Origin: Confluentibacter lentus
GTDB taxonomy: Bacteria; Bacteroidota; Bacteroidia; Flavobacteriales; Flavobacteriaceae
Assembly: GCF_002806995.1 (NCBI RefSeq)
Contig: NZ_NIHE01000009.1
Span: forward strand, 1 to 64,000
Length of the DNA: 64,000 nt
Direction of reading: 5' to 3'
The position numbers and the translations under genes were made by a program. Every line of letters starts with the position of its first letter. Positions within the stretch are counted from its first letter, which is position 1. This document shows, one piece after another, positions 1 to 64,000 of this stretch. The notes under the pieces are model-generated. The model was not told the origin of the DNA and did no database searches. It saw only the letters and a list, made by a program, of their open reading frames with translations.

Positions 1-161
1 ATCGAGAACTTGGGTTGTGTTGCTTCTCGATACAATTTTCTCATGCTTCGAAAATCACTCGAAGTGACATGAGGGTTGTTAATTATATGTGAGTTAGTTT
101 GTCAGTTCGATTGCGTAGCGTATCGAGAACTTGGGTTGTGTTGCTTTTGGATACAATTTTC
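1..161. repeat. Imperfect 40-bp direct repeat, dispersed intergenic type
   Basis: Positions 1-40 and 122-161 are nearly the same sequence, starting ATCGAGAACTTGGG and differing mainly around a CTCGAT/TTGGAT segment. A short hairpin-like stretch (CTTCGA...TCGAAG, about 46-65) and a TTCGATTGCG stretch lie between them. Repeats of this look are scattered between genes in many flavobacterial genomes. No reading frame is visible before 268. The first copy touches the window edge, so more copies may lie outside. Confidence 0.6.
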
Positions 162-267
162 CAAAGCTCAGTGAAGTCTCCAAAATTGGTAGCCATTATT
201 AATGATATAAAGTTACAAGCTTTGTATAGCAAGTTCTTTCAGCCTTTTATTTTAACTTTACAAAAAA

Positions 268-624
268 ATGAGTAAAATAATAATGAAACATATCATTGCA
301 TTATTGGTTATAGCCTTGCTATTAAGTTGCGGTCATAAAAAAGAAAAAGCAGTACCATTAAAAACGGAAAGCAACACCGAAAACAAGGTTGAATTAAAAA
401 CCGTTTCTGGTGAGGTTACGGACATAAAATTTGGGAAAGATGGTTATACGGCAAAAATAATAACCGCTAACAATAGCATTTATTTTGTAACCATTAGCCG
501 TTCGAATTTAAATAATCCTGAACAATATAAATCTATTCAGATAGGGGAACAACTTAGCATATCAGGCGATTTTTGGATTATGGAAGGCGATAACCAAATG
601 ACTGTTAGGGAGATTTTGGAATAA
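268..624 (+). CDS. Small predicted lipoprotein, possible OB-like fold
   Basis: 118 residues. A basic, hydrophobic N-terminus ends in a lipobox (LLLSC, Cys at about residue 21), so it is probably lipid-anchored in the envelope. The mature part is short and lysine-rich, then forms a strand-rich domain (SGEVTDIKF... to the end) that looks like a small OB-type barrel; I cannot name a family. The ATG at 268 is five codons upstream of a second ATG (283) that would give an equally good signal peptide. It stands alone, with convergent genes downstream. The function is unknown. Confidence 0.65.
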   Translation: MSKIIMKHIIALLVIALLLSCGHKKEKAVPLKTESNTENKVELKTVSGEVTDIKFGKDGYTAKIITANNSIYFVTISRSNLNNPEQYKSIQIGEQLSISGDFWIMEGDNQMTVREILE

Positions 625-779
625 AAAAAACCGCAGATAAATTTCATCCACGGCTTTTAAAACACACTAACATAATAAAATAAACGCTCACATCTGGGTT
701 ATACAGAAGATTTGGAATTCCTATTTACAAGATACCATTAAGACTATAAAACAGTTGTTGGCATTCTTGGTGCCTATAA

Positions 780-1169
780 TTATAATTTTTGAAACGCCTT
801 ATCATATAAGGTGTTTTTAAGTTTTTGGTATTTTTCAAGATGGTACTGAAAACTTTTCCGAAGTTGTTCATACTCTCTTAAATAGGCCATGTCACATTGT
901 ATGTCTTCACATTCCGTTACTTTGGTGTAAGTGTTGGCATATGATAAAACGGTCTTTAAAAGTTGTTTATTCGCTTCTTTACGTTTAGAAAATAGGCTTA
1001 ACGTATTTTTAGGAATCTCATTGCCATCAATGGATTGGGCATATAAGTTTAAGAGCTTATCTACTTCACTATCTATGTATTGAAGCTGATTTGCCCAGCC
1101 TTTTAGTTCTATAAAATTGTATTTGTGCAATACCTCTACATCGGAGTCGTGATTTTCAATTTTTTCCAT
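780..1169 (-). CDS. Hypothetical helical protein, last gene of the gdhA operon
   Basis: 129 residues, highly charged and predicted almost entirely helical, with no signal peptide and no family that I recognise. Its ATG overlaps the stop of the upstream Rnk-like gene by one base (TAATG), so the two are probably translationally coupled. The pattern of Leu, Tyr and Glu suggests a coiled-coil or helical bundle that might bind a partner. A link to the Rnk/GreA-like neighbour is inference from the overlap only. Confidence 0.6.
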   Translation of the reverse strand: MEKIENHDSDVEVLHKYNFIELKGWANQLQYIDSEVDKLLNLYAQSIDGNEIPKNTLSLFSKRKEANKQLLKTVLSYANTYTKVTECEDIQCDMAYLREYEQLRKSFQYHLEKYQKLKNTLYDKAFQKL

Positions 1170-1582
1170 TAGTAGTAAGTTAAATTTTTTTCTTGTGCCT
1201 GTTGGCTAACTTCAATCACCTTTAGTGCTATATCTCCACTCGGGAATTCCCAATGGACAATATCATTTACCGAATACCCAAACAAGGCGGCTCCCATGGG
1301 CGTAAGGATGGAAACCTTGTTGTTTTTTATATCTTTCTCTGAAGGTTGTACAATCTGAATGGTTTTTTCCCAATTGTCTGATGCCACTGTAACAATGCTA
1401 TTTAAGCGTACCACATCATCAGGCATCTCTTCTTCGTCTAGAATGTGCGCCGTTTTTAACTCTTCTGTGAATTTTCGCAATGATTTTTGAATTTCATGAT
1501 CTCCTACATATCCAGAAATGTTAAGAATGCGTTTAATATACACATACTCCTTTTTTTCTAACATTAGACTTCCGTATTTCAT
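1169..1582 (-). CDS. GreA/GreB C-terminal-domain protein, Rnk-like
   Basis: 137 residues. The second half (about 60-135) has the FKBP-like fold signature of GreA/GreB C-terminal and Rnk proteins, including a segment of the type VSILTPMGAALFGYSVNDIV followed by a strand. The N-terminal half is helical and too short to be the full coiled-coil finger of a transcript-cleavage factor, so an RNA-polymerase-binding or Rnk-type role is more likely than true GreA activity. It lies 12 bp after gdhA and overlaps the next gene by one base, consistent with a three-gene operon. Confidence 0.75.
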   Translation of the reverse strand: MKYGSLMLEKKEYVYIKRILNISGYVGDHEIQKSLRKFTEELKTAHILDEEEMPDDVVRLNSIVTVASDNWEKTIQIVQPSEKDIKNNKVSILTPMGAALFGYSVNDIVHWEFPSGDIALKVIEVSQQAQEKNLTYY

Positions 1583-1594
1583 TTTTATCTTTAT

Positions 1595-2899
1595 TTATGG
1601 GAAAATCCCGCGTTGTACATAAGCTTTTTCAATTCTTGTGATGGCAATGCAATAGGCCGCTGTGCGCATATCGATGCCTTCATTTTTGGCATATTCATAA
1701 ACTTTATCAAAGGAATTTTTTAATTTCTTTTCCAGTTTATCCATAACTTCATCTATAGGCCACATGTCGCCACTTCGGTTTTGTAGCCACTCAAAATAGC
1801 TAGCAATAACACCTCCTGAATTACATAAAATATCAGGTATGATGGTGATCCCTTTGGCTAAAAGAATTTTTTCACCTTCTACATCTGTAGGCCCGTTGGC
1901 ACCTTCAGCTACTAATCTTGCCTTGATGTTTGGCGCACTTTCTTTAGTTATCTGATTCCCCAGAGCTGCTGGAATACAAATATCACAGTCCACACCAAAG
2001 AAATCATGCTTGTCTATAATGGATGCTTCTGGAAAACCTGCAATGTTTCCTTTGTTGGATGTGCTATAATTATATAGCTTTTCAACCTGAATGCCTTCAG
2101 GGTTATAGAGGCTTCCAAAAACATCTTGAACCGCTACTAGTTTAGCGCCTTCTTGTTCTAAAAAGTAAGCCGCCCAATATCCAACATTACCGAAACCTTG
2201 TACAATAAAGCGTTTTCCTTGAAGAGTTTCATTTTTGCTGTTTAACCAGAATTTAATATTCAAATACACACCAAATCCTGTGGCTCTATCACGGCCTTCC
2301 AATCCACCACTTTCTATAGGTTTACCTGTGACCACATGTTGGTTTGCCGAACGTTCGGCCGGTGGTCTGGTACTCATATAGGTATCAGCAATCCAAGCCA
2401 TGGTTTGGCTGTTCGTGTTAAGATCGGGAGCTGGGATATCGTGCTCTGGCCCTATATTATCTGCCAAGGCAAACGTGAACCTCCTGGTGATACGTTCCAA
2501 TTCACCTTGCGAGTATTTTGAAGGATCTAACTGGATACCGCCTTTACCGCCACCATAAGGTAATCCGGCAAGCGACGTTTTCCACGTCATCCACATAGCA
2601 AGGGCTCTTGCGGCATCAATATCAACTGTTGGATGGTAACGTAAACCGCCTTTGTATGGTCCCAGTGCATTATTATGTTGCACACGATACCCTCTAAATA
2701 TCTCAACGTCCCCATTATCCATTTTCACTGGAAAATGTATGACAAGCTCATTGTTAGTGATGCTTAAAATCTTACGGATGTTTGGGTTTAAATGAATGTG
2801 ATTGGCTGCACGGTTAAATTGCTCCATCACATTATCCATCATCCCTCTTTTTAATATGTTTTTAGTTTTAGAATTTAATTCTTCTGTCATTATTTCCAT
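1595..2899 (-). CDS. gdhA: Glu/Leu/Phe/Val family glutamate dehydrogenase
   Basis: 434 residues, the normal length for the hexameric family. It interconverts L-glutamate with 2-oxoglutarate and ammonia using NAD(P). The N-terminal substrate domain carries the glycine-rich catalytic-lysine segment PYGGGKGG (about residue 115) and the AAR-LAMWMTWK region. The C-terminal Rossmann domain carries GFGNVG (about 237). A downstream ATG at codon 4 (MTEELN) is an alternative start. It heads the minus-strand unit with the Rnk-like and helical genes. The coenzyme preference cannot be read by eye. Confidence 0.95.
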   Translation of the reverse strand: MEIMTEELNSKTKNILKRGMMDNVMEQFNRAANHIHLNPNIRKILSITNNELVIHFPVKMDNGDVEIFRGYRVQHNNALGPYKGGLRYHPTVDIDAARALAMWMTWKTSLAGLPYGGGKGGIQLDPSKYSQGELERITRRFTFALADNIGPEHDIPAPDLNTNSQTMAWIADTYMSTRPPAERSANQHVVTGKPIESGGLEGRDRATGFGVYLNIKFWLNSKNETLQGKRFIVQGFGNVGYWAAYFLEQEGAKLVAVQDVFGSLYNPEGIQVEKLYNYSTSNKGNIAGFPEASIIDKHDFFGVDCDICIPAALGNQITKESAPNIKARLVAEGANGPTDVEGEKILLAKGITIIPDILCNSGGVIASYFEWLQNRSGDMWPIDEVMDKLEKKLKNSFDKVYEYAKNEGIDMRTAAYCIAITRIEKAYVQRGIFP

Positions 2900-2928
2900 G
2901 ATGTTGTTCTTATAAATTTTAATTAATG

Positions 2929-3294
2929 TTACAGCAACTTAATTTCATTTACAGCCAAAGCTTTCTCCAAACTAATACTTATTGTAGGTGTGGTATTAAA
3001 AAACTTTTTACCATCTTTCCTTTTTACAGTTATTCTGGTATGGCCATCTTTTATTGCTTTTACTTCGGTTACGACAACTTCTTTACCCAAAGCTGCCTTA
3101 TAATTGGCAACACCATTTCGGGTAATTACAAAATTGGCCCTTGGAAGTTTGATGTATTTATACTTTGTATTTGAAGGATTTCCTATTTCTATAACATCTC
3201 CTTTTGTTACACTTACAGTATTATTTGGTTGATTCTGTGAATGCATACTTAACGATACTAAGGCTATTAGCGCTGCCATTACATAATTTCTCAT
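2929..3294 (-). CDS. Small secreted protein of unknown function
   Basis: 121 residues. It starts with a classical signal peptide (MRNYVMAALIALVSLSMHSQ) and no lipobox, so it is probably periplasmic. The mature part is strand-rich and basic, with an SH3-like alternation of short strands. It sits 29 bp upstream of gdhA on the same strand and may share its transcript. I recognise no catalytic motif and no family. Confidence 0.6.
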   Translation of the reverse strand: MRNYVMAALIALVSLSMHSQNQPNNTVSVTKGDVIEIGNPSNTKYKYIKLPRANFVITRNGVANYKAALGKEVVVTEVKAIKDGHTRITVKRKDGKKFFNTTPTISISLEKALAVNEIKLL

Positions 3295-3422
3295 AATTGA
3301 TTTTTTAAATTAAACTTAAATGTTATTATTACTTTTATTTAGTCAGAAAACATGTGTTGTTTTCCAGTCTTCTGTACATACAATTAGTTAACAATGAGTT
3401 AAAATCAAGGTTAACTTTTCTA

Positions 3423-3605
3423 TTAATGATTTATCTGTTGTTGATAATCTAGGTTTTGACTTGTACCTATTTTAGTGGATGACTTAGGTTTTACTATCAA
3501 TTCATCATATTCACTGCATGACCATACCAAGTTTTTTTGATCTGTAAGGACACAAGTTGCTACGTGCATACAGGAGGGACATATATTAAATTGTTTCGCC
3601 TTCAT
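3423..3605 (-). CDS. Small cysteine-containing (zinc-ribbon-like) protein
   Basis: About 60 residues from the ATG at 3605; two more upstream ATGs (3629, 3677) would give longer forms, but the conserved-looking part starts at MKAKQFNICPSC. It has a CPSC pair followed by two further Cys (ATCVLT and WSCSEYDE), a spacing compatible with one zinc site. Short proteins of this kind with a terminal CSEYDE are common orphan genes in flavobacteria. The role is unknown; metal binding is inferred from the four cysteines only. Confidence 0.55.
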   Translation of the reverse strand: MKAKQFNICPSCMHVATCVLTDQKNLVWSCSEYDELIVKPKSSTKIGTSQNLDYQQQINH

Positions 3606-3799
3606 AGGTATATATTGTTTTTTAACCATTAGGACAATATATATGCCAGTGCGTGCCACAAATAGTGCTGAACACATTGAACGCCTTTAAACACAAGGGA
3701 TTTAAAGTTTTTATGGTTTAAAAGAGAAAGTAAAGGAGTGGTACATAATTACCCAGTCGAGGTAATATGTTCCGATGATATGTCTTTAATAAGTTTAGG

Positions 3800-5122
3800 T
3801 TATTCTGAAAGCTTTTGACGGATTGTTTTTCTATCAATACCAAGAATTTCAGCAGCTTTGGTTTTGTTGTTATTGGTACTATTTAATACCTTTTGAATGT
3901 ACTGTTTCTCCATGTCCTTTAGCGACATGAGTTTTTCACTTGAAAAATCAATAGTATACTTAAAGTAGTGGGGTAGATGTTCTACGTCTATTATTTTATC
4001 ACACATAATGACGGCACGTTGAATCACGTTTTCCAATTCCCTTATGTTTCCGGGCCAATCGTAACGTTGCAGTATATTTAATGCTTCCGGACTTATTTTT
4101 ACAAAGCGGTCTTTATATTCTACGCCATATTTAAATAGAAACTTATCTACCAACAACGGAATATCTTCTTTACGTTCCCTTAAAGGCGCTACATGGATTT
4201 CAACAACCGTAAGCCGGTAATACAAATCCTCCCTAAACGTTTGTTTTTTTATTAGGTCTCTTAAGTTGCTGTTGGTTGCTGCAATAATGCGCACATCTAC
4301 TTTCTCGGTTTTTTGGGAACCCACTTTTACAACTTCTTTTTCCTGTAAAACACGTAATAATCTTGATTGAACTGCTAACGATGCATTGCCAATTTCATCC
4401 AAGAAAATGGTGCCTCCATGGGCGGCCTGAAAATAGCCATCCCTATTGGAGTCCGCTCCTGTAAATGCCCCTTTAACATAGCCAAAGAGTTCAGCTTCCA
4501 ACAGGTTTTCGGGAATGCCCCCACAATTCACCGAAATAAACGGAGCTCTGGCATATTTACCTTGATAATGGATGGCACGCGCCACTAATTCTTTACCGGT
4601 ACCACTTTCCCCATGTATAAAAACAGTCGCTTTATTGTCCTTGACCCGTTCAATGATTTGAATGACTTTATCAATTTTTTCGGATGAGCCTATAATGTCA
4701 CCATATGCTTTTTTGTCTTCTGGCTTAAGGACGGTTTTAGAATGCCTCTCACTTTTAGATAGGCTGTTATCCATAGCAGACTTTAGCTCTTCTTTTGTAA
4801 AAGGTTTTGTAAGATAGTCCACTTTAGATTTTATGGCCGCTAACGAATCTTGTATGGAAGGGTATCCCGTAACCACAAGTTTAGGAAGCTGTGGGTAATG
4901 TTCGGACACAAATTTAATGAGTTCAAAACCATCAATCTCAGGCATTTTTAAATCCGTAATAAGTAAATCAATGGACGTATCCCTTAAAATAGCGACAGCT
5001 TCTTTTACCGAAACGGCTTTATAAGTATGATAATTCCATGATTGCAAATGACGATGTAATAACTCCAAAATATGGATATCATCATCTACAACCAATATGT
5101 TTTCTTTTCGGAACTGCATCAT
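3800..5122 (-). CDS. Sigma-54-dependent response regulator, NtrC family
   Basis: 440 residues with the standard three-part layout. The receiver domain (1-120) has the phospho-acceptor Asp in LLITDLKMP (about 57). The AAA+ sigma-54 activator domain (about 145-370) has Walker A GESGTGKE, the sigma-54 contact loop GAFTGA and Walker B IFLDEIG. A Fis-type helix-turn-helix ends the protein (KAAEILGIDRKTIRQKL). The start overlaps the end of the kinase gene by four bases, so the two form one operon and surely one signalling pair. The targets are unknown; with gdhA next door, nitrogen control is a guess. Confidence 0.95.
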   Translation of the reverse strand: MMQFRKENILVVDDDIHILELLHRHLQSWNYHTYKAVSVKEAVAILRDTSIDLLITDLKMPEIDGFELIKFVSEHYPQLPKLVVTGYPSIQDSLAAIKSKVDYLTKPFTKEELKSAMDNSLSKSERHSKTVLKPEDKKAYGDIIGSSEKIDKVIQIIERVKDNKATVFIHGESGTGKELVARAIHYQGKYARAPFISVNCGGIPENLLEAELFGYVKGAFTGADSNRDGYFQAAHGGTIFLDEIGNASLAVQSRLLRVLQEKEVVKVGSQKTEKVDVRIIAATNSNLRDLIKKQTFREDLYYRLTVVEIHVAPLRERKEDIPLLVDKFLFKYGVEYKDRFVKISPEALNILQRYDWPGNIRELENVIQRAVIMCDKIIDVEHLPHYFKYTIDFSSEKLMSLKDMEKQYIQKVLNSTNNNKTKAAEILGIDRKTIRQKLSE

Positions 5123-6210
5123 AGTAACTTTGGTAATGTGACTGTAAAGGTAGCCCCTTTAAGTGAATTATTCTCTGCCAAAATAGTGCCCTTATGGCTC
5201 ATAACGATTCCATGAACAACACTTAAGCCTAGGCCTGAACCTTCACCAACAGGCTTTGTACTATAAAAAGGTTGAAATACTTTTTCTAAAGCCTCATCAC
5301 TTAACCCTGTTCCTTCATCAGAAATTTTAATAATCACATCCTTTTTGTTTTGTGAGGCGGATATGGTTACCAATCCGTTTTTTGGTGAAAAATAGATAGC
5401 ATTAATTAATAAATTAAAAATTATTTGGGTCAATTGAACTGAATCAGCTCGCAACATGATGACGTCGTCATCAATCGTGACAATGTATTTTACATCGTTT
5501 TTCCGAAACGTTAATTCCAATAAATTTATCGCATTTTTTATAATGGGTACAATGTTTAAACGTTTCATTTCCTGTGGCATTTCACAAGCAAAAAACATTA
5601 ATTTTTTAACAACTTCTCGCGAAAAAATGGCGCTATTGATGATTTTGTCTAAATCAGCCACAGACGCTTCATCTGCTTCTAATTTTGACTTTAACAATTC
5701 TGAAAAGCCTAAAATATTAGCAAGAGGGGTATTAAGTTCGTGTGCTATACCGGCGGTTAGTTCCCCCAAAATAGCCAATCTATCGGCTTTCTCCATTTGA
5801 CGTTTTAAGGCTATTTCATTATTCCTGATTTCAATACGTTCTAATAGATCACCGATTTTTAACGCCACATTATTAATTAAAAGTTGTTCTTCTTTTAAAA
5901 AAATATATTGGTTATTAGCTTCTTCTGCATAGGTTACAAAAATGCGTCCACTTTTTTTATTAAAAACCAAAATATCACTATGCATGGAAACTGCTTCCCT
6001 TTTGTCTAAAACCTGGCTGATGGGATGTTGCGTGTCAATGATAACTTCTATTTGTTCAGGAAACTGAAAGGCCTCCTTTAAGCACGAAGCGATGGCCTTT
6101 AATGTATTGTCAACACTTTCCGCATGGGCCATGGAAATAATGGATGATACTTTATAAAGACAGGTTAATTCTTTAATGCGCTCTTTTAATGCCGTTTCGG
6201 TTGAGTTCAT
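5119..6210 (-). CDS. Soluble sensor histidine kinase, partner of the NtrC-like regulator
   Basis: 363 residues with no membrane segment, so a cytoplasmic sensor. The N-terminal 130 residues form a GAF-like input region. HisKA carries the phospho-acceptor His in IAHELNTPL (about residue 156), and HATPase_c has the N box (NLLINAIYF), the G1 motif DEGTGLS and the G2 motif GSGLGLS. It is the first gene of a two-gene unit whose second gene overlaps it by four bases. The input signal cannot be deduced; the lack of transmembrane segments argues for an internal cue. Confidence 0.93.
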   Translation of the reverse strand: MNSTETALKERIKELTCLYKVSSIISMAHAESVDNTLKAIASCLKEAFQFPEQIEVIIDTQHPISQVLDKREAVSMHSDILVFNKKSGRIFVTYAEEANNQYIFLKEEQLLINNVALKIGDLLERIEIRNNEIALKRQMEKADRLAILGELTAGIAHELNTPLANILGFSELLKSKLEADEASVADLDKIINSAIFSREVVKKLMFFACEMPQEMKRLNIVPIIKNAINLLELTFRKNDVKYIVTIDDDVIMLRADSVQLTQIIFNLLINAIYFSPKNGLVTISASQNKKDVIIKISDEGTGLSDEALEKVFQPFYSTKPVGEGSGLGLSVVHGIVMSHKGTILAENNSLKGATFTVTLPKLL

Positions 6211-6738
6211 GATGCCATAATTGAATAAGTCTTGGTACTGTAGTTGCTAACTTCAGGTTTTATGAAAATAATCAAAAAAAATGGGATGGTGTTTAAACTT
6301 TTATAGACTTTTTTTATTGATTGATACATAGTGCTTTCAATACTCCTGCAATTTATATGGTTTTGATGAATAGGTGTTTGTGTTAACTATCTGGAATTTA
6401 AGAATATATTAACGCTCTATGGGATATATTTTTTTATGTTTGCAACATAATCTTCTAGGTTTGCTATGGTATTTAGAAATTTTAAAAATAGTAGTGTTTT
6501 TCTAAAAAGCAGTCAGGCTTTTGGCTATTGTTTTACAAGTCAAAGATTCTTTCAAAACCATAAATTGAAAATCATCTTCCTGACTTTTTAAGCACGGCGA
6601 GGGTGCTTAGTACAGTCCGATAACCTTAATACATATTTTTTACGATACCAATTGTGGGAACAGTTGTTAGATACCTCGTGGTTTAAGGTTTGGTCTGCCA
6701 TATAACAAAGTCATGTTTAACATTAAATTTTAAAAGTA
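6211..6738. other. 528-bp intergenic stretch with several possible RNA hairpins
   Basis: There is no convincing ORF. The section from about 6465 to 6630 has nested inverted repeats: TTTAGAAA with TTTCTAAA, AGTCAGG with CCTGACT (spaced about 75 bases) and AAGCAC with GTGCTT around a GC-rich loop. The last two sit close together just upstream of a small basic-protein gene. This could be a small RNA, a long leader of that gene, or chance. I see no match to known riboswitch cores. Confidence 0.35.
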
Positions 6739-6846
6739 ATGGCAAGAGGCAAAACTTTAAAAGCTCCTAAAGTTGATTTAAAGACGAAGAAACAGGAGAA
6801 AATTAAAATGAAGCTGGAAGCTCAGCAAACTAGAAAACGCAAATAG
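6739..6846 (+). CDS. Very small basic protein (35 aa)
   Basis: The ATG at 6739 opens a 35-codon frame ending in TAG at 6844-6846. The product is almost all Lys, Arg, Gln and Ala/Leu (start MARGKTLKAPKVDLKTKK), so it is strongly basic and probably helical, suggesting RNA or ribosome association. A strong intrinsic terminator follows at 6889, which supports a real transcript. It is too short for normal gene finders. No family is recognised. Confidence 0.55.
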   Translation: MARGKTLKAPKVDLKTKKQEKIKMKLEAQQTRKRK

Positions 6847-6888
6847 ACCTATTGGCAAACCAAAATAAGATTCAAATATAATAATGTT

Positions 6889-6926
6889 AACCCTGAAGTT
6901 TAAGTGTGTTAGCTTCAGGGTTTTTT
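6889..6926 (+). terminator. Intrinsic terminator after the small basic-protein gene
   Basis: A perfect 10-bp stem (AACCCTGAAG with CTTCAGGGTT, 6889-6898 and 6913-6922) is followed by a T run. It lies 42 bp after the stop at 6846. Confidence 0.85.
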
Positions 6927-7093
6927 ATTGCATTCAATGTATATTTAAAGCTGTAAATAATATACTTTTAAAAACCATTTGGTTTAAGATAATATGATTT
7001 ATATTTTTTAATTATCTTAGTTTTTGAGCCGTGAAACTAAATAGACGGATTCTTGTGCTAATCACGAAGAATATTCATTAAACATGTAAGGCA

Positions 7094-7441
7094 ATGACAA
7101 AAGCAGAGATAGCAAAAGCCTTTTCAAACGGCACCTTTGATAAAACATACGACCATATTGCTGAAGATGCTATTTGGGAAGTTGTGGAAGAAAACATGTT
7201 TGTTGGAAAGAAAGCCATCGTTGAAAATTGTAATCTGGTAGCTGCTTATTTTAAATCCGTAACAACCAACTTTAAAACATTGCATGTTATTTCGGAAGAA
7301 AATAAGGTGGTTATTACTGGTACGGCAGAGTTTATAAGGGAAGGAAAACGTGTGTCGTTTGTGTCTGCTTGTGATGTACATGAGTTTAACGACCAAAATA
7401 AAATTGAAAGAATAACGTCTTATTGTATTCAAAGTCAATGA
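7094..7441 (+). CDS. SnoaL-like / NTF2-fold protein
   Basis: 115 residues. The pattern of an N-terminal helix (TKAEIAKAFSNGTFDKTYDHIAEDAIWEV) with an ensuing four-strand sheet is that of the SnoaL-like branch of the NTF2 superfamily. Members bind small hydrophobic molecules or act as isomerases or cyclases, and many have no known substrate. No signal peptide, so cytoplasmic. It stands alone, convergent with the susCD unit. The family call is fairly safe; the function is unknown. Confidence 0.75.
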   Translation: MTKAEIAKAFSNGTFDKTYDHIAEDAIWEVVEENMFVGKKAIVENCNLVAAYFKSVTTNFKTLHVISEENKVVITGTAEFIREGKRVSFVSACDVHEFNDQNKIERITSYCIQSQ

Positions 7442-7495
7442 TGCACACAATGACCTTACAATGGTAATAATTCAAAAAGCCTTCATTATGGAATA

Positions 7496-7530
7496 AAAAA
7501 AATGTGCCATTTCAATTAAGGAAATGACAC
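7496..7530 (-). terminator. Intrinsic terminator of the susCD operon
   Basis: The stem GTGCCATTTC (7504-7513) pairs with GAAATGACAC (7521-7530) with one mismatch. Read on the minus strand it is followed by eight T, so it mainly ends transcription coming from susD; it may also slow readthrough from the SnoaL-like gene. Confidence 0.75.
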
Positions 7531-7567
7531 ACTTTTATTAACTAAATTTACTAACTCAAATTTTTGA

Positions 7568-9262
7568 TTATTCCCAACCTGGTGTTTGGGTTAAACTACC
7601 ACCATTTCTAAGAATTTCATTTGTTTCAATAGGTAACAAATACATTTCAGGTAAAAATGTTCTTTGTAACAATAAAACGGGTGTATAGGTTTTAACATTG
7701 CCATCTTTAAAGATATCCATGCCATAGATAGGTCTGTTTTCTATATCTTCTGCTATTTTCCATCTTTTAACATCCCATAGTCTATGTTCTTCAAATGCCA
7801 ATTCAATTCTACGTTCATTATAAATTTTCTGTCTTAGATCATTACCAGTAACTGTTGCAGGTATATTGGGCATACCAACTCTATTTCTGGTTTTAGAGGC
7901 ATATTCCCTAGCTGTCGCTTCGTCACCAAGTTGAAATTTAGCCTCTGCATAGTTAAGATAAATTTCACCTAAACGGAATATTATCCAAGGGTTGGTATAA
8001 TTTGTTTGCCAACTAATAGGGGTATTATCATCTGGCATAAACTTTCTCATGATATAGTTTGATCGTGGATTGTCACTACTTTGTTTATAGTTATCATATC
8101 CGTAAGTGCTACCATCTGGTGATACCCACATTTCGAAAGTGTCTCCATGGTATTGGCTTTCGTCATGTATTATGGAAGCGTCTAAACGGGGATCTCTATT
8201 AGCATAAGGATTTTGAGGATCATATCCTGAAGCAGGGTTTATGGTTTTTGTATAAGAAGCACCAGAACCTGAATAGAAAAACGGAGGCTCTCCATTAGTC
8301 ATTTCATAATCATCTACTAAGTTTTGAGATGGACCATTACTAGACCACCATCCACCATAAGCACCATATCTGCGTCCTAAATTGTGCATAGGCGCTTGGT
8401 GAAAGTTAGTCGTTGAAAACTGTCTAGAAAAAATGATCTCGTTATTAGCTGAGCCACTTGGTTGATTAAACAAAGTAGTGTAGTCTGGATGTAAAGTATA
8501 ACCAGTTAACAAGTCTTCGGCAGCATCCGCTGCTTTTTGCCATTTTGCAAGATCATTGCTAGGGTTGAATAAAGGAGATGCAGCATATAAAAGCATACGG
8601 GATTTTAATGCTTTAGCAGCATCTGCGGTAGCTCTACCAAAATTACTGTCAGTAGATGCGTATTTAGTAGTTAAATCTGGAATAGCTTCGTTTAGCTCGT
8701 CTTCAATAAAGGCTACACACTCATCAAAAGTATTTCTTGTAAAGCTATACTCATCACCTAAATTATAGGTTTGTGTAATGATGGGGACACCACCAAACCT
8801 CTTGATAAATTCAAAATAAATATAGGCCCTTAAAAATTTTGCTTCAGCAACTAATTGTGCTTTATTACTAAATGTTAGAGTACTTTCATCCATTTTCTCT
8901 ACAAAAAGATTGATTTTTCTAAGATAACTAAAACCAGTATTCCAATAATAAATGTTACCACCTCCTGTCCAATGATTGTTGGCTACACTACCAATATTAT
9001 CAGGATTGATGTTACCTCTAGAATAATTCCCTATATCCCATGAAATACTATTAAATGCCTCATCGGTAGCTTTCGATTGCATGTGTATTTTGTACCCATG
9101 CTGTATGGAATTATACAATTCAGTATGGTATGCAGCTGTAAGTTTTGCATCATTCCATACTGCAGCTTCGCTAATTTGATCAATTGGCGCCAGGTCGAGA
9201 ATGTCATCGCTACATGAATAACATGCGCAAATCACTGTGATTAATAAAATTAATTTTTTCAT
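7568..9262 (-). CDS. SusD/RagB-family nutrient-binding lipoprotein
   Basis: 564 residues. The signal peptide ends in a lipobox (CYSCSD, Cys about 17), followed by the SusD N-terminal pattern DDILDLAPIDQISEAAVW and TPR-like helices. The C-terminal RagB part contains the usual ending with LLPIETNEILRNG. SusD proteins sit on the cell surface and cap the SusC barrel, capturing a glycan. It is 14 bp downstream of its SusC partner and ends at a terminator. The glycan cannot be named: no glycoside hydrolase or sulfatase lies in this subcluster. Confidence 0.95.
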   Translation of the reverse strand: MKKLILLITVICACYSCSDDILDLAPIDQISEAAVWNDAKLTAAYHTELYNSIQHGYKIHMQSKATDEAFNSISWDIGNYSRGNINPDNIGSVANNHWTGGGNIYYWNTGFSYLRKINLFVEKMDESTLTFSNKAQLVAEAKFLRAYIYFEFIKRFGGVPIITQTYNLGDEYSFTRNTFDECVAFIEDELNEAIPDLTTKYASTDSNFGRATADAAKALKSRMLLYAASPLFNPSNDLAKWQKAADAAEDLLTGYTLHPDYTTLFNQPSGSANNEIIFSRQFSTTNFHQAPMHNLGRRYGAYGGWWSSNGPSQNLVDDYEMTNGEPPFFYSGSGASYTKTINPASGYDPQNPYANRDPRLDASIIHDESQYHGDTFEMWVSPDGSTYGYDNYKQSSDNPRSNYIMRKFMPDDNTPISWQTNYTNPWIIFRLGEIYLNYAEAKFQLGDEATAREYASKTRNRVGMPNIPATVTGNDLRQKIYNERRIELAFEEHRLWDVKRWKIAEDIENRPIYGMDIFKDGNVKTYTPVLLLQRTFLPEMYLLPIETNEILRNGGSLTQTPGWE

Positions 9263-9276
9263 TTTCTTTCTTTTTT

Positions 9277-12200
9277 TTAAAATTTAACATTAACCCCTAC
9301 GTTTATAGTTCTTAGTTGTGGATAAACCAAGGCACTTGTACCTTCAGGGTCAGACCATTTATTTTCTTTAGCCCAAGTAAGTAGGTTAAAGGCACTGGTG
9401 TAGAAACGTACGCTATTTACGCCCACAGAAGTCGATATTTTTTCTGGTAATGTCCAACCAAGTTCTAAACTTTTTAGCCTAACAAATGTGGCATCGTATA
9501 AAAAGAATGTATTGGTTCCTGGTGAGAAACCATCCGCTCTAGGCATGGTACCATTTGGATTGTCTGGAGTCCAACGATTAGCTGCTCTTGCAACAAAACC
9601 ATTAGTAAAATCCGCATTCCCTAAGTTAGCAAAAGAACCATCATAATTGTAAACATTTGTTTGTCCTTGGAAGAAAAGATTTAAATCTAAATTACGCCAT
9701 TCAAAATTCATGCTCATACCAAACACAATTTCTGGAGTGGCTGTTTTATCAAATCTGTATTGATCATCTTGGTTAATAACACCATCTCCATTATAATCAA
9801 CAATTTTAATATCACCAAGTTGTGAACCATTTTGGTGAGGATATGAATCCAATTCTTCTTGTGTATTAAAAATGCCGTCTGCCTGATAAATTAAATTGGC
9901 TCCTACAGGATTACCAGTGACGCTTCTCCATGGGGCATTAGGGTTTGGAGTTTCATCTAAAAAGACTACATTACTTCTTACATATCCCATATTTGCAGAA
10001 ACATTATATGTTAAATCTTTAATAGTGTTTCTATGACTTAATACAATTTCAAAACCTTTATTATCAACTTTTCCAATATTTTCAGGTGGTAATCCAGGAA
10101 ACCCTAAAATGCTTGGTATGGAAAGATTTCTAGCTGTTAAAATTTCACTCCTTTTTTCCATGAAATAAGTAAAATCAAACCCTAACAATCCATTCCAAAG
10201 AGAGCCGGATAAGCCAACGTCTGTTTTCCTACTTACTTCCCAAGTTACATTAGGATTAGGTAACACATTGGATGTTACGCCAGGAGCATCACTGCTACCA
10301 AATACATAATTACCTCCTAGAGAAAACAATTGTAAATATTGATATTGCCCGATTCGGTCGTTACCAACTTCTCCATAAGTTGCTCTCACTTTTAAGTTGC
10401 TAACAAAAGGAAGTGCCTCTTGAATAAATTTCTCTTGAGATAAAACCCATCCACCTTCTATAGCTGGGAAGAAACCATAGCGTTTACCTTGAGGGAAATT
10501 TTGAGACCCTTCATAACGGAATGAGAACGCTAATAAGTATTTAGATTGAAAGTCATAATTAAAACGACCAAAATAGTTATTTCTAGCTGTAGCCGTAGCA
10601 TTACCACTATTATTTTTGTCATCAGGATCTGTACTTCCCGCATTAATTTGGTTAATGGCAGGACTTACAAAATTTCTACGGTATGCCTCGGCAAAACTAG
10701 AGGTATTTTGTTGTGTTTCTTGACCAACCATAGCCGCTACATGATGATCTCCAAAAGTATTATCATACGAAATCCTGTAGTTGAACAATTTAGTTGTATA
10801 TCTGGTATATCTATCCCAAAGTTCTACGGTTGAAGCACCTGTACCTTGTTTTAAATCGTATTCTTGTGTATTTACATTATACTCATGATACGTATATGGT
10901 AAATTAAATCTTTTTTGGAATACATGGCTTAAATCATAGTTGTATGATGCATCAACTCTTAAACCTTTTACAAATGGTACTTTGTATGTAGCAGTAAATG
11001 TAGAATATATAGGCTCATCATAAGTTCTATCATAACCTCTATTTTCCAATAACATTGGGTTTTCACCAAATCTACCTGGTGCAATCAATCCGTTTGGATA
11101 TCGAGAAACCAACAACGGGCTAGCTTGTAATAAATTTACAAAGTTAGTATTATTGGGAACGATTGAATATTCTTTTTTGGTTAAAATAGCACTTATATTG
11201 GCACCAATACTAAGATTTTCATTAATATCAACATCAATCTTAGCCCTCATATTAAATTGTTTAAAATCAGTAGGCATGTATTTGAAATCCCCATCTTGCG
11301 TAATGGCTCCAAAAGACAGTAAATATCTAGCCGCTTCCGTTCCACCAGTGACTTGCATGTTAAGACGTTGTTGAAGTGAAAAATCTTTTAATACATCTCC
11401 CATCCAATCGGTGTTTGGAAATAAAACAGGGTCTGAACCATCGCTGTATTTCTGGATAGCATCAGCAGAATAAAAAGGAGTGTAGTTGCTAGTAGGTCTG
11501 CCAGCTCTGTAAAAGTGGCCTTCATTGTAAACTTGAGCATAGGTTGGAGCATCAAGCATATCGGGAACTTTTGTCGGGCGGCTAAAAGCACTGTTGTAAG
11601 TCACGGTAAATTCTGGTTTTCCTATTTTACCTTTTTTAGTGGTTACTAAAATAACACCATTTCCACCACGCGCCCCATAAATAGCGGCTGAAGCATCTTT
11701 TAAAACGGAAATACTTTCTATATCCTCTGGGTTAAGCCTACCTATTAAACTACGTTCTACACCATCTATAATGATAAGAGGTGAATTGTTACCTGTTGTT
11801 CCATTACCACGAATTAAAATGTTGGCATCATCTCTACCAGGCTCACCAGAGCGTTGTACTGCCACTAAACCAGGTAATCGACCTTGAAGTGTTGCTGTAA
11901 CGTTTGGATTTGGTGATTTTGTTAGTTCTTCACCTTGTACATCAACAACAGATCCTGTAAGGGTTATTTTTTTCTGAGTACCATAGCCCACTACAATGGT
12001 TTCTTCAAGACTAACGGCATCACCTGCCAATACGACATTGATAGTAGTTCTGCCGCCAATATCTACTGTTTGGGTTGTGTAGCCTAAATAGCTTATTATT
12101 AATTGGCCATTGCTAGGTGCAGAAATTGTATAATTTCCATCAAAATCGGTAGTTGTTCCTGTTGATGTTCCAGCAACAATGATGGTGGCACCAAGTAATG

Positions 12201-12657
12201 GTTCGCCAAGTTCATCTTTTACTGTTCCAGAAACTTGAAATTGAGGAGTTTCAGTTTTTATAATTGGTTGAGGAATTTTTTCTATAGGCAATTCTTCAGA
12301 ATAAGAAATAACTATTTGTTTTTCAACTACTTCATATTTAGTGTTTGTGTTAGCAAATAGCAAATCCAAAATGGTATTAATAGGTTGATTTTTTACTTTA
12401 ATAGTTGTTAGCTTAGTAATGTCTAGTTTTTGCGGATTGTATAGAAATCGGAATTCAGTGGTGCTTTCTATTTCATCAATAACACTAGCAAGGGTTACAC
12501 CTTTCATGTCTAGGGAAATTTTAGTGTTTTGACCATACGTGCTGCTAGCTTGTACTTGAAGCATGGTTATGATTAGAAACAGAAAAAAAAGATTGATTTT
12601 TAATTTAAAATTAGGAATAGACCAATAGTCAATTCCATTAGGATTGAGTTTTTTCAT
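9277..12657 (-). CDS. SusC/RagA TonB-dependent receptor with STN signalling domain
   Basis: 1126 residues. After an unusually long N-terminal leader with the hydrophobic export segment (about 20-43), an STN domain (about 45-115) is followed by a carboxypeptidase-D-like domain (about 140-215), a TonB-box region (EETIVVGYGTQKK), the plug and a 22-strand barrel. STN domains touch an inner-membrane anti-sigma factor when substrate is bound; the FecR gene directly upstream fits that. It imports an oligosaccharide with the SusD next to it. It is probably expressed from a sigma-factor-controlled promoter in 12658-12768. Confidence 0.95.
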   Translation of the reverse strand: MKKLNPNGIDYWSIPNFKLKINLFFLFLIITMLQVQASSTYGQNTKISLDMKGVTLASVIDEIESTTEFRFLYNPQKLDITKLTTIKVKNQPINTILDLLFANTNTKYEVVEKQIVISYSEELPIEKIPQPIIKTETPQFQVSGTVKDELGEPLLGATIIVAGTSTGTTTDFDGNYTISAPSNGQLIISYLGYTTQTVDIGGRTTINVVLAGDAVSLEETIVVGYGTQKKITLTGSVVDVQGEELTKSPNPNVTATLQGRLPGLVAVQRSGEPGRDDANILIRGNGTTGNNSPLIIIDGVERSLIGRLNPEDIESISVLKDASAAIYGARGGNGVILVTTKKGKIGKPEFTVTYNSAFSRPTKVPDMLDAPTYAQVYNEGHFYRAGRPTSNYTPFYSADAIQKYSDGSDPVLFPNTDWMGDVLKDFSLQQRLNMQVTGGTEAARYLLSFGAITQDGDFKYMPTDFKQFNMRAKIDVDINENLSIGANISAILTKKEYSIVPNNTNFVNLLQASPLLVSRYPNGLIAPGRFGENPMLLENRGYDRTYDEPIYSTFTATYKVPFVKGLRVDASYNYDLSHVFQKRFNLPYTYHEYNVNTQEYDLKQGTGASTVELWDRYTRYTTKLFNYRISYDNTFGDHHVAAMVGQETQQNTSSFAEAYRRNFVSPAINQINAGSTDPDDKNNSGNATATARNNYFGRFNYDFQSKYLLAFSFRYEGSQNFPQGKRYGFFPAIEGGWVLSQEKFIQEALPFVSNLKVRATYGEVGNDRIGQYQYLQLFSLGGNYVFGSSDAPGVTSNVLPNPNVTWEVSRKTDVGLSGSLWNGLLGFDFTYFMEKRSEILTARNLSIPSILGFPGLPPENIGKVDNKGFEIVLSHRNTIKDLTYNVSANMGYVRSNVVFLDETPNPNAPWRSVTGNPVGANLIYQADGIFNTQEELDSYPHQNGSQLGDIKIVDYNGDGVINQDDQYRFDKTATPEIVFGMSMNFEWRNLDLNLFFQGQTNVYNYDGSFANLGNADFTNGFVARAANRWTPDNPNGTMPRADGFSPGTNTFFLYDATFVRLKSLELGWTLPEKISTSVGVNSVRFYTSAFNLLTWAKENKWSDPEGTSALVYPQLRTINVGVNVKF

Positions 12658-12768
12658 AATTAGTTAAATTTGTTTTAGTTTAGTTCGATTCAATTATTTT
12701 AATACTCAAAAATTGTGGTTTTTTCAGAGTATTATTTTTGGCTTAAGTTTTTATATCATAGGCAATTA

Positions 12769-13953
12769 TTATTTAGTTATTGTTATAGTAGTTCCTTTAA
12801 TGGTGTAATTAAATGGCATATAAGTTTGAAATGTTTTCAAAATCTGACTAAGGCTTTCAGTTTCAAATGTGCCAGTTAAAAATTCTTTATTTAGGGCTGT
12901 ATATGTGTTATTGATGGAAACGTTGAAGTGGCGTTCCAGTTTTTTAAGAATTAAATCAAACCTATCCTCAACGAAAAATAGTTTGCCTTCTGTCCAAGCA
13001 GTATACTTTAAAATATTAACTTGTTCTACATTAATATTGTTTTCTTGAAAATGGGCACGTTGCCCCGGTTTGATACGTATGGTTTTATTAGGGTTATAAT
13101 TTTCTGAAGCATTGTAAACATCAATAGCACCAGAAACCAAAACAGATGATGTGTTGTCCTCGTTTTTATAACTTGACACGTTGAATTTAGTTCCCAGAAC
13201 ACGCGTGTTCATTTTTTCGGTAATTACCGTAAATGGGTGTGCCGCATCTTTTTTCACTTCAAAAAAAGCTTCTCCATCCAGATAGACATCTCTGTTGAAT
13301 TTATCCAAGAATTTGACGGGGTATCGTAATGAAGAGCCAGCATTTAGAAATACATGTGTGCCGTCAGACAGTACTATTTGGAATTTTTTTCCATAAGGAA
13401 TGGTTAATTTATTATAAACAAGTTTTTCTTCCTCGTGATGGCCTTCGTTAGAATATAATAGAAGATTTTGCTTTTGGGCCCCAACTTTTTTACCTTTTGA
13501 ATTAGTAATTGTTTCTGAGTTAATTTCGTTAAGGGTTTTAATACTGCCATCTTCTAATTCTAAAGTTATGAGATGATCCGTATTTATTACAGGTGTTTCA
13601 CTTTGCTTTGTTGCTATATAATAACCTCCATAAGATATTGAAAGGGAGATTAATACGATGGCAACAAGTTTAAACCAATTAATGTTGAAACTCTTTGCAG
13701 GCTGGTTTTCGGGCCGACCCAAAACGGTTTTTATTTTATGATAAGCTTGTATTGAACTTGGTTCTTGCAAAGCAGCATAAGTGTCTCTAAGGTCCCGTAA
13801 ATAAGCCTCAAATGCTTTTTTGTTTTTTTTATCTTTTAAAAAAAATTGTAAATCTTCCTCCTCTTCAGGTGTTAGGGAATCACTTAAAAATTTATCGTAA
13901 AGATTGTACATATACGTTTTAAAAAAATGATGGTTGTTTGTGTGTTTACGCAT
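12769..13953 (-). CDS. FecR-family anti-sigma factor
   Basis: 394 residues. The cytoplasmic N-terminal part (1-90) has the helical sigma-binding region typical of the family, followed by one membrane helix (about 93-113, KLVAIVLISLSISYGGYYI). The periplasmic FecR domain (about 170-280, with TIPYGKKFQIVLSDGT) and a DUF4974 domain (about 320-394) come last. It lies 111 bp upstream of susC and is divergent from the ECF sigma gene, an arrangement less common than sigma-fecR in one operon. Another start at codon 15 (MYNLYDKF) is possible. Confidence 0.93.
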   Translation of the reverse strand: MRKHTNNHHFFKTYMYNLYDKFLSDSLTPEEEEDLQFFLKDKKNKKAFEAYLRDLRDTYAALQEPSSIQAYHKIKTVLGRPENQPAKSFNINWFKLVAIVLISLSISYGGYYIATKQSETPVINTDHLITLELEDGSIKTLNEINSETITNSKGKKVGAQKQNLLLYSNEGHHEEEKLVYNKLTIPYGKKFQIVLSDGTHVFLNAGSSLRYPVKFLDKFNRDVYLDGEAFFEVKKDAAHPFTVITEKMNTRVLGTKFNVSSYKNEDNTSSVLVSGAIDVYNASENYNPNKTIRIKPGQRAHFQENNINVEQVNILKYTAWTEGKLFFVEDRFDLILKKLERHFNVSINNTYTALNKEFLTGTFETESLSQILKTFQTYMPFNYTIKGTTITITK

Positions 13954-14232
13954 AGGGTTTTAAAATCCCGTAATTTTTTTAATATTTTTTTTTTGATAAC
14001 AAGTACTAGGCTGTTGGATTTACTGATACAAAAAGTGGGTTTTTAAGTGTTATTTATTATGATTTATTTTTTTAGGGCAAAAAAAGTATCATTAGAGGTC
14101 AAATATTAGGAAGAAACACCTTTTGATAATTTGTACTATTGTGAATGTCTTCTTCTTGATTTATGACGATTAAGCAAATATTGTACAGACGTGAAGGTAA
14201 AATGTGGTGAAAATAAACGATTTCAATTTTCA

Positions 14233-14805
14233 ATGGATTCGTCAATGGAAAACGAAAAATTAGTTACGGCTTTAAAGCAGGGTGATGAATTGGCCTTTGA
14301 GTTTTTATTTAATCGCTACTATAAATCTTTAGTCGCATTTATTACAACTTACACAAGGAACACAGAGCTGTCTGAAGACATCGTACAGCAAAGTTTTATT
14401 TTATTATGGAATAAGAAAGAGGATTTGCAACTTAAAGGATCTCCCAAAAATTATTTGTATACTATAGCATACAATCAATTTGTGGATCAGTATAGGAAAT
14501 CTAAGCGTAATAATGATTTTTTAGAAGAATTTAGGCTTGAGTTTTTACGAAATTCAATTGACGAAAATGAAGAGCTTATGGAAAAGCGGATTGAAAAGCT
14601 AAAAACAATAATTGAAAAGTTGCCGCCTAAGTGTAAAAGGATACTTATTATGAGTAGGCAACAGGGACTTAAATATAAAGAAATTGCATACAAGTTGAAT
14701 ATTTCCCCTAGGACAGTTGAAGAACAAGTTCGCATTGCATTCAAAAAAATAAGAAAAGCATTTGAAGAAGATAACCTATTTTTGTTCTTTATGTTCAAAA
14801 AATAG
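14233..14805 (+). CDS. ECF RNA polymerase sigma factor
   Basis: 190 residues from the ATG at 14233. A longer frame from a GTG at 14191 would add 14 residues with no family support; an ATG at 14245 is also possible. Region 2 (KQGDELAFEFLFNRYY... with LSEDIVQQSFILLW) and region 4 (LPPKCKRILIMSRQQGLKYKEIAYKLNIS) match Bacteroidota ECF factors. It should be held by the FecR protein encoded on the other strand, and should transcribe susC when its receptor signals. The AraC-type gene follows 62 bp later. Confidence 0.9.
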   Translation: MDSSMENEKLVTALKQGDELAFEFLFNRYYKSLVAFITTYTRNTELSEDIVQQSFILLWNKKEDLQLKGSPKNYLYTIAYNQFVDQYRKSKRNNDFLEEFRLEFLRNSIDENEELMEKRIEKLKTIIEKLPPKCKRILIMSRQQGLKYKEIAYKLNISPRTVEEQVRIAFKKIRKAFEEDNLFLFFMFKK

Positions 14806-14867
14806 AAGTATTTTTCGCGTATTGCAAAGCGCTGTTTTTTTAGTGTTAATTTTAAGTAAAAACCTTT

Positions 14868-15749
14868 ATGAAACTTCATTTTTTAGATAGAAGTTGTTTA
14901 GATAATACGTCTTTTAGTACTCAGGTTAATAAAATGCCATATTTTTTAAAAATATGGCATTATCACCCAGAGCTAGAACTTGCTCTTAATTTAGAAAGTG
15001 AGGGGACCCGTTTTATAGGTGATAGTATAGAAAAATTCGAACCTGGTGATCTCATTTTAATTGGAGAAAACTTGCCACACATGTGGTTAAATGATGAAAA
15101 ATATTTTAAAAAGGACTCCAACCTTTTAGCGAGAAATATAGGGGTTCACTTCAAAAAAAACTATTTAGGAAACACCTTTTTTTCAACCCCAGAAATGTCA
15201 CATCTTTTGGAGCTTTTTAACAGAGCCCAATATGGGATTAAATTTTTGGGTGTAGACCAAGAATTAATTGATGAGATTCAAGAAATGGCCAGATTGGAAG
15301 GGTTTAATAAATCTATAAAGTTTTTAATAATTCTAGATAAATTGGCAAGGCATAAAGAGTATAAGTTTTTGGCCAGCCAAGGGTATGTCAATTCATTTAA
15401 GATAAATGAAAATGAGGCTCTAGATAAAGTATATGCTTATATATTTAAAAATTTCAATAAGGCAATTACTTTGCAAAATGTCGCTGAAATAGCCCATATG
15501 AATGCCTCTGCCTTTAGCCGGTTTTTCAAACGGGTAAACAATAAAACATTTTCTCAATATGTTGCAGAAATAAGAATTGGCTATGCCTGCAAACTATTGA
15601 TAGAAAACAAATATAACATTACCGAGATTTGCTATGAATCTGGGTTTAACAATATTTCTAATTTCAACCGAAAATTTAAGTTAATTAAAAATTGTACCCC
15701 GTCAGTATATACCAAGCAGCATAATAAAGTAGAGAGTGCATTTTCTTGA
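14868..15749 (+). CDS. AraC-family transcriptional regulator with cupin sensor
   Basis: 293 residues. An N-terminal cupin-like sensor (about 1-150, including WHYHPELELALNLESEG and a PGDLILIGENLPH segment) is followed by two helix-turn-helices (about 185-285; NVAEIAHMNASAFSRFFKR and ITEICYESGFNNISNFNR). This domain order is that of sugar-responsive AraC activators. It is 62 bp behind the ECF sigma gene in the same direction, suggesting joint control of the susCD locus. The effector is unknown. No sign that it controls the CAGGATAG promoters, though this cannot be excluded. Confidence 0.9.
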   Translation: MKLHFLDRSCLDNTSFSTQVNKMPYFLKIWHYHPELELALNLESEGTRFIGDSIEKFEPGDLILIGENLPHMWLNDEKYFKKDSNLLARNIGVHFKKNYLGNTFFSTPEMSHLLELFNRAQYGIKFLGVDQELIDEIQEMARLEGFNKSIKFLIILDKLARHKEYKFLASQGYVNSFKINENEALDKVYAYIFKNFNKAITLQNVAEIAHMNASAFSRFFKRVNNKTFSQYVAEIRIGYACKLLIENKYNITEICYESGFNNISNFNRKFKLIKNCTPSVYTKQHNKVESAFS

Positions 15750-16038
15750 AAATTATAAGTGTATGGGAATAGTGGATTAATGGGCTTCTTAATGCACATG
15801 AACATCCATTTGTTTTAGAGCTACCTGATTAGCCTTATATTTTCCAATAACTCGAAGCTTGTAGTTAATAATCTAGATTTAGCAGTGTTTTTTTAAACAA
15901 CTTTATTTTAAACAAAATGCCTACAGGTTTTTGTTTACAATAGATATAAAATATGGCACTATAGCCAAGTGTTAATAAATTACTCGTAAGGTTTAAAACA
16001 AAAAAACTACTTTTACACTATTAAAAGAATTATTGATT

Positions 16039-17019
16039 ATGGCAGAACATATTGAAAAAGTAAAATGCTTGATTATTGGGTCTGGACCTGCAGGTTATAC
16101 AGCAGCTATTTATGCAGCAAGAGCAAATATGGCTCCGGTTTTATACCAAGGTACACAACCAGGTGGGCAATTGACCACTACAAATGAAGTAGAGAATTTC
16201 CCAGGATATCCAACAGGAATTACGGGGCCAGAAATGATGATGGAATTACAAAAACAAGCAGAGCGTTTTGAAACCGATGTGCGACATGGCTGGATAACCA
16301 AAGTTGATTTTTCAGGAGATATCCATAAAGTTTGGGTGAACGATGAAAAAGAAATACATAGTGAAACAATTATCATTGCAACAGGTGCATCAGCAAAATA
16401 TTTGGGATTGGAATCAGAACAAAAATATTTAAAATTAGGCGGCGGTGTGTCGGCTTGTGCTGTTTGTGATGGTTTCTTTTATAGAAATCAAGAAGTGGTT
16501 ATTGTTGGAGCAGGGGATTCAGCTTGTGAGGAAGCGCATTATCTATCCAAGCTTTGTAAAAAGGTAACGATGATCGTAAGACGTGATGAATTTAGGGCCT
16601 CTAAAATCATGGCAGACCGCGTTAAAAAAACGCCTAACATTGAGATTTTGTTTAATACTGAAACCGATGAGGTTTTGGGTGACGGACAGGTAGTCACAGG
16701 TGTTAGGGTATTTAATAATATAACCAATGAAAAACATGAGATTCCAGCAACTGGATTTTTTGTTGCCATAGGACATAAACCTAATACCGATATTTTTAAA
16801 GACTATTTAGAATTGGACGAAACGGGTTATATCATTAATGTTCCAGGGACATCAAAAACCAATGTTGAAGGTGTATTTGTGTCTGGAGATGCAGCAGACC
16901 ATGTTTATAGACAAGCGGTTACTGCAGCAGGCACGGGCTGTATGGCGGCCTTGGATGCTGAACGTTATTTAGCGGCAAAAGATTCCACTTTTGAGGTGTC
17001 TACATCGACTTATAATTAA
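16039..17019 (+). CDS. trxB: Thioredoxin-disulfide reductase
   Basis: 326 residues from the ATG at 16039; a TTG two codons earlier is not needed. Reduces thioredoxin with NADPH through FAD and a redox-active disulfide. The FAD-binding GSGPAGYTAAIYAAR motif is at about 15, the CAVC active-site pair at 140-143, an NADPH-binding GAGDSACEEA loop at about 155, and the C-terminal FAD segment SGDAADHVYRQAVTAAGTG follows. Length and motifs fit the small bacterial class. It is monocistronic and ends in a clear terminator. Confidence 0.96.
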   Translation: MAEHIEKVKCLIIGSGPAGYTAAIYAARANMAPVLYQGTQPGGQLTTTNEVENFPGYPTGITGPEMMMELQKQAERFETDVRHGWITKVDFSGDIHKVWVNDEKEIHSETIIIATGASAKYLGLESEQKYLKLGGGVSACAVCDGFFYRNQEVVIVGAGDSACEEAHYLSKLCKKVTMIVRRDEFRASKIMADRVKKTPNIEILFNTETDEVLGDGQVVTGVRVFNNITNEKHEIPATGFFVAIGHKPNTDIFKDYLELDETGYIINVPGTSKTNVEGVFVSGDAADHVYRQAVTAAGTGCMAALDAERYLAAKDSTFEVSTSTYN

Positions 17020-17039
17020 AAAGCATATTTTTTATATGT

Positions 17040-17070
17040 AAAAGCCGAACTATGTTTTCGGCTTTTATTT
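17040..17070. terminator. Bidirectional terminator between trxB and the TonB receptor
   Basis: AAAGCCGAA (17041-17049) pairs with TTCGGCTTT (17057-17065), with A-rich sequence before and T-rich sequence after. It can end both trxB and, on the other strand, the 17107-19542 gene. Confidence 0.85.
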
Positions 17071-17106
17071 TTATAATTATTCTTTTCTTTACCTAATAAT
17101 AAAGCT

Positions 17107-19542
17107 TTAATCAAATACAAAATTATAGGTCAGGGCAAATAGTGGACTGTTCATAATCGTTAGTTCATAAGAACCTAAAGGGCTTCCAAGAAAAATATTG
17201 GAATTTGCATCCCCATTTCTTTGCGTATAATAAATGTTATATGAATTTTTTCTAGCGTAAAGATTATAAATGGTAAATGTCCAATCGCCTACCCAACGTC
17301 TATTTAATTTTTTACTATACTTTACTTTCCATGAAAAATCAAGTCGGTGATAAGGTTTCATGCGTGCATTATTGCGCTCCAAGAATATAGGTATGTCAAT
17401 GCCTTCTAAATCAAAATAACCATTGGCGACAGAGTAAGGACGACCAGTTTGTGCCGTAAAGTTGAAGCTCCAAGTATTATATTTATCACTTTCAAGATTT
17501 ACGGTACCATTAAAAACGTGAGGCCTATCAAAATCAGAAGGATACCATTGGTTATCATTAATTCTATCACTTAATTTTGAGCTATTTGTTTTTAGAAGAC
17601 TTCGAGACCAGGTATAGTTAAGCCAGCCATTAACTTTTCCATTGGGTTTTTTCAAGCTAAACTCAATACCATAGGCCTTACCTTGGGCTTGTACAACATC
17701 ACGCTCTAAAAATTCTTCTAAAAAGAAATCGGCACCTGGTTTGTAATTCAAATTGTTTTGAATGTTTCTATAATAACCTTCAACACCAAGCTCCAAATTG
17801 TTATCGTCTAAATTTTGATAAACACCAAGACTGTAGGTATCACTTTTTTGGGGTTCTATATTGGGGTCTGTGGTTTTCCATCGAGATGTTGGCAATGGCG
17901 TGGTAGAGTTGTAAATATTTTGTAAATACTGGTTTAAACGAGCGTAGCTAGCTTTAACAGAAATGTTTTCGCCTAGTTTAAAATTAGCCCCCAATCGAGG
18001 TTCTATGGCACTATACGATTTAATCTTTTCACCTTTACCAAATTCGGTGATGTCTATGATTTCTTCTGTATTTTCATCAAAAGTAGCTTTTGTATATGGG
18101 CCAACAAATGAAAAATTAGTGAATCGCAATCCACCAGACAATGTTATATAATCAGTGGGGCTCCAATTGATATTGGAGTAAGCAGATAATTCATAACTTG
18201 TTTCATCGTCTAGGTTTACGGGTAGAATGCTGTTTCCATTGCCAGGATCCAGTTTGCCGGGTTTTATTTTGTATCTGTTGCCTTGAATGCCTACATAATA
18301 ATTTAATTTATCATCTACTTTTTTAGAATATTCAGAAAAGAGACTTAGAAAGTTAATTTGCGATTCATACTCAATAACATTGTTATTATCCCTTTCGGGG
18401 AATAATGTTTTTGGCGTATATCTACTATGTAATAATACGGTTCTTAAATTAGAATTGTCAGTAAAAGAGTGTGTCCAGTTAAGTGTATTGTTGAAGGTTT
18501 TAAAATCATATTGATTGCTTTCGGCATTAATATTCTCTATTTGGGAAATCAAATCAAGCTGGTAAAAATCCTTACTGAAAAAATTAGTAAATGAAATTTG
18601 GTCCTTATCCGTTGGTAAGTAAAGTAACTTTATGGTATGATCATAAAATCGAGCTTTGGTGTTTTCTAGTCGTTCCGAAACAATAGGCAATAAAAAGTCG
18701 GTAAATCCAGCTCTTGTCCCAGCATATAATAAAAGCTTGTCCTTAATTAAGGGTGCTTCCACAGATAATCTGCTTGAAACAAGTCCTATACCACCACTTA
18801 GCTTTAACTTATCAACATAAGGGTTTTTTACCTTAACATCTAATACGGAAGTGATCCTTCCTCCATAACGTGCTGGGATATTGGCACGATACAAATCTGT
18901 TGAAGCAATGGCTTCGGGCGTAAATACAGAGAATAAACCAAATAAGTGGGTTGGATTAAATACAGGGGCATAATCGTATAATAGAAGGTTTTGGTCCAAC
19001 GAGCCACCTCGAACGGATAAGCCGTTGCTCACTTCTCCAGCATTATTAACTCCAGGTAATAGGGTCATGCTTCTCAATAAATCTACTTCGCCCACGGCTG
19101 CGGGCATTTTATTGAGTTCTAGTGCTGTCATTTGTACAGCTCCCATTTGTGGGGTTTCCAAACGCTCGCTAACACGTTTGGCCTTTAACACAACTTCAGA
19201 TAGTTGCTGTTCTTCCTCGGCCAGTGTTAAACGCAATCTTTTGTCTTGGTCTAGAGTGATTTCTCTTTCAACTGTTTTAAAACCGATGAAAGACACTTTT
19301 ATAAAATAAGTATCTTTTGGCAGATTAATTGAAAATTCTCCATTGGCATCGGTAACACCTCCACATGCACAAGGTGTTATAATGATTTGGGCATTTTCAA
19401 AAGGTCTATTGTCGGTTTCATTTAATATTTGAAAAGAGAGTGTATTTTCTTGGGCTGAAAGCAACTGAGTTGTACCAAGGATAATTATTAATACAAACCA
19501 GCTTCGGATTTGATTAATCTGTTTTGGTATTATTCTATCCAT
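17107..19542 (-). CDS. TonB-dependent receptor with carboxypeptidase-like domain
   Basis: 811 residues. Signal peptide, then a carboxypeptidase-D-like domain (about 32-115, including ANGEFSINLPKDTYFIKVSF), a plug domain (about 125-240) and a barrel to a terminal aromatic residue. No STN domain, so no transmembrane signalling. It is not the SusC type: it pairs with a DUF4249 lipoprotein that overlaps its start by 13 bases. Such pairs occur widely in flavobacteria and are presumed to import something other than the standard Sus glycans; the substrate is unknown. Confidence 0.92.
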   Translation of the reverse strand: MDRIIPKQINQIRSWFVLIIILGTTQLLSAQENTLSFQILNETDNRPFENAQIIITPCACGGVTDANGEFSINLPKDTYFIKVSFIGFKTVEREITLDQDKRLRLTLAEEEQQLSEVVLKAKRVSERLETPQMGAVQMTALELNKMPAAVGEVDLLRSMTLLPGVNNAGEVSNGLSVRGGSLDQNLLLYDYAPVFNPTHLFGLFSVFTPEAIASTDLYRANIPARYGGRITSVLDVKVKNPYVDKLKLSGGIGLVSSRLSVEAPLIKDKLLLYAGTRAGFTDFLLPIVSERLENTKARFYDHTIKLLYLPTDKDQISFTNFFSKDFYQLDLISQIENINAESNQYDFKTFNNTLNWTHSFTDNSNLRTVLLHSRYTPKTLFPERDNNNVIEYESQINFLSLFSEYSKKVDDKLNYYVGIQGNRYKIKPGKLDPGNGNSILPVNLDDETSYELSAYSNINWSPTDYITLSGGLRFTNFSFVGPYTKATFDENTEEIIDITEFGKGEKIKSYSAIEPRLGANFKLGENISVKASYARLNQYLQNIYNSTTPLPTSRWKTTDPNIEPQKSDTYSLGVYQNLDDNNLELGVEGYYRNIQNNLNYKPGADFFLEEFLERDVVQAQGKAYGIEFSLKKPNGKVNGWLNYTWSRSLLKTNSSKLSDRINDNQWYPSDFDRPHVFNGTVNLESDKYNTWSFNFTAQTGRPYSVANGYFDLEGIDIPIFLERNNARMKPYHRLDFSWKVKYSKKLNRRWVGDWTFTIYNLYARKNSYNIYYTQRNGDANSNIFLGSPLGSYELTIMNSPLFALTYNFVFD

Positions 19543-20666
19543 CCTTCTGGTTCTGTTGAGGTTCTATATCTGCTTTCTTCACAAGGAGCCACTAACTGTA
19601 TAGGCAATGGGATGCCAGGATCGCCTTCTTTTTCTTGTATTGCAAGTCTTTGACCGCCTACTGGTGTATCTACTATCATGGTACGATCTATCATAACGGT
19701 TTTTGTGGTGGCCGAGGATGCTGTAAATCGTCCTAAAACATATTCGTTTGGATCTTCTGGATTATACATGTTACCTATAAGCGCAGCAGGCAAAGGGGCA
19801 TTAAAACCACTATTGTTATCAATTAAATCTTTAATGGTTTTGTAATAATTATAAGCCTTTGGAGTCAGTGAAAATTGTTGTATTTCTACTAGAATTTTTG
19901 TTTTTCTAGTTAATAGAACATTGGCTATAGGTAAAGAAGTCGTTGTGGTTCCATTTGAAAATTTATCTGAAAAAATCTGGATTTTACTCCCATAATCTAT
20001 TTGCCAACAATCAGAATTACACCAATAGGTATAATAACTTGAGTATCCTGGTATAAATGGGTCAAATGCGATGCAACCATTTCTAAAATACCCTTTATCA
20101 CAAACTTTACAAAATTGAGCTTTATCATAGGTTTTAAAGCGCCAGTAATAATAATTGGTTTCGTTTTCAGGATCATCAAAGGTTATTAATACCTCATGTC
20201 CGGGAACGTATTTATTATAATCTTCAACAAACTCTAATTGCTTATCGTATTTTACGTTCAGCTCTTTTATAGGAACCGAAGGATTTATGGTTTCAATTTC
20301 TGAAAGATATTGGCTTCCATTGGGTAAATTCACTTCTAAAAACCAATTTTCTCCTAATTCTCCCTTGAAATTAGGAGGTGGAATGTATTGTGCATTATCT
20401 TCAACCAAAGGTGTTTTTTCTTCAGTATTAGCGTTTACAAAATATACGTTAGCGCCACTGACAAAAAGATTTCTATAATATTGAGCTACATCTGATTCTG
20501 TAATTGTTACATAAGAAGAGCCCTCGGTAGTTCCAACAAAACCTTCGATATAAATTAATCCTTCAATAAATTGATACTCTGGACTAACTGGATTTGTACA
20601 GGTTAATAATGAAAAAGGGATAAAAAATAAGGCTATTTTTTGAAATAGGTTTGGTTTAGTTGGCAT
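19530..20666 (-). CDS. DUF4249-family lipoprotein
   Basis: 378 residues. The N-terminus ends in a lipobox (SLLTC, Cys about 23). The start of the mature protein (LIYIEGFVGTTEGSSYVTITES) is the Ig-like opening of DUF4249. A cysteine-rich insert is visible at about 185-225, with FCKVCDKGYFRNGC and WCNSDCW, which may form disulfides or hold a metal. The stop overlaps the TonB-receptor start, so the two are co-translated. Expected to be a surface or periplasmic partner of the receptor. Confidence 0.88.
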   Translation of the reverse strand: MPTKPNLFQKIALFFIPFSLLTCTNPVSPEYQFIEGLIYIEGFVGTTEGSSYVTITESDVAQYYRNLFVSGANVYFVNANTEEKTPLVEDNAQYIPPPNFKGELGENWFLEVNLPNGSQYLSEIETINPSVPIKELNVKYDKQLEFVEDYNKYVPGHEVLITFDDPENETNYYYWRFKTYDKAQFCKVCDKGYFRNGCIAFDPFIPGYSSYYTYWCNSDCWQIDYGSKIQIFSDKFSNGTTTTSLPIANVLLTRKTKILVEIQQFSLTPKAYNYYKTIKDLIDNNSGFNAPLPAALIGNMYNPEDPNEYVLGRFTASSATTKTVMIDRTMIVDTPVGGQRLAIQEKEGDPGIPLPIQLVAPCEESRYRTSTEPEGWIE

Positions 20667-20984
20667 ATAAAGAATAAATCAATTTTTCAAATATAGGAAA
20701 ATAGAAATGAGATACTGTACGTAATATCTGTTAAAAAATTGATTTGCTTGTTTAATTTTTTTTTGAAAGAGTTTAAAAGTTAAAAATATGCGCTAATAAG
20801 AATAGAAATACTTTTTTTATTACAGTTAAGTTTTAATTTTTTAATAAAATGTGTTTTCTTTGAACCCAATTTTAAAATGGGATGTGGTCTTTCGACAAGC
20901 TCGGGATAAACTGTATCTAGAATAGTTGGGGCTTCCAAAAACCATGGTTGGCTATGTAATGTAGTTGCCATTTAAAATAAATTT
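20667..20984. other. Intergenic region with REP-like palindromes
   Basis: 318 bp without a credible gene. It contains a near-palindrome at 20865-20881 (CCCAATTTTAAAATGGG) and a CTTTCGACAAGCTCGGGA stretch (about 20890-20907) of the dispersed repeat type seen in many flavobacteria. A 63-codon open frame covers part of it on the minus strand, but its composition is not protein-like. Confidence 0.45.
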
Positions 20985-21058
20985 CGGGATGTGGCGCAGT
21001 CCGGTAGCGTACACGGCTGGGGGCCGTGTGGTCGCAGGTTCAAATCCTGTCATCCCGA
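20985..21058 (+). tRNA. tRNA-Pro (anticodon GGG)
   Basis: A 74-nt cloverleaf. The acceptor CGGGATG pairs fully with CATCCCG, discriminator A, CCA not encoded. The anticodon stem CACGG/CCGTG encloses CTGGGGG, giving anticodon GGG. The T arm is GCAGG-TTCAAAT-CCTGT. The integrase gene starts 232 bp downstream, so this tRNA 3' end is a candidate attachment site, though no second copy of it is seen in the window. Confidence 0.95.
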
Positions 21059-21290
21059 CGATTAGGGTATCAAAGGATATCAAAAGAATGGTAATTAAAT
21101 GAAATTCAGTATTTTAATTTTTTTTTTGAATTCATTTTTATCCATTTGAGTACAAATTTGAAGGTGTCCTATTAGGTGTCCTATTTTTAAGAAATAATTT
21201 TTTAAATTTGTATTAGAAGTATTATCTTAATTTCATCTTTACAGCGATTTGGCTTTCGTTTAACTGATTTATTCATTAAAAACGAAAGTA

Positions 21291-22577
21291 ATGACATTTT
21301 TAAAAACCTTCAATGTCCATTTTTGGCTAAAGAAGACGGTCTTAAAAAAAGACGGAACATTCCCTATTTATGCGAGGATCACCATAGATGGCAAACGCGC
21401 CGATCTAAGTACTCAACAAACCACATTAGAACATAGCTGGTGCACAACTGCCCGTCGTATCAAACCTAAATTTTCAGGAGCCAAGGATATCAATGATGTC
21501 CTTGAAAATATCCATTCCAGAATAGTTTTATGCCATAAGCAACTATCTGACAGCGGCGTTGTTGTTTCGGCCCAAGCAGTTAAATTAAGATATTTGGGAA
21601 AGGACAAACCTGTTGCTACAATTGATGACCTCATATATTATCATAAGGAGAATGATTTAATCTATTTATCTCCTGGAACGGCCAAAAACTATCCCTCTAC
21701 AGAAAAATACCTTCATAGGTTTATTTTAAAAGAGTTTAAATCATCAGATTATTATCTAAAGAACATCAATTATTCCTTTGTGGCCAGATTTGAAAGTTAC
21801 CTGAGAAACTGTACCCCTTTAAGAAAGTCGCAGCCCCTAGGAAATAATGGTATAATGAAACACATGGAACGCTTTCAAAAACTGACGACCTTGGCTTTGA
21901 AACATGGCTGGATAAAGGAAAACCCTTTTTCCTTATATCAGTTGAAGTTTGAGGAATTTGATAGTGCATTTTTGGACCAAATAGAAATTGATAGGGTTAA
22001 ATTGCTCAATTCGAGCAATAGTTCATTAGAAGATACCAAAAACATTTTCATCTTTTCTTGTTACACAGGTTTATGTTACATAGAGGTTAAGAATCTTAAT
22101 ACCAAAAGTATAGTTACAGGAATAGATGGTGAAAAATGGATAATGGTCAAGCGCCAAAAAACAAAAACCCCCGTAAAAGTGCCACTGCTGGATGAGGCAA
22201 AAAGAATACTGGAGATTTATAGGGATCATCCCTGTGAGCAGAATGCCCATCAGTTTTTACCCGTGCTTAGCAGTCAAAAGGTTAATAAGCATTTAAAGAA
22301 AATCGCGGGGTTATGTGGTATTGATAAAAAACTGTCGTTCCATGTTGCCCGTCATACTTTCGCTACCACAATTACTCTTTTAAACAATGTACCGCTGGTA
22401 ACGGTTTCAAATCTTTTAAGCCATAAAAAAATTTCCACGACTCAGAAGTATGCTCGGGTTATTGAAACAAAGATTAGCAGAGATATGTTGAAGCTTAAGA
22501 AGACCTTAAAGGTAATTAATCTAAAAAGTGAAAAACGTAAAAAGTCAGATAGTATTGGGCATTTGAGAATTGTTTAG
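21291..22577 (+). CDS. Tyrosine recombinase / integrase of Bacteroidota mobile elements
   Basis: 428 residues. N-terminal Arm-binding domain (about 1-95, opening MTFLKTFNVHFWLKK), SAM-like core-binding domain (about 110-210) and C-terminal catalytic domain. Visible catalytic parts: HVARHTFAT (HxxR), a LSHKKISTTQKYARV segment carrying the second His and the nucleophilic Tyr, and a Lys in the KTKTPVKVP hairpin. The first Arg, normally in TGLR, is Cys (YTGLCYIEV), as in IntDOT-type Bacteroidota enzymes that also lack it. Full length, so possibly functional. Confidence 0.93.
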   Translation: MTFLKTFNVHFWLKKTVLKKDGTFPIYARITIDGKRADLSTQQTTLEHSWCTTARRIKPKFSGAKDINDVLENIHSRIVLCHKQLSDSGVVVSAQAVKLRYLGKDKPVATIDDLIYYHKENDLIYLSPGTAKNYPSTEKYLHRFILKEFKSSDYYLKNINYSFVARFESYLRNCTPLRKSQPLGNNGIMKHMERFQKLTTLALKHGWIKENPFSLYQLKFEEFDSAFLDQIEIDRVKLLNSSNSSLEDTKNIFIFSCYTGLCYIEVKNLNTKSIVTGIDGEKWIMVKRQKTKTPVKVPLLDEAKRILEIYRDHPCEQNAHQFLPVLSSQKVNKHLKKIAGLCGIDKKLSFHVARHTFATTITLLNNVPLVTVSNLLSHKKISTTQKYARVIETKISRDMLKLKKTLKVINLKSEKRKKSDSIGHLRIV

Positions 22578-22828
22578 CAAATTAATAAAATTCTATTAGA
22601 TATCCCAACCTGAAAAAAGCAGAAGAATAGGTTAATAAACCTTTCTTGATAAAGCTCTTGAAATTATCAGAACTTACAGTAAAGAGGTAGGAAATAGAAT
22701 CTGTTTATTATATTCTAAACCAATCAACAGTTGGACGTCTATTTAAAAGAAATGAGTACTTTAATAGGAATAAAGAAGATCATATACCTAGGACTTAGCC
22801 AAGCAAAAGGCCAAAAAAAATTTAAAAC

Positions 22829-22910
22829 GCCGGTGTGGTGGAATTGTTAGACAAGCCAGACTTAGGATCTGGTGCCACGAGGTGTGGGAGTTCGAGTCTC
22901 CCCGCCCGTA
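22829..22910 (+). tRNA. tRNA-Leu (anticodon TAG), with structural oddities
   Basis: An 82-nt class II cloverleaf. The anticodon stem CCAGA/TCTGG encloses CTTAGGA, giving TAG. T arm GGGAG-TTCGAGT-CTCCC. The acceptor GCCGGTG against CGCCCGT has a C-C mismatch at pair 3-70 and a G-T at 1-72. The D loop has TTGTTAG where TTGGTAG is normal, losing one of the invariant G18-G19 pair. It may be a decayed copy or an altered gene beside a mobile element. A terminator follows immediately. Confidence 0.8.
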
Positions 22911-22912
22911 TA

Positions 22913-22945
22913 AAAAAGCCGAAGAATTTCTTCGGCTTTTTTATT
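22913..22945 (+). terminator. Intrinsic terminator after tRNA-Leu
   Basis: AAAAAAGCCGAAGAA and TTCTTCGGCTTTTTT form a stem of about 14 bp with a very small loop and a final T run. Lies directly behind the tRNA. Confidence 0.88.
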
Positions 22946-23682
22946 TCAAAAACGGACATCTTTTTTACTCGGGTACAAAATAGGTTCAACATTTTACGAT
23001 TTTCCTATCCATAATTTAGTTTGCAATTATTTGATATTTTTTAATCGTAATTTATATTATGGATACTGAAAAAAATAGTTTCACACTGTTCTTTATACCT
23101 TTCCTTAGATCCATTTGTTTAAACTAGGGCACAAACAACTTGATTAAAATTTGTTATATCTTCTTCTTCTTCTTCTTCTGTTTTTGAACTGTTTTAAAAA
23201 GTTGTCGATTAAGAAATCTTCTTTCTACTTAAGTGAATAAAATTTAAAATTATAAAAAACATCGAGAGCTTCAACCCTTGATATTTTAAACTTTAAACAT
23301 AAAGTAAGATACTACAGTTTAGTTTTATGTTGATAAAATTATTTTTTTGTTTAAGTACATTCCAAATACAGTATTAAAGAGAGAAGTAGTTTCTTTTCCA
23401 AATGTTTAATTATTAATTGTTTTTGTCTAATAATCCGTATCGATTATTTAGGATTAGACATTAGGGTTTATTTAATCTATTACAACCCTGAATTTCAAAT
23501 CAGGTTAGCCAAATTATCTCTAAAAATGACAATCATTTTAGGTTTTTTTGCGCCTCTAAAAAAGAAAATAAGCAACATAAAAAATATAAACAACTCATAA
23601 TTTATAATATTAAATAACAATAAATAATTGTAAAAATTATTTTAAATTATTACAAAACTATCCCATAGTATACTTAAACCAA
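22946..23682. other. AT-rich intergenic region with a (TTC)n microsatellite
   Basis: No reading frame of note. A run of TTC/TCT triplets lies at about 23159-23182, and the first copy of a 57-bp repeat lies at 23394-23450. The sequence is strongly AT-rich and appears to be non-coding debris between the integrase/tRNA segment and the TonB-receptor promoter. Confidence 0.5.
23394..23450 (+). repeat. 57-bp direct repeat, copy A
   Basis: Starts TTTTCCAAATGTTTAATTA and ends at CGATTATTTA. It matches 27545-27601 with about five mismatches. The two copies bracket the TonB receptor and the formylglycine-generating enzyme. Confidence 0.8.
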
Positions 23683-23727
23683 CAGGACGCTACAGGATGC
23701 GGTAAAAAAAATGAAAATGTAGTTTTG
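23683..23727 (+). promoter_or_regulatory. CAGGATAG-type tandem site with -7 box (site 5)
   Basis: Half-sites CAGGACGCTA (23683-23692) and CAGGATGCGG (23693-23702) follow each other without a gap. A 17-bp spacer leads to a perfect TAGTTTTG -7 box (23720-23727). Spacing matches the four other sites exactly. The half-sites deviate most here, so this is the weakest member. It would drive the TonB receptor and formylglycine-generating enzyme. Confidence 0.65.
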
Positions 23728-23835
23728 AATAGTTATTAAGTGAATTAATGAAAAGAGCCACTTATATTAATACTATTTCCTTTATGCGCTTCATTTGGAG
23801 TTAAAAATCAAACTTGTTTTAGTAATTTAAAACGT

Positions 23836-26348
23836 ATGAATATAAAGAGTATTTTTTTTTTATAGTAACAGGATTATTGTTTTTTAATTCTATCTCAGCA
23901 CAAATTACAGCAAAAATAATTGATGACACAGATAATTATCCATTAGAATACGCCACGGCAGCACTTTACAAACAAGAAGATAAATCGCTTGTTACAGGCG
24001 TTATTACAAATATAGATGGCGTATTTACTATCGAGAATGTGAAAAATGGTCGTTATTTTTTAGAGATGTCTTTTGTGGGTTATACTACTAAAACACTTCA
24101 GGATATTGAAATATCAAAAACTAATATACGTGTAGATTTAGGAATTGTTAAATTAACGTTGGGCAATCAGCTTAATGAAGTTCAAATTAGAGCAGAACGC
24201 GCCACTGTGGTTCATAAAATAGACCGTCAAGTTTTCGATTCTAAAAATTTTCAATCAAGTCAAGGAGGTACTGCTACCGATGTTATAAAAAATCTGCCAT
24301 CAGTAAGTGTTGATGGGTTAGGAGATATAAGTGTGCGAGGTAGCAAAGGCTTTACTGTTTTAATAAACGGAAAACCTACCCAAGGCGATGCCAATACTAT
24401 TTTGGCGCAGCTACCAGCCAATGCTTTAGAAAAAGTAGAGATTATTACAGCACCTTCGGCTAAGTACGACCCAGAAGGAAAAGGCGGTATATTAAATGTC
24501 ATCACAAAAAAAGGAGCTACAAACGGTACCTTTGCACAAATTAATGTGAGAGGCGGTTTTCCATCCATAGAACCTTATGATACAAAAGAAGCAGCACAAC
24601 GTTATGGTATAGATGCCACTTTAAATTCCAAAACAGATAGATGGAATTTGTCCTTTGGCACAAGCTATCAGCGCAATGATAAAACGGGTAGAAGAGAAGG
24701 GGCGTTGAATATTTTTAATCAAGCTGAAAACAAGCAGACCTTTACACCATCTAATGGCGAACGTAGTTCGGATGATATAAGTTACAATACTCGTTTTAGT
24801 GCAGATTATACACCAAATGAAAATGATGAATTTACATTAGGCTTTTTTGCAGGTAAACACACCATAGATAGATTGGCCGATATCACATATTTTGATAACC
24901 ATGCTATTTCACCAATAGGAAGCAATAATAGGCTTTATACATTTTCATATTACAACCACAATTTAAGAACTCGTAAAGGCGATTTTGTTTTGGGTAGTTT
25001 CGATTATGCACATACATTTAATGATGCTTCTAAACTATCAACCTCTTTTTTATATGAATACACTTTTTTAGGAGGACCAACCTATAATGATAACGTAGAT
25101 TCGCCAGCATACAATATTATTTATCAAAGTGAATTTAACACAAATGATAATCCATTACATGGTGTTAGATATAATTTAGATTTTAAATTGAAACCATCAT
25201 CTTTTGGTGTTTTAGAAACAGGCTATCAATTTAGAAACCTAAATCATGATGGTGATTTCAGGTATGAGCGTGATGGTGTTATTGTGCCAGAATTTTCAAG
25301 TAGTATCAAATTGAAAAGAACCATCCATTCAGCATACACACAATTAACGGGTATTAAAGATAAATGGGATTATGCTGCGGGTGTTCGTTTAGAGTCTATG
25401 GATAGAACTTATACCGAATTATTACTTAGTGATATCAATTCTAACGAATATAACTACAATTTTGTAAAATTCTTTCCTTCGGCATCTTTACAATATTCAG
25501 TAAATGATGCTACTAAAATTAAAGCGGCATATAGTAAAAGAATAGAGCGAACTACTACTTTTAAAATGAATAGTTTTGCTGAACGCGAGCATGCCGAGGT
25601 TTTTGAACAAGGTGATAACCGCTTATTGCCAGAATTTATAGATTTGGTTGAATTAGGAATTACTAAAGATTTTAACAAAAATACATCTTTGTTTGCCACT
25701 GTGTATTACAGGCATGTAGATAATGTTATAAATCGAGTAAATACCTTAGCTTATGAAAGTAATGGTGTTGTAATTGATAGCATTTTAAACCGAGTATATT
25801 CCAATGTAGGAAAAAGCAACTCGGTAGGCTTAGAGTTAGGGGCACAATTTAAAGTAACTAAAAATTGGAGTAATTTTATAGGGGCCAATATTTATAATTA
25901 TGCAATTGATGGATTGTTTGTTTTTAGACATCGTGATGGTATTGCCAGAAACTATAATGTGAATACTAAAAGTACAATCTATTCATTTAATGTAAATTCT
26001 ATCTATTCATTTTGGAAAAATGCTACGTTACAATTTACATTTAATTATTTATCTGATGCCAATACGGCACAGGGTAACGACTCTAGGTTTTATTCTCCTA
26101 ATCTAACCCTAAAGAAATCATTCTTAGATGGAAAGTTAGTAGGTACTTTACAATGGCAAAATATAGATATGGGATTATTGAATAGCAACGAGCAAAGCAT
26201 TGCAACATCACGACCAAACCAGTTTTATACCTTTACAAACTACGTTTATGAAGTAGATATGGTTATTTTAAACTTTTCATACACATTTAATAAAGTTAAG
26301 AACAAATCTAAATTTATTGAAAGTGAATTTGGAAAGCGTGAGTTTTAA
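23836..26348 (+). CDS. TonB-dependent receptor (outer-membrane beta-barrel family) with poly-T frameshift
   Basis: The body (from 23877, about 820 residues) is a TonB receptor: carboxypeptidase-like domain (about 5-95), plug (about 110-215, with GLGDISVRGSKGFTVLING and APSAKYDPEGKGG) and a long PF14905-type barrel. The natural start must be the ATG at 23836: MNIKSIFFF followed by IVTGLLFFNSISAQ is a fine signal peptide. However, the T tract at 23852-23861 has 10 T where 11 are needed, so that ATG runs into TAG. Either phase variation, a sequencing slip, or a real null. No STN domain. The formylglycine-generating gene follows 54 bp later. Confidence 0.85.
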
Positions 26349-26402
26349 TTTTATTTTAGAAAGTTAAAACAATTAACAACATATAGAAAACACATCACTA
26401 TA

Positions 26403-27509
26403 ATGAAAGAAAAAACACAGATTAACATTTTAATTTTATTAATTATGATTCTATTTGTTTTTATGAATTGTAAAAATAAAACGAAATCAATTGAAAAAAA
26501 GCTAGAGCCAAATAGACCTGTAATTGAAAAGCCATTGAGTATGAAACCGCCCGATGGCATGGTTTGGATACCTGGAGGTACTTTTTTACAAGGTGCGGTG
26601 CCGCAAGATAACATGGCGATGAAACATGAAAAGCCTCAACACCCAGTAGCTGTAGATGGTTTTTTTATGGATATTACAGAAGTAACCAACGCACAATTTT
26701 CAAAATTTGTTGAACAAACAGGCTATTTAACCATAGCAGAACGTGAGATAGATTGGGAAGAAATGAAAAAACAATTACCAGAAGGCACCCCCAAGCCACA
26801 TGATTCTATTTTACAGCCAGGATCTTTAATGTTCAAAAAGACAAAAGAATCGGTGCCTAATTTATATGATTTTTCACAATGGTGGCGATGGGCAATTGGT
26901 GTTAATTGGAAATATCCAAATGGACCAGACAGTAATTTAGAAGGAAAAGAAAACCACCCTGTAGTACATATTTCATATCAAGATGCACTAGCCTATTGTG
27001 AATGGGCAGGAAGGCGATTACCAACAGAGGCAGAATGGGAATATGCTGCCAGGGCAAATAACAATGCCATATTTTTTTGGGGAGACGAACGGGATAAAAT
27101 ATCGGAAAAGGCAAATAGTTGGGAAGGCGAATTCCCCGTGAATAACACTTTAGTTGATGGGTTTGAAAGAACGGCCCCTGTTAAATCATATCCACCTAAT
27201 GGTTTTGGCTTATACGATATGGCAGGTAATGTTTGGGAATTCACATCAGATTGGTATAATACTGACTATTATAATACATTAGCATCTAAAAAAGATACCA
27301 TAATAAATCCCAAAGGGGCCGATAAGGCCTATAACCCTAATAATCCATATTTGGAAGAAAAAATAATAAAAGGAGGATCCTTTTTATGCAGTGATTCTTA
27401 TTGTGCCAGCTATAGAATATCTTCCAGAATGGGAACAAGTATGGATTCTTCTACAGAACACGTTGGCTTTAGAACAGTTGCTACTCCTGAAATGCTAAGC
27501 TTAAAGTAA
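26403..27509 (+). CDS. Formylglycine-generating enzyme family lipoprotein (sulfatase activator)
   Basis: 368 residues. The signal peptide ends in a lipobox (FVFMNC, Cys about 21). The FGE-sulfatase domain (about 55-362) opens GMVWIPGGTF, continues with VTNAQFSKFV and RRLPTEAEWEYAAR, and ends GLYDMAGNVWEF...GGSFLC. The catalytic Cys pair of true FGEs is present (Cys329 in GGSFLC and Cys334 in SYC), so it should oxidise the sulfatase-motif Cys to formylglycine with copper and oxygen. All sulfatases in the window are of the Cys type. Its position far from them but with the same kind of promoter supports one regulon. A lipidated, exported form is notable. Confidence 0.9.
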   Translation: MKEKTQINILILLIMILFVFMNCKNKTKSIEKKLEPNRPVIEKPLSMKPPDGMVWIPGGTFLQGAVPQDNMAMKHEKPQHPVAVDGFFMDITEVTNAQFSKFVEQTGYLTIAEREIDWEEMKKQLPEGTPKPHDSILQPGSLMFKKTKESVPNLYDFSQWWRWAIGVNWKYPNGPDSNLEGKENHPVVHISYQDALAYCEWAGRRLPTEAEWEYAARANNNAIFFWGDERDKISEKANSWEGEFPVNNTLVDGFERTAPVKSYPPNGFGLYDMAGNVWEFTSDWYNTDYYNTLASKKDTIINPKGADKAYNPNNPYLEEKIIKGGSFLCSDSYCASYRISSRMGTSMDSSTEHVGFRTVATPEMLSLK

Positions 27510-27544
27510 AATTATGATACTAAACTAAGAATACTTCCTAATTT

Positions 27545-27601
27545 TTTTCCAAATGTTTAATTATAAATTATTTTTGTTTAATAATCTGTATCGATTATTT
27601 A
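27545..27601 (+). repeat. 57-bp direct repeat, copy B
   Basis: Second copy of the repeat at 23394-23450. It is followed by CCAGACAGTAATTTGGAA (27605-27622), which differs in one base from 26925-26942 inside the formylglycine-generating gene, hinting at a recombination scar. Confidence 0.8.
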
Positions 27602-27631
27602 GAGCCAGACAGTAATTTGGAATGCCTTGGG

Positions 27632-27901
27632 ATGGGACAAAAAGCAATACTTCAGAAAGCCATTGGAAATGACAAATATGATAGTGATGGTGCCATTGGC
27701 ATCCTTAAGCGGCTGGACGAACTGACAAAGGATGACATGGTCGTTATCATCAACAATGTTGGTTTTGACACCTTTAAATCAGCCTTACCAACGTATAGTG
27801 AAGCTATCGCGCTCAGAGGTCTTTCGGAAAGTTTCGATATCATCCCAATTGAGTATTTTGAAAATGAACAAAAGGCTATTGCGGATAAAAGATTAAGCTG
27901 A
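27632..27901 (+). CDS. Hypothetical fragment of a mobile-element gene
   Basis: Up to 89 residues from the ATG at 27632 (an upstream TTG gives 94). Acidic, helical, opening MGQKAILQKAIGNDKYDSDG, with no family I can name. It starts right after repeat copy B, so the 5' end may be truncated by recombination. It precedes GC-richer noncoding DNA and ssb, so it probably belongs to a conjugative-element remnant. Whether it is expressed is unclear. Confidence 0.4.
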   Translation: MGQKAILQKAIGNDKYDSDGAIGILKRLDELTKDDMVVIINNVGFDTFKSALPTYSEAIALRGLSESFDIIPIEYFENEQKAIADKRLS

Positions 27902-28728
27902 CAGATGGAACGGATTTCAAAACTCAAAAAATCAGTTAAGTAAAAACCAAAGCCACTAATGGTCATTTATGGGATTATTCGTGGCTTTTAGATTGGATTA
28001 AAAACCATTGCATCCCATTTCCACTCCATTCCGCTGAGCTACATTTCGGAAAATGCGCTTCATGGCAAAGTCTTGGACACCATGCTACGGTTTTGCATCT
28101 TCGCTTTGCTAACCCCTGCCGAAAAAGGCAGGAACGCACGCTCCCAATACAATACCGTAACATGAAGTCCGCTTCCCCGGAACTGTAATGAAAGTTTGGA
28201 ATTAAAAAGATTATGACAGAAAGCCAAGCCTTGGTTTTTTTAAACAGGATTGTCGGCAACACCTTCCCTGGGCGTTGCTTGCCAATCCTTTAAAACCCAA
28301 TGCTTGTCCGGGGCCATTTTAAGGGGTTTATAATGGGTGGCGCCCTTGCTTGTTTTTCGGGGCATCGAAAAACAGGCAGGGTATAAGCACTGCTAATATA
28401 AACCCATGTGCTCCCGTCGCTTAACTGCTTGTACGCTCGGGTCGCAAATGCGTTTAAAAGAATTGCTAATGCCCTAGTGGAACTTGTCAAGACCTTACGG
28501 GGTTTTGAAAAAAAATAAGGTATCTACTTCCTTGAAAACCTAAGGATTTGCCTGCCGGCAGGCAGGTTTTGATACGTCATAGGCACTCCTGATTTTTTTC
28601 CAAAAGTCTTGACAAAACCCACGCCATCCATGGTGCTGCGCTTGAGGAAATCGAACAACGCACCCCTTAAAATGTAAAACCGTTTTGGAACAATAGGGGC
28701 ATAGTATGGACCTTTAAATTTTTTAATC
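27902..28728. other. GC-richer noncoding block of a conjugative-element remnant
   Basis: About 830 bp, visibly richer in GC than its surroundings, with no sound reading frame. A weak stem AAAGCCAC (27949-27956)/GTGGCTTT (27981-27988) begins it. A palindromic CCTGCCGGCAGG stretch occurs near 28551, and a CCGAAAAAGGCAGG stretch near 28113. Blocks like this often accompany ssb in flavobacterial integrative elements; it might have held an oriT or a small RNA. Nothing decisive is seen. Confidence 0.45.
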
Positions 28729-29067
28729 ATGAGTACATTAAAAAACAAAGTACAGTTAATCGGGAACGTTGGTCAAGAACCGACCTTTGCCACCTTGGAC
28801 AACGGTAAAAAAGTAGCCCGCTTGTCTTTGGCAACCAATGAATCCTACAAGGATGCTAAAGGCAAAAAGAAATCAAACACCGATTGGCACAACCTTGTGG
28901 CATGGGGAAAGACCGCAGACATTATTGAGAAGTACGTAACCAAGGGCAAGGAGATAGCCATAGAGGGCAAATTGACCTTACGAAGTTACGAGGACAGGGA
29001 AGGCATAAAACGCTATGTGACCGAAGTGGTAGTGGATAAACTGCTCCTTTTGGGAAATGCCGATTAA
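28729..29067 (+). CDS. ssb: Single-stranded DNA-binding protein, short mobile-element type
   Basis: 112 residues: an OB-fold SSB (MSTLKNKVQLIGNVGQEP opening; KVARLSLATNE; WHNLVAWGKTADI; an SYEDREGIKRYVTEVVVD end). It lacks the flexible C-terminal tail and acidic tip (DDLPF) of the chromosomal protein, as is usual for SSBs carried by plasmids or conjugative elements. A strong terminator follows. The intact frame suggests recent arrival or continued use. Confidence 0.92.
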   Translation: MSTLKNKVQLIGNVGQEPTFATLDNGKKVARLSLATNESYKDAKGKKKSNTDWHNLVAWGKTADIIEKYVTKGKEIAIEGKLTLRSYEDREGIKRYVTEVVVDKLLLLGNAD

Positions 29068-29079
29068 TTAAAAAGGAAA

Positions 29080-29113
29080 AGGGTGTTTCCTTTTACCTAA
29101 CACCCTCTTTTTT
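29080..29113 (+). terminator. Intrinsic terminator of ssb
   Basis: GGGTGTT (29081-29087) pairs with AACACCC (29099-29105), followed by a C and six or more T. Confidence 0.82.
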
Positions 29114-29135
29114 AACTATTTCACATTACTTAAAA

Positions 29136-29240
29136 ATGGAATCAATGAACGACAAAAATAAAGCATTACAGGAAAGCTTGCAACAATTTTGTGGCACGGA
29201 ACAATTTTTCAAATTGCTATTGATACGGGCTGGGGTTTGA
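29136..29240 (+). pseudogene. N-terminal stub of a DUF6876-like mobile-element gene
   Basis: A 34-codon frame (MESMNDKNKALQES start) ends with TGA. The stretch LQQFCGTEQFFK looks like the opening of DUF6876 proteins, which often sit near ssb in Bacteroidota conjugative elements; the rest is missing. A short stop-containing tail leads into unrelated sequence. This marks the right-hand limit of the element remnant. Confidence 0.55.
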
Positions 29241-29442
29241 ACCTATTATGCCTATACCAGATATATCAAGGGATCTATTAATTGATATAATTCTTGTTGA
29301 CCATTTGTGAACCTTAGTTTGTTTTAAAAAATGTTAAATAAACTTTCGTTGAAACAAATATAATAATTTCAGTATAAAATAGATTTCTTTTATGGTACTT
29401 GGATCTTTTGGAAAAAAGAATAAATTGACATTTATACTGGAA

Positions 29443-30445
29443 CTATTCATTTAAAAGAAAAGATTCTAATTTCTCAACCATTTCTGTATTCTCATAATAA
29501 AAAGGAATACGCTGGTGAATATCTGTAGGCAAAATATTCAAAATACGTGTATGACCATTGGTTACTTTTCCGCCAGCTTGCTCAGCAATAAATGCAATTG
29601 GGTTTGCTTCATAAAGCAATCGTAATTTACCCTCTTTGTTCTCAGTGCTGTTTGGATATAAATAAATATCCCCTTTTAACAATGTTTCTATGAAAATTGA
29701 AGACTATAGAACCAATATATCTAGCAGAATATGGGGGTTCACCTTCTTCTTTTTGGCAATATTTAGTGCAGTTTTTTACGCCTTGAGGAAAATGTGAATA
29801 GTTTCCCTCATTAACGGAATAAATGTTTCCTTTAGCGGTGATTTTAATATTTAGATGTGATAAATAATAAGAGCCAATAGCGGGGGTTTAGTGTTAAACC
29901 ATTTTCACAATTTCCTGTGGTGTATACAAGCATGGTTGAAGTGACATAAATAATATATCCTACCGCGATTTGTGCGCTGCCTGGTTCTAAAAAATCCTTT
30001 AGTTCTACAGGGTTTCAATGAGTGTAATTCTTCTGGAAACAGAAAAAATAGTTCCAATAGATACATTAACATCAATATTTGTTGAACCATCTAAATTATC
30101 CATTAAATCAACGTATTTTCCGTTATTTGATGCATCGCTGCCATGTAGAGGGATAAAATCTTTAACTTCTTCAGAACCAATACCACAGGCTATATCTCTG
30201 TTTTTTATAGCTTGAATGAATTTTTCGTTGGCAAATACATCAAATTTTTGTTGATTTTATCCCTGTATGTTAACATCGCCTGCACCTCCAATAATATCAA
30301 CCAAACCTGCTTTATTAACTTCGTAGTTTACCATTTTTGCTGCTAACCTGATGCTATTTAACAGCTTGGAGAGCTCTCCAGTTGAGTAAGGAAAAGACGC
30401 TTGATTTTTAATAATAAATTCACCTAACGTTGTAATCTTTTCCAT
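29443..30445 (-). pseudogene. fbp: Class I fructose-1,6-bisphosphatase pseudogene
   Basis: Near-complete length (about 1003 bp) but broken. From 30445 the frame reads a proper FBPase N-terminus to residue 62, where GAA has become TAA (within NIQG-stop-NQQK). It then continues in frame with the metal-site region [20 protein letters not shown] before frameshifts at about 30010, 29890 and 29695; the C-terminus is in a third frame (29443-29682). FBPase is gluconeogenic, so its place behind rhamnose catabolism (which yields DHAP) is sensible. A functional copy should exist elsewhere. Confidence 0.9.
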
Positions 30446-30475
30446 AATAATATGTATGTTTTTTGCTGAAAAGAA

Positions 30476-31882
30476 TTATCGTTGAAATTGCTTACTAAAT
30501 ACAAGAAACATAACACCACATAGTAACCATGCTGGCAATGTTACAAATGATAAAAACACATCAAATTGAACCGATATAAAATAGAATAAACCAAAACTTA
30601 TAGCCCAAGCAAACAATACTGATTTATTGAACTTAATATTGGCAACTTCAGCATAATTTTTAACAATACCTGCTTGTTCATGAAAGAAATGTTCAAAAAC
30701 TATTACAGCTCCAAAAGGCGCTAAAATAAAACCGTAAAGAGCAACAAAACCTAAAAGTTTCATGGCAAAAGCAGGGAATAAACCAGCAATTGTAGCAATT
30801 GTCCCTGCTAGAATAGTAACCTTTGCTGTTGATAGTTTTGGTAAAATAGCTTGGAAGGCTAAACCCGCTCTGTAAATGGTTGGGTTTGCAGTTGTCCAAC
30901 CTGCCAATACCACAGCAATAATCCCAAAAACACCAATGGCATTATAAGCTAATGGACCTGGTGCTACTGGAGGTGCTTCACCGTTTGATAAAAAGGCTTG
31001 TGCTTCGGGGGAATTTAAATATACTGCATATAGTAAACAGGCTGCTATCCACGCGATGTAATGACCTATATACATCCCCGCAGCGGTAGTCCATCCTGAA
31101 CTTGCTTTTTTTGCAAAACGGAATACTGATAAATCGGACATCCCAATATGCATGGCAGCATTGGCAAACCAAGACCAGATAACAACATGCCAAAACGTGT
31201 ATTTTATTTGACCAGGAAAAGGATCTCTACCTTGACCCCAAATATCCCAAAATTGAGAATAGCTAGACACACCCAATTGGTTTAAGGCAACAACACCACA
31301 AGCTAAAAAAGCCAAAACAATAATAGGGGACATCCAATTGGCAGCTTTAGATACCGTATCATAACCACGTGCTGCGATTATAGATATTACAGCGCCAATA
31401 GCTATTACAATAATAACCCAAGTAGCACCATTGGGAAGTGTATCTTCTAGTTTTGGCATAGGCATATCAAATGGGATACCGACAGCGGTAGCAGATACCG
31501 TTATCATGGAACCCGCTAAAAAACAAAACAAAATACCGTTAGCTAAGTTGTAGCCAGTAACTAAGTTTTTTCCACAAATTTTTTCTAACTGAAAATATAA
31601 AGTCAATCTATTTTTAAAAGCAATTTCAGCAGTTAAATACCTCCAACATAATACGGCCAATAAATTCCCTAATAATAACCCGACTATCAAGTCAAAGGCA
31701 CTAACACCTGCCGTTAAGAACAGTGGTCCAATCATGAATTCCGTACCAGCAGCATGTTCTCCAGCATACATACCTAAAAAGCTTTTCCAACTTTTTAATT
31801 TTGATTGTGGTACGGGTGTTCTTTCAAATTCGCCTCCCGCATTTTCTTCAATTATCTCTTTTTCAATACTTACTTGGCTCAT
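30476..31882 (-). CDS. NCS1-family (cytosine/purine permease-like) transporter
   Basis: 468 residues with about 12 membrane helices and the family opening (WKSFLGMYAGEHAAGTEF; GVSAFDLIVGLLLGNLLAV). It carries the APC/NCS1 fold with WANPTIYRAGLAFQ-type conserved helix 8 residues (TTANPTIYR). The usual NCS1 cargoes are nucleobases and hydantoins, but it is embedded in the rhamnose operon, 34 bp after the lactate dehydrogenase, with no RhaT-type symporter in sight. I infer a role in rhamnose uptake or export of an intermediate. Strict cargo is unknown. Confidence 0.88.
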   Translation of the reverse strand: MSQVSIEKEIIEENAGGEFERTPVPQSKLKSWKSFLGMYAGEHAAGTEFMIGPLFLTAGVSAFDLIVGLLLGNLLAVLCWRYLTAEIAFKNRLTLYFQLEKICGKNLVTGYNLANGILFCFLAGSMITVSATAVGIPFDMPMPKLEDTLPNGATWVIIVIAIGAVISIIAARGYDTVSKAANWMSPIIVLAFLACGVVALNQLGVSSYSQFWDIWGQGRDPFPGQIKYTFWHVVIWSWFANAAMHIGMSDLSVFRFAKKASSGWTTAAGMYIGHYIAWIAACLLYAVYLNSPEAQAFLSNGEAPPVAPGPLAYNAIGVFGIIAVVLAGWTTANPTIYRAGLAFQAILPKLSTAKVTILAGTIATIAGLFPAFAMKLLGFVALYGFILAPFGAVIVFEHFFHEQAGIVKNYAEVANIKFNKSVLFAWAISFGLFYFISVQFDVFLSFVTLPAWLLCGVMFLVFSKQFQR

Positions 31883-31916
31883 ATAGTTTGGTTATATTTA
31901 GTTAATTGGATATTGT

Positions 31917-33065
31917 TTATTTTATTAAATGATTTGGGAAATCTTTTGTGTTTTCGCAACAAAGTTGCTCCATAACTTGTTGTAATTCTGTTTTTAATAA
32001 CGATATGGTATGGTTGCCACCTTTTTTTCCCAAAGCTGAAACACCATACATAAAGGAGCGCCCCATAAAGGTGAACTTTGCACCACTCGCCATGGCTCTT
32101 GCTACATCAGGACCAGAACGGATTCCACTGTCCATCATGACTTCTATTTGATCACCATATTTTTCAGCAATTGTAGCTAAAGGTTTAATAGTTGATTGTC
32201 CTGCATCCAGCTGTCGGCCTCCATGATTAGAAACAATAATACCATCTATTCCCAAGCCAATAGCTTCCTCAGCATCATATTCAGAGGCTACTCCTTTTAA
32301 TACGAGTTTTCCCTTCCACATATCGCGAATGGGTTTTATTTTTTCTTCATTCAACCTGCCGCTAAAGGTTTGATCCATAAATTTACCTAGCTGTTTTAAA
32401 TCCAATCCTTTGGGCATATATGGTATTAGGGTTTCAAAATTTGGTTGTCCGTGTTTTAAGGTTTCTAGTGCCCAATTTGGTTTGCCTAATACTTGTAATA
32501 TATTATTTAAAGACATTTTTGGAGGCATTGCCAAACCGTTTCGGATGTCTCTAGGTCTAAAACCAAAAGTAGGCACATCGCATAAAATAACAAGTACAGG
32601 GCATTCTGCCGCAGCTGCACGATTTATAATATCGTCTCTTAATCTGTCTTCGGTAGGGTGATACAACTGAAACCAAGCTTTCCCTTCTGTAAGTTCACTT
32701 GCTCGCTCAATGCTTGTTGTAGTAACCGTACTCAAAATAAAGGGAATGTTGTGCTCAAATGCTGCCTTTGCTAATATTTCTGGCGAATTGGGCCACATTA
32801 AGCCTTGCAGGCCCACTGGAGCTATACCAAATGGTGCATCATATTCAATACCAAATAATTTAGTTTTAAGTGATGAGCCGTTATGTGCCTTTAAGTAGTT
32901 TGGCCTTAGTTGTACATCTCTAAGTTCAGAAGTGTTTCTAAGTAAATTTACATCTTCGTTACAACCTCCATCTAAATACTCAAAAGCAAATTTTGGGATT
33001 TTCTTTTGAGCTCTAGAACGTAAATCATCAATAGAAGGGTATCGTGTATCAAATTTCCTTGCCAT
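31917..33065 (-). CDS. lldD: FMN-dependent alpha-hydroxy acid (L-lactate) dehydrogenase
   Basis: 382 residues, family length. Oxidises L-2-hydroxy acids, L-lactate here, with FMN and probably passes electrons to quinone. Motifs: the flavin region APVGLQGLMWP, QLYHP, a Lys in the KGVAS segment, the catalytic SNHGGRQLDAG, and a phosphate-binding DSGIRSGPDVARA. It lies 4 bp after the kinase. L-lactate is the product of lactaldehyde oxidation by the SDR half of the aldolase, so this gene closes the route from rhamnose to pyruvate. A glycolate-type substrate is less likely. Confidence 0.9.
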   Translation of the reverse strand: MARKFDTRYPSIDDLRSRAQKKIPKFAFEYLDGGCNEDVNLLRNTSELRDVQLRPNYLKAHNGSSLKTKLFGIEYDAPFGIAPVGLQGLMWPNSPEILAKAAFEHNIPFILSTVTTTSIERASELTEGKAWFQLYHPTEDRLRDDIINRAAAAECPVLVILCDVPTFGFRPRDIRNGLAMPPKMSLNNILQVLGKPNWALETLKHGQPNFETLIPYMPKGLDLKQLGKFMDQTFSGRLNEEKIKPIRDMWKGKLVLKGVASEYDAEEAIGLGIDGIIVSNHGGRQLDAGQSTIKPLATIAEKYGDQIEVMMDSGIRSGPDVARAMASGAKFTFMGRSFMYGVSALGKKGGNHTISLLKTELQQVMEQLCCENTKDFPNHLIK

Positions 33066-33069
33066 ACGC

Positions 33070-34440
33070 TTATTTTATTATAAAAGGCACATGCTTTTTT
33101 AGTGAATAGTTCTTTTTAAGGAATTTAGAACTCAATGCTTTATCTGAAATTGAAATGGCAGCTCCTAAAGCAGAGCCCAATGAAGAATCAGTCGTTCTTA
33201 GTTTCATATTCCTAAAATGGTGTGATAGTAGTTTTACAAACAAATCGTTGTCGCTAAAACCGCCATCTATGTATAATCTTTTAATCTTGTCGTCTCCAAT
33301 AACTTCTTTGATGCTTTTTATTTGTAACAGCACCAGTTCCGTCATTAATTGATGGTAAGCATCTTTAAATTTTGAGTAAGGTATTTTAGTTTCAGAAGGC
33401 ATATCGCTATCCGTTAAACTTTCCCATTTGAACATATGTTTGAAATCTTTATTAATTTCAGCATAGGTATCATAATCAAATTTCACATGGCGGTGAAAAT
33501 CTTCAGCAACACCAAAATGCTTATCTAATTTTTTAACCTGAATTTTATATTCATTCCCTAAAAACAAGCGGGTTGCTTTTACAGGTTGACCATTGATACG
33601 CATGTAGTTTATAGAATCTTTATCATGTGTATCTTCAATAATTGGATGGTCTGTAAAAGGGTTTAAAGTGATGCTCCAGGTTCCTGTAGAAACCAAAACG
33701 AACTTTTTCTTAACACTTCTTGCATAAGGTAATAATGCCGAAGAACTATCGTGAATACCCACACCTATATTGATGCGTTTTCCATTATAGTTCATGTTTA
33801 CACTTGTTTCACTAGAAACGATAGTGGGCAATATATTGTTCAGTTCTTCTTTGTAAACCCATGCATGGTAATCTTTTTTAGTATAATCCCAAAGTGCCGT
33901 GTGGCAACCAATACTGGTATATTCACTTAATGGAATACCCGTAAAAACATAACTAATGTATTGTGGTAGATGCAATGAATATTTGATTTTTTTAAAAACT
34001 TCTGGTTTGCTATATTTTAACCAATAAAGTTGTAAGCCTGAATTCAAAAGACTTAAATCGAAACAACCTGTCTTTTTTAAGAATTCTTCTTTAGGACCAT
34101 ATTTTTCTAAAAAGGAATCTATGATACTTTTATCGATAGGTTTTGTATAATTGTATAACGGTGTAAGGACTTCGCCATTTTCATCTAAATGAACAAAACT
34201 AGCACCATAGGTTGAAAAGTTTATGGCTTTTACATTGAATTCCGATGCTTTAAGAATGTTCTCAAACACACTTTTTAACCAATGTTGAAGTGCTGGTAAG
34301 TTTTCGGTAGGAAAACCATCTTCATCTTCAATTTCATCAAAGTGAATGTATTCTTTATAAACCTCTTTATAATCTTTATCAAATAGAAAGAACTTTTTGT
34401 TGGTTTTCCCTATGTCAAATACAGCTGTTACGTATATCAT
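33070..34440 (-). CDS. rhaB: FGGY-family carbohydrate kinase, probable rhamnulokinase
   Basis: 456 residues. Actin-like ATPase fold: N-terminal phosphate loop DIGKTNKKFFLFD (about 8-20), a GTWSITLN segment (about 252), and the C-terminal adenosine motif YIDGGFSDNDLFVKLL (about 390). The sequence differs from enterobacterial RhaB, but its place between the rhamnose isomerase and lactate dehydrogenase makes L-rhamnulose the obvious substrate. It starts 9 bp after the isomerase. Other ketoses (fuculose) cannot be excluded. Confidence 0.88.
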   Translation of the reverse strand: MIYVTAVFDIGKTNKKFFLFDKDYKEVYKEYIHFDEIEDEDGFPTENLPALQHWLKSVFENILKASEFNVKAINFSTYGASFVHLDENGEVLTPLYNYTKPIDKSIIDSFLEKYGPKEEFLKKTGCFDLSLLNSGLQLYWLKYSKPEVFKKIKYSLHLPQYISYVFTGIPLSEYTSIGCHTALWDYTKKDYHAWVYKEELNNILPTIVSSETSVNMNYNGKRINIGVGIHDSSSALLPYARSVKKKFVLVSTGTWSITLNPFTDHPIIEDTHDKDSINYMRINGQPVKATRLFLGNEYKIQVKKLDKHFGVAEDFHRHVKFDYDTYAEINKDFKHMFKWESLTDSDMPSETKIPYSKFKDAYHQLMTELVLLQIKSIKEVIGDDKIKRLYIDGGFSDNDLFVKLLSHHFRNMKLRTTDSSLGSALGAAISISDKALSSKFLKKNYSLKKHVPFIIK

Positions 34441-34449
34441 GCCAAACTA

Positions 34450-35730
34450 TTATAAACCTGTTGCTACGCTATTTTTCCCTCTTTCTTTTATTAATGAATT
34501 TCTAACATCTAAAGAACGATACGCTTGAATCGGGCTTAACGCACCACCTCGTTCCAATCTCGCTTTTGATAATAATGGACGTACATCGGTTCTATAAGCA
34601 TCTTGCAAAATTTCCTGGCATTTAACCACGTCATTATTTAATTGCGCCGTTTTCAATAAATCTTGATTAACTAAAAGTGCTTTCGCATAAGCTTCTTGAA
34701 TGGCTTCTAATGATTGTATTAAATCTTCCAAAGGATCTTTTACGTTGTGACTGGCATCAATCATCCAAGCCAAATCTGGGTTTTGTGGATTGTTTTCCAT
34801 ACCATAAACCAATTCATTAAAAATAAGGAATAAGGCATAAGGTTTGATGCTTCCAACGGTTAAATCGTCATCACCATATTTACTATCATTAAAGTGAAAA
34901 CCACCTAGTTTTCCTTTTAATTGTAAAATAGAAACAATTTGTTCTATGTTGCTATTTGGAAGGTGGTGTCCTAAATCGACCAATGTAAATGCTTTTTCTC
35001 CACACTCGTTGGCCAGCATTAATGATGCTCCCCAATCTTGAATAACGGTACTATAAAAGTTTGGTTCGTATGGTTTGTACTCAATTAATAACTTCCAATC
35101 ATCTGACACCCCTTGGTAAATAGCTTTTAAACTATCTTGTGTATTTTGAAAAGCCGTTTGAAAATTGTTTTGACCAGGAAAGCAAGATCCATCTGCCAAC
35201 CAAACGGTTAAGGCTTTTGAACCTAATTTATTTCCAATGTTTATAACATCTAAGTTATGCTGAATGGCTTGTTGCCTAACCGCTTCACTTGTACTACTTA
35301 AAGAACCGTATTTATAACTTTCTTTAGCATTTTTCTGGTCTTGAAAGGTGTTGGAATTTACAGCATCAAATTTAATATCCAACGCACTCGCTAATTCTTT
35401 AATTGCGCTGTAATCTTGAGGAATGTCCCAAGGGATATGAAGTGAAACGGCACCTGCAGTTTTAGTTAAAGCATGTAAAATACCAACATCTTCAATTTTT
35501 TGTTCTAAGTTTGAAGGTTCTCCAAAAAACGAAAAACGTCCAAAACGTGTTCCACCTGCACCCAATGCCCAACTTGGAATGGCCACTTGAAAGTCTTGTA
35601 ATTTTTTTATAATTGAATTAACATTCACGCCTTTTTTTGACAAGCTATTTGATAAAAAATCGAAATGTTCTTGGTGCGATTGTAAGTCTTTACTATTTGT
35701 ATCTTGTATTTGATTCGGTACTATTTTCAT
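34450..35730 (-). CDS. rhaI: L-rhamnose isomerase, RhaI type
   Basis: 426 residues: a xylose-isomerase-like TIM barrel of the Pseudomonas-type L-rhamnose isomerase family rather than E. coli RhaA. Metal-binding acidic residues are visible in LIEYKPYEPNFYS, LVDLGHHLPNSNIEQIV and LGGFHFNDSKYGDDDL. It converts L-rhamnose to L-rhamnulose. It is the second gene of the operon (162 bp after the aldolase) and overlaps nothing; the kinase follows 9 bp later. A sugar isomerase of wider specificity is possible. Confidence 0.92.
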   Translation of the reverse strand: MKIVPNQIQDTNSKDLQSHQEHFDFLSNSLSKKGVNVNSIIKKLQDFQVAIPSWALGAGGTRFGRFSFFGEPSNLEQKIEDVGILHALTKTAGAVSLHIPWDIPQDYSAIKELASALDIKFDAVNSNTFQDQKNAKESYKYGSLSSTSEAVRQQAIQHNLDVINIGNKLGSKALTVWLADGSCFPGQNNFQTAFQNTQDSLKAIYQGVSDDWKLLIEYKPYEPNFYSTVIQDWGASLMLANECGEKAFTLVDLGHHLPNSNIEQIVSILQLKGKLGGFHFNDSKYGDDDLTVGSIKPYALFLIFNELVYGMENNPQNPDLAWMIDASHNVKDPLEDLIQSLEAIQEAYAKALLVNQDLLKTAQLNNDVVKCQEILQDAYRTDVRPLLSKARLERGGALSPIQAYRSLDVRNSLIKERGKNSVATGL

Positions 35731-35892
35731 GAGCTGGTAATTTTATTTTAAATGATAATTACATCTGTATTGTTTAAAAATTTCTATGATAACAAGAAAC
35801 CCTTTTTAGAAGTTTTTTTAAAAAACTCCCATAAATACTTTTAAAAATATGCTAAGGAAGTTTTCAACAAACTAAAACTAACTCAAAATGTT

Positions 35893-37998
35893 TTATCTAA
35901 CAAATGCGTTGGCCATTCCACCATCAACATTTATTATGTTTCCTGTAGATTTATCTAGAATTCCCACGAAAATAAAAACGCCATTTGCAATATCAGCAGG
36001 GGTAATAATTTCATTTAATAAATTACGTTTTGCGTAAAATGCAGGTAATTCTTCAACAGTAATACCGTTTGCTTTGGCTCTACCTTCTGCCCAAGCACCT
36101 TCCCAAATTTTGCTACCTACAATAACGCCATCAGGGTTTACGGTGTTTACACGTACTTTATCTTTTGCTAATTCTGCAGCCAATAAGCGAACCATGTGTT
36201 GTTGTGCCGCTTTTGCGGTTCCATACGCCACATTGTTAGGGCCTGCAACTAATCCGTTTTTACTTGCAATGGAAATATAATCGCCACCTAAGCCTTGTTT
36301 ACGTGTAATTGCAGAGAATTGCTTTGCCAAATCAAACTGACCTTTTACTAAAATACTGTGTAAAATGTTCCAATCTTTATCAGTTGTATCTTCTAAAGCT
36401 TTAGAAATCGCTAAACCAGCACTGTGCACAACTATATCAACACCACCAAACTCTAAACATGCTTTTTTGTAAGCAGAAGCGATAGAATCTGTATTTGTTA
36501 CATCACAAACAGCATACGTAGAAACGTCTCTTTTATAAGTTGCATTGGCTTCAATTAAACTTTGTTCGTTAATATCGGTTAATACAACAACAGCACCTTC
36601 AGCAGCTAATTTATCTGCAATTGCTTTACCAATACCACCACCAGCACCAGTTACAAAAGCAACTTTGCGAGATAACGGTTGTTCTTTTGGCATTCTAGAA
36701 AGTTTTGCTTCTTCTAGTAACCAATATTCAATATCAAACGCTTCTTGTCTTGGTAATGATGTATATGCTGTAATAACTTCAGCACCACGCATCACATTGA
36801 TAGCGTTTATGTAAAACTCACTTGCAACACGTGTAGTTTGTTTGTCTTTTGAAAAACTAAAAATACCAACACCCGGATAAATAATAATTACAGGATTCGG
36901 GTCGCGCATGGCAGGACTATTCGACTTTTTACAAGTGTTGTAATAGTCTGCGTATTCTTTTCTATATTGTTCAAAAGCTGGCACTAATTTTTCAAGAATG
37001 GCTTTTGAATCGGTTAAATCTTCATTTTTATCTAAAGTAAGAACCAAAGGTTGAATTTTTGTTCTTAAGAAATGGTCAGGACAAGACGTACCTAATGGTG
37101 CTAATCTAGCCAAATCATGACTGTTTATAAATTCCAGAACAACATCACTATCAGAAAAATGACCAATCATTCTTTTTTCAGAAGAACATAAACCTCTTAA
37201 TAAAGGCATTAACTGAGCTGCTTTTTCTAAACGTTCTTCTTTAGGAAGACTTTCTAGTTTTTTGCCTCCAAAAACAGAGCCTTTTTCTTTTATTTTGTTT
37301 TCAATATAGTCTGAAGCCATTTCAATAACTTCTAAACTATTCATATAGCATTCATAAGATGTATCACCCCAAGTAAATAAACCGTGGCTACCTAAAACGA
37401 TGCCGCGAATTCCTGGATTATCAGCTAAACATTTTTCAAGTTGTAAACCTAAATCAAAACCAGGACGTTGCCAAGGCACCCAACCCATATTATCACCCCA
37501 AATCTCTTTAGTTACTTTTTCACTGTCTTTAGCGGCAGCAACAGCAATTAAAGCATCTGGATGTAAATGGTCAATATGGGCAAATGGTAACAAACCATGA
37601 AGCGGTGTATCAATAGATGGTGCTTTACTGTCTAAGTCATAAATACAATGGTTAAATAGTTCAACCATACGGTCTTCATCACTTAAACCTCCATAAACTT
37701 TCTTTAAATCTCGCAATCTATCAGTATACAAACCAGCAATTCCAGAACGTGTTAAAGAACCAATATCACCACCGGAACCTTTTACCCACATCACTTCAAC
37801 GTCTTCATTGGTTAAAGGATCTTTTTCGATGGTTTTACAGCTGGTGTTACCACCTCCATAATTTGTGATTTTTAAATCGGCTCCTAAAATGTTTGAACGG
37901 TATAAAAATAAAGCAACTTGGTCATCACCGAATGCATTTGCTCTTTCATTATCCCAAAGATAATCTACGTATTTAAATTTTTTTTCAAGTGTATTCAT
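35893..37998 (-). CDS. rhaEW: Bifunctional rhamnulose-1-phosphate aldolase / lactaldehyde dehydrogenase
   Basis: 701 residues. The N-terminal class II aldolase domain (about 1-420) shows VKGSGGDIGSLTRSG and the zinc-site FAHIDHLHPDALIA and SHGLFTWG. The C-terminal short-chain dehydrogenase (about 440-701) has TGAGGGIGKAIADKL and the YGTAK active-site tetrad. The aldolase splits L-rhamnulose-1-P to DHAP and L-lactaldehyde, and the SDR part oxidises the lactaldehyde to L-lactate. First gene of the operon, with site 1 and a -7 box 25-70 bp upstream. Confidence 0.95.
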   Translation of the reverse strand: MNTLEKKFKYVDYLWDNERANAFGDDQVALFLYRSNILGADLKITNYGGGNTSCKTIEKDPLTNEDVEVMWVKGSGGDIGSLTRSGIAGLYTDRLRDLKKVYGGLSDEDRMVELFNHCIYDLDSKAPSIDTPLHGLLPFAHIDHLHPDALIAVAAAKDSEKVTKEIWGDNMGWVPWQRPGFDLGLQLEKCLADNPGIRGIVLGSHGLFTWGDTSYECYMNSLEVIEMASDYIENKIKEKGSVFGGKKLESLPKEERLEKAAQLMPLLRGLCSSEKRMIGHFSDSDVVLEFINSHDLARLAPLGTSCPDHFLRTKIQPLVLTLDKNEDLTDSKAILEKLVPAFEQYRKEYADYYNTCKKSNSPAMRDPNPVIIIYPGVGIFSFSKDKQTTRVASEFYINAINVMRGAEVITAYTSLPRQEAFDIEYWLLEEAKLSRMPKEQPLSRKVAFVTGAGGGIGKAIADKLAAEGAVVVLTDINEQSLIEANATYKRDVSTYAVCDVTNTDSIASAYKKACLEFGGVDIVVHSAGLAISKALEDTTDKDWNILHSILVKGQFDLAKQFSAITRKQGLGGDYISIASKNGLVAGPNNVAYGTAKAAQQHMVRLLAAELAKDKVRVNTVNPDGVIVGSKIWEGAWAEGRAKANGITVEELPAFYAKRNLLNEIITPADIANGVFIFVGILDKSTGNIINVDGGMANAFVR

Positions 37999-38022
37999 GA
38001 GAATTATTAAAATATTTCAAAG

Positions 38023-38067
38023 TAAAATTAAATTATGAGAATAATGTTTCTATCCTGTACTGTACTG
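38023..38067 (-). promoter_or_regulatory. CAGGATAG-type tandem site with -7 box (site 1, rhamnose operon)
   Basis: On the minus strand: CAGTACAGTA (38067-38058) then CAGGATAGAA (38057-38048), 17 bp, then TAATTTTA (38030-38023). Predicted start of transcription is about 18 bases before the aldolase ATG. The proximal half-site is identical to that of site 2, and the -7 box too. Confidence 0.75.
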
Positions 38068-38342
38068 TTTATTAATATTTATTTACTATTTATTATTTTC
38101 ATAAAAAATAACAATATACATACCTTTATTAGTCAAGTTGTATTTTATAAAAGTTTTAAAATTCCATATCTGATAAATAATAATGCTCAATGGTTTAACG
38201 CCTTTTTGTATTTCTAGATTTCTTTTAGAGCGCACTAAATAATCAATATTGGAACTTTTGAACACCATATCTCGTATGTTTTAACTCTTAGTTAATTCTA
38301 TATTGCACTCGATATTTTTCAATAAAATAATACTGAAACTTT

Positions 38343-38708
38343 ATGGAAACTATAAACTACCTAGAAATTAACAAAAATTCAAGAATTCCAATGTATCAAC
38401 AAATTGTTGATTCAATAATAAATAACATTTCAAATAGGAACATTGTAATTAACGAGAAACTTCCATCTATTAATTTGATTAATGAGGATTTTTATTTGTC
38501 ACGAGATACCGTTCAGAAAGCCTACAACATATTGAAAGAACGAAACATTATTGTGTCTATTCCACGAAGATGCTATTATGTTACAAATATAGTAACAGCT
38601 CCTAAATTAAATGTGCTATTTTTAATTAATAAATTGAGTACATACAAGATGAGAATTCATAATTCTTTTCTTAACAAAATTGGCTCTGGTTATTTAGTCT
38701 ATTTTTAA
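38343..38708 (+). pseudogene. Truncated GntR-family regulator, divergent from the rhamnose operon
   Basis: 121 residues, against 348 for the paralogue at 49157-50203. The GntR winged helix (about 15-80; NSRIPMYQQIVDSIIN and EDFYLSRDTVQKAYNILKE) is intact in outline, but the wing reads IPRRCYY where the paralogue has IRGKGYY. The periplasmic-binding-like effector domain stops after about 35 residues (GSGYLVYF-stop). It is divergent from the rhamnose operon, the usual spot for its regulator, so it is probably a dead ancestral regulator. It may still bind DNA without an effector. Confidence 0.8.
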
Positions 38709-38725
38709 TCATTTCACTTTTTAAT

Positions 38726-38780
38726 CAGGATAGAGCAGGATAGAGCAGGATAGAAATTGGAGTTGTAACTTTTAATTTTA
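38726..38780 (+). promoter_or_regulatory. Triple CAGGATAG site with -7 box (site 2, sulfatase-GH78 fusion)
   Basis: Three perfect head-to-tail 10-mers: CAGGATAGAG (38726), CAGGATAGAG (38736), CAGGATAGAA (38746). Then 17 bp and TAATTTTA (38773-38780). The fusion ATG is at 38842, giving a 5' leader of about 50 bases. Confidence 0.78.
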
Positions 38781-38841
38781 TCACTTATCTATCTTATTTT
38801 TCAATTATTTATTCCAAATCAAAAGAAAATATAAATTATAT

Positions 38842-41800
38842 ATGTATCAAAACATTTTTTTAAAAGACCTATTTATTTGTTTGTGTTGTATAAATTTTGC
38901 TTATGCTCAAAATAATAATAGCCAAGAAAGGCCAAATATTATATTTATACTTACTGATGATCAACGTTTTGATGCTATTGGATATGCAGGTAACAAATAT
39001 GTTGAAACTCCAGAAATGGATAATTTAGCAAAGTCTGGAACATATTTTAATACTGCAATAGTTACAACTCCTATTTGTGCGGCTAGTAGAGCAAGTATAT
39101 TAACAGGTCTACACGAGCGGACTCATAACTATAATTTTCAAACTGGGAATGTGCGTGAGGAGTATATGGCGAATTCCTATCCGGTAGTTCTTAAAAATAA
39201 TGGTTATTATGTGGGGTTTTACGGAAAATACGGAGTTGGGTATGATGGTTTAGAGAAACAATTTGATGCCTTCGAATCATTTGATAGAAATAATGGTTAT
39301 AAGGACAGAAGAGGTTATTACTATAAAACCATAGGTGAAGATACAGTGCATTTAACCCGATATACTGGACAAAAGGCTTTAGATTTTATTGATAAAACTT
39401 CTAATGAAAAACCGTTTTGTTTGTCGTTAAGTTTTAGTGCGCCTCATGCACATGACGGGGCGACAGAGCAGTACTTTTGGCAATCTGAAACAGATAACCT
39501 ACTATCTAACACAACAATTCCTGGACCTGTACTTGGAGATATTAAATATTTTAACGCACTGCCTAAGGTTGTAAAGGATGGGTTTAATAGATTGCGTTGG
39601 ACTTGGCGCTATGATTCATCAGAAAAGTATCAACACAGCCTAAAGGGATATTATAGAATGATTTCTGGAATTGATTTGGAGATCAAAAAAATTCGTGATA
39701 AGCTAAAGGAAAAAGGTTTAGATAAGAATACGGTTATCATATTTATGGGTGACAATGGATACTTTCTAGGAGAGCGTCAGTTAGCTGGTAAATGGCTAAT
39801 GTATGATAATTCCATTCGTGTACCTCTTATCATTTATGATCCTCGAGTTCATGACCATCAAGATATAAATGATATGGCTTTAAATATCGATATCCCATCT
39901 ACTATAGCGGATATTGCGGGTATTCAGGCTCCAAGTACTTGGCAAGGTAAAAGTTTAATGCCAATTGTAAATAAAGAAACAAAATCTATTGAAAGAGATA
40001 CAGTTCTCATTGAACATATTTGGGACTTTACCGAAATACCTTCTAGTGAAGGAGTTCGGACTAATGAGTGGAAATATTTTCGATATATAAATGATAAAAC
40101 CATTGAAGAACTTTACAATTTAAAGAAAGATCCTCAAGAGATTAAAAACTTAATAAATGATAAAAAGTATAAGGAAGTAGCTGATAACCTTCGTGCAAAA
40201 CTTGAGCAATTAATCAAAAAAAATAGTGATAAGTATCGTTCTTCACCAACAGATTTAACTGTAGAGCTTATAAGAGCCCCCAGTAAAGATGTTAAAGTGT
40301 TGGATGCTAAACCAGAATTTGGTTGGACGGTACCTTTAACTTCAAAAATTCAATCAGCATACCAAATTTTAGTAGCTTCAAGTGAGAAAATAATAGATGC
40401 TAATAACGGCGATGTTTGGGATAGTGGGCAAGTGCGGTCAGGTGCTTCAACAAATGTAGAATATCAAGGAAAACCTCTTGAAAATGGAAAGAACTACTTC
40501 TGGAAAGTAAGAATTTGGGATGATGAAAATCGACTTGTTGAATATTCTAACTCTCAGGAATTTTCATTTGGAGAGCACACTAACTACATGATTTCTACCA
40601 AAAATAAGTTTGAAATAAGTAAGATTAATCCTGTAATTTTTGAAAATTGCGGTGATTTTTATTTTATCGATTTTGGTAAGGCAGCATTTGCAACCATGAA
40701 CTTTAATTACAAAGCAAAAAAGCCACATACATTAAAAATTAGAATAGGCGAGCAGCTAGAAGGAAATAGTATTAATCGAAAACCGTTTGAAAGAAGCCAT
40801 ATTCGCTACCAAGAAGTGTTAGTTTATGTAACACCAAATAAAACCAAATATCAAATTAGCATAAAACCAGATGAGAGGAATACTTTACCAGGGAAACCTT
40901 TGCCTAATGGTTTTCCTGTTTTAATGCCATTTAGATATGCTGAAGTTGAAGGAGCTCAAGAATTAATAACGATAAATGATTTTGAACAGTTGGCTTATCA
41001 CACTTATTGGGATGAGAAGGCGAGTAGTTTTAAAAGCTCTAACGATATTTTAAACCAAGTTTGGGACCTGTGTAAGTATTCTATAAAGGCTACAACATTT
41101 AATGGTTTGTATGTTGATGGTGACAGAGAACGTATTCCATATGAAGCAGATGCATATTTAAATCAACTTAGTCACTATACTACTGATAGGGAGTATGCCA
41201 TAGCAAGACGAACTATCGAGTATTTTATGGAACATCCAACATGGCCCACTGAATCGCAACAGCATGTTGCTTTAATGTTTTATGCTGATTATATGTACAC
41301 AGGTAATACAGAGTTAATTGAGAAATATTATGATAAATTAAAGCATAAAACACTTTACGAATTATCAAATGAAGAGGGTCTTATTACTTCACAAAATGTA
41401 TCTCATGAGTTTATGTTAAAGCTTGGGTTTAAAGAAGATTATAATAGACCAATTGAGGATATAGTCGATTGGCCTTCTGTTGGATTGGGACAAGATCCTG
41501 AAAATTTAGGTGAACGAGATGGTTATGTCTTTAAACCCTATAATACGGTTATCAATGCGTTTTTCTATGAAAACATGAGAATTATGGTAGAATTTGCTAA
41601 AATATTGGGAAAAACCCAAGAAGTTTTAGACTTCGAATTGAGAGCTGCTAAAGTTAAAAAAGCACTGAATGAAAAAATGTTTGATAAAGAAAAGGGATAT
41701 TACATCGATGGAATAGGAACAGATCATGCATCATTGCACGCTAATATGCTGCCTTTAGCTTTTAATATGGTGCCCGAAGAATATATAAATGGCGTAGTAG

Positions 41801-42357
41801 ATTTTGTAAAATCACGAGGCATGGCATGCAGTATTTATGGCTCTCAATATTTAATGGATGGATTGTATAATGCAGGAGAAGCTGATTATGCTTTAGATTT
41901 ATTAGTGAGTACCAATGAAAGAAATTGGTATAATATGATTCGAGTAGGTTCTACTACTTTAGAGGCCTGGGCATTAAGATTTAAGAATAATTTAGACTGG
42001 AATCATGCTTGGAGTGCAGTACCTGCTAACGCAATAACCAGAGGGTTATGGGGAATTCAGCCAAAAACACCTGGTTTTGAGGTAGCTTACATAAAGCCTC
42101 AAATGAGTAAGCTAAAATCTAGCGAAATTGAAGTTCCTACTGTTAGAGGTAGTATTAAAGGGCGATATACTTACAATGGAGCAAGCCTTGAAACATATGA
42201 GATAGAAATACCAGGCAACATGGTGGCAGAATTTTCATTAAATAATTTAAAAGGTAAAGACATTATACATAATGGTCAAAAAGTAGCATTAGCCTTTAAA
42301 ACAATTAGGTTAACACCAGGACAGCATACAATTAAATTGGTTATAAATTCTTTTTAA
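38842..42357 (+). CDS. Secreted sulfatase-alpha-L-rhamnosidase (S1-GH78) fusion
   Basis: 1171 residues. Signal peptide (1-22), then an S1 sulfatase (about 28-455) with the formylglycine motif at Cys79 ([10 protein letters not shown]-x-A-x-R form), metal residues in [14 protein letters not shown] and a [12 protein letters not shown] segment. A GH78 part follows: beta-sandwich (about 470-575, with WDSGQVRSG), then the catalytic (alpha/alpha)6 barrel with [16 protein letters not shown] (about 758), and a C-terminal sandwich. It should desulfate and then cleave L-rhamnose on one polypeptide. Comparable fusions occur in ulvan loci of other marine flavobacteria. Sulfate position is unknown. Confidence 0.93.
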
Positions 42358-42432
42358 TAAGGATTAATTGAAAAGAAGTAACATTTTAGTCAAACGTAAA
42401 ATGACATATGAATACATAATAAAATTTTAGGT

Positions 42433-42534
42433 ATGAATAAAAATAACTTAGTAAAAGTAAGCCTCATTTTATATTTAATGTTAGCTAGAGGTACTTTTTT
42501 ATTGGCAGGTAGTGAAATATTAAAACTTTTATAA
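42433..42534 (+). pseudogene. Signal-peptide fragment of a lost secreted protein
   Basis: A 33-codon frame begins MNKNNLVKVSLILYLMLARG, which looks like an export signal, then stops with TAA. Its stop overlaps the ATG of the next pseudogene (TAATG). No mature domain is left. It may be the 5' remnant of a deleted gene. Confidence 0.4.
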
Positions 42535-43738
42535 TGATCTTTAAAAATTAGAAAATTGGATTTATTTTTTTTGTTTTATCAGTATCATTTTGTGGAAGCA
42601 ATTTAGAGGCACAAAACAAAAAGCTGTCTCTTTTAGATTATGATAGATTAATAAAAGTAAAAGAGCAACTGCATACATCAAATTATACTTATGCCTATCC
42701 TAAATTAATACATTCAGCTGATGGTATATTAAAAGAAGACCCTTTTTATGTGGTAAACAAAACTCAAATCCCAGTGAGTGGCGATAAGCATGATTATTTA
42801 AGCCTCGACCCTTACTCGTGGACAGATTCTGCAAAAACAGATGGGTTACCTTGGATTCGGAAAGACGGTGAAGTAAACCCATTGACAAGAGGCGATAATG
42901 TGGATGAACCCAGAAAAGATAAGATGTTTGGCAATGTAAATAAGCTATCTAATGCAGATTTTTTTCCTGATGATGAAAAGTATGCGAAAAAATTAATAGA
43001 GCTTCTTGAGTTATGGTTCTTGAATCCTGAAACTAAAATGAATCCTAATCTCAATTTTGCTCAAGGAATTCCAGGAATAAATACTGAACGTGGTATAGGT
43101 ATCATAGAGTTTGGGGGTGTTTCCAATGTTGCAAACGCAATTGAGATCTTAGAATTGAATAATGCCATAAACAATGAAGATTCAAAAGCATTACGAAATT
43201 GGATTGCAACATATTTAGATTGGTTACAGTATAGCGAGTTTGGTGTTTTCGAAAGAACACGTTTAAATAACCAAGAGACACAATATTATGTTCAAGTAAG
43301 TAGTTTACTATTGTTTTTAAATAAAGAGGATGAAGCTAAAAAGTATTTAGAATCATTACAAATCCTAGAATTAAAGGTCAAATAGAACCAGACGTTAAGC
43401 AATCACTTGAACTTGCAAGAAGAAATCGTTGTCATATAGACTATGAATTTAAAAGGGTTTATGCAATTAGCATATTTAGGAACAAAAGTAAATGTTGATT
43501 TATGTCACTAGAAAGCAGAAAATGGTGCTAGCATTCAAAAGGCTTTTGAGTTTTGATACCATATGCAAAGGAAGAGAAAGAATGGACATATAAACAAATT
43601 ACAAGCCTAGATAAGTCTATTGAAAATCTAAAAGAAACATTTGCTAGAGCTGGAAGTTTTTTAGGTATTGAAAACTATTGTGAAATAGAAAATCTAGAAA
43701 ATAAAAAAGGGAATGACTTATTCTGTAACTGTAATTAA
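42534..43738 (+). pseudogene. Alginate-lyase-family polysaccharide lyase, broken
   Basis: The ATG at 42534 is followed by TAG at codon 6, then the frame reads on through a signal peptide (FFVLSVSFCGSNLEAQ) and a long alginate-lyase-superfamily segment (DYDRLIKVKEQL; SGDKHDYLSLDPYSW; DGLPWIRKDGEVNP; GIGIIEFGG; Tyr in QYYVQVSSLLLFL) up to 43385. The rest is split by frameshifts at about 43385-43550; the C-terminal piece (43553-43738) has IPYAKEEKEWTYKQ. It would have cut uronic acid bonds, such as in ulvan or glucuronan. At least four lesions make it dead. Confidence 0.85.
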
Positions 43739-43751
43739 AAAAGAAACCACT

Positions 43752-44066
43752 ATGCAAAGATTAGCTTTTAAAATGAAACTAAATACTGGACAAAAAGAAG
43801 TCTATCAAAAGCGACATGATGAGCTTTGGCCAGAATTAAAGAAATTGCTAAAAGATAATGGCGTAAGCGAATATTCCATTTTTTTAGATGAAGAAACCAA
43901 TACACTTTTCGCTTTTCAAAAAGTATCTGGTCAAGGTGGCTCACAGGATTTAGCATCTAATCCTTTTGTAAAAAAATGGTGGGATTTTATGGCCGATATC
44001 ATGGAGGTAAACCCAGATAATTCGCCAGTATCAATTCCTTTGGAAGAAGTTTTTTATATGGAATAA
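43752..44066 (+). CDS. rhaM: L-rhamnose mutarotase
   Basis: 104 residues from the ATG at 43752, the usual size; an upstream frame of 13 codons (43713) is just the tail of the decayed lyase region. Interconverts alpha and beta L-rhamnopyranose. Typical motifs: MQRLAFKMKLNTGQKEVYQKRHDELWPEL opening in part, with His and Trp of HDELWPEL, YSIFLDEETNTLFAF, and an ending KWWDFMADIM. Intact in the middle of decayed genes, which suggests selection keeps it. It feeds the operon at 29-38 kb. Confidence 0.92.
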   Translation: MQRLAFKMKLNTGQKEVYQKRHDELWPELKKLLKDNGVSEYSIFLDEETNTLFAFQKVSGQGGSQDLASNPFVKKWWDFMADIMEVNPDNSPVSIPLEEVFYME

Positions 44067-44081
44067 TTAAGAATCACAAAT

Positions 44082-45236
44082 ATGAAAAAATATATTTTAA
44101 AACCTATTAAATTCTTTTGCACATTAATATTTTTAGCTGGAATGTCTTTTAGTTTAAATTCTTGTTAAGATGGTATTCCTAATAAAAACAATATTGGTTT
44201 TTCCAAGGCTTAAAAAAACCTCTAGACGAAGTAAAGCAATTTGGAGGTTTGCCTAAGTTATGAAGTAAAACAAAGGTTGACCGATTGAATATCAACAATA
44301 GATTTTCGGAAATTGAAGAAACAAATGTAATCCCACAAAACATTATGATTCACACTTTTGATAGCAGCAGAGTAGAACAAAACGATTTTTCTAAATACAC
44401 GAACTGGTATTTAGAAGAAGGCGACACTCAAATTTTAAACTTCATCCGGGGGATTGTAATACAAGAAATTCGAGGAAGTATTGTCGCATTGAATCACATA
44501 CAAAGATAAAAATGAAACAAGGCGAAAAGCATGAGTTCACAGGAACTTATAACCTTTTTAAATGTGAAGAAACCGTGTGTGTTTTTCAGGTTTTTAATAG
44601 TTCGGTTGTTCATCCGCATATGATAGAAAAAATTGAAGAAGCCGATAATCATTTACGAACAGGGTTTTTAGGAACAGCATTATTGTCTAAAGTTTCAGAT
44701 AATATAGGTAGAGTAGATTTAATGCATAAGCTATTTTTTAATGAAACTAATCTGTCATGGTTTTATTCTATAAATCAAGGGGCTACTACAATATGGGAGC
44801 GTTGGAATAGTTACAGTAAATCAGAAGGGTTTAGTAAAGAAAAAATGAATAGCTTAAACCAATACGCTTATGGTGCCATAGGACAATGGATGTATGAGCG
44901 TATCGCAGGAATTGCTCCTCTAGAACCAGGGTATAAAAAAATACTAATTGCTCCACATCCTTGTAAGCCGCTTACTTCTGCTTCAGGGTCACTTAATGCG
45001 CCTTATAGAAAAGTCACTTCTTCATGGAAGCATATGGATGGGAAATTTACTTTGGAAATAACCATTCCTTCAAATACAACAGCATTGGTAACGATACCTT
45101 TCAAAGATTTGAATGATGTGGCATTAAATTGTTTAAAAATAAGTAATGACAAAAATATAAAAATAAAAGACCAAAAGGTGATGAAGTCACAATAGAAGTT
45201 TCTGCTGGAACGTATAATATTAATTCTAAATTTTAA
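44082..45236 (+). pseudogene. Deletion-made chimera: jelly-roll lyase-like N-terminus joined to GH78 C-terminus
   Basis: A lipoprotein-like start (MKKYILKPIKFFCTLIFLAG, then NSC followed by TAA) leads into a region like polysaccharide lyases of the jelly-roll type (IMIHTFDSS, NDFSKYTNWYLEEGDTQ, KHEFTGTYNLFK, FQVFNSS) with a frameshift at about 44430. At about 44605 the text changes directly, in frame, to the C-terminal part of a GH78 rhamnosidase (HLRTGFLGTALLSKV, GATTIWERWNSYS, YGAIGQWMYERIAGI). A last frameshift near 45170 precedes the natural end. Lyase identity (PL28 would fit an ulvan locus) is a guess. Confidence 0.75.
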
Positions 45237-45241
45237 TAAAA

Positions 45242-46729
45242 ATGAAATCAACAATTTTTTTATCGCTTTGTTTTTTTAGTTTATGTGGATGCTTATCTTC
45301 AAAAAAAGAAGAGAAACAAAAGGTTTTAAATAAGCCTAATTTATTAATAGTGCTTTCAGATCAACATTCCTATGATATGGTGGGAGCCTATGGAAACACA
45401 CAAGTTATAACACCTAATCTTGATAAGTTTGCCCAAGAAGGCATGTTATTGAAAAATAGTTTTTCAAATCAGCCAGTATGTACACCATTTAGAGGGATGC
45501 TTATGAGTGGAATGCATCCTTTAAAAAATGGTGCTTTTTCTAACGATTGTCCTTTATTGCCTAATAATAGTATCCTATTGGCACAAAAGTTAAAAAATGA
45601 AGGCTATCAAACCGCGTATATAGGAAAATGGCATCTGCTAGGTGGAGAAAGAGATAGACCTATTCCGCAAGGAGATATGCGTTATGGATTTGATAAATTA
45701 TTGACTGATAATTGCCATCTAGATTTCAGACCTCACAAATCCTTTTTTTGGAATGAAAATGGAGAAAAAGAGTTTTTTGACGAATGGGAAGTATTTGGAC
45801 AAACTAAACAAGCCATTTCTTATTTAGATACTATAGATAAAACTAAACCATTTGCACTTATAGTTTCTTGGCATCCACCACATGATTGGGGCAAGATAGA
45901 AGGAGAAGACGGAAAAATGCATTATAGATATGAAACCCTTGACGAATTTACGTCACTTTACAATCCAGATTCCATTAAAGTAAGACCAGGGATTAATCCA
46001 TCGCCAGATTTAATGAAAATGTATCATGGGCATATGTCTATGATTAGTGGTATAGATAAAGCCTTTGGTATGCTAATGACTAAACTTAAAGAAAAGGACT
46101 TAGTAGATAATACAGTAACGGTTTTTACCGCAGATCATGGTGATATGTTAGAGTCACACGGTGCTATTTTACCTAAGCAATATCCCTACGATTATTCAAA
46201 TAGAACGCCTTTTATTATTAAATATCCAAAGAAAATAAAGCACAATACTCAGTCTGATGTGCTCTTTGGTGTTTTAGATTTTTTGCCAACGGTTTTAGGT
46301 TTTATGGACATTTCAAGTAAACAGAAATACGATGGAAAAGACCTCTCAGATGCATTACTCACTAACAACACAGATGCTGTAGCATATATTCCAATTTTTA
46401 ATTTTGAAAGAGGAACTGTGAAAAAACACAGCTGGCGAGGTGTTATTACTAAGGAGTTTACATATGCAATTGCTGGAGGGGAAAACCCATTAGAAATGAA
46501 CAATGTTTTGTTTGACAGAAAAAATGATCCCTACCAATTGAACAACTTATTTTATAACCCAGAATATAAAAATAAAAGAGAGGAATTAGAAAAATTAGCC
46601 TATGATTCTATGAATACATTTAATGACAAATTTTATGTTGAAGCAGATTTTAAAAGGGTTGAACCCAAAGAAACATGGGAATACAATTATTCAAAAAGGC
46701 CAATAGATTTTTTTGACAATAATAATTAA
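45242..46729 (+). CDS. S1-family sulfatase, lipoprotein
   Basis: 495 residues. Lipobox LCGC (Cys17), so anchored in the envelope. The sulfatase motif is Cys80-T-P-F-R84 (QPVCTPFRGM), requiring conversion to formylglycine. Metal and substrate residues appear in SDQHSYDMVGAYG, GKWHLLGG and DHGDMLESHG. It starts 5 bp after the GH78 remnant, in the same transcription direction. The S1 subfamily and regiospecificity cannot be read by eye. Length and motifs are complete, so it is probably active. Confidence 0.92.
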   Translation: MKSTIFLSLCFFSLCGCLSSKKEEKQKVLNKPNLLIVLSDQHSYDMVGAYGNTQVITPNLDKFAQEGMLLKNSFSNQPVCTPFRGMLMSGMHPLKNGAFSNDCPLLPNNSILLAQKLKNEGYQTAYIGKWHLLGGERDRPIPQGDMRYGFDKLLTDNCHLDFRPHKSFFWNENGEKEFFDEWEVFGQTKQAISYLDTIDKTKPFALIVSWHPPHDWGKIEGEDGKMHYRYETLDEFTSLYNPDSIKVRPGINPSPDLMKMYHGHMSMISGIDKAFGMLMTKLKEKDLVDNTVTVFTADHGDMLESHGAILPKQYPYDYSNRTPFIIKYPKKIKHNTQSDVLFGVLDFLPTVLGFMDISSKQKYDGKDLSDALLTNNTDAVAYIPIFNFERGTVKKHSWRGVITKEFTYAIAGGENPLEMNNVLFDRKNDPYQLNNLFYNPEYKNKREELEKLAYDSMNTFNDKFYVEADFKRVEPKETWEYNYSKRPIDFFDNNN

Positions 46730-46759
46730 TACAGATTAAAAAAAATTAAGTCTTATAGT

Positions 46760-48170
46760 ATGTTCCTTTTTTGCTTTGTAATTTTAACAGCTTGTCATGT
46801 AGGTAAAGGCAAAAAAGAAGAAATTGCACAGTTAGAAACGTATCAAAGAATATCAAATCAAAACCAAATATTCTTTTATAGCTGTAGATGATTTAAAACC
46901 AGAGCTCAATTTTTATGGAGCGACTCATATTAAATCGCCTAACCTCGATAACCTGGCGTCACAAAGCATGGTTTTTGAACGTTCTTATTGTAACATTCCA
47001 GTGTGTGGTGCTTCTAGGGTAAGCATTCTTACAGGGCTGAGACCAACCCGAAACCGCTTTGTTGATGCTTACACTAAAAAAGATGACTAGGTACCTAATA
47101 TTGTATCGCTTCCATTTACTTTAAAAAATAATGGATATACTACTATTTCCACTGGAAAAATCTATCATCATGGGGATGATGATAAAAATGCTTGGAACGA
47201 AATTTGGCATCCAAATACGAAAGGAGTAGCTATGCATTAAAAGAAAGTACAAATTTGAAAAGTGAGGACAATAGAGGACCTGCATATGAATTTGCAGAAG
47301 ATGCTGATTTTGTTTACTCAGATGGTAAAATAGTGAACATAGGCATTTATGATTTAAATAAACTTAAAAAAGCGGGAGAGCCCTTTTTTTTAGCATTTGG
47401 TTTTATGAAACCCCATTTACCATTTAATACTCCAACAAAATATTGGAATATGTATGATGAAAACACCATTGATTTATCAGAAAGTTACCTGCAACCAAAA
47501 TCCATTTCATCTATAGCTTTTCATAATTCTGGAGAATTGAGAGTTTATTACGGTATTCCAAAAAAAGGAGATTTAAGCAAAGAAATAGCCATTAAAATAA
47601 TACATGGTTGTTATGCATGTGTTAGTTATTTGGATGCACAAATTGGGTGTGTTAGATGAATTAAAAAACCTAGGATTAGATAAAATCACCATAGTTGTTT
47701 TATAGGGAGATCACGGTTATAATTTTTGTGAATACAAAATGTGGTGTAAACATTCTACCTTCGAGTCTTCCATGAGAACGCCATTAATAGTTAAAGTGCC
47801 TGGTGTTACAAAAGGATTGAAATCTCAAAGCATAACAGAATATATAGATATTTACCCAAGCCTTTGTGAGTTGGTAAATATTAAATCACCTACTCATCTT
47901 GAAGGAGAGAGTTTTATAAAACTTATAAAAGAATTAAAAAGAAATAAAGATTTTACGAAATCAAAATATAGAGATGCCATAGCCCTTATTAAAGGAAATA
48001 TGATTTATATGGAATGGGCTGATGATGAAGGAAAATCTTATAATAGAATGTTATTCGATCATTCAATATACCCGATGGAACTTGATAACCTTGCTGAAAA
48101 ATCAGATTACAAAGAGGTAGTTTCTTCATTGTCAAATGATCTTCATATAAATGGGGGGAAGATTTTCTAA
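46760..48170 (+). pseudogene. S1_7-like (iduronate-2-sulfatase-like) sulfatase, broken
   Basis: The whole length of a sulfatase can be followed but in changing frames. A lipoprotein start at 46760 (MFLFCFVILTACHVG), then a different frame with [23 protein letters not shown] and the intact motif [17 protein letters not shown], then a TAG near 47088. From 47192 to 47659 comes the middle part (PFFLAFGFMKPHLPF), a further frameshift, TAG near 47703, and the end (GDHGYNFCEYKMWCKHSTFE) to 48170. The [12 protein letters not shown] pattern is that of iduronate-2-sulfatases. At least five lesions. Confidence 0.88.
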
Positions 48171-48188
48171 TAAAATAAATATAGCGAG

Positions 48189-49022
48189 ATGTTAAATAGA
48201 AAAGATATATATGTATTGGTGCTTATATTAACAATTTGTAATAATATAATAGCACAAAATCTTAAAAGACCAATAATCTTAGTTAAATCAAGTGACAAAC
48301 CCACTATTCTAAAAAAAATAGAAACTCAACCTTGGGCTAAAAAAACCTATAGCGATTTTATAGAAAAACTTAATCAAGATGTCAATCTACACGAATCTAA
48401 TGCTGATGCATTTCTTAGAGGAATGCACTTGATTGGGATGACGGAAGAGCAGGAGAAATGCCCCCTTTTATCTTATTTATCATAACATTGGAGATAATTT
48501 GGAGTTTTTAAATAAAGATTTGTCCCTAACAACAGAGCCTGAACGCTATAAAGCCAACGCTAGCAATGAATGGATTCAGAATAAAAAATTTAGGCATCCA
48601 AGGGGCATTTTTTTGAAGAAGTAAAAACTTCTAAAAATTATTCATGAAATGTAAGAGCACAATTTTTAATTGAGAAAATTTATAATTCACCAGTTTTTAT
48701 GGGATTACCTATTCCAGGATTTCCTAATAGAGAATACACCAAAGTTAAGGCCCTTCATACTTTTGAAGCACCAAAGCCATATAATGAACTTCCAACTCCA
48801 ATACTAGTTGCCAGGAAAAAGGGAGAAGCTTGGAAAAAGCCCCTTGTTGTTGCATATGAACCTTTTGATACAAGAATTAATAAAGCAAGTATTATTTCAG
48901 TAGAAAAACTAGAGAAAAATGGTGTTTATAAAGGTTTAAAAACACTATTTATACAACAGCTGGGAGTGGCAATAGAGGCGGGTAAGGCAGAGCTGTCATC
49001 CTTAGGGCAGTTCTCAAAATAA
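48189..49022 (+). pseudogene. Heparinase II/III-like lyase with internal deletion
   Basis: Begins with a signal peptide (IYVLVLILTICNNIIAQ) and about 80 mature residues (SDKPTILKKIETQPWAKKTY). At about 48470 the frame shifts and the text jumps to a C-terminal section (YHNIGDNLEFLNKDLSLTT; ANASNEWIQNKKFRHP), followed by stops and a final piece to 49022 (GLPIPGFPNREYTKVKALHT). The catalytic middle, several hundred residues in Hepar_II_III enzymes, is missing. The family call rests on the N- and C-terminal patterns from memory of related flavobacterial lyases. Confidence 0.65.
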
Positions 49023-49156
49023 GGAGTTATTATTGAATAGAAAAAGTATAACCAATAAAATAAAGATATAAAATTTCAGTTGTAATATACGATTGTTACG
49101 AATGTAAATTTAGTCTCATTCGGTTAAATTAAATAGTGTTATTTTTTGCTAATAAA

Positions 49157-50203
49157 TTACAACGAATCTCTTTCAATTAAATTAAAAGGTACTTTTAGCT
49201 TGTACTTTTTCTTATTTAAAATAATGTTTGCAGCAGTTTCCCCCATTATTTTAAAATCAGTAGATATTACTGTAATTCCCAAAAGCTCTTTAAGAGGTGT
49301 GTCATTATAAGAAATAATGCCGATATCATGCCCTAATTTAAATTCATCTTCTCTTACCTGTTTAACCAAATTAACTAAATCAGCTTCTTCAATAGTAATA
49401 AACAAATCTCTTTTTTTTAATATCATATCGTCATATACCTTGTCTAATATTTCAAAATCCAATTTGTGTTCGATACAAAATTTTCTAAATCCATGCAAAA
49501 TGCGTTTAGGGTAAGGATAAACAGCTTTATCTGGAAAAACTAAAATAATTTTTTGATATTTTTTTATTTTGGAAATTCCTTCAGTTAAAGACCAATATAT
49601 GTCATTTTCAAAATCTTGATAGACTTGTCCTATGGCGTTGTTTAATTCGGGTTTAATATTGTCTAAAATAATTAATCTTTCTTGAGCTATTTTTTCTAAG
49701 GCCTTAATGGCTTTATCAGTAAAACTAATATGTTCTAATGAATCTGTTTTGAAATGAGGCATAATTACAAAGTAGTCGTACGCCAACTTGTTTTTTTCTA
49801 TTAAATTTAAAAACAGTGATTCGTCACAGTGATAAACGTGCAAGTCTGTATGAGAATTAGCTCCAATACTGTTTATAAAATGATTGTAGGTTTTAAGTTT
49901 GTAGTTGCTTAATTTATTTATAAGAAATAAAATATTAACTTTAGAAATTAGCTTAGTTTGAGAGATATAATAGCCTTTGCCTCGTATAGAGGCGATAACG
50001 TTTCTGTCCTTTAAGATGCTATATGCTTTTTCTACGGTATCTCTCGAAAGATAAAATTCCTCACTGAATCTATTTATCGAGGGTATTTTTTGATCCATTT
50101 TGAAATTTCCTTTCGCAATATTATCTATTACAGAGTCAACAATTTGTTGGTATTTTGGCACCCTTGAGTTTTCATCAATATTAACGTGTTTAAATATTTC
50201 CAT
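49157..50203 (-). CDS. GntR-family regulator with LacI-type sugar-binding domain
   Basis: 348 residues, intact. Winged helix (about 10-80; NSRVPKYQQIVDSVIDNIAKG and EEFYLSRDTVEKAYSILKDRN with IRGKGYY), then a periplasmic-binding-protein-like effector domain (about 85-345, with GHDIGIISYNDTPLKELL near the end). Such chimeras sense a sugar or sugar phosphate. It is the best local candidate for the factor that acts at the CAGGATAG promoters, being the paralogue of the broken regulator beside the rhamnose operon. Its own upstream region has a TAAATTTG -7 box (minus strand 50242-50235) but no CAGGATAG site. Confidence 0.92.
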   Translation of the reverse strand: MEIFKHVNIDENSRVPKYQQIVDSVIDNIAKGNFKMDQKIPSINRFSEEFYLSRDTVEKAYSILKDRNVIASIRGKGYYISQTKLISKVNILFLINKLSNYKLKTYNHFINSIGANSHTDLHVYHCDESLFLNLIEKNKLAYDYFVIMPHFKTDSLEHISFTDKAIKALEKIAQERLIILDNIKPELNNAIGQVYQDFENDIYWSLTEGISKIKKYQKIILVFPDKAVYPYPKRILHGFRKFCIEHKLDFEILDKVYDDMILKKRDLFITIEEADLVNLVKQVREDEFKLGHDIGIISYNDTPLKELLGITVISTDFKIMGETAANIILNKKKYKLKVPFNLIERDSL

Positions 50204-50448
50204 TGTTTATTTGTAAAAATTAAAAAAGAATACTCAAATTTATAAGTATAACATGTAACATATAATAAATAGGATTATTAAAGTTAAATATCAATTTTAG
50301 AATTATGTAAACTGATTGTCCATTTGATGTCATAATCTTGTGATGTTAGCAATTAACAAGCCTATCGAATAGTTTTTTTTCAAAATATCTTATGTTTAGT
50401 TTGTAAACAAATTCACTGAGATATAATTGGAGGTATTTCCATTTGATT

Positions 50449-51240
50449 TTATGATGATTTTCTTAAAAAATTTCTCTTCGCATTACTGTTGCTTATATGT
50501 ACCCGTTTTAGTGCTTCTTCCGTTGTTTCCTTATTTGATTTTTTAGTAATAGGAAGCTCAATAAAGTTTGATATATCAATATGTGACGCGCTTTTATCTG
50601 TGAAAACAATACTTTTTTCATTGATTGACTCCTGCACTGTTTGATTCATTTGTTCAGATGTTTTATTAGTTAATACTTTAGCTTTAAAATAGCGACATTG
50701 TGTTGACTTTTTACCACTATCTACATCTTCTAAAACCTTAGATTCAGCTATAATAGCTATATTTTTTACCAACTGAACACGACCACGAATACCTATTTCT
50801 TCTTCAATTTCAGAGGATTCGACTGTAAAATAACCTTCACCAAACTCTATCATTCCTTCCAAAGTATAGCGAGCATCTCTATTTTCCATAGCTTTCTAAA
50901 TTTATGCACCATTGCCTAAACTGGCTCATATCGCTACTGCCCAAGTTGCTTTTGAATTTCTTCACTTGAAAAACCTTTTTTTGCAGCATTCATCAAAAAC
51001 ATAGTTTTATACTAATTAAAAGCGCAACTTTGGACTTTGCATGATAGTTGCACTTAGTAATAATACCCTACCCCGATATCTTTTGCATTAAAAACTCCAT
51101 CTGCTTTAAATCCAAAAAGGCTCTTTAGAACCACATTTATAGATAATCCCTATCTATCTCTTTCCTCTTAAAAGTGAAATCTGCAAGCCTCTTCGCTGCC
51201 AAAATTTTCCTAGTTCATTTCTCATGATTTTTGATAAAAA
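50449..51240 (-). pseudogene. IS1595-family transposase (ISXO2-like) relic
   Basis: Starting from about 51060, pieces such as CNYHAKSKVALLISIKLCF, then MFLMNAAKKGFSSEEIQKQLG and, from 50889, ARYTLEGMIEFGEGYFTVESSEIEEE can be read in shifting frames; the last frame (50449-50889) includes YFKAKVLTNKTSEQMNQTV and SIVFTDKSASHIDISNFIEL. This is the N-terminal zinc-ribbon/HTH end and the DDE domain of an IS1595-type transposase. Several stops and frameshifts kill it. The inverted repeat at 51261-51327 sits just outside its 5' end. Confidence 0.8.
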
Positions 51241-51260
51241 TAAGAATCTTTTTTGAAATA

Positions 51261-51327
51261 TGTCACGTCCTGAAATAAGGCTACATAATTTTAAACATTA
51301 TGTAGCCTTATTTCAGGATGGGTCACA
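51261..51327. repeat. Near-abutting inverted repeat, possible IS1595 ends
   Basis: A perfect 21-bp arm pair (51269-51289 and 51297-51317) separated by 7 bases. Both arms carry CCTGAAATAAGG. Extended outward, each side begins TGT(G/C)AC, as TG...CA-ended IS terminals do. It looks like the ends of two IS copies, or one deleted copy, brought together. It could also act as a strong hairpin. Confidence 0.75.
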
Positions 51328-51701
51328 GCTTTTGTACTATTTATTGTTTCTCCAACGGATGAAGCTGTAAATTTTGTAAGCGACAACGAAATCACTATTA
51401 AAAGCCAGAAGGTTTAGTATCTGTAAAAGCCAATGTGCATATAAGATAAAAAAAATTTCTGGAAATAGAACGTTTAAAATGGTGCCAGGGGTAGAAGCAC
51501 TTCCCTTTATAGCAAGTTTCCTTAAATCTGTACAAGAAATAAGTTGTATAATTAAAGTGCTATAATATTTAACAAATAAATCAAATGTATTAAGATTCGT
51601 TACTCCTAATTTTGTAATAAAAGTTTTTCTATTTAGAAAAAAAGTCGGGTATTTATAATTATGGTATAGTTGTAAATAATGAATTAAATATAACCACCAT
51701 G
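51328..51701. other. Unexplained decayed stretch
   Basis: A minus-strand open frame (51337-51795, about 150 codons) covers it, but the residues are not protein-like. On the plus strand, short pieces such as AVNFVSDNEITIKSQ (about 51350-51400) and RTFKMVPGVEALPFIASF (about 51470-51520) look coding-like, split by stops. I read it as the remains of an unknown gene on the plus strand. Confidence 0.35.
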
Positions 51702-51746
51702 CATGATAGTACAGGATAGTTAATTTAAATTTAAAAAATAAATTTG
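51702..51746 (+). promoter_or_regulatory. CAGGATAG-type tandem site with -7 box (site 3)
   Basis: CATGATAGTA (51702-51711) then CAGGATAGTT (51712-51721), 17 bp, then a perfect TAAATTTG -7 box (51739-51746). Drives the hydroxyacid-dehydrogenase relic and probably GH127 beyond it. Confidence 0.75.
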
Positions 51747-51827
51747 CGAGTAAATCATCAATGGTTATTGTCTGAAGTTTAAGATGGGTAATCATTTAAA
51801 TTAATCTTACAAAAAATAAAAATATAA

Positions 51828-52237
51828 ATGAATAAAAATTGTAGTATTAGAAGGATGTACTCTTAATCCTTAATCCAGGAGGTTTAAACTGGAAAGGAAT
51901 ACAAAAATATGGAGATATTACAGTAAATGATCGTACTGACTTTTTTCCGAGGAATGTGATAAAAGCAATTGGTGGTCCCAAAATAATTTTCACCAACAAA
52001 ACACCGCTTCCAAAGGAAGTTTTTGATAAAACGACTTCGGTAAAATATAATGATGTTCTTGAGACAGGTTATAATGATATTCACACTCGTGTGGCTTAAG
52101 AAAAAGGAATAATAGTTACAAATACTCCAACTTTTGGGATTACTGATGTGGCACAATTTACTCTTGCATTGGTGTTAGAAATTTGCCGCCAAGTTGGAGC
52201 TCATAATGTTGCTGTTAAAGAAGGCGAAAGAGTCTGA
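51828..52237 (+). pseudogene. D-isomer-specific 2-hydroxyacid dehydrogenase, N-terminal remnant
   Basis: Reads KIVVLEGCTLNP, then a 7-bp duplication (TTAATCC twice, near 51865-51880) shifts the frame and the protein goes on with GGLNWKGIQKYGDITVNDRTDFF, TNKTPLPKEVFD, TRVA-stop-EKGIIVTNTP, and DVAQFTLALVLEICRQVG, ending in TGA. The Rossmann catalytic domain that should follow is missing. It resembles the first 130 residues of the family. A slip at the start codon (51828) adds a further lesion. Reductases of this group often serve uronate or hydroxy-acid metabolism. Confidence 0.85.
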
Positions 52238-52333
52238 AGAATAAAGTTTTCTCTTTAATTATTTTTCCCAGAATAAATAGAACAATCTAAAAACTAAATA
52301 TTTTTAAATTAATACAAATATAAATTATTAATA

Positions 52334-54295
52334 ATGAAACATATAACTACAAAATTGCGAAATAAAACATTTTTTTGTATTACTTTTAGTATCATTCTAT
52401 TTGTTGGATTGACTATTTATTTGTCCTATACTTATGCTGATTTGCCAAAAACAAACACCGATAAAGTCAGTTTAATTCCGCAGACATATGCCCATGCCAC
52501 CGTCAAGCCGTTTGATTTGTCGGAAGCGAAGATTACTGGAGGATATCTAGGTTCTTATGTGGAACGTACCCGCAATATCGGTATACTCGATCTTTTTGAA
52601 AAAATGAAGAAACACGGCAGCTTTAAAAACTTTAAGGTTGTGGCTGAGGGATTGCCTGATAGGCATGTCGGTGGTTTTAATGAGGATGAATGGGTTCATA
52701 AGCTGCTGGAAGCCGCTGGTTATTTTGCCCCTAAAAGTCCATTGATCAGCGATACCTTTCAGCCGCTGATTAAGGATATTCTGGCCTCGCAAGATAAGGA
52801 TGGTTATCTACAGTCTTACTATCAGAATCCAGCCTATCTGAAAGAGCATGGGTCGAATGTCCGTTTTTTAAAAGGAGGGCGCCACGAATTCTACGTATTT
52901 GGACATTTAGCGCAGGCGGGTATGGCCTGGAAAAATGAGGTTGGGGATGACCGGCTTTTCAAAGCATCGCTTCGCTATGCCGATCTACTCTGCGATCTCT
53001 TTGGATCAAAGCCACTTCCTTACAAGTATGATTCTGATCGGGGCGACCGAAAGTATGAGCATCCGAATCACGAGATGGCGATGGTGGAACTGTACCGCAT
53101 GACTGGCAATCGCCGATATCTCGATTTTGCAGCACACACCCTCGACGATTATGGCTTCTGGTCGTTCTCCGAAGTTTCGGGGCATTGTGTTCAGGAAAAT
53201 CTGCTACTCTGCGGTGGTGCAGATGTCTATCTGGAAACCGGAAAACCCGAAATGCTCAAACACCTTGAAGCCATGTGGATGGATGTGGTTGAACGAAAAT
53301 CCTATGTGACCGGTGGAGTCGGCAATGGGGTGGATAGCGAAAATTACGGAAAACCCTATGTGCTTCCTAATCAGCAGAATTATTGTGAAACGTGCGCCTC
53401 CATTTCTAAGGTCTTTTTTGATTGGCGCATGCTGCTGGCCACGGATCACTCTAAGTATGCCGATGATATGGAAAATACGTTTTACAACGCCGTCCTCAGT
53501 GGGGTCAGTCTCTCCGGTACGGAGATTTTCTACACGAACCACGTAGAGGAGGATGGCACCAAAACGAAACAACCTGACGGTCTGCTCGTGGGATGTGATA
53601 TAAGAGACAGTCAACGTAAACCCTATTTTGACGTTAGCTGCTGTGCACCCAATTTTCAGCGGTTGATAGGTTCTCTTCAGCAGTACCTCTTTACTTTAAG
53701 CCCGGACGGTGTACAAGCGCAACTCTATGGTAATGCGGAGCTTAAAACTTCCACGGTGCATCTGCGTGAAACGACCGATTATCCGCGTGACGGACGAATC
53801 CAATTTGATATTCTTGCCGATGCAAAATTCGAACTCTCGCTGCGCATTCCGAAATGGACGGAAAGTACCAGAGTTTTTATTACCGTAAATGGGAAGGAAG
53901 TACCACAAGTTAAAGCAGGGGAATACGTAAAGCTAAATCAATTTTGGAAAAAAGGCGACAAAATTATTCTCGAATTCGATATGAAACCTAGGCTTATAAA
54001 AGGACGTGATCAGGTAGCTGCCGAAAAGGGAAAACTTGCAATTATGCGTGGTCCTTTGGTATATTGTATAGAAAGCCCTGACAATAGAAATATCAATATT
54101 TCAGATGTTGCATTACCGCTAAATACAATTATTAAAGAAGAAAAAACAAACGATCTTAATGGTACTGTACGTCTAAGTGCTCAAGCTTGGGACGTTGTGA
54201 ATCAAAGAGAAGTTCAAATTTCGACAATTCCCTATCATCTTTGGGCAAACCGTGGAGAATCAACAATGAAAATTTGGATACCTTGGAAAAACTAA
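52334..54295 (+). CDS. GH127-family glycoside hydrolase (DUF1680)
   Basis: 653 residues, with an N-terminal membrane/export segment (about 11-32) and an (alpha/alpha)6 barrel with beta-sandwiches. Family marks: NHEMAMVELYRMTGNRRYL, GHCVQENLLLCGGADVYLETG, YVTGGVGN, and the Cys/Glu active-site region NYCETCASISKVFFDWRM with SCCAPNFQR later. GH127 enzymes remove beta-L-arabinofuranose or related sugars; here the target is unknown. Base use changes sharply in the gene: AT-rich up to about 52480, GC-richer to about 53870, AT-rich again. It is followed by a terminator. Confidence 0.92.
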   Translation: MKHITTKLRNKTFFCITFSIILFVGLTIYLSYTYADLPKTNTDKVSLIPQTYAHATVKPFDLSEAKITGGYLGSYVERTRNIGILDLFEKMKKHGSFKNFKVVAEGLPDRHVGGFNEDEWVHKLLEAAGYFAPKSPLISDTFQPLIKDILASQDKDGYLQSYYQNPAYLKEHGSNVRFLKGGRHEFYVFGHLAQAGMAWKNEVGDDRLFKASLRYADLLCDLFGSKPLPYKYDSDRGDRKYEHPNHEMAMVELYRMTGNRRYLDFAAHTLDDYGFWSFSEVSGHCVQENLLLCGGADVYLETGKPEMLKHLEAMWMDVVERKSYVTGGVGNGVDSENYGKPYVLPNQQNYCETCASISKVFFDWRMLLATDHSKYADDMENTFYNAVLSGVSLSGTEIFYTNHVEEDGTKTKQPDGLLVGCDIRDSQRKPYFDVSCCAPNFQRLIGSLQQYLFTLSPDGVQAQLYGNAELKTSTVHLRETTDYPRDGRIQFDILADAKFELSLRIPKWTESTRVFITVNGKEVPQVKAGEYVKLNQFWKKGDKIILEFDMKPRLIKGRDQVAAEKGKLAIMRGPLVYCIESPDNRNINISDVALPLNTIIKEEKTNDLNGTVRLSAQAWDVVNQREVQISTIPYHLWANRGESTMKIWIPWKN

Positions 54296-54302
54296 AAGTG
54301 AT

Positions 54303-54330
54303 TCCACTCCGAAAAAGTGGATTTATTTTA
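54303..54330 (+). terminator. Probable terminator of GH127
   Basis: TCCACT (54303-54308) pairs with AGTGGA (54316-54321); a T-rich run TTTATTTTA follows. Confidence 0.65.
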
Positions 54331-54435
54331 ACTAATTAATAAGTATGAATATGTATTGTAAACCGTTGTGCATTATGGTGACTATCGTTCTTTATCTTAA
54401 ATTTTTCAAGAATAATATAATTAAAACTTAATGAA

Positions 54436-56133
54436 ATGACAAAATCCAAGATAATTATTTTAGCTATTACAATACAATTTGCTTTCTTATCTTGCAAAAC
54501 AGATAAACAAGAAAACCTTAGACCAAACATTATTGTTATTATGTCAGATGATATGGGATATTCTGATATCGGCTGCTACGGTGGTGTAATAAACACACCT
54601 GTTCTTGACGGGCTTGCAAAAAATGGTTTACGTTTTAAACAATTCTACAATACAGCCCGTTGCTGTCCATCAAGGGCATCACTTTTAACAGGACTTTACG
54701 CGCATCAAGCAGGAATTGGACACATGATGAACGATAGTGGAACTGACGGTTACCGAGGAGACTTAAGTAATAAGGCTGTTACTATTGCCGAGGTATTGAA
54801 ACAGGCTGGTTATTCTACTTATATCTCAGGAAAATGGCATATAACACCCTTAATGCCTTCAAAAGAAAATCCTTCAAAACACAACTGGCCACTTCAAAGA
54901 GGATTTGATAAGTTCTTTGGGACCATACATGGTGCAGGAAGTTTTTACGATCCCAATTCTTTAACCCGAGATAACGAATTTATAGTCCCGTCAGAAGGTT
55001 TTTATTATACAGATGCTATTTCTGACAATGCTGTAAAATTCATAGAAGAACATAAATCAGGAAATCCATTTTTTCTTTATATACCATATACTGCCGCTCA
55101 CTGGCCAATGCATGCTAAGCCTGAAGACATCGCAAAATACACAGGCAAGTTTGATGAAGGATGGGATGTATTACGCGAGAAAAAATATAAGAAATTATTA
55201 GAAATGGGACTTACCAGGTCTGAATGGAAACTGACTGAAAAAGACGATATCCCTGATTGGGAAGATGTGGAATTAAAAGACTGGTATAGCTCACTTATGG
55301 AAGTGTATGCCGCAATGGTTGATTGCATGGATCAGGGAATAGGAAGGGTAATGAATATACTTGACAAGAAAGGAATAAAAGACAATACTTTAGTTTTCTT
55401 TCTACAGGACAATGGCGGTTGTGCCGAGGAATGGGGTTTTAGCAATGATATTAAACCTTATTATAAAGATGTAGAGTTCGATAGGATAATACCAATGGGC
55501 AAAGATGAGTTTCAAACTAGAATGGAACCTAAGTATACACGAGATGGAAGACCCGTGCTTAAGGGAAAAGGTTTGAAACCAGGTGGTGAGGACACTTACC
55601 TTGGATATGGAAAAGCTTGGGCTAATGCCAGCAACACCCCATTCCGGATGTATAAAAAATGGGTACATGAAGGCGGAATATCTACCCCACTAATTGTTCA
55701 TTGGCCCGCTGGAATAAAAGCTAAAAATGAATTCCGAGAACAACCTGGTCATTTAATTGATATCATGGCGACTTGTATAGATGTTGCAGGCGCTACATAT
55801 CCACAGACATTTAATAATAACAAAGTTATTCCTTTTGAGGGTCAAAGCCTCACCCCAGTATTTGAAAACAAAGATTTACAAAACAGGGCTATTTTTTGGG
55901 AACATGAGGGAAATAAGGCTGTGAGGCTTGGAAAATATAAATTAGTATCCATTTATAAAAAAGATTCTGAATACAACTGGGAGTTGTATGATTTAGAATC
56001 AGACAGAAGCGAAACGATTAACCTGATTGGAGGAATGCCATTTAAAGCTAAAGAGATGGAAACTTTATGGAAAGATTGGGCAAAGAAAGTAGGTGTAAAA
56101 TCTTGGCCTATATCTAAAATCAACAATCAATGA
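54436..56133 (+). CDS. S1-family arylsulfatase-like sulfatase, lipoprotein
   Basis: 565 residues. Lipobox FLSC (Cys20). Motif Cys76-C-P-S-R80 (ARCCPSRASLLTG), so formylglycine is needed. Metal residues are in IMSDDMGYSDIGCYGG and FLQDNGGCAEEWG, and GKWHITP carries Lys and His of the site. It resembles the arylsulfatase-A-like (S1_4-type) enzymes. Stop and the next ATG overlap by four bases (ATGA), so the pair is translated together. Sulfate position unknown. Confidence 0.93.
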   Translation: MTKSKIIILAITIQFAFLSCKTDKQENLRPNIIVIMSDDMGYSDIGCYGGVINTPVLDGLAKNGLRFKQFYNTARCCPSRASLLTGLYAHQAGIGHMMNDSGTDGYRGDLSNKAVTIAEVLKQAGYSTYISGKWHITPLMPSKENPSKHNWPLQRGFDKFFGTIHGAGSFYDPNSLTRDNEFIVPSEGFYYTDAISDNAVKFIEEHKSGNPFFLYIPYTAAHWPMHAKPEDIAKYTGKFDEGWDVLREKKYKKLLEMGLTRSEWKLTEKDDIPDWEDVELKDWYSSLMEVYAAMVDCMDQGIGRVMNILDKKGIKDNTLVFFLQDNGGCAEEWGFSNDIKPYYKDVEFDRIIPMGKDEFQTRMEPKYTRDGRPVLKGKGLKPGGEDTYLGYGKAWANASNTPFRMYKKWVHEGGISTPLIVHWPAGIKAKNEFREQPGHLIDIMATCIDVAGATYPQTFNNNKVIPFEGQSLTPVFENKDLQNRAIFWEHEGNKAVRLGKYKLVSIYKKDSEYNWELYDLESDRSETINLIGGMPFKAKEMETLWKDWAKKVGVKSWPISKINNQ

Positions 56134-57764
56134 AACACTTTAATGTATACATATCATTTTTGATAGGTATTCTAATAGTTGCTGTAGGATGGTGGAATTT
56201 CTCACCATCAGATATAGCCAAGAATAGTCCTCCCCAAAAAAGACCTAATATACTTTTTCTGTTTGCAGATGATTGGGGAAAATATGCGAGTGCATATGCT
56301 CCTTATGAGCAGAGTCACTCTATTAATAGTTTGATCGAAACACCAAATTTTGATCGTATTGCTTCAAATGGAGCTTTGTTCACTAATGCTTTTGTACCTG
56401 CACCGAGTTGTACTCCTTGCCGAAGCTCTATTTTATCTGGACAGTACTTCTATAACACTGGTAGAGGTGCCATACTCCATGGGGCTGAATGGGACAAAAC
56501 TATTCCAACTTATCCTTTGTTATTGGAAAAATACGGATATCATATTGGCTTTACCTATAAAGTATGGAGTCCAGGAAACCTTCTGGATGCTCCTTATGGT
56601 GGCAAGTCTAAAGCATATGAAAAGGCAGGGACAAGGTTTAATAGATTTTCACAAATTGTTAGTGAAGCTAAAGATAAAGATATAGCCAAAAAACAACTTT
56701 ATGATGAGGTTAGACAAAATTTTAAGTCTTTTTTAAACGATAATGATGATAACGCTCCTTTCTGTTATTGGTTCGGTCCCACTAATACTCATAGACCTTG
56801 GGCCAAGGGCTCGGGCAAGGAACTCTGGGGCCTAGATCCAGATAGGCTTCAAGGCAGATTGCCTTCTTTTTTGGCCGATACTCCTGAGATAAGAGAAGAT
56901 TTCAACGATTATCTAGGAGAAGTGCTAGCTTGGGACGAAGCGGTATGGGTTATTATGGACGTTCTGAAAAAGGAAGGAGAGTTAGATAATACTATAGTCG
57001 TAATTAGCGGAGACCACGGAGTTCCTGGAATTCCAAGGGCTAAAACTAATCTATACGACCTTGGTACGAGGGTAGCCATGGCCATATCCTGGCCCGGTCA
57101 TATAAAAAAAGGAAAGGTTATTGATCAGATGGTCAATCTTATGGATCTTGCTCCGACATTTCTAGAAGTTGGAGGCGTGGAGGCTCCATCCGTGATGAAT
57201 GGACGGTCACTGATACCTTTGGTTACCGGGAAAATGGAAGAATCAACCCGTGATTTTGTGATAACAGGTAGGGAACGCCATGTAGCCCAGGCTAGGGAAG
57301 GAAATTTACCCTACCCTCAACGGGCCTACCGTACTAATGATTATTTGTATATTAGAAATTTAAAACCAAATCGTTGGCCGATTGGTACTCTTGAAGATGG
57401 ATTAAGGGATATTGATGGCGGACCGACTAGAGATTGGTATATTGTAAATTATGACAGTATAAAAAATATGGATCTTTGGAATATTTCATTCGGGAAGAGA
57501 CCGAAAGAGGAATTCTATAACGTAAGAAAGGACCCCGACCATATTCAAAATCTTGCATACAATCGGGCTTATAAGGAACTTAAGGAAATATATTCCGATA
57601 AAATGGATTCAGTATTAATCGCTACTAAAGATCCGCGGATGGTTATTGATCCTGACTATTTTGATAAAATGCCATTTATTAATGAAAACGAATTCAATAT
57701 TAAGCAGCATGAAGAAAACAAGAAAAGAGTGAATGAGATCTATAACAATAGTCGGTTCGATTAA
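56130..57764 (+). CDS. S1-family sulfatase (heparan-N-sulfatase-like group)
   Basis: 544 residues. The N-terminus has one hydrophobic segment (about 8-24) without a clear lipobox, so it is either secreted or held in the membrane. Motif Cys94-T-P-C-R98 (APSCTPCRSS). Metal residues in LFADDWGKYASAYAP and SGDHGVPGIPRAKTN. The PSCTPCR form and the DDWG pattern are typical of the S1_8-like group. It overlaps the previous sulfatase by four bases. Confidence 0.92.
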   Translation: MKHFNVYISFLIGILIVAVGWWNFSPSDIAKNSPPQKRPNILFLFADDWGKYASAYAPYEQSHSINSLIETPNFDRIASNGALFTNAFVPAPSCTPCRSSILSGQYFYNTGRGAILHGAEWDKTIPTYPLLLEKYGYHIGFTYKVWSPGNLLDAPYGGKSKAYEKAGTRFNRFSQIVSEAKDKDIAKKQLYDEVRQNFKSFLNDNDDNAPFCYWFGPTNTHRPWAKGSGKELWGLDPDRLQGRLPSFLADTPEIREDFNDYLGEVLAWDEAVWVIMDVLKKEGELDNTIVVISGDHGVPGIPRAKTNLYDLGTRVAMAISWPGHIKKGKVIDQMVNLMDLAPTFLEVGGVEAPSVMNGRSLIPLVTGKMEESTRDFVITGRERHVAQAREGNLPYPQRAYRTNDYLYIRNLKPNRWPIGTLEDGLRDIDGGPTRDWYIVNYDSIKNMDLWNISFGKRPKEEFYNVRKDPDHIQNLAYNRAYKELKEIYSDKMDSVLIATKDPRMVIDPDYFDKMPFINENEFNIKQHEENKKRVNEIYNNSRFD

Positions 57765-57789
57765 TAGATTCTAAAATTTTAAATCAATA

Positions 57790-59126
57790 ATAAAACTATT
57801 ACAAATTTTTTCATTCATGTGTTATCTACAATTTTGTTGAGTTGTAAATCAAGCAAAAAATCGAATGAGACTAATAAACCAAATATTATTTTAATTTATA
57901 CGATGACATGGGCTACTCAGATTTAGGATGTTATGATGGAGAAATTGAAACACCTAATTTAAATCAACTGCCATCAATGATTGCTTCAGGAAACGAACAT
58001 CCACCTATGCTAAGTTAGATTGGGGAGTAGCAACAATATATTTGCAATGGTACAATTATTTGTTTTATGGCGATGATACCTTGGTAGAAGAGTATTATAA
58101 AGACATGAAAGCATTAACTAATTTTTATCTATCATTTAAAGATGAAAATGTTATCATTCAAGGTGTTATGGGTGATTGGTGTCCGCCAAGTTGGGATAGA
58201 CGATTAAATCCGTATGCTTTGGAATGCGACCCCATTATTTCGGTGAATGCTTATTTTTATCATGTTTTTGGTATTATGGAAGGCTTTGCGAAAATGAAAC
58301 AAGACACAACTTTTGAAGCTCAAATGAAACAAGAAAAAGAAGCTTTAAAACAAGCTTTCAACAAATTTTTTTATTGTCCATTCCAAAAACAGATTTTAAA
58401 TGGTATGCAAGTCAAACGGCCTCGGTAAAGGCGCTTCAATTTGGAATCGTTCCAGATGCCGAAATAAAAACCTTAGTGAATGGCGTAGTTTATGATATTA
58501 CTGAGGTAAAAGTTGAGCATCATTCTACAGGAATTCATGGTATCAGGTATATTTATACGGGTTTAACAAAATACGGAAAAGGCGATTTGGAATATCAAAT
58601 ATTAACAACACTCAAGTTTCCTAGCCAATTCTAATATTTGAACAGTGGTTTTACCACATGGCCAGAGCGTCAATTTGAATAGGAAAATATGGCAGCAGCA
58701 ACCAACTTACTTAACAACCCTATGCATAGTGGTTTTTCAGCGTATTTTTATGAATCTCTTGGAGGTATAAAATCATCTGTAGATGCTGTTAGGTATAAAG
58801 TTTTTACGGTGAATCCGCAATTTCCTACGCAAATTATCCAAAAATCAGTAAAAGTACCCACATCGTTTGGCTATATTCATAATAATTGTGAATTAAAAGA
58901 AACTAATTTCACCATGAATTTAGTAGTGCTGTTTAATACCCAAGCACATTTGGTTTTAACTGAAAAAGAATTAGCTTCTTTAAAAATCAATGGTATAGCT
59001 TTTGAAACTTTTCAAAGAGAAAATAAAACTCAAATTATTAATAATTCTACTATCATTATTGGTTCAGGAGACTATAAGATTGAGTTTTTTAAAATAAAGG
59101 TATGGCGTGTAATTTATGGATTATAA
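57790..59126 (+). pseudogene. Deletion-made chimera: sulfatase N-terminus joined to GH78
   Basis: After a lost start the text reads FIHVLSTILLSCKSS (a lipobox) and KPNIILIY, then in another frame [23 protein letters not shown], which is a sulfatase N-terminus. At about 57970 it goes straight on as the catalytic part of a GH78 ([46 protein letters not shown]), then frameshifts at about 58380, and stops split the rest (VKVEHHSTGIHGIRYIYTGL; NPMHSGFSAYFYESLGGI) to 59126. The GH78 part is different from the one at 44.6 kb. Confidence 0.85.
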
Positions 59127-59160
59127 TTTTTACTGGATATTTTAAAAGTTATATGTTTTA

Positions 59161-60605
59161 ATGATGAAAATAGATTTAAAAAAAAAGAACAAAAATTAAG
59201 TAAAAAATCAAAAATATTCTATACCTATTTTTTTTCTGGGTGTTTATAATAACTGTAAAAACTCAAGTTAAAATCATTCAAAAAAATATTTCTACGGTAA
59301 ACTCTAAAGAATTAACTATCGGAAGTGCCATTAATGGACGAACGTATTAAAAAGATGCGCTTGCTTCACATAATGTTTACCAATACATTAGTTACTACAA
59401 TGAAAGTCGACGTGTTTGTATTCAAGAAGAAAGCTTCCTTTGGGAGCGTGGGAAACCATTGAATTTTTAGATTATGATTTTCAAAGTGACGATTTACATA
59501 ATGTCGTTTCAATGGGTATTTGTCTGAATGATGGAACTATTCATTTAGCCTTTGACCATCATGTACATCCTTTGCATTCCAGAGTTTCAAAAAAAGACTT
59601 AGCAACAAATCCTGAAAGCGAGGCGTGGAGTACTGCTTCATTCGGACCTATTATAGATGAACTAGAGGAAAATAATCCTATTAAATAACCTACCCAAAAC
59701 TTTTGCAAACGACTGAAGGCAATCTTCAAATGAACTACAGAGTAAGAGGTTAGGGTAATGGTGACTGCATGTTGGTGGACTACAATGTTTCTAATGGTAT
59801 ATGGGAAAATGCCCGACAAATAGATTCAGCTTTAGGATTGTTTGAAGATGAATTAGATAAAAGCGAAACACGTTGTTCGTACCCTAATGGTTACGAATAT
59901 GATGCCAATGGAAGACTCCATGTAACCAGGGTGTGGCGCGAAGATAGTCAAGGTGCTAATCACGATTTAATATGTGTTATAGTGACGATAGTGGATTTAC
60001 ATGGCATAACAACGATGGTGATTTGCTAGAGGATATTCCAAACGTTAATTCTCTAGGTATTGTGGTGCAAAATATTCCAAGAGTGTTGGGTTTAATGAAC
60101 AATCATGGGCAGGTTGTTGACTCAAAATGGCGTGTGCATGCTGTTTGTATCATGGCACTAAAGAAACCATTGAAGCAGCTGGAAGCATATTGGGAGCTAC
60201 CCGTTGGGGGCCAAAATTCGCAAAACGCTATTTCCATTATTGGCGCGATGAGAAAGGTATATGGAACAATTTACAATTACCTATGAAAGTTGGCAATCGC
60301 CCTAAAGTTTTTGCTGATAAAAATGATAACCTCATTTTAATTTATGTTGGTGAAGCTGATAAAACCATAAATGGAAAGAATAAAAGTGACAAAAACCTAA
60401 TAATAGCAGTAGCAACAGCAAAAAACAATTGGCAAGATTGGCACATAGCACATTCGGTAAAAGTGCCTTTTATGAATGACATGTTAGCAGATATTTACCG
60501 TTGGAAGCATGAAGTATTTTATCCAACATGCTTCAAAATGAACCTACTGGAACTCGAAAACCAAATTCATTACAAGTTATTGATTTATCTATTCAATTTG
60601 AATAG
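59161..60605 (+). pseudogene. BNR_4-family beta-propeller (ulvan-lyase-like) protein, broken
   Basis: Pieces in all three frames follow one family: DDLHNVVSMGICLNDGTIHLAFDHHVHP (59480-59570, written here in part as DDLHNVVSMGI and LAFDHHVHP), MNYRVRG-stop-GNGDCMLVDYNVSNG, ETRCSYPNGYEYDANGRLHV, SDDSGFTWHNNDGDLLED, NHGQVVDSKWRVHA, KRYFHYWRDEKG and FMNDMLADIYRW. The natural end is TAG at 60603-60605. BNR_4 propellers include PL24/PL25-type ulvan lyases, so this may be a dead ulvan lyase, but no lyase class can be proved by eye. More than six lesions. Confidence 0.8.
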
Positions 60606-60861
60606 CATAGTGCCAATTATGTCAATTTTTAAAATCATGCAATCAGTACGTTTCTCTAAAATTTTTACAAAAGAAGTAATAAAAAAAAATGATCTAATCA
60701 GATCGATAGAGAATTCTGGAATTATTGAAAATTAATAGAACAAACCCTTTTAGATTAACTAATACTACGAAGAGTTTCGTCCTGAAAAAAATCACTTAAA
60801 ATTTTTATAAATAGCAGTGCGATTCATTTTTCTCGCACTAAAACTAAATTTAAAAATAAAC

Positions 60862-60881
60862 TCAATTCAATTCAATTCAAT
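60862..60881 (+). repeat. (TCAAT)4 microsatellite and hairpin
   Basis: Four tandem TCAAT units. Just upstream, AGTGCGA (60816-60822) and TCGCACT (60833-60839) form a stem without a T tract. Nothing else is seen in 60606-61096. Confidence 0.6.
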
Positions 60882-61096
60882 GATTTTTTTAATTACACAC
60901 AACGGGTTTTAAATAATATATTATATCCTTTAATTAGAATGTAGTAGTTTAAAAAAAATTATTGCTAAAAATGCCTTAATTAAATAATCGTAGCTTTTAT
61001 CTTAATTTCATTTTAAGTACCCGCTTTAGTTGGTGTAATATTTAGGTTTGTTTTAATAACTAAAACCAGTTTAAATTATGAATATGGCAATTAAAA

Positions 61097-61141
61097 CAGG
61101 ATGGTACAGGATAGATTGCAAAAAAGCATTACATAATTTTG
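61097..61141 (+). promoter_or_regulatory. CAGGATAG-type tandem site with -7 box (site 4, SusC)
   Basis: CAGGATGGTA (61097-61106) then CAGGATAGAT (61107-61116), 17 bp, then a perfect TAATTTTG -7 box (61134-61141). The SusC ATG is 30 bp further on, giving a leader of some 20 bases. Confidence 0.78.
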
Positions 61142-61170
61142 ATATTATCAACTAATTTAACTCAATAAAG

Positions 61171-64000
61171 ATGAATTTAAAATCAATACTAAAAATCTTT
61201 TCAAGTTTAAAGAAAACTTGCATGTGTGCTATTTTGATATTGTCATGTGTGGCAATGTCGAATGCCCAATCGGTTTCAGGTACTGTAACCGCAGAAGGTC
61301 AACCACTACCAGGTGCTTCAGTATTAATAAAAGGTAGCTCAAAGGGAACAAGTACCGATTTTGATGGTAATTTCACCATTGAAGCAACCGCTCAAAATTT
61401 CCTTATTATTTCTTATATTGGTTATGCAACTAAAGAAGTATTGGTAGGAAATCAAACAAAAATTAATGTAGCATTAGAACAAGGCAACGAACTTGATGAA
61501 GTGGTTATCATTGGTTATGGTACGCAACGTAAATCTGACTTAACGGGTTCGGTTTCTACTGTTAGCGCAGAAGAAATAGCCAATATTCCAGTTTCAAGGG
61601 TGGATCAAGCATTGCAAGGTAGAGCTGCAGGAGTGCAGGTAACACAAACCAGTGGTGCACCAGGAGCTGGTACTTCTATTAGAATTAGAGGTGGTAACTC
61701 CATTACGGGGAGTAATGAGCCACTTTGGGTAATTGATGGTATTGTTGTGGGAACTAATTTTAATTTAAACAATATCAATGCTAATGATATTAAATCGATT
61801 GAGATTTTAAAGGATGCATCCTCTATTGCTATTTATGGTTCCAGAGGTGCCAATGGTGTTGTTTTAGTCACAACCAAAAATGGTACAAATATTGGTGAAG
61901 GCAAACCACAGGTAAAGGTAGGTGTTCGTACAAGTACGCAAATAGTACCAGAACGGCCAAAGTTTTTAAATCAAGCACAACAAATATCTTTCACTAATGA
62001 AGATGCACGTTATAGAGGGGTATCAGAACCTTTCCCTAATGATCCATCGACGTATCCTGATAATGATTATTTCGATCTCTTATTAAATCCATCACCTATT
62101 TATAATGCAGATGTGTCCATTGCAGGATCTTCTGAAAATGGAAGTGTAACCTATTATAACTCGCTTAACTTTTTTAATCAAGATGGTTTAATAGAAAATT
62201 CAGGCATTGAGAAATACATTTTTAGATCGAATTTGGATTTTAAAATAAATGATAAATTAAAAGCAGGTGCACGGTTTAATTATTCTAGAATAAAGCAAGA
62301 TAACGGTGTTGTAGGCTATGGAGGTCTTTTAAATATTTTGCCAACACAACCAGTTTACAATGCTGATGGTTCTTATAGTGGTTTTGACGATGTTATTGGA
62401 GCACCATTCAATAACCCTGTGGCCACTGCAAAACTGGATATAGATGAGACATACTCAAATAATCTATTAGGAACCATTTATTTAGAGTATAGTCCTATTG
62501 AAAATTTGACTATACGTTCAACATTTAACCCTGAAATTAACAATTTTAAAAGAAATGAATTTACTTCAAGTCAAAGACCTGATCTTACTGTAGTTGGAGA
62601 AACTGGTAATGCAAGCATATCTGGGGCTTCATTTTTTGGGTGGAACAACGAAAATACCATTCAATATTCTACAGACTTTGGTGAAGATCATAGTTTAACG
62701 GTTCTTGGTGGGGCATCTTTCCAAAAGTCAACTAATGAATCTTTTAGAGCTAGAGCTTTTGGAATTACAACAGATGCTACTGGATTTAATAATTTAGCAT
62801 TGGGTACAAACCCAACAAGAAATGTAGTTGGTAGTGGCTTTAGCGCTTTTCAAATTGCATCGTTTTTCGGAAGGGCTAATTATTCTTATAAAGATAAATA
62901 CCTTTTAACTCTAGTAGGTAGAAGTGATGGTAGTTCTGTTTTCGCGCCAGGAAACAAGTATAATTTCTATCCATCAATAGCAGGCGCTTGGAAAATAACT
63001 GGAGAGCCATTTATGCAAAACCAAAGCACGTTTAAAGATTTAAAATTAAGAGCCAGTTACGGTAAATCTGGAAATCAGGCCATAGGTCCATATAATACGC
63101 TTGGTGTTTTGGAAGAAGCAAATACAACACTCAATGGTGTTGAACAACCGGGTTTGACATTAGGTAGGCCAGCAAACTCAGATTTAAAATGGGAAACTAC
63201 CACTTCCTATGATATAGCTTTTGAAGCATCATTGTTTGGAGGTAGACTTTTTACTGAATTTAACTACTATTATAAAAAGACGGAAGATTTATTATTGGAT
63301 ATAACTATTCCTAGACAAACTGGTTTTACAAGTCAACTACAAAATGTGGGATCTTTAGAAAATAAAGGTTGGGAATTTTTAGTAAATTCTACCAATATAA
63401 GAAATACGAATTTTAATTGGAATTCCACTTTAACCTTATCATCCAACAAAAACAAAGTGCTTGACCTTGGAGGCCAGCAGTTTATTGATTCTGTAATTGA
63501 TCAACAGGTGGGTGCTGGTAACGTAAGAATTACTGTTGGAGAAGCAGTACCGGTATTTAGAGGTGCGAATTATTTAGGCACATGGAAAAGTCAAGCAGAA
63601 ATTGATGCTTCTGGATTAAACCCAGGCACACAAGTCGTTGGAGGACCTAGATATGAGAATTTAAATGGCGATAGTATTATCTCTAATGAAGATTTTGTGA
63701 CGCAAGGCAGTCCTTTTCCAGATTTAATTTTTGGCTTTGAAAATAACTTCTCTTACAAAAATTTTGATTTGAATATTTTCTTTCAAGGCACCGTGGGTAA
63801 CGAGGTATATAACTTAAGGACAAGAGGAAATTTCTTTCAACGTGGAGAGAACACTAAATATATTGAAATAGCAGATAGATGGACGCCAGAAAATCCAACG
63901 TCAGATATACCAAGAGCTGGTGCTTATGCTTTTAGCACTATATATCCAAGTTCATATGATGTGGAAGATGGCTCACACCTACGTTTAAAAACAGCTACAT
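61171..64000 (+). CDS. SusC/RagA-type TonB-dependent receptor, cut by window end
   Basis: 943 codons are visible without a stop; the full protein is probably about 1000-1050 residues. Signal peptide (about 1-32), carboxypeptidase-D-like domain (about 34-110, with GASVLIKGSSKGTSTDFDGN), TonB box (LDEVVIIGYGTQRKSDLTG), plug (about 120-225) and barrel. No STN domain, so it is not tied to an ECF/FecR pair; the site 4 promoter is its control instead. A susD should follow. The best candidate importer for the oligosaccharides of this locus. Confidence 0.96.
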   Translation, partial: MNLKSILKIFSSLKKTCMCAILILSCVAMSNAQSVSGTVTAEGQPLPGASVLIKGSSKGTSTDFDGNFTIEATAQNFLIISYIGYATKEVLVGNQTKINVALEQGNELDEVVIIGYGTQRKSDLTGSVSTVSAEEIANIPVSRVDQALQGRAAGVQVTQTSGAPGAGTSIRIRGGNSITGSNEPLWVIDGIVVGTNFNLNNINANDIKSIEILKDASSIAIYGSRGANGVVLVTTKNGTNIGEGKPQVKVGVRTSTQIVPERPKFLNQAQQISFTNEDARYRGVSEPFPNDPSTYPDNDYFDLLLNPSPIYNADVSIAGSSENGSVTYYNSLNFFNQDGLIENSGIEKYIFRSNLDFKINDKLKAGARFNYSRIKQDNGVVGYGGLLNILPTQPVYNADGSYSGFDDVIGAPFNNPVATAKLDIDETYSNNLLGTIYLEYSPIENLTIRSTFNPEINNFKRNEFTSSQRPDLTVVGETGNASISGASFFGWNNENTIQYSTDFGEDHSLTVLGGASFQKSTNESFRARAFGITTDATGFNNLALGTNPTRNVVGSGFSAFQIASFFGRANYSYKDKYLLTLVGRSDGSSVFAPGNKYNFYPSIAGAWKITGEPFMQNQSTFKDLKLRASYGKSGNQAIGPYNTLGVLEEANTTLNGVEQPGLTLGRPANSDLKWETTTSYDIAFEASLFGGRLFTEFNYYYKKTEDLLLDITIPRQTGFTSQLQNVGSLENKGWEFLVNSTNIRNTNFNWNSTLTLSSNKNKVLDLGGQQFIDSVIDQQVGAGNVRITVGEAVPVFRGANYLGTWKSQAEIDASGLNPGTQVVGGPRYENLNGDSIISNEDFVTQGSPFPDLIFGFENNFSYKNFDLNIFFQGTVGNEVYNLRTRGNFFQRGENTKYIEIADRWTPENPTSDIPRAGAYAFSTIYPSSYDVEDGSHLRLKTAT

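Follow-up and report, generated by a model that had tools for sequence, protein, structure and literature searches.

Tandem half-sites at a fixed distance from the -7 box in rhamnose/ulvan promoters of Confluentibacter lentus and its relatives, and a GntR-LacI chimera as their likely reader

Five promoters within a 64,000-nucleotide stretch of the Confluentibacter lentus genome (contig NZ_NIHE01000009.1, positions 1 to 64,000; hereafter, the window) share head-to-tail 10-bp units at one fixed distance from the -7 box. We estimate a probability of roughly three in four that these promoters constitute a single regulon, in which a GntR-LacI chimera encoded at 49157-50203 binds the half-sites and activates rhamnose/ulvan genes. 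The sites, their geometry, their conservation, their association with the GntR protein and their co-variation with it are observed, while binding, activation and the nature of the ligand are what we infer.

Table 1. Coordinates of the promoter sites and genes discussed (window positions)
Feature	Position	Strand	Remarks
Regulatory site and -7 box, rhamnose operon	38067-38023	minus	CAGTACAGTA CAGGATAGAA N17 TAATTTTA; box 38030-38023; RhaEW start 37998
Triple-unit site and -7 box, upstream of sulfatase-GH78 gene	38726-38780	plus	three units, N17, TAATTTTA; box 38773-38780
Site and -7 box, upstream of dehydrogenase-like remnant, then GH127	51702-51746	plus	CATGATAGTA CAGGATAGTT N17 TAAATTTG; box 51739-51746
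Site and -7 box, upstream of SusC gene	61097-61141	plus	CAGGATGGTA CAGGATAGAT N17 TAATTTTG; box 61134-61141
Site and -7 box, upstream of TonB receptor and FGE gene	23683-23727	plus	CAGGACGCTA CAGGATGCGG N17 TAGTTTTG; box 23720-23727
GntR winged helix + LacI/PBP1-type sensor protein, 348 aa	49157-50203	minus	predicted reader of the sites
Truncated second GntR, 121 aa	38343-38708	plus	divergent from rhamnose operon
RhaEW, rhamnulose-1-P aldolase / lactaldehyde dehydrogenase	35893-37998	minus	
L-rhamnose isomerase RhaI	34450-35730	minus	NCBIfam, E 1.9e-150, under the model's own cut-off
FGGY sugar kinase (rhamnulokinase-like)	33070-34440	minus	
FMN-dependent dehydrogenase (L-lactate type)	31917-33065	minus	
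Putative transporter of rhamnose operon	30476-31882	minus	weak NCS1 match
Sulfatase fused to GH78 alpha-L-rhamnosidase	38842-42357	plus	
GH127 glycoside hydrolase	52334-54295	plus	
SusC/RagA outer-membrane transporter	61171-63999	plus	extends beyond window
TonB-dependent outer-membrane receptor	23877-26348	plus	
FGE-type sulfatase-modifying enzyme	26403-27509	plus	

Direct reading of the letters bears out the first-pass annotation in its description of five tandem-unit sites followed by N17 and a -7 box (Table 1). Its list of promoter targets had to be corrected at 51702, where a broken dehydrogenase-like gene (the stretch at ~51.85-52.2 kb resembles D-2-hydroxyacid dehydrogenase in translated frames inspected by eye) precedes GH127, the start of which lies 588 bp past the -7 box. 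The first unit of the 38067 site reads CAGTACAG, and the 23683 site is the weakest of the five, with 5 mismatches across the two 8-bp cores. A third unit 10 bp further upstream (up to 3 mismatches) accompanies only 9/133 sites (controls 0-4), which makes the three-unit site at 38726 exceptional.

The chance of the same spacing recurring had been called tiny, and the counts agree. Allowing up to 3 mismatches, the two-unit pattern has 5 matches in the window vs. 0.05 expected, representing four places, with the triple counted twice and 23683 not among them; combined with the -7 box at the same tolerance, it returns the same four places from the entire 3.35-Mb genome, and the reversed pattern returns 0. 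A degenerate pattern (up to 2 mismatches), composed after the five sites were known so as to admit 23683, yields exactly the five sites in the 3.35-Mb genome and 0 for the reversed control; random abundance of the motif, which would have spoken against the proposal, is thus not seen, as the genome has no site beyond the five. Independent testing used a matrix built from 129 sites, all from other genomes, by which the five sites score 38.5, 38.2, 37.4, 36.5 and 30.6 bits, compared with 10.1 bits for the next-best window position and a maximum of 19.8 among 12 Markov-resampled windows. By the same matrix, no window site above 10.1 bits precedes the 49157-50203 GntR gene itself.

In terms of 8-bp cores, the conserved layout is CAGGATAG-N2-CAGGATAG, then 19 bp, then TAnnTTT. 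Among 59 sites from sugar-locus regions (444 kb from three relatives and the window, scanned without requiring a -7 box), the full TAnnTTT stands exactly 19 bp after 33 and at 17, 18, 20 or 21 bp after none; at least four of the five box letters are found at 19 bp in 50/59 sites and at other offsets from 12 to 27 in 1-10/59. Likewise, an exact 18-mer scan of genome contigs places TAnnTTT at offset 19 in 35/106 sites (0-5 at other offsets). The annotated geometry is therefore rigid and is also devoid of a visible -33 element, since the information content of the spacer is near background over 133 sites. These include 76 from motif-fetched loci, so that first-unit frequencies there are not selection-free; the spacer result is the same (maximum 0.30 bits) in 41 sites from loci fetched on other grounds than the motif. 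In the latter type of loci the first unit is still conserved across L137-L155 (27 sites, 12 of them beyond the family-scan threshold: C 83%, G 75% at base 3, A 83% at base 5, G 83% at base 8), and across L186-L225 (14 sites) it leans to CAGTACAG. At 116/120 sites a same-strand ORF begins no more than 350 bp downstream, and at 34/120 a divergent ORF begins no more than 350 bp away on the upstream side. Overlap of the site with the -33/-35 region at a fixed distance, in promoters poor in a -33 element, is the arrangement of a class II activator; positions relative to the start rest on the -7 box location of -12 to -5 reported for F. psychrophilum (PMC9723704).

The motif occurs in 57/397 genomes of the family (reversed controls 0 in every listed genome), and the same arrangement recurs across dozens of related genera. 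A class-wide sample contains it in 4/173 genomes, two of the four from Flavobacteriaceae (reversed controls again 0 in the listed genomes). The bare 18-mer is also present in records of other phyla, apparently by chance. Conservation upstream of orthologous rhamnose genes, a point on which the proposal could have failed, is evident: in genomes of the close GntR clade, 24/28 RhaEW promoters have a site by script (up to 4 mismatches; L223, which lacks RhaEW, is left out of this count), and near-miss sites were recognized by eye at three further RhaEW promoters, in L198 (box CATATTTG) and in L205 and L222 (units with 5 mismatches). The RhaEW promoter of L212, which has a close GntR, shows no site directly upstream. 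The Pfam tally downstream of sites (TonB plug 13, sulfatase 13, aldolase II 8, PL28 ulvan lyase 5, GH78 5, PLH30 4, GH88 3) covers 88/113 downstream ORFs and suits such a regulon; many of the remaining 25 are RhaEW copies, and others are long proteins. Sulfatase-GH78 homologues in other genomes also have sites upstream, as do two close homologues of the SusC protein, and none of the 113 downstream ORFs is orthologous to the TonB receptor, FGE or GH127.

The predicted reader combines an N-terminal GntR winged helix-turn-helix (PF00392, 39.6 bits, cut-off 27) with a C-terminal LacI/periplasmic-binding-protein domain (PF13377, 30.4 bits, cut-off 26.5). Top Foldseek hits of its structure model (pLDDT 82.5) include LacI, AscG and CcpA, and a PDB sequence search matches the winged helix only. 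An aminotransferase-like C-terminal domain of the MocR type has no Pfam match in this protein, and NCBIfam MocR-like matches cover only approximately the first 90 residues. The truncated GntR divergent from the rhamnose operon is perhaps a remnant of a tandem paralogue found in relatives.

The suggestion that this protein is the likely reader gains support from co-occurrence. Its close clade (E<=1e-95) is present in 78/397 genomes and the motif in 57, with both in 56 (Fisher 9e-49, a value that treats genomes as independent, which phylogenetically they are not). Motif and RhaI are also strongly linked (56/57). Nevertheless, plain co-inheritance with the rhamnose pathway can be rejected, since among the 91 genomes with RhaI the motif goes with the GntR protein (55/74 with a close GntR vs. 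1/17 without, p 2e-7). All 4 motif genomes of the class sample are among the 11/173 with GntR at E<=1e-60. GntR homologues passing E<=1e-20 (best hits no weaker than 4.9e-45) are present in 27 of 29 genomes with an exact-18-mer locus, a set that represents 30/103 loci, hand-picked and mostly outside the family, so that the base rate comes from the class sample instead; the two GntR-less genomes are Prevotella (L036, L064), whose matches lack TAnnTTT at 19. A close GntR without the motif at 2 mismatches occurs in 22/78 genomes, and in the 11 of these that were fetched the RhaEW sites are weaker or near misses. In 46 of the 53 motif genomes (out of 57) with listed sites, the GntR gene is on the same contig as a site, and in 4 the two are >100 kb apart.

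Co-variation provides a further line of evidence. In a diverged GntR clade, the second unit becomes CAGAACRC at the same 19-bp spacing, and recognition-helix residue 58 is V in 7/7 diverged proteins vs. E in 79/83 others. Six exact variant sites are found in 5/10 diverged genomes (37-44% GntR; the other five have no exact variant) and 0 in 10 close-clade genomes. Only exact hits were counted, because hits with one mismatch (5, of which two fall in close-clade genomes) were no commoner than reversed-control hits (8 in all). Variant sites are exact in L186, L187, L190 and L191 and carry one mismatch in L189; L188 and L194 have no site directly upstream of RhaEW. The helix/operator change is confined to one clade and is possibly a single event.

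Mechanistically, the GntR winged-helix domains would bind two head-to-tail 10-bp half-sites, one helical turn apart, on a single DNA face, with the 8-bp cores placed at about -49 to -42 and -39 to -32 and thus covering the -33 region. The LacI-type sensor would hold a sugar from inside the cell, with L-rhamnose or one of its derivatives as the likeliest candidate, and, because the promoters show no -33 element, the sugar-loaded protein would position RNA polymerase at the TAnnTTTG box. This would jointly activate rhamnose catabolism, ulvan-type sulfatases, rhamnosidases, SusC and the sulfatase-activating enzyme. A broader proposition, on which we see the balance as even, is that of a conserved Bacteroidota promoter class, where a GntR-LacI chimera as obligatory activator replaces the -33 element via a head-to-tail pair of 10-bp half-sites whose distance to the -7 box is exactly 19 bp, the half-site identity being set largely by residue 58 (E58 reading CAGGATAG and V58 reading CAGAACRC).

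The same protein might instead read the sites as a repressor, blocking polymerase at the -33 region until sugar releases it. AraR, which shares this domain architecture, is called a repressor (PMC4494728), a reference title mentions that Zobellia has a GntR repressor for its alginate genes, and FucR and ManR are listed, regulatory sign apart, as GntR regulators in Bacteroides (PMC3878776). We consider repression unlikely, as a repressor site does not need an exact distance, yet this one is kept over >100 promoters in several families, and the promoters have no visible -33 element that would let them run alone. Still less probable is reading by another regulator co-inherited with rhamnose/ulvan loci, e.g., the AraC protein encoded in the window (14868-15749) or a hybrid two-component system encoded elsewhere in the genome. 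AraC proteins carry a pair of helix-turn-helix motifs per monomer, which read adjacent major grooves. In Bacteroides, activators of the AraC type control rhamnose genes, and the sites they bind are direct repeats (PMC3870299, PMC3878776). However, Bacteroides AraC/HTCS operators show ~21-bp periodicity, the operator change tracks the GntR clade, and AraC orthologues (E<=1e-80; a count for the window's own AraC rather than unlinked AraC/HTCS proteins) accompany the motif in only 30/57 genomes, while both same-genus genomes have the AraC orthologue and neither motif nor GntR; the window's AraC was rejected as reader on this count. Chance, or copying of an ancestral promoter by duplication without function, would account for some flanks shared between close relatives (orthologous RhaEW promoters), but is hardly credible given an almost information-free spacer, downstream genes from many families, and counts far above expectation with reversed controls at 0 in every listed genome.

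A GntR-LacI activator acting on direct repeats would combine features of several known systems. AraR-type chimeras (B. subtilis AraR) have the same N-terminal GntR winged helix, C-terminal GalR/LacI sensor and a sugar regulon; the protein described here differs in being a predicted activator and in its predicted operator, a head-to-tail direct repeat at a fixed promoter distance and not a GT...AC palindrome. Palindromes are typical of GntR operators, and direct repeats occur as exceptions (PMC4494728). MocR-subfamily GabR, TauR and PdxR also use a GntR winged helix on direct-repeat boxes and activate a divergent operon, but have a C-terminal aminotransferase-like domain and, where characterized, repeats two or three helical turns apart (PMC5320631). 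FucR (BT1272) and ManR (BT2103) of Bacteroides are likewise GntR-family sugar regulators of the same phylum, set apart by other sugars and by the single target operon of FucR (PMC3878776); a similar operator is possible for these two. RhaR regulators of the DeoR and AraC families serve the same pathway, including RhaEW, from different protein families, and the DeoR-type operators, like the sites here, are built of paired direct repeats, imperfect and 10-11 bp long (PMC3870299), unlike the 21-bp periodicity of AraC-type RhaR. The main text of that paper has 0 occurrences of "GntR", and no DeoR helix-turn-helix was matched among the 38 window ORFs scanned. The notion that no motif of this form had been published thus stands in part: the general layout has precedent in DeoR-type RhaR, whereas no CAGGATAG-type regulator motif was found in the literature within reach (supplements and most subscription papers lying outside it), which weakly favors novelty. 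Outside these families, PhoB/OmpR-type class II activators replace the -35 element by tandem head-to-tail 10-11 bp half-sites, differing in their response-regulator family and promoter type.

Overall, one sugar-sensing regulator probably switches on the genes for digestion of seaweed sugar jointly, with an intracellular monosaccharide as the suggested signal. Going by the literature examined, coordination of ulvan enzymes in marine Bacteroidota is poorly described at the level of regulators and operators, and a sequence code linked to a single regulator makes it possible to predict, in dozens of genera, the sulfatases, lyases, transporters and activating enzymes that take part in the same response. 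It would also serve as a defined model for promoters that depend on an activator and carry the unusual -7 box, and, if true, the E58/V58 reading gives a code to predict rhamnose/ulvan regulons from sequence alone.

Direct reading of the window sequence bears out what the first-pass annotation had described at all five claimed sites (38067, 38726, 51702, 61097 and 23683), each consisting of two (at 38726, three) head-to-tail 10-bp units followed by a TAnnTTT -7 box. The two-unit pattern gave five window matches vs. 0.05 expected from shuffles, corresponding to four places (the triple at 38726 is counted twice and 23683 is not among them). The whole-genome scan proposed in that annotation, here run with two units, N19 and TAnnTTT at ≤3 mismatches, returned the same four places and 0 for the reversed pattern. 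A degenerate pattern (≤2 mismatches), written to let in the weak 23683 site, matched exactly the five sites in the whole genome (reversed, 0). An independent test used a weight matrix built from 129 sites of other genomes, which scored the five sites at 30.6–38.5 bits, the rest of the window at ≤10.1 and 12 resampled windows at a maximum of 19.8 bits.

The target genes were named by Pfam and NCBIfam. The GH127 unit earlier placed behind the 51702 promoter does contain GH127, preceded by a broken dehydrogenase-like stretch. An intact tandem GntR pair occupies the position of the window's truncated GntR in two relatives. Tandem paralogues adjoin the rhamnose operon in L143 (5816–8095) and L150 (12854–15058; L-numbers denote fetched loci of other genomes); they are 67–68% and 79–84% identical to the window's GntR and perhaps sense different sugars. 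A weak IS1595-type transposase match (50449–50889) adjoins the GntR gene.

Genes behind the repeat promoters of the window, and its GntR genes
Feature	Coordinates	Placement	Basis
Rhamnose operon: RhaEW, RhaI, FGGY kinase, FMN-dependent dehydrogenase, putative transporter		behind 38067	Pfam/NCBIfam
Sulfatase-GH78 fusion		behind 38726	Pfam/NCBIfam
TonB receptor and FGE sulfatase-modifying enzyme		behind 23683	Pfam/NCBIfam
SusC		behind 61097	Pfam/NCBIfam
D-2-hydroxyacid dehydrogenase-like remnant with stops, then GH127	51830-52230 (remnant)	behind 51702	remnant read by eye
Full-length GntR gene with LacI-type domain	49157-50203		
Truncated GntR gene	38343-38708	divergent from RhaEW	

Within the Flavobacteriaceae, the anchored pattern (≤2 mismatches) occurs in 57 of 397 genomes, and its reversed form in none of the listed genomes of this set. 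Among GTDB representatives, the bare 18-mer, which does not require the -7 box, was found at 103 loci, mainly in Bacteroidota with some in other phyla; TAnnTTT stands at offset 19 (bp from the second 8-bp core to the box) after 35 of 106 such sites, with 0–5 at other offsets. Across sugar-locus sequence totalling 444 kb (the window and three relatives, 59 sites), a perfect box is present at offset 19 in 33 sites and at offsets 17, 18, 20 and 21 in none; at least four of its five letters are matched in 50 sites at offset 19 and in 9, 10, 1 and 2 sites, respectively, at the others. Among 133 sites picked by the second core (unit 2) and the box, conservation is seen in the first core (unit 1), 94% have G or A as the eighth box letter, and the 19-bp spacer differs little from background. 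Because 76 of these 133 sites stem from loci fetched by the motif, a selection affecting unit 1 conservation, this was rechecked in regions not fetched by it, where the conservation of unit 1 holds (27 and 14 sites). Of 120 sites, 116 are followed on their own strand by an ORF (≥100 aa) that starts no more than 350 bp downstream, and 34 have a divergent ORF upstream. The exact 18-mers of Prevotella loci L064, L067 and L106 share a common flank (CGTCCATCGA..) without a -7 box at 19, and probably lie inside conserved coding sequence.

Family scans of 88 of the 113 downstream ORFs yielded TonB plug (13), sulfatase (13), class II aldolase (RhaEW, 8), PL28 ulvan lyase (5), GH78 (5), ulvan lyase PLH30 (4) and GH88 (3). 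By BLAST, with window copies counted in, the 113 ORFs include RhaEW (23), SusC (16, only two homologues besides the window's own reaching ≥70% identity) and sulfatase-GH78 (15), and none matched the TonB receptor, FGE or GH127. Conservation upstream of orthologous rhamnose genes, anticipated at the outset, extends outside the family, where RhaEW is preceded by sites in Pontibacter and Adhaeribacter (L047, L078, L090). Ten further downstream proteins examined there comprise five from GH31 (2), GH43, MFS and TonB-receptor genes, and five that are less readily expected or lack a name (radical SAM, fasciclin, a protein weakly matching sulfotransferase, one with a sorting domain and one without a match).

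Close relatives of GntR, the predicted reader, are present in 78 of the 397 genomes (E≤1e-95) and cover 56 of the 57 motif genomes, the remaining one (G064) having a GntR 44% identical. Among the 91 of the 397 genomes that have RhaI, the motif occurs in 55 of 74 with close GntR vs. 1 of 17 without (p = 2e-7, genomes being non-independent). For the window's AraC (14868–15749), p is 0.01 in these equally non-independent genomes; AraC is found in only 30 of the 57 motif genomes and in both same-genus genomes, where GntR and the motif are absent at the thresholds used. In a class-wide sample of 173 genomes, all four motif genomes (two Flavobacteriaceae, two from other families) are among the 11 with GntR (E≤1e-60). 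GntR and a site share one contig in 46 of 53 genomes with listed sites, at ≤20 kb in 33 and ≤100 kb in 42. A GntR homologue accompanies the exact 18-mer in 27 of 29 genomes, the other two being Prevotella.

Judging by sequence, the RhaEW promoter follows the GntR clade despite RhaEW similarity (73–92% identity in all loci where found, except two). Close-clade RhaEW promoters carry the site in 24 of 28 loci by script and in three more by eye, L212 being the sole exception. In the RhaEW promoters of L186, L187 and L189–L191 (GntR 39–43% identical), CAGAACRC or a near form replaces CAGGATAG, with the -7 box still at 19 bp. A search of 20 genomes found six exact CAGAACRC-type sites in five of ten diverged genomes and none in ten close-clade genomes; single-mismatch matches are no commoner than the reversed control. 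In the recognition helix (SRDTVEKAY), all 7 diverged proteins have V at residue 58, where the 83 others have E (79) or Y or Q (four). This helix/operator change, seen in one clade, may reflect one event. L192 and L193 (GntR 41–43% identical, E58) retain CAGGATAC- and CAGGAAGG-type units. In Seonamhaeicola (L102, L124), the site has an extra overlapping GATAG, and the GntR of the same locus (33–34% identical) has Y at position 58.

A tyrosine-type integrase (21291–22577) lies between tRNA-Pro and tRNA-Leu (20985–22910), directly ahead of the sugar locus, and neither same-genus genome has a match to RhaI or GntR (E≤1e-60); the locus may thus have been acquired as an island. Short ORFs at 42750–48170 and 58042–59126, with partial matches only to alginate-lyase, GH78 and sulfatase families, read as broken genes, and the locus seems to be decaying with its promoters still recognisable. 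A second regulatory unit comprises a SusC-like/SusD pair with FecR anti-sigma and ECF sigma genes (7568–14805) and an NtrC-type response regulator with its kinase (3800–6210).

In the literature consulted, GntR proteins have mostly palindromic operators, direct repeats being the exception, and GntR/LacI chimeras of the AraR type are already described (PMC4494728). MocR-type GntR activators likewise bind direct repeats (PMC5320631); DeoR-type rhamnose regulators use 10–11 bp direct repeats and AraC-type ones 21 bp, in a paper whose main text, by word count, does not mention GntR (PMC3870299). FucR and ManR are GntR regulators of Bacteroides (PMC3878776). Neither the motif nor the regulator-site pairing was found in the article texts searched. 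Because TAnnTTTG lies at -12 to -5 according to the F. psychrophilum transcriptome (PMC9723704), the two cores would occupy about -49 to -42 and -39 to -32; the promoters lack a visible -33 element. The regulator would be an activator touching polymerase, since such an activator should hold a base-exact distance across many unrelated promoters, which a repressor does not need to do. Pfam and structure comparison both assign the regulator a LacI-like sensor domain, and the ligand may be intracellular L-rhamnose, because most targets lead to that intracellular sugar.
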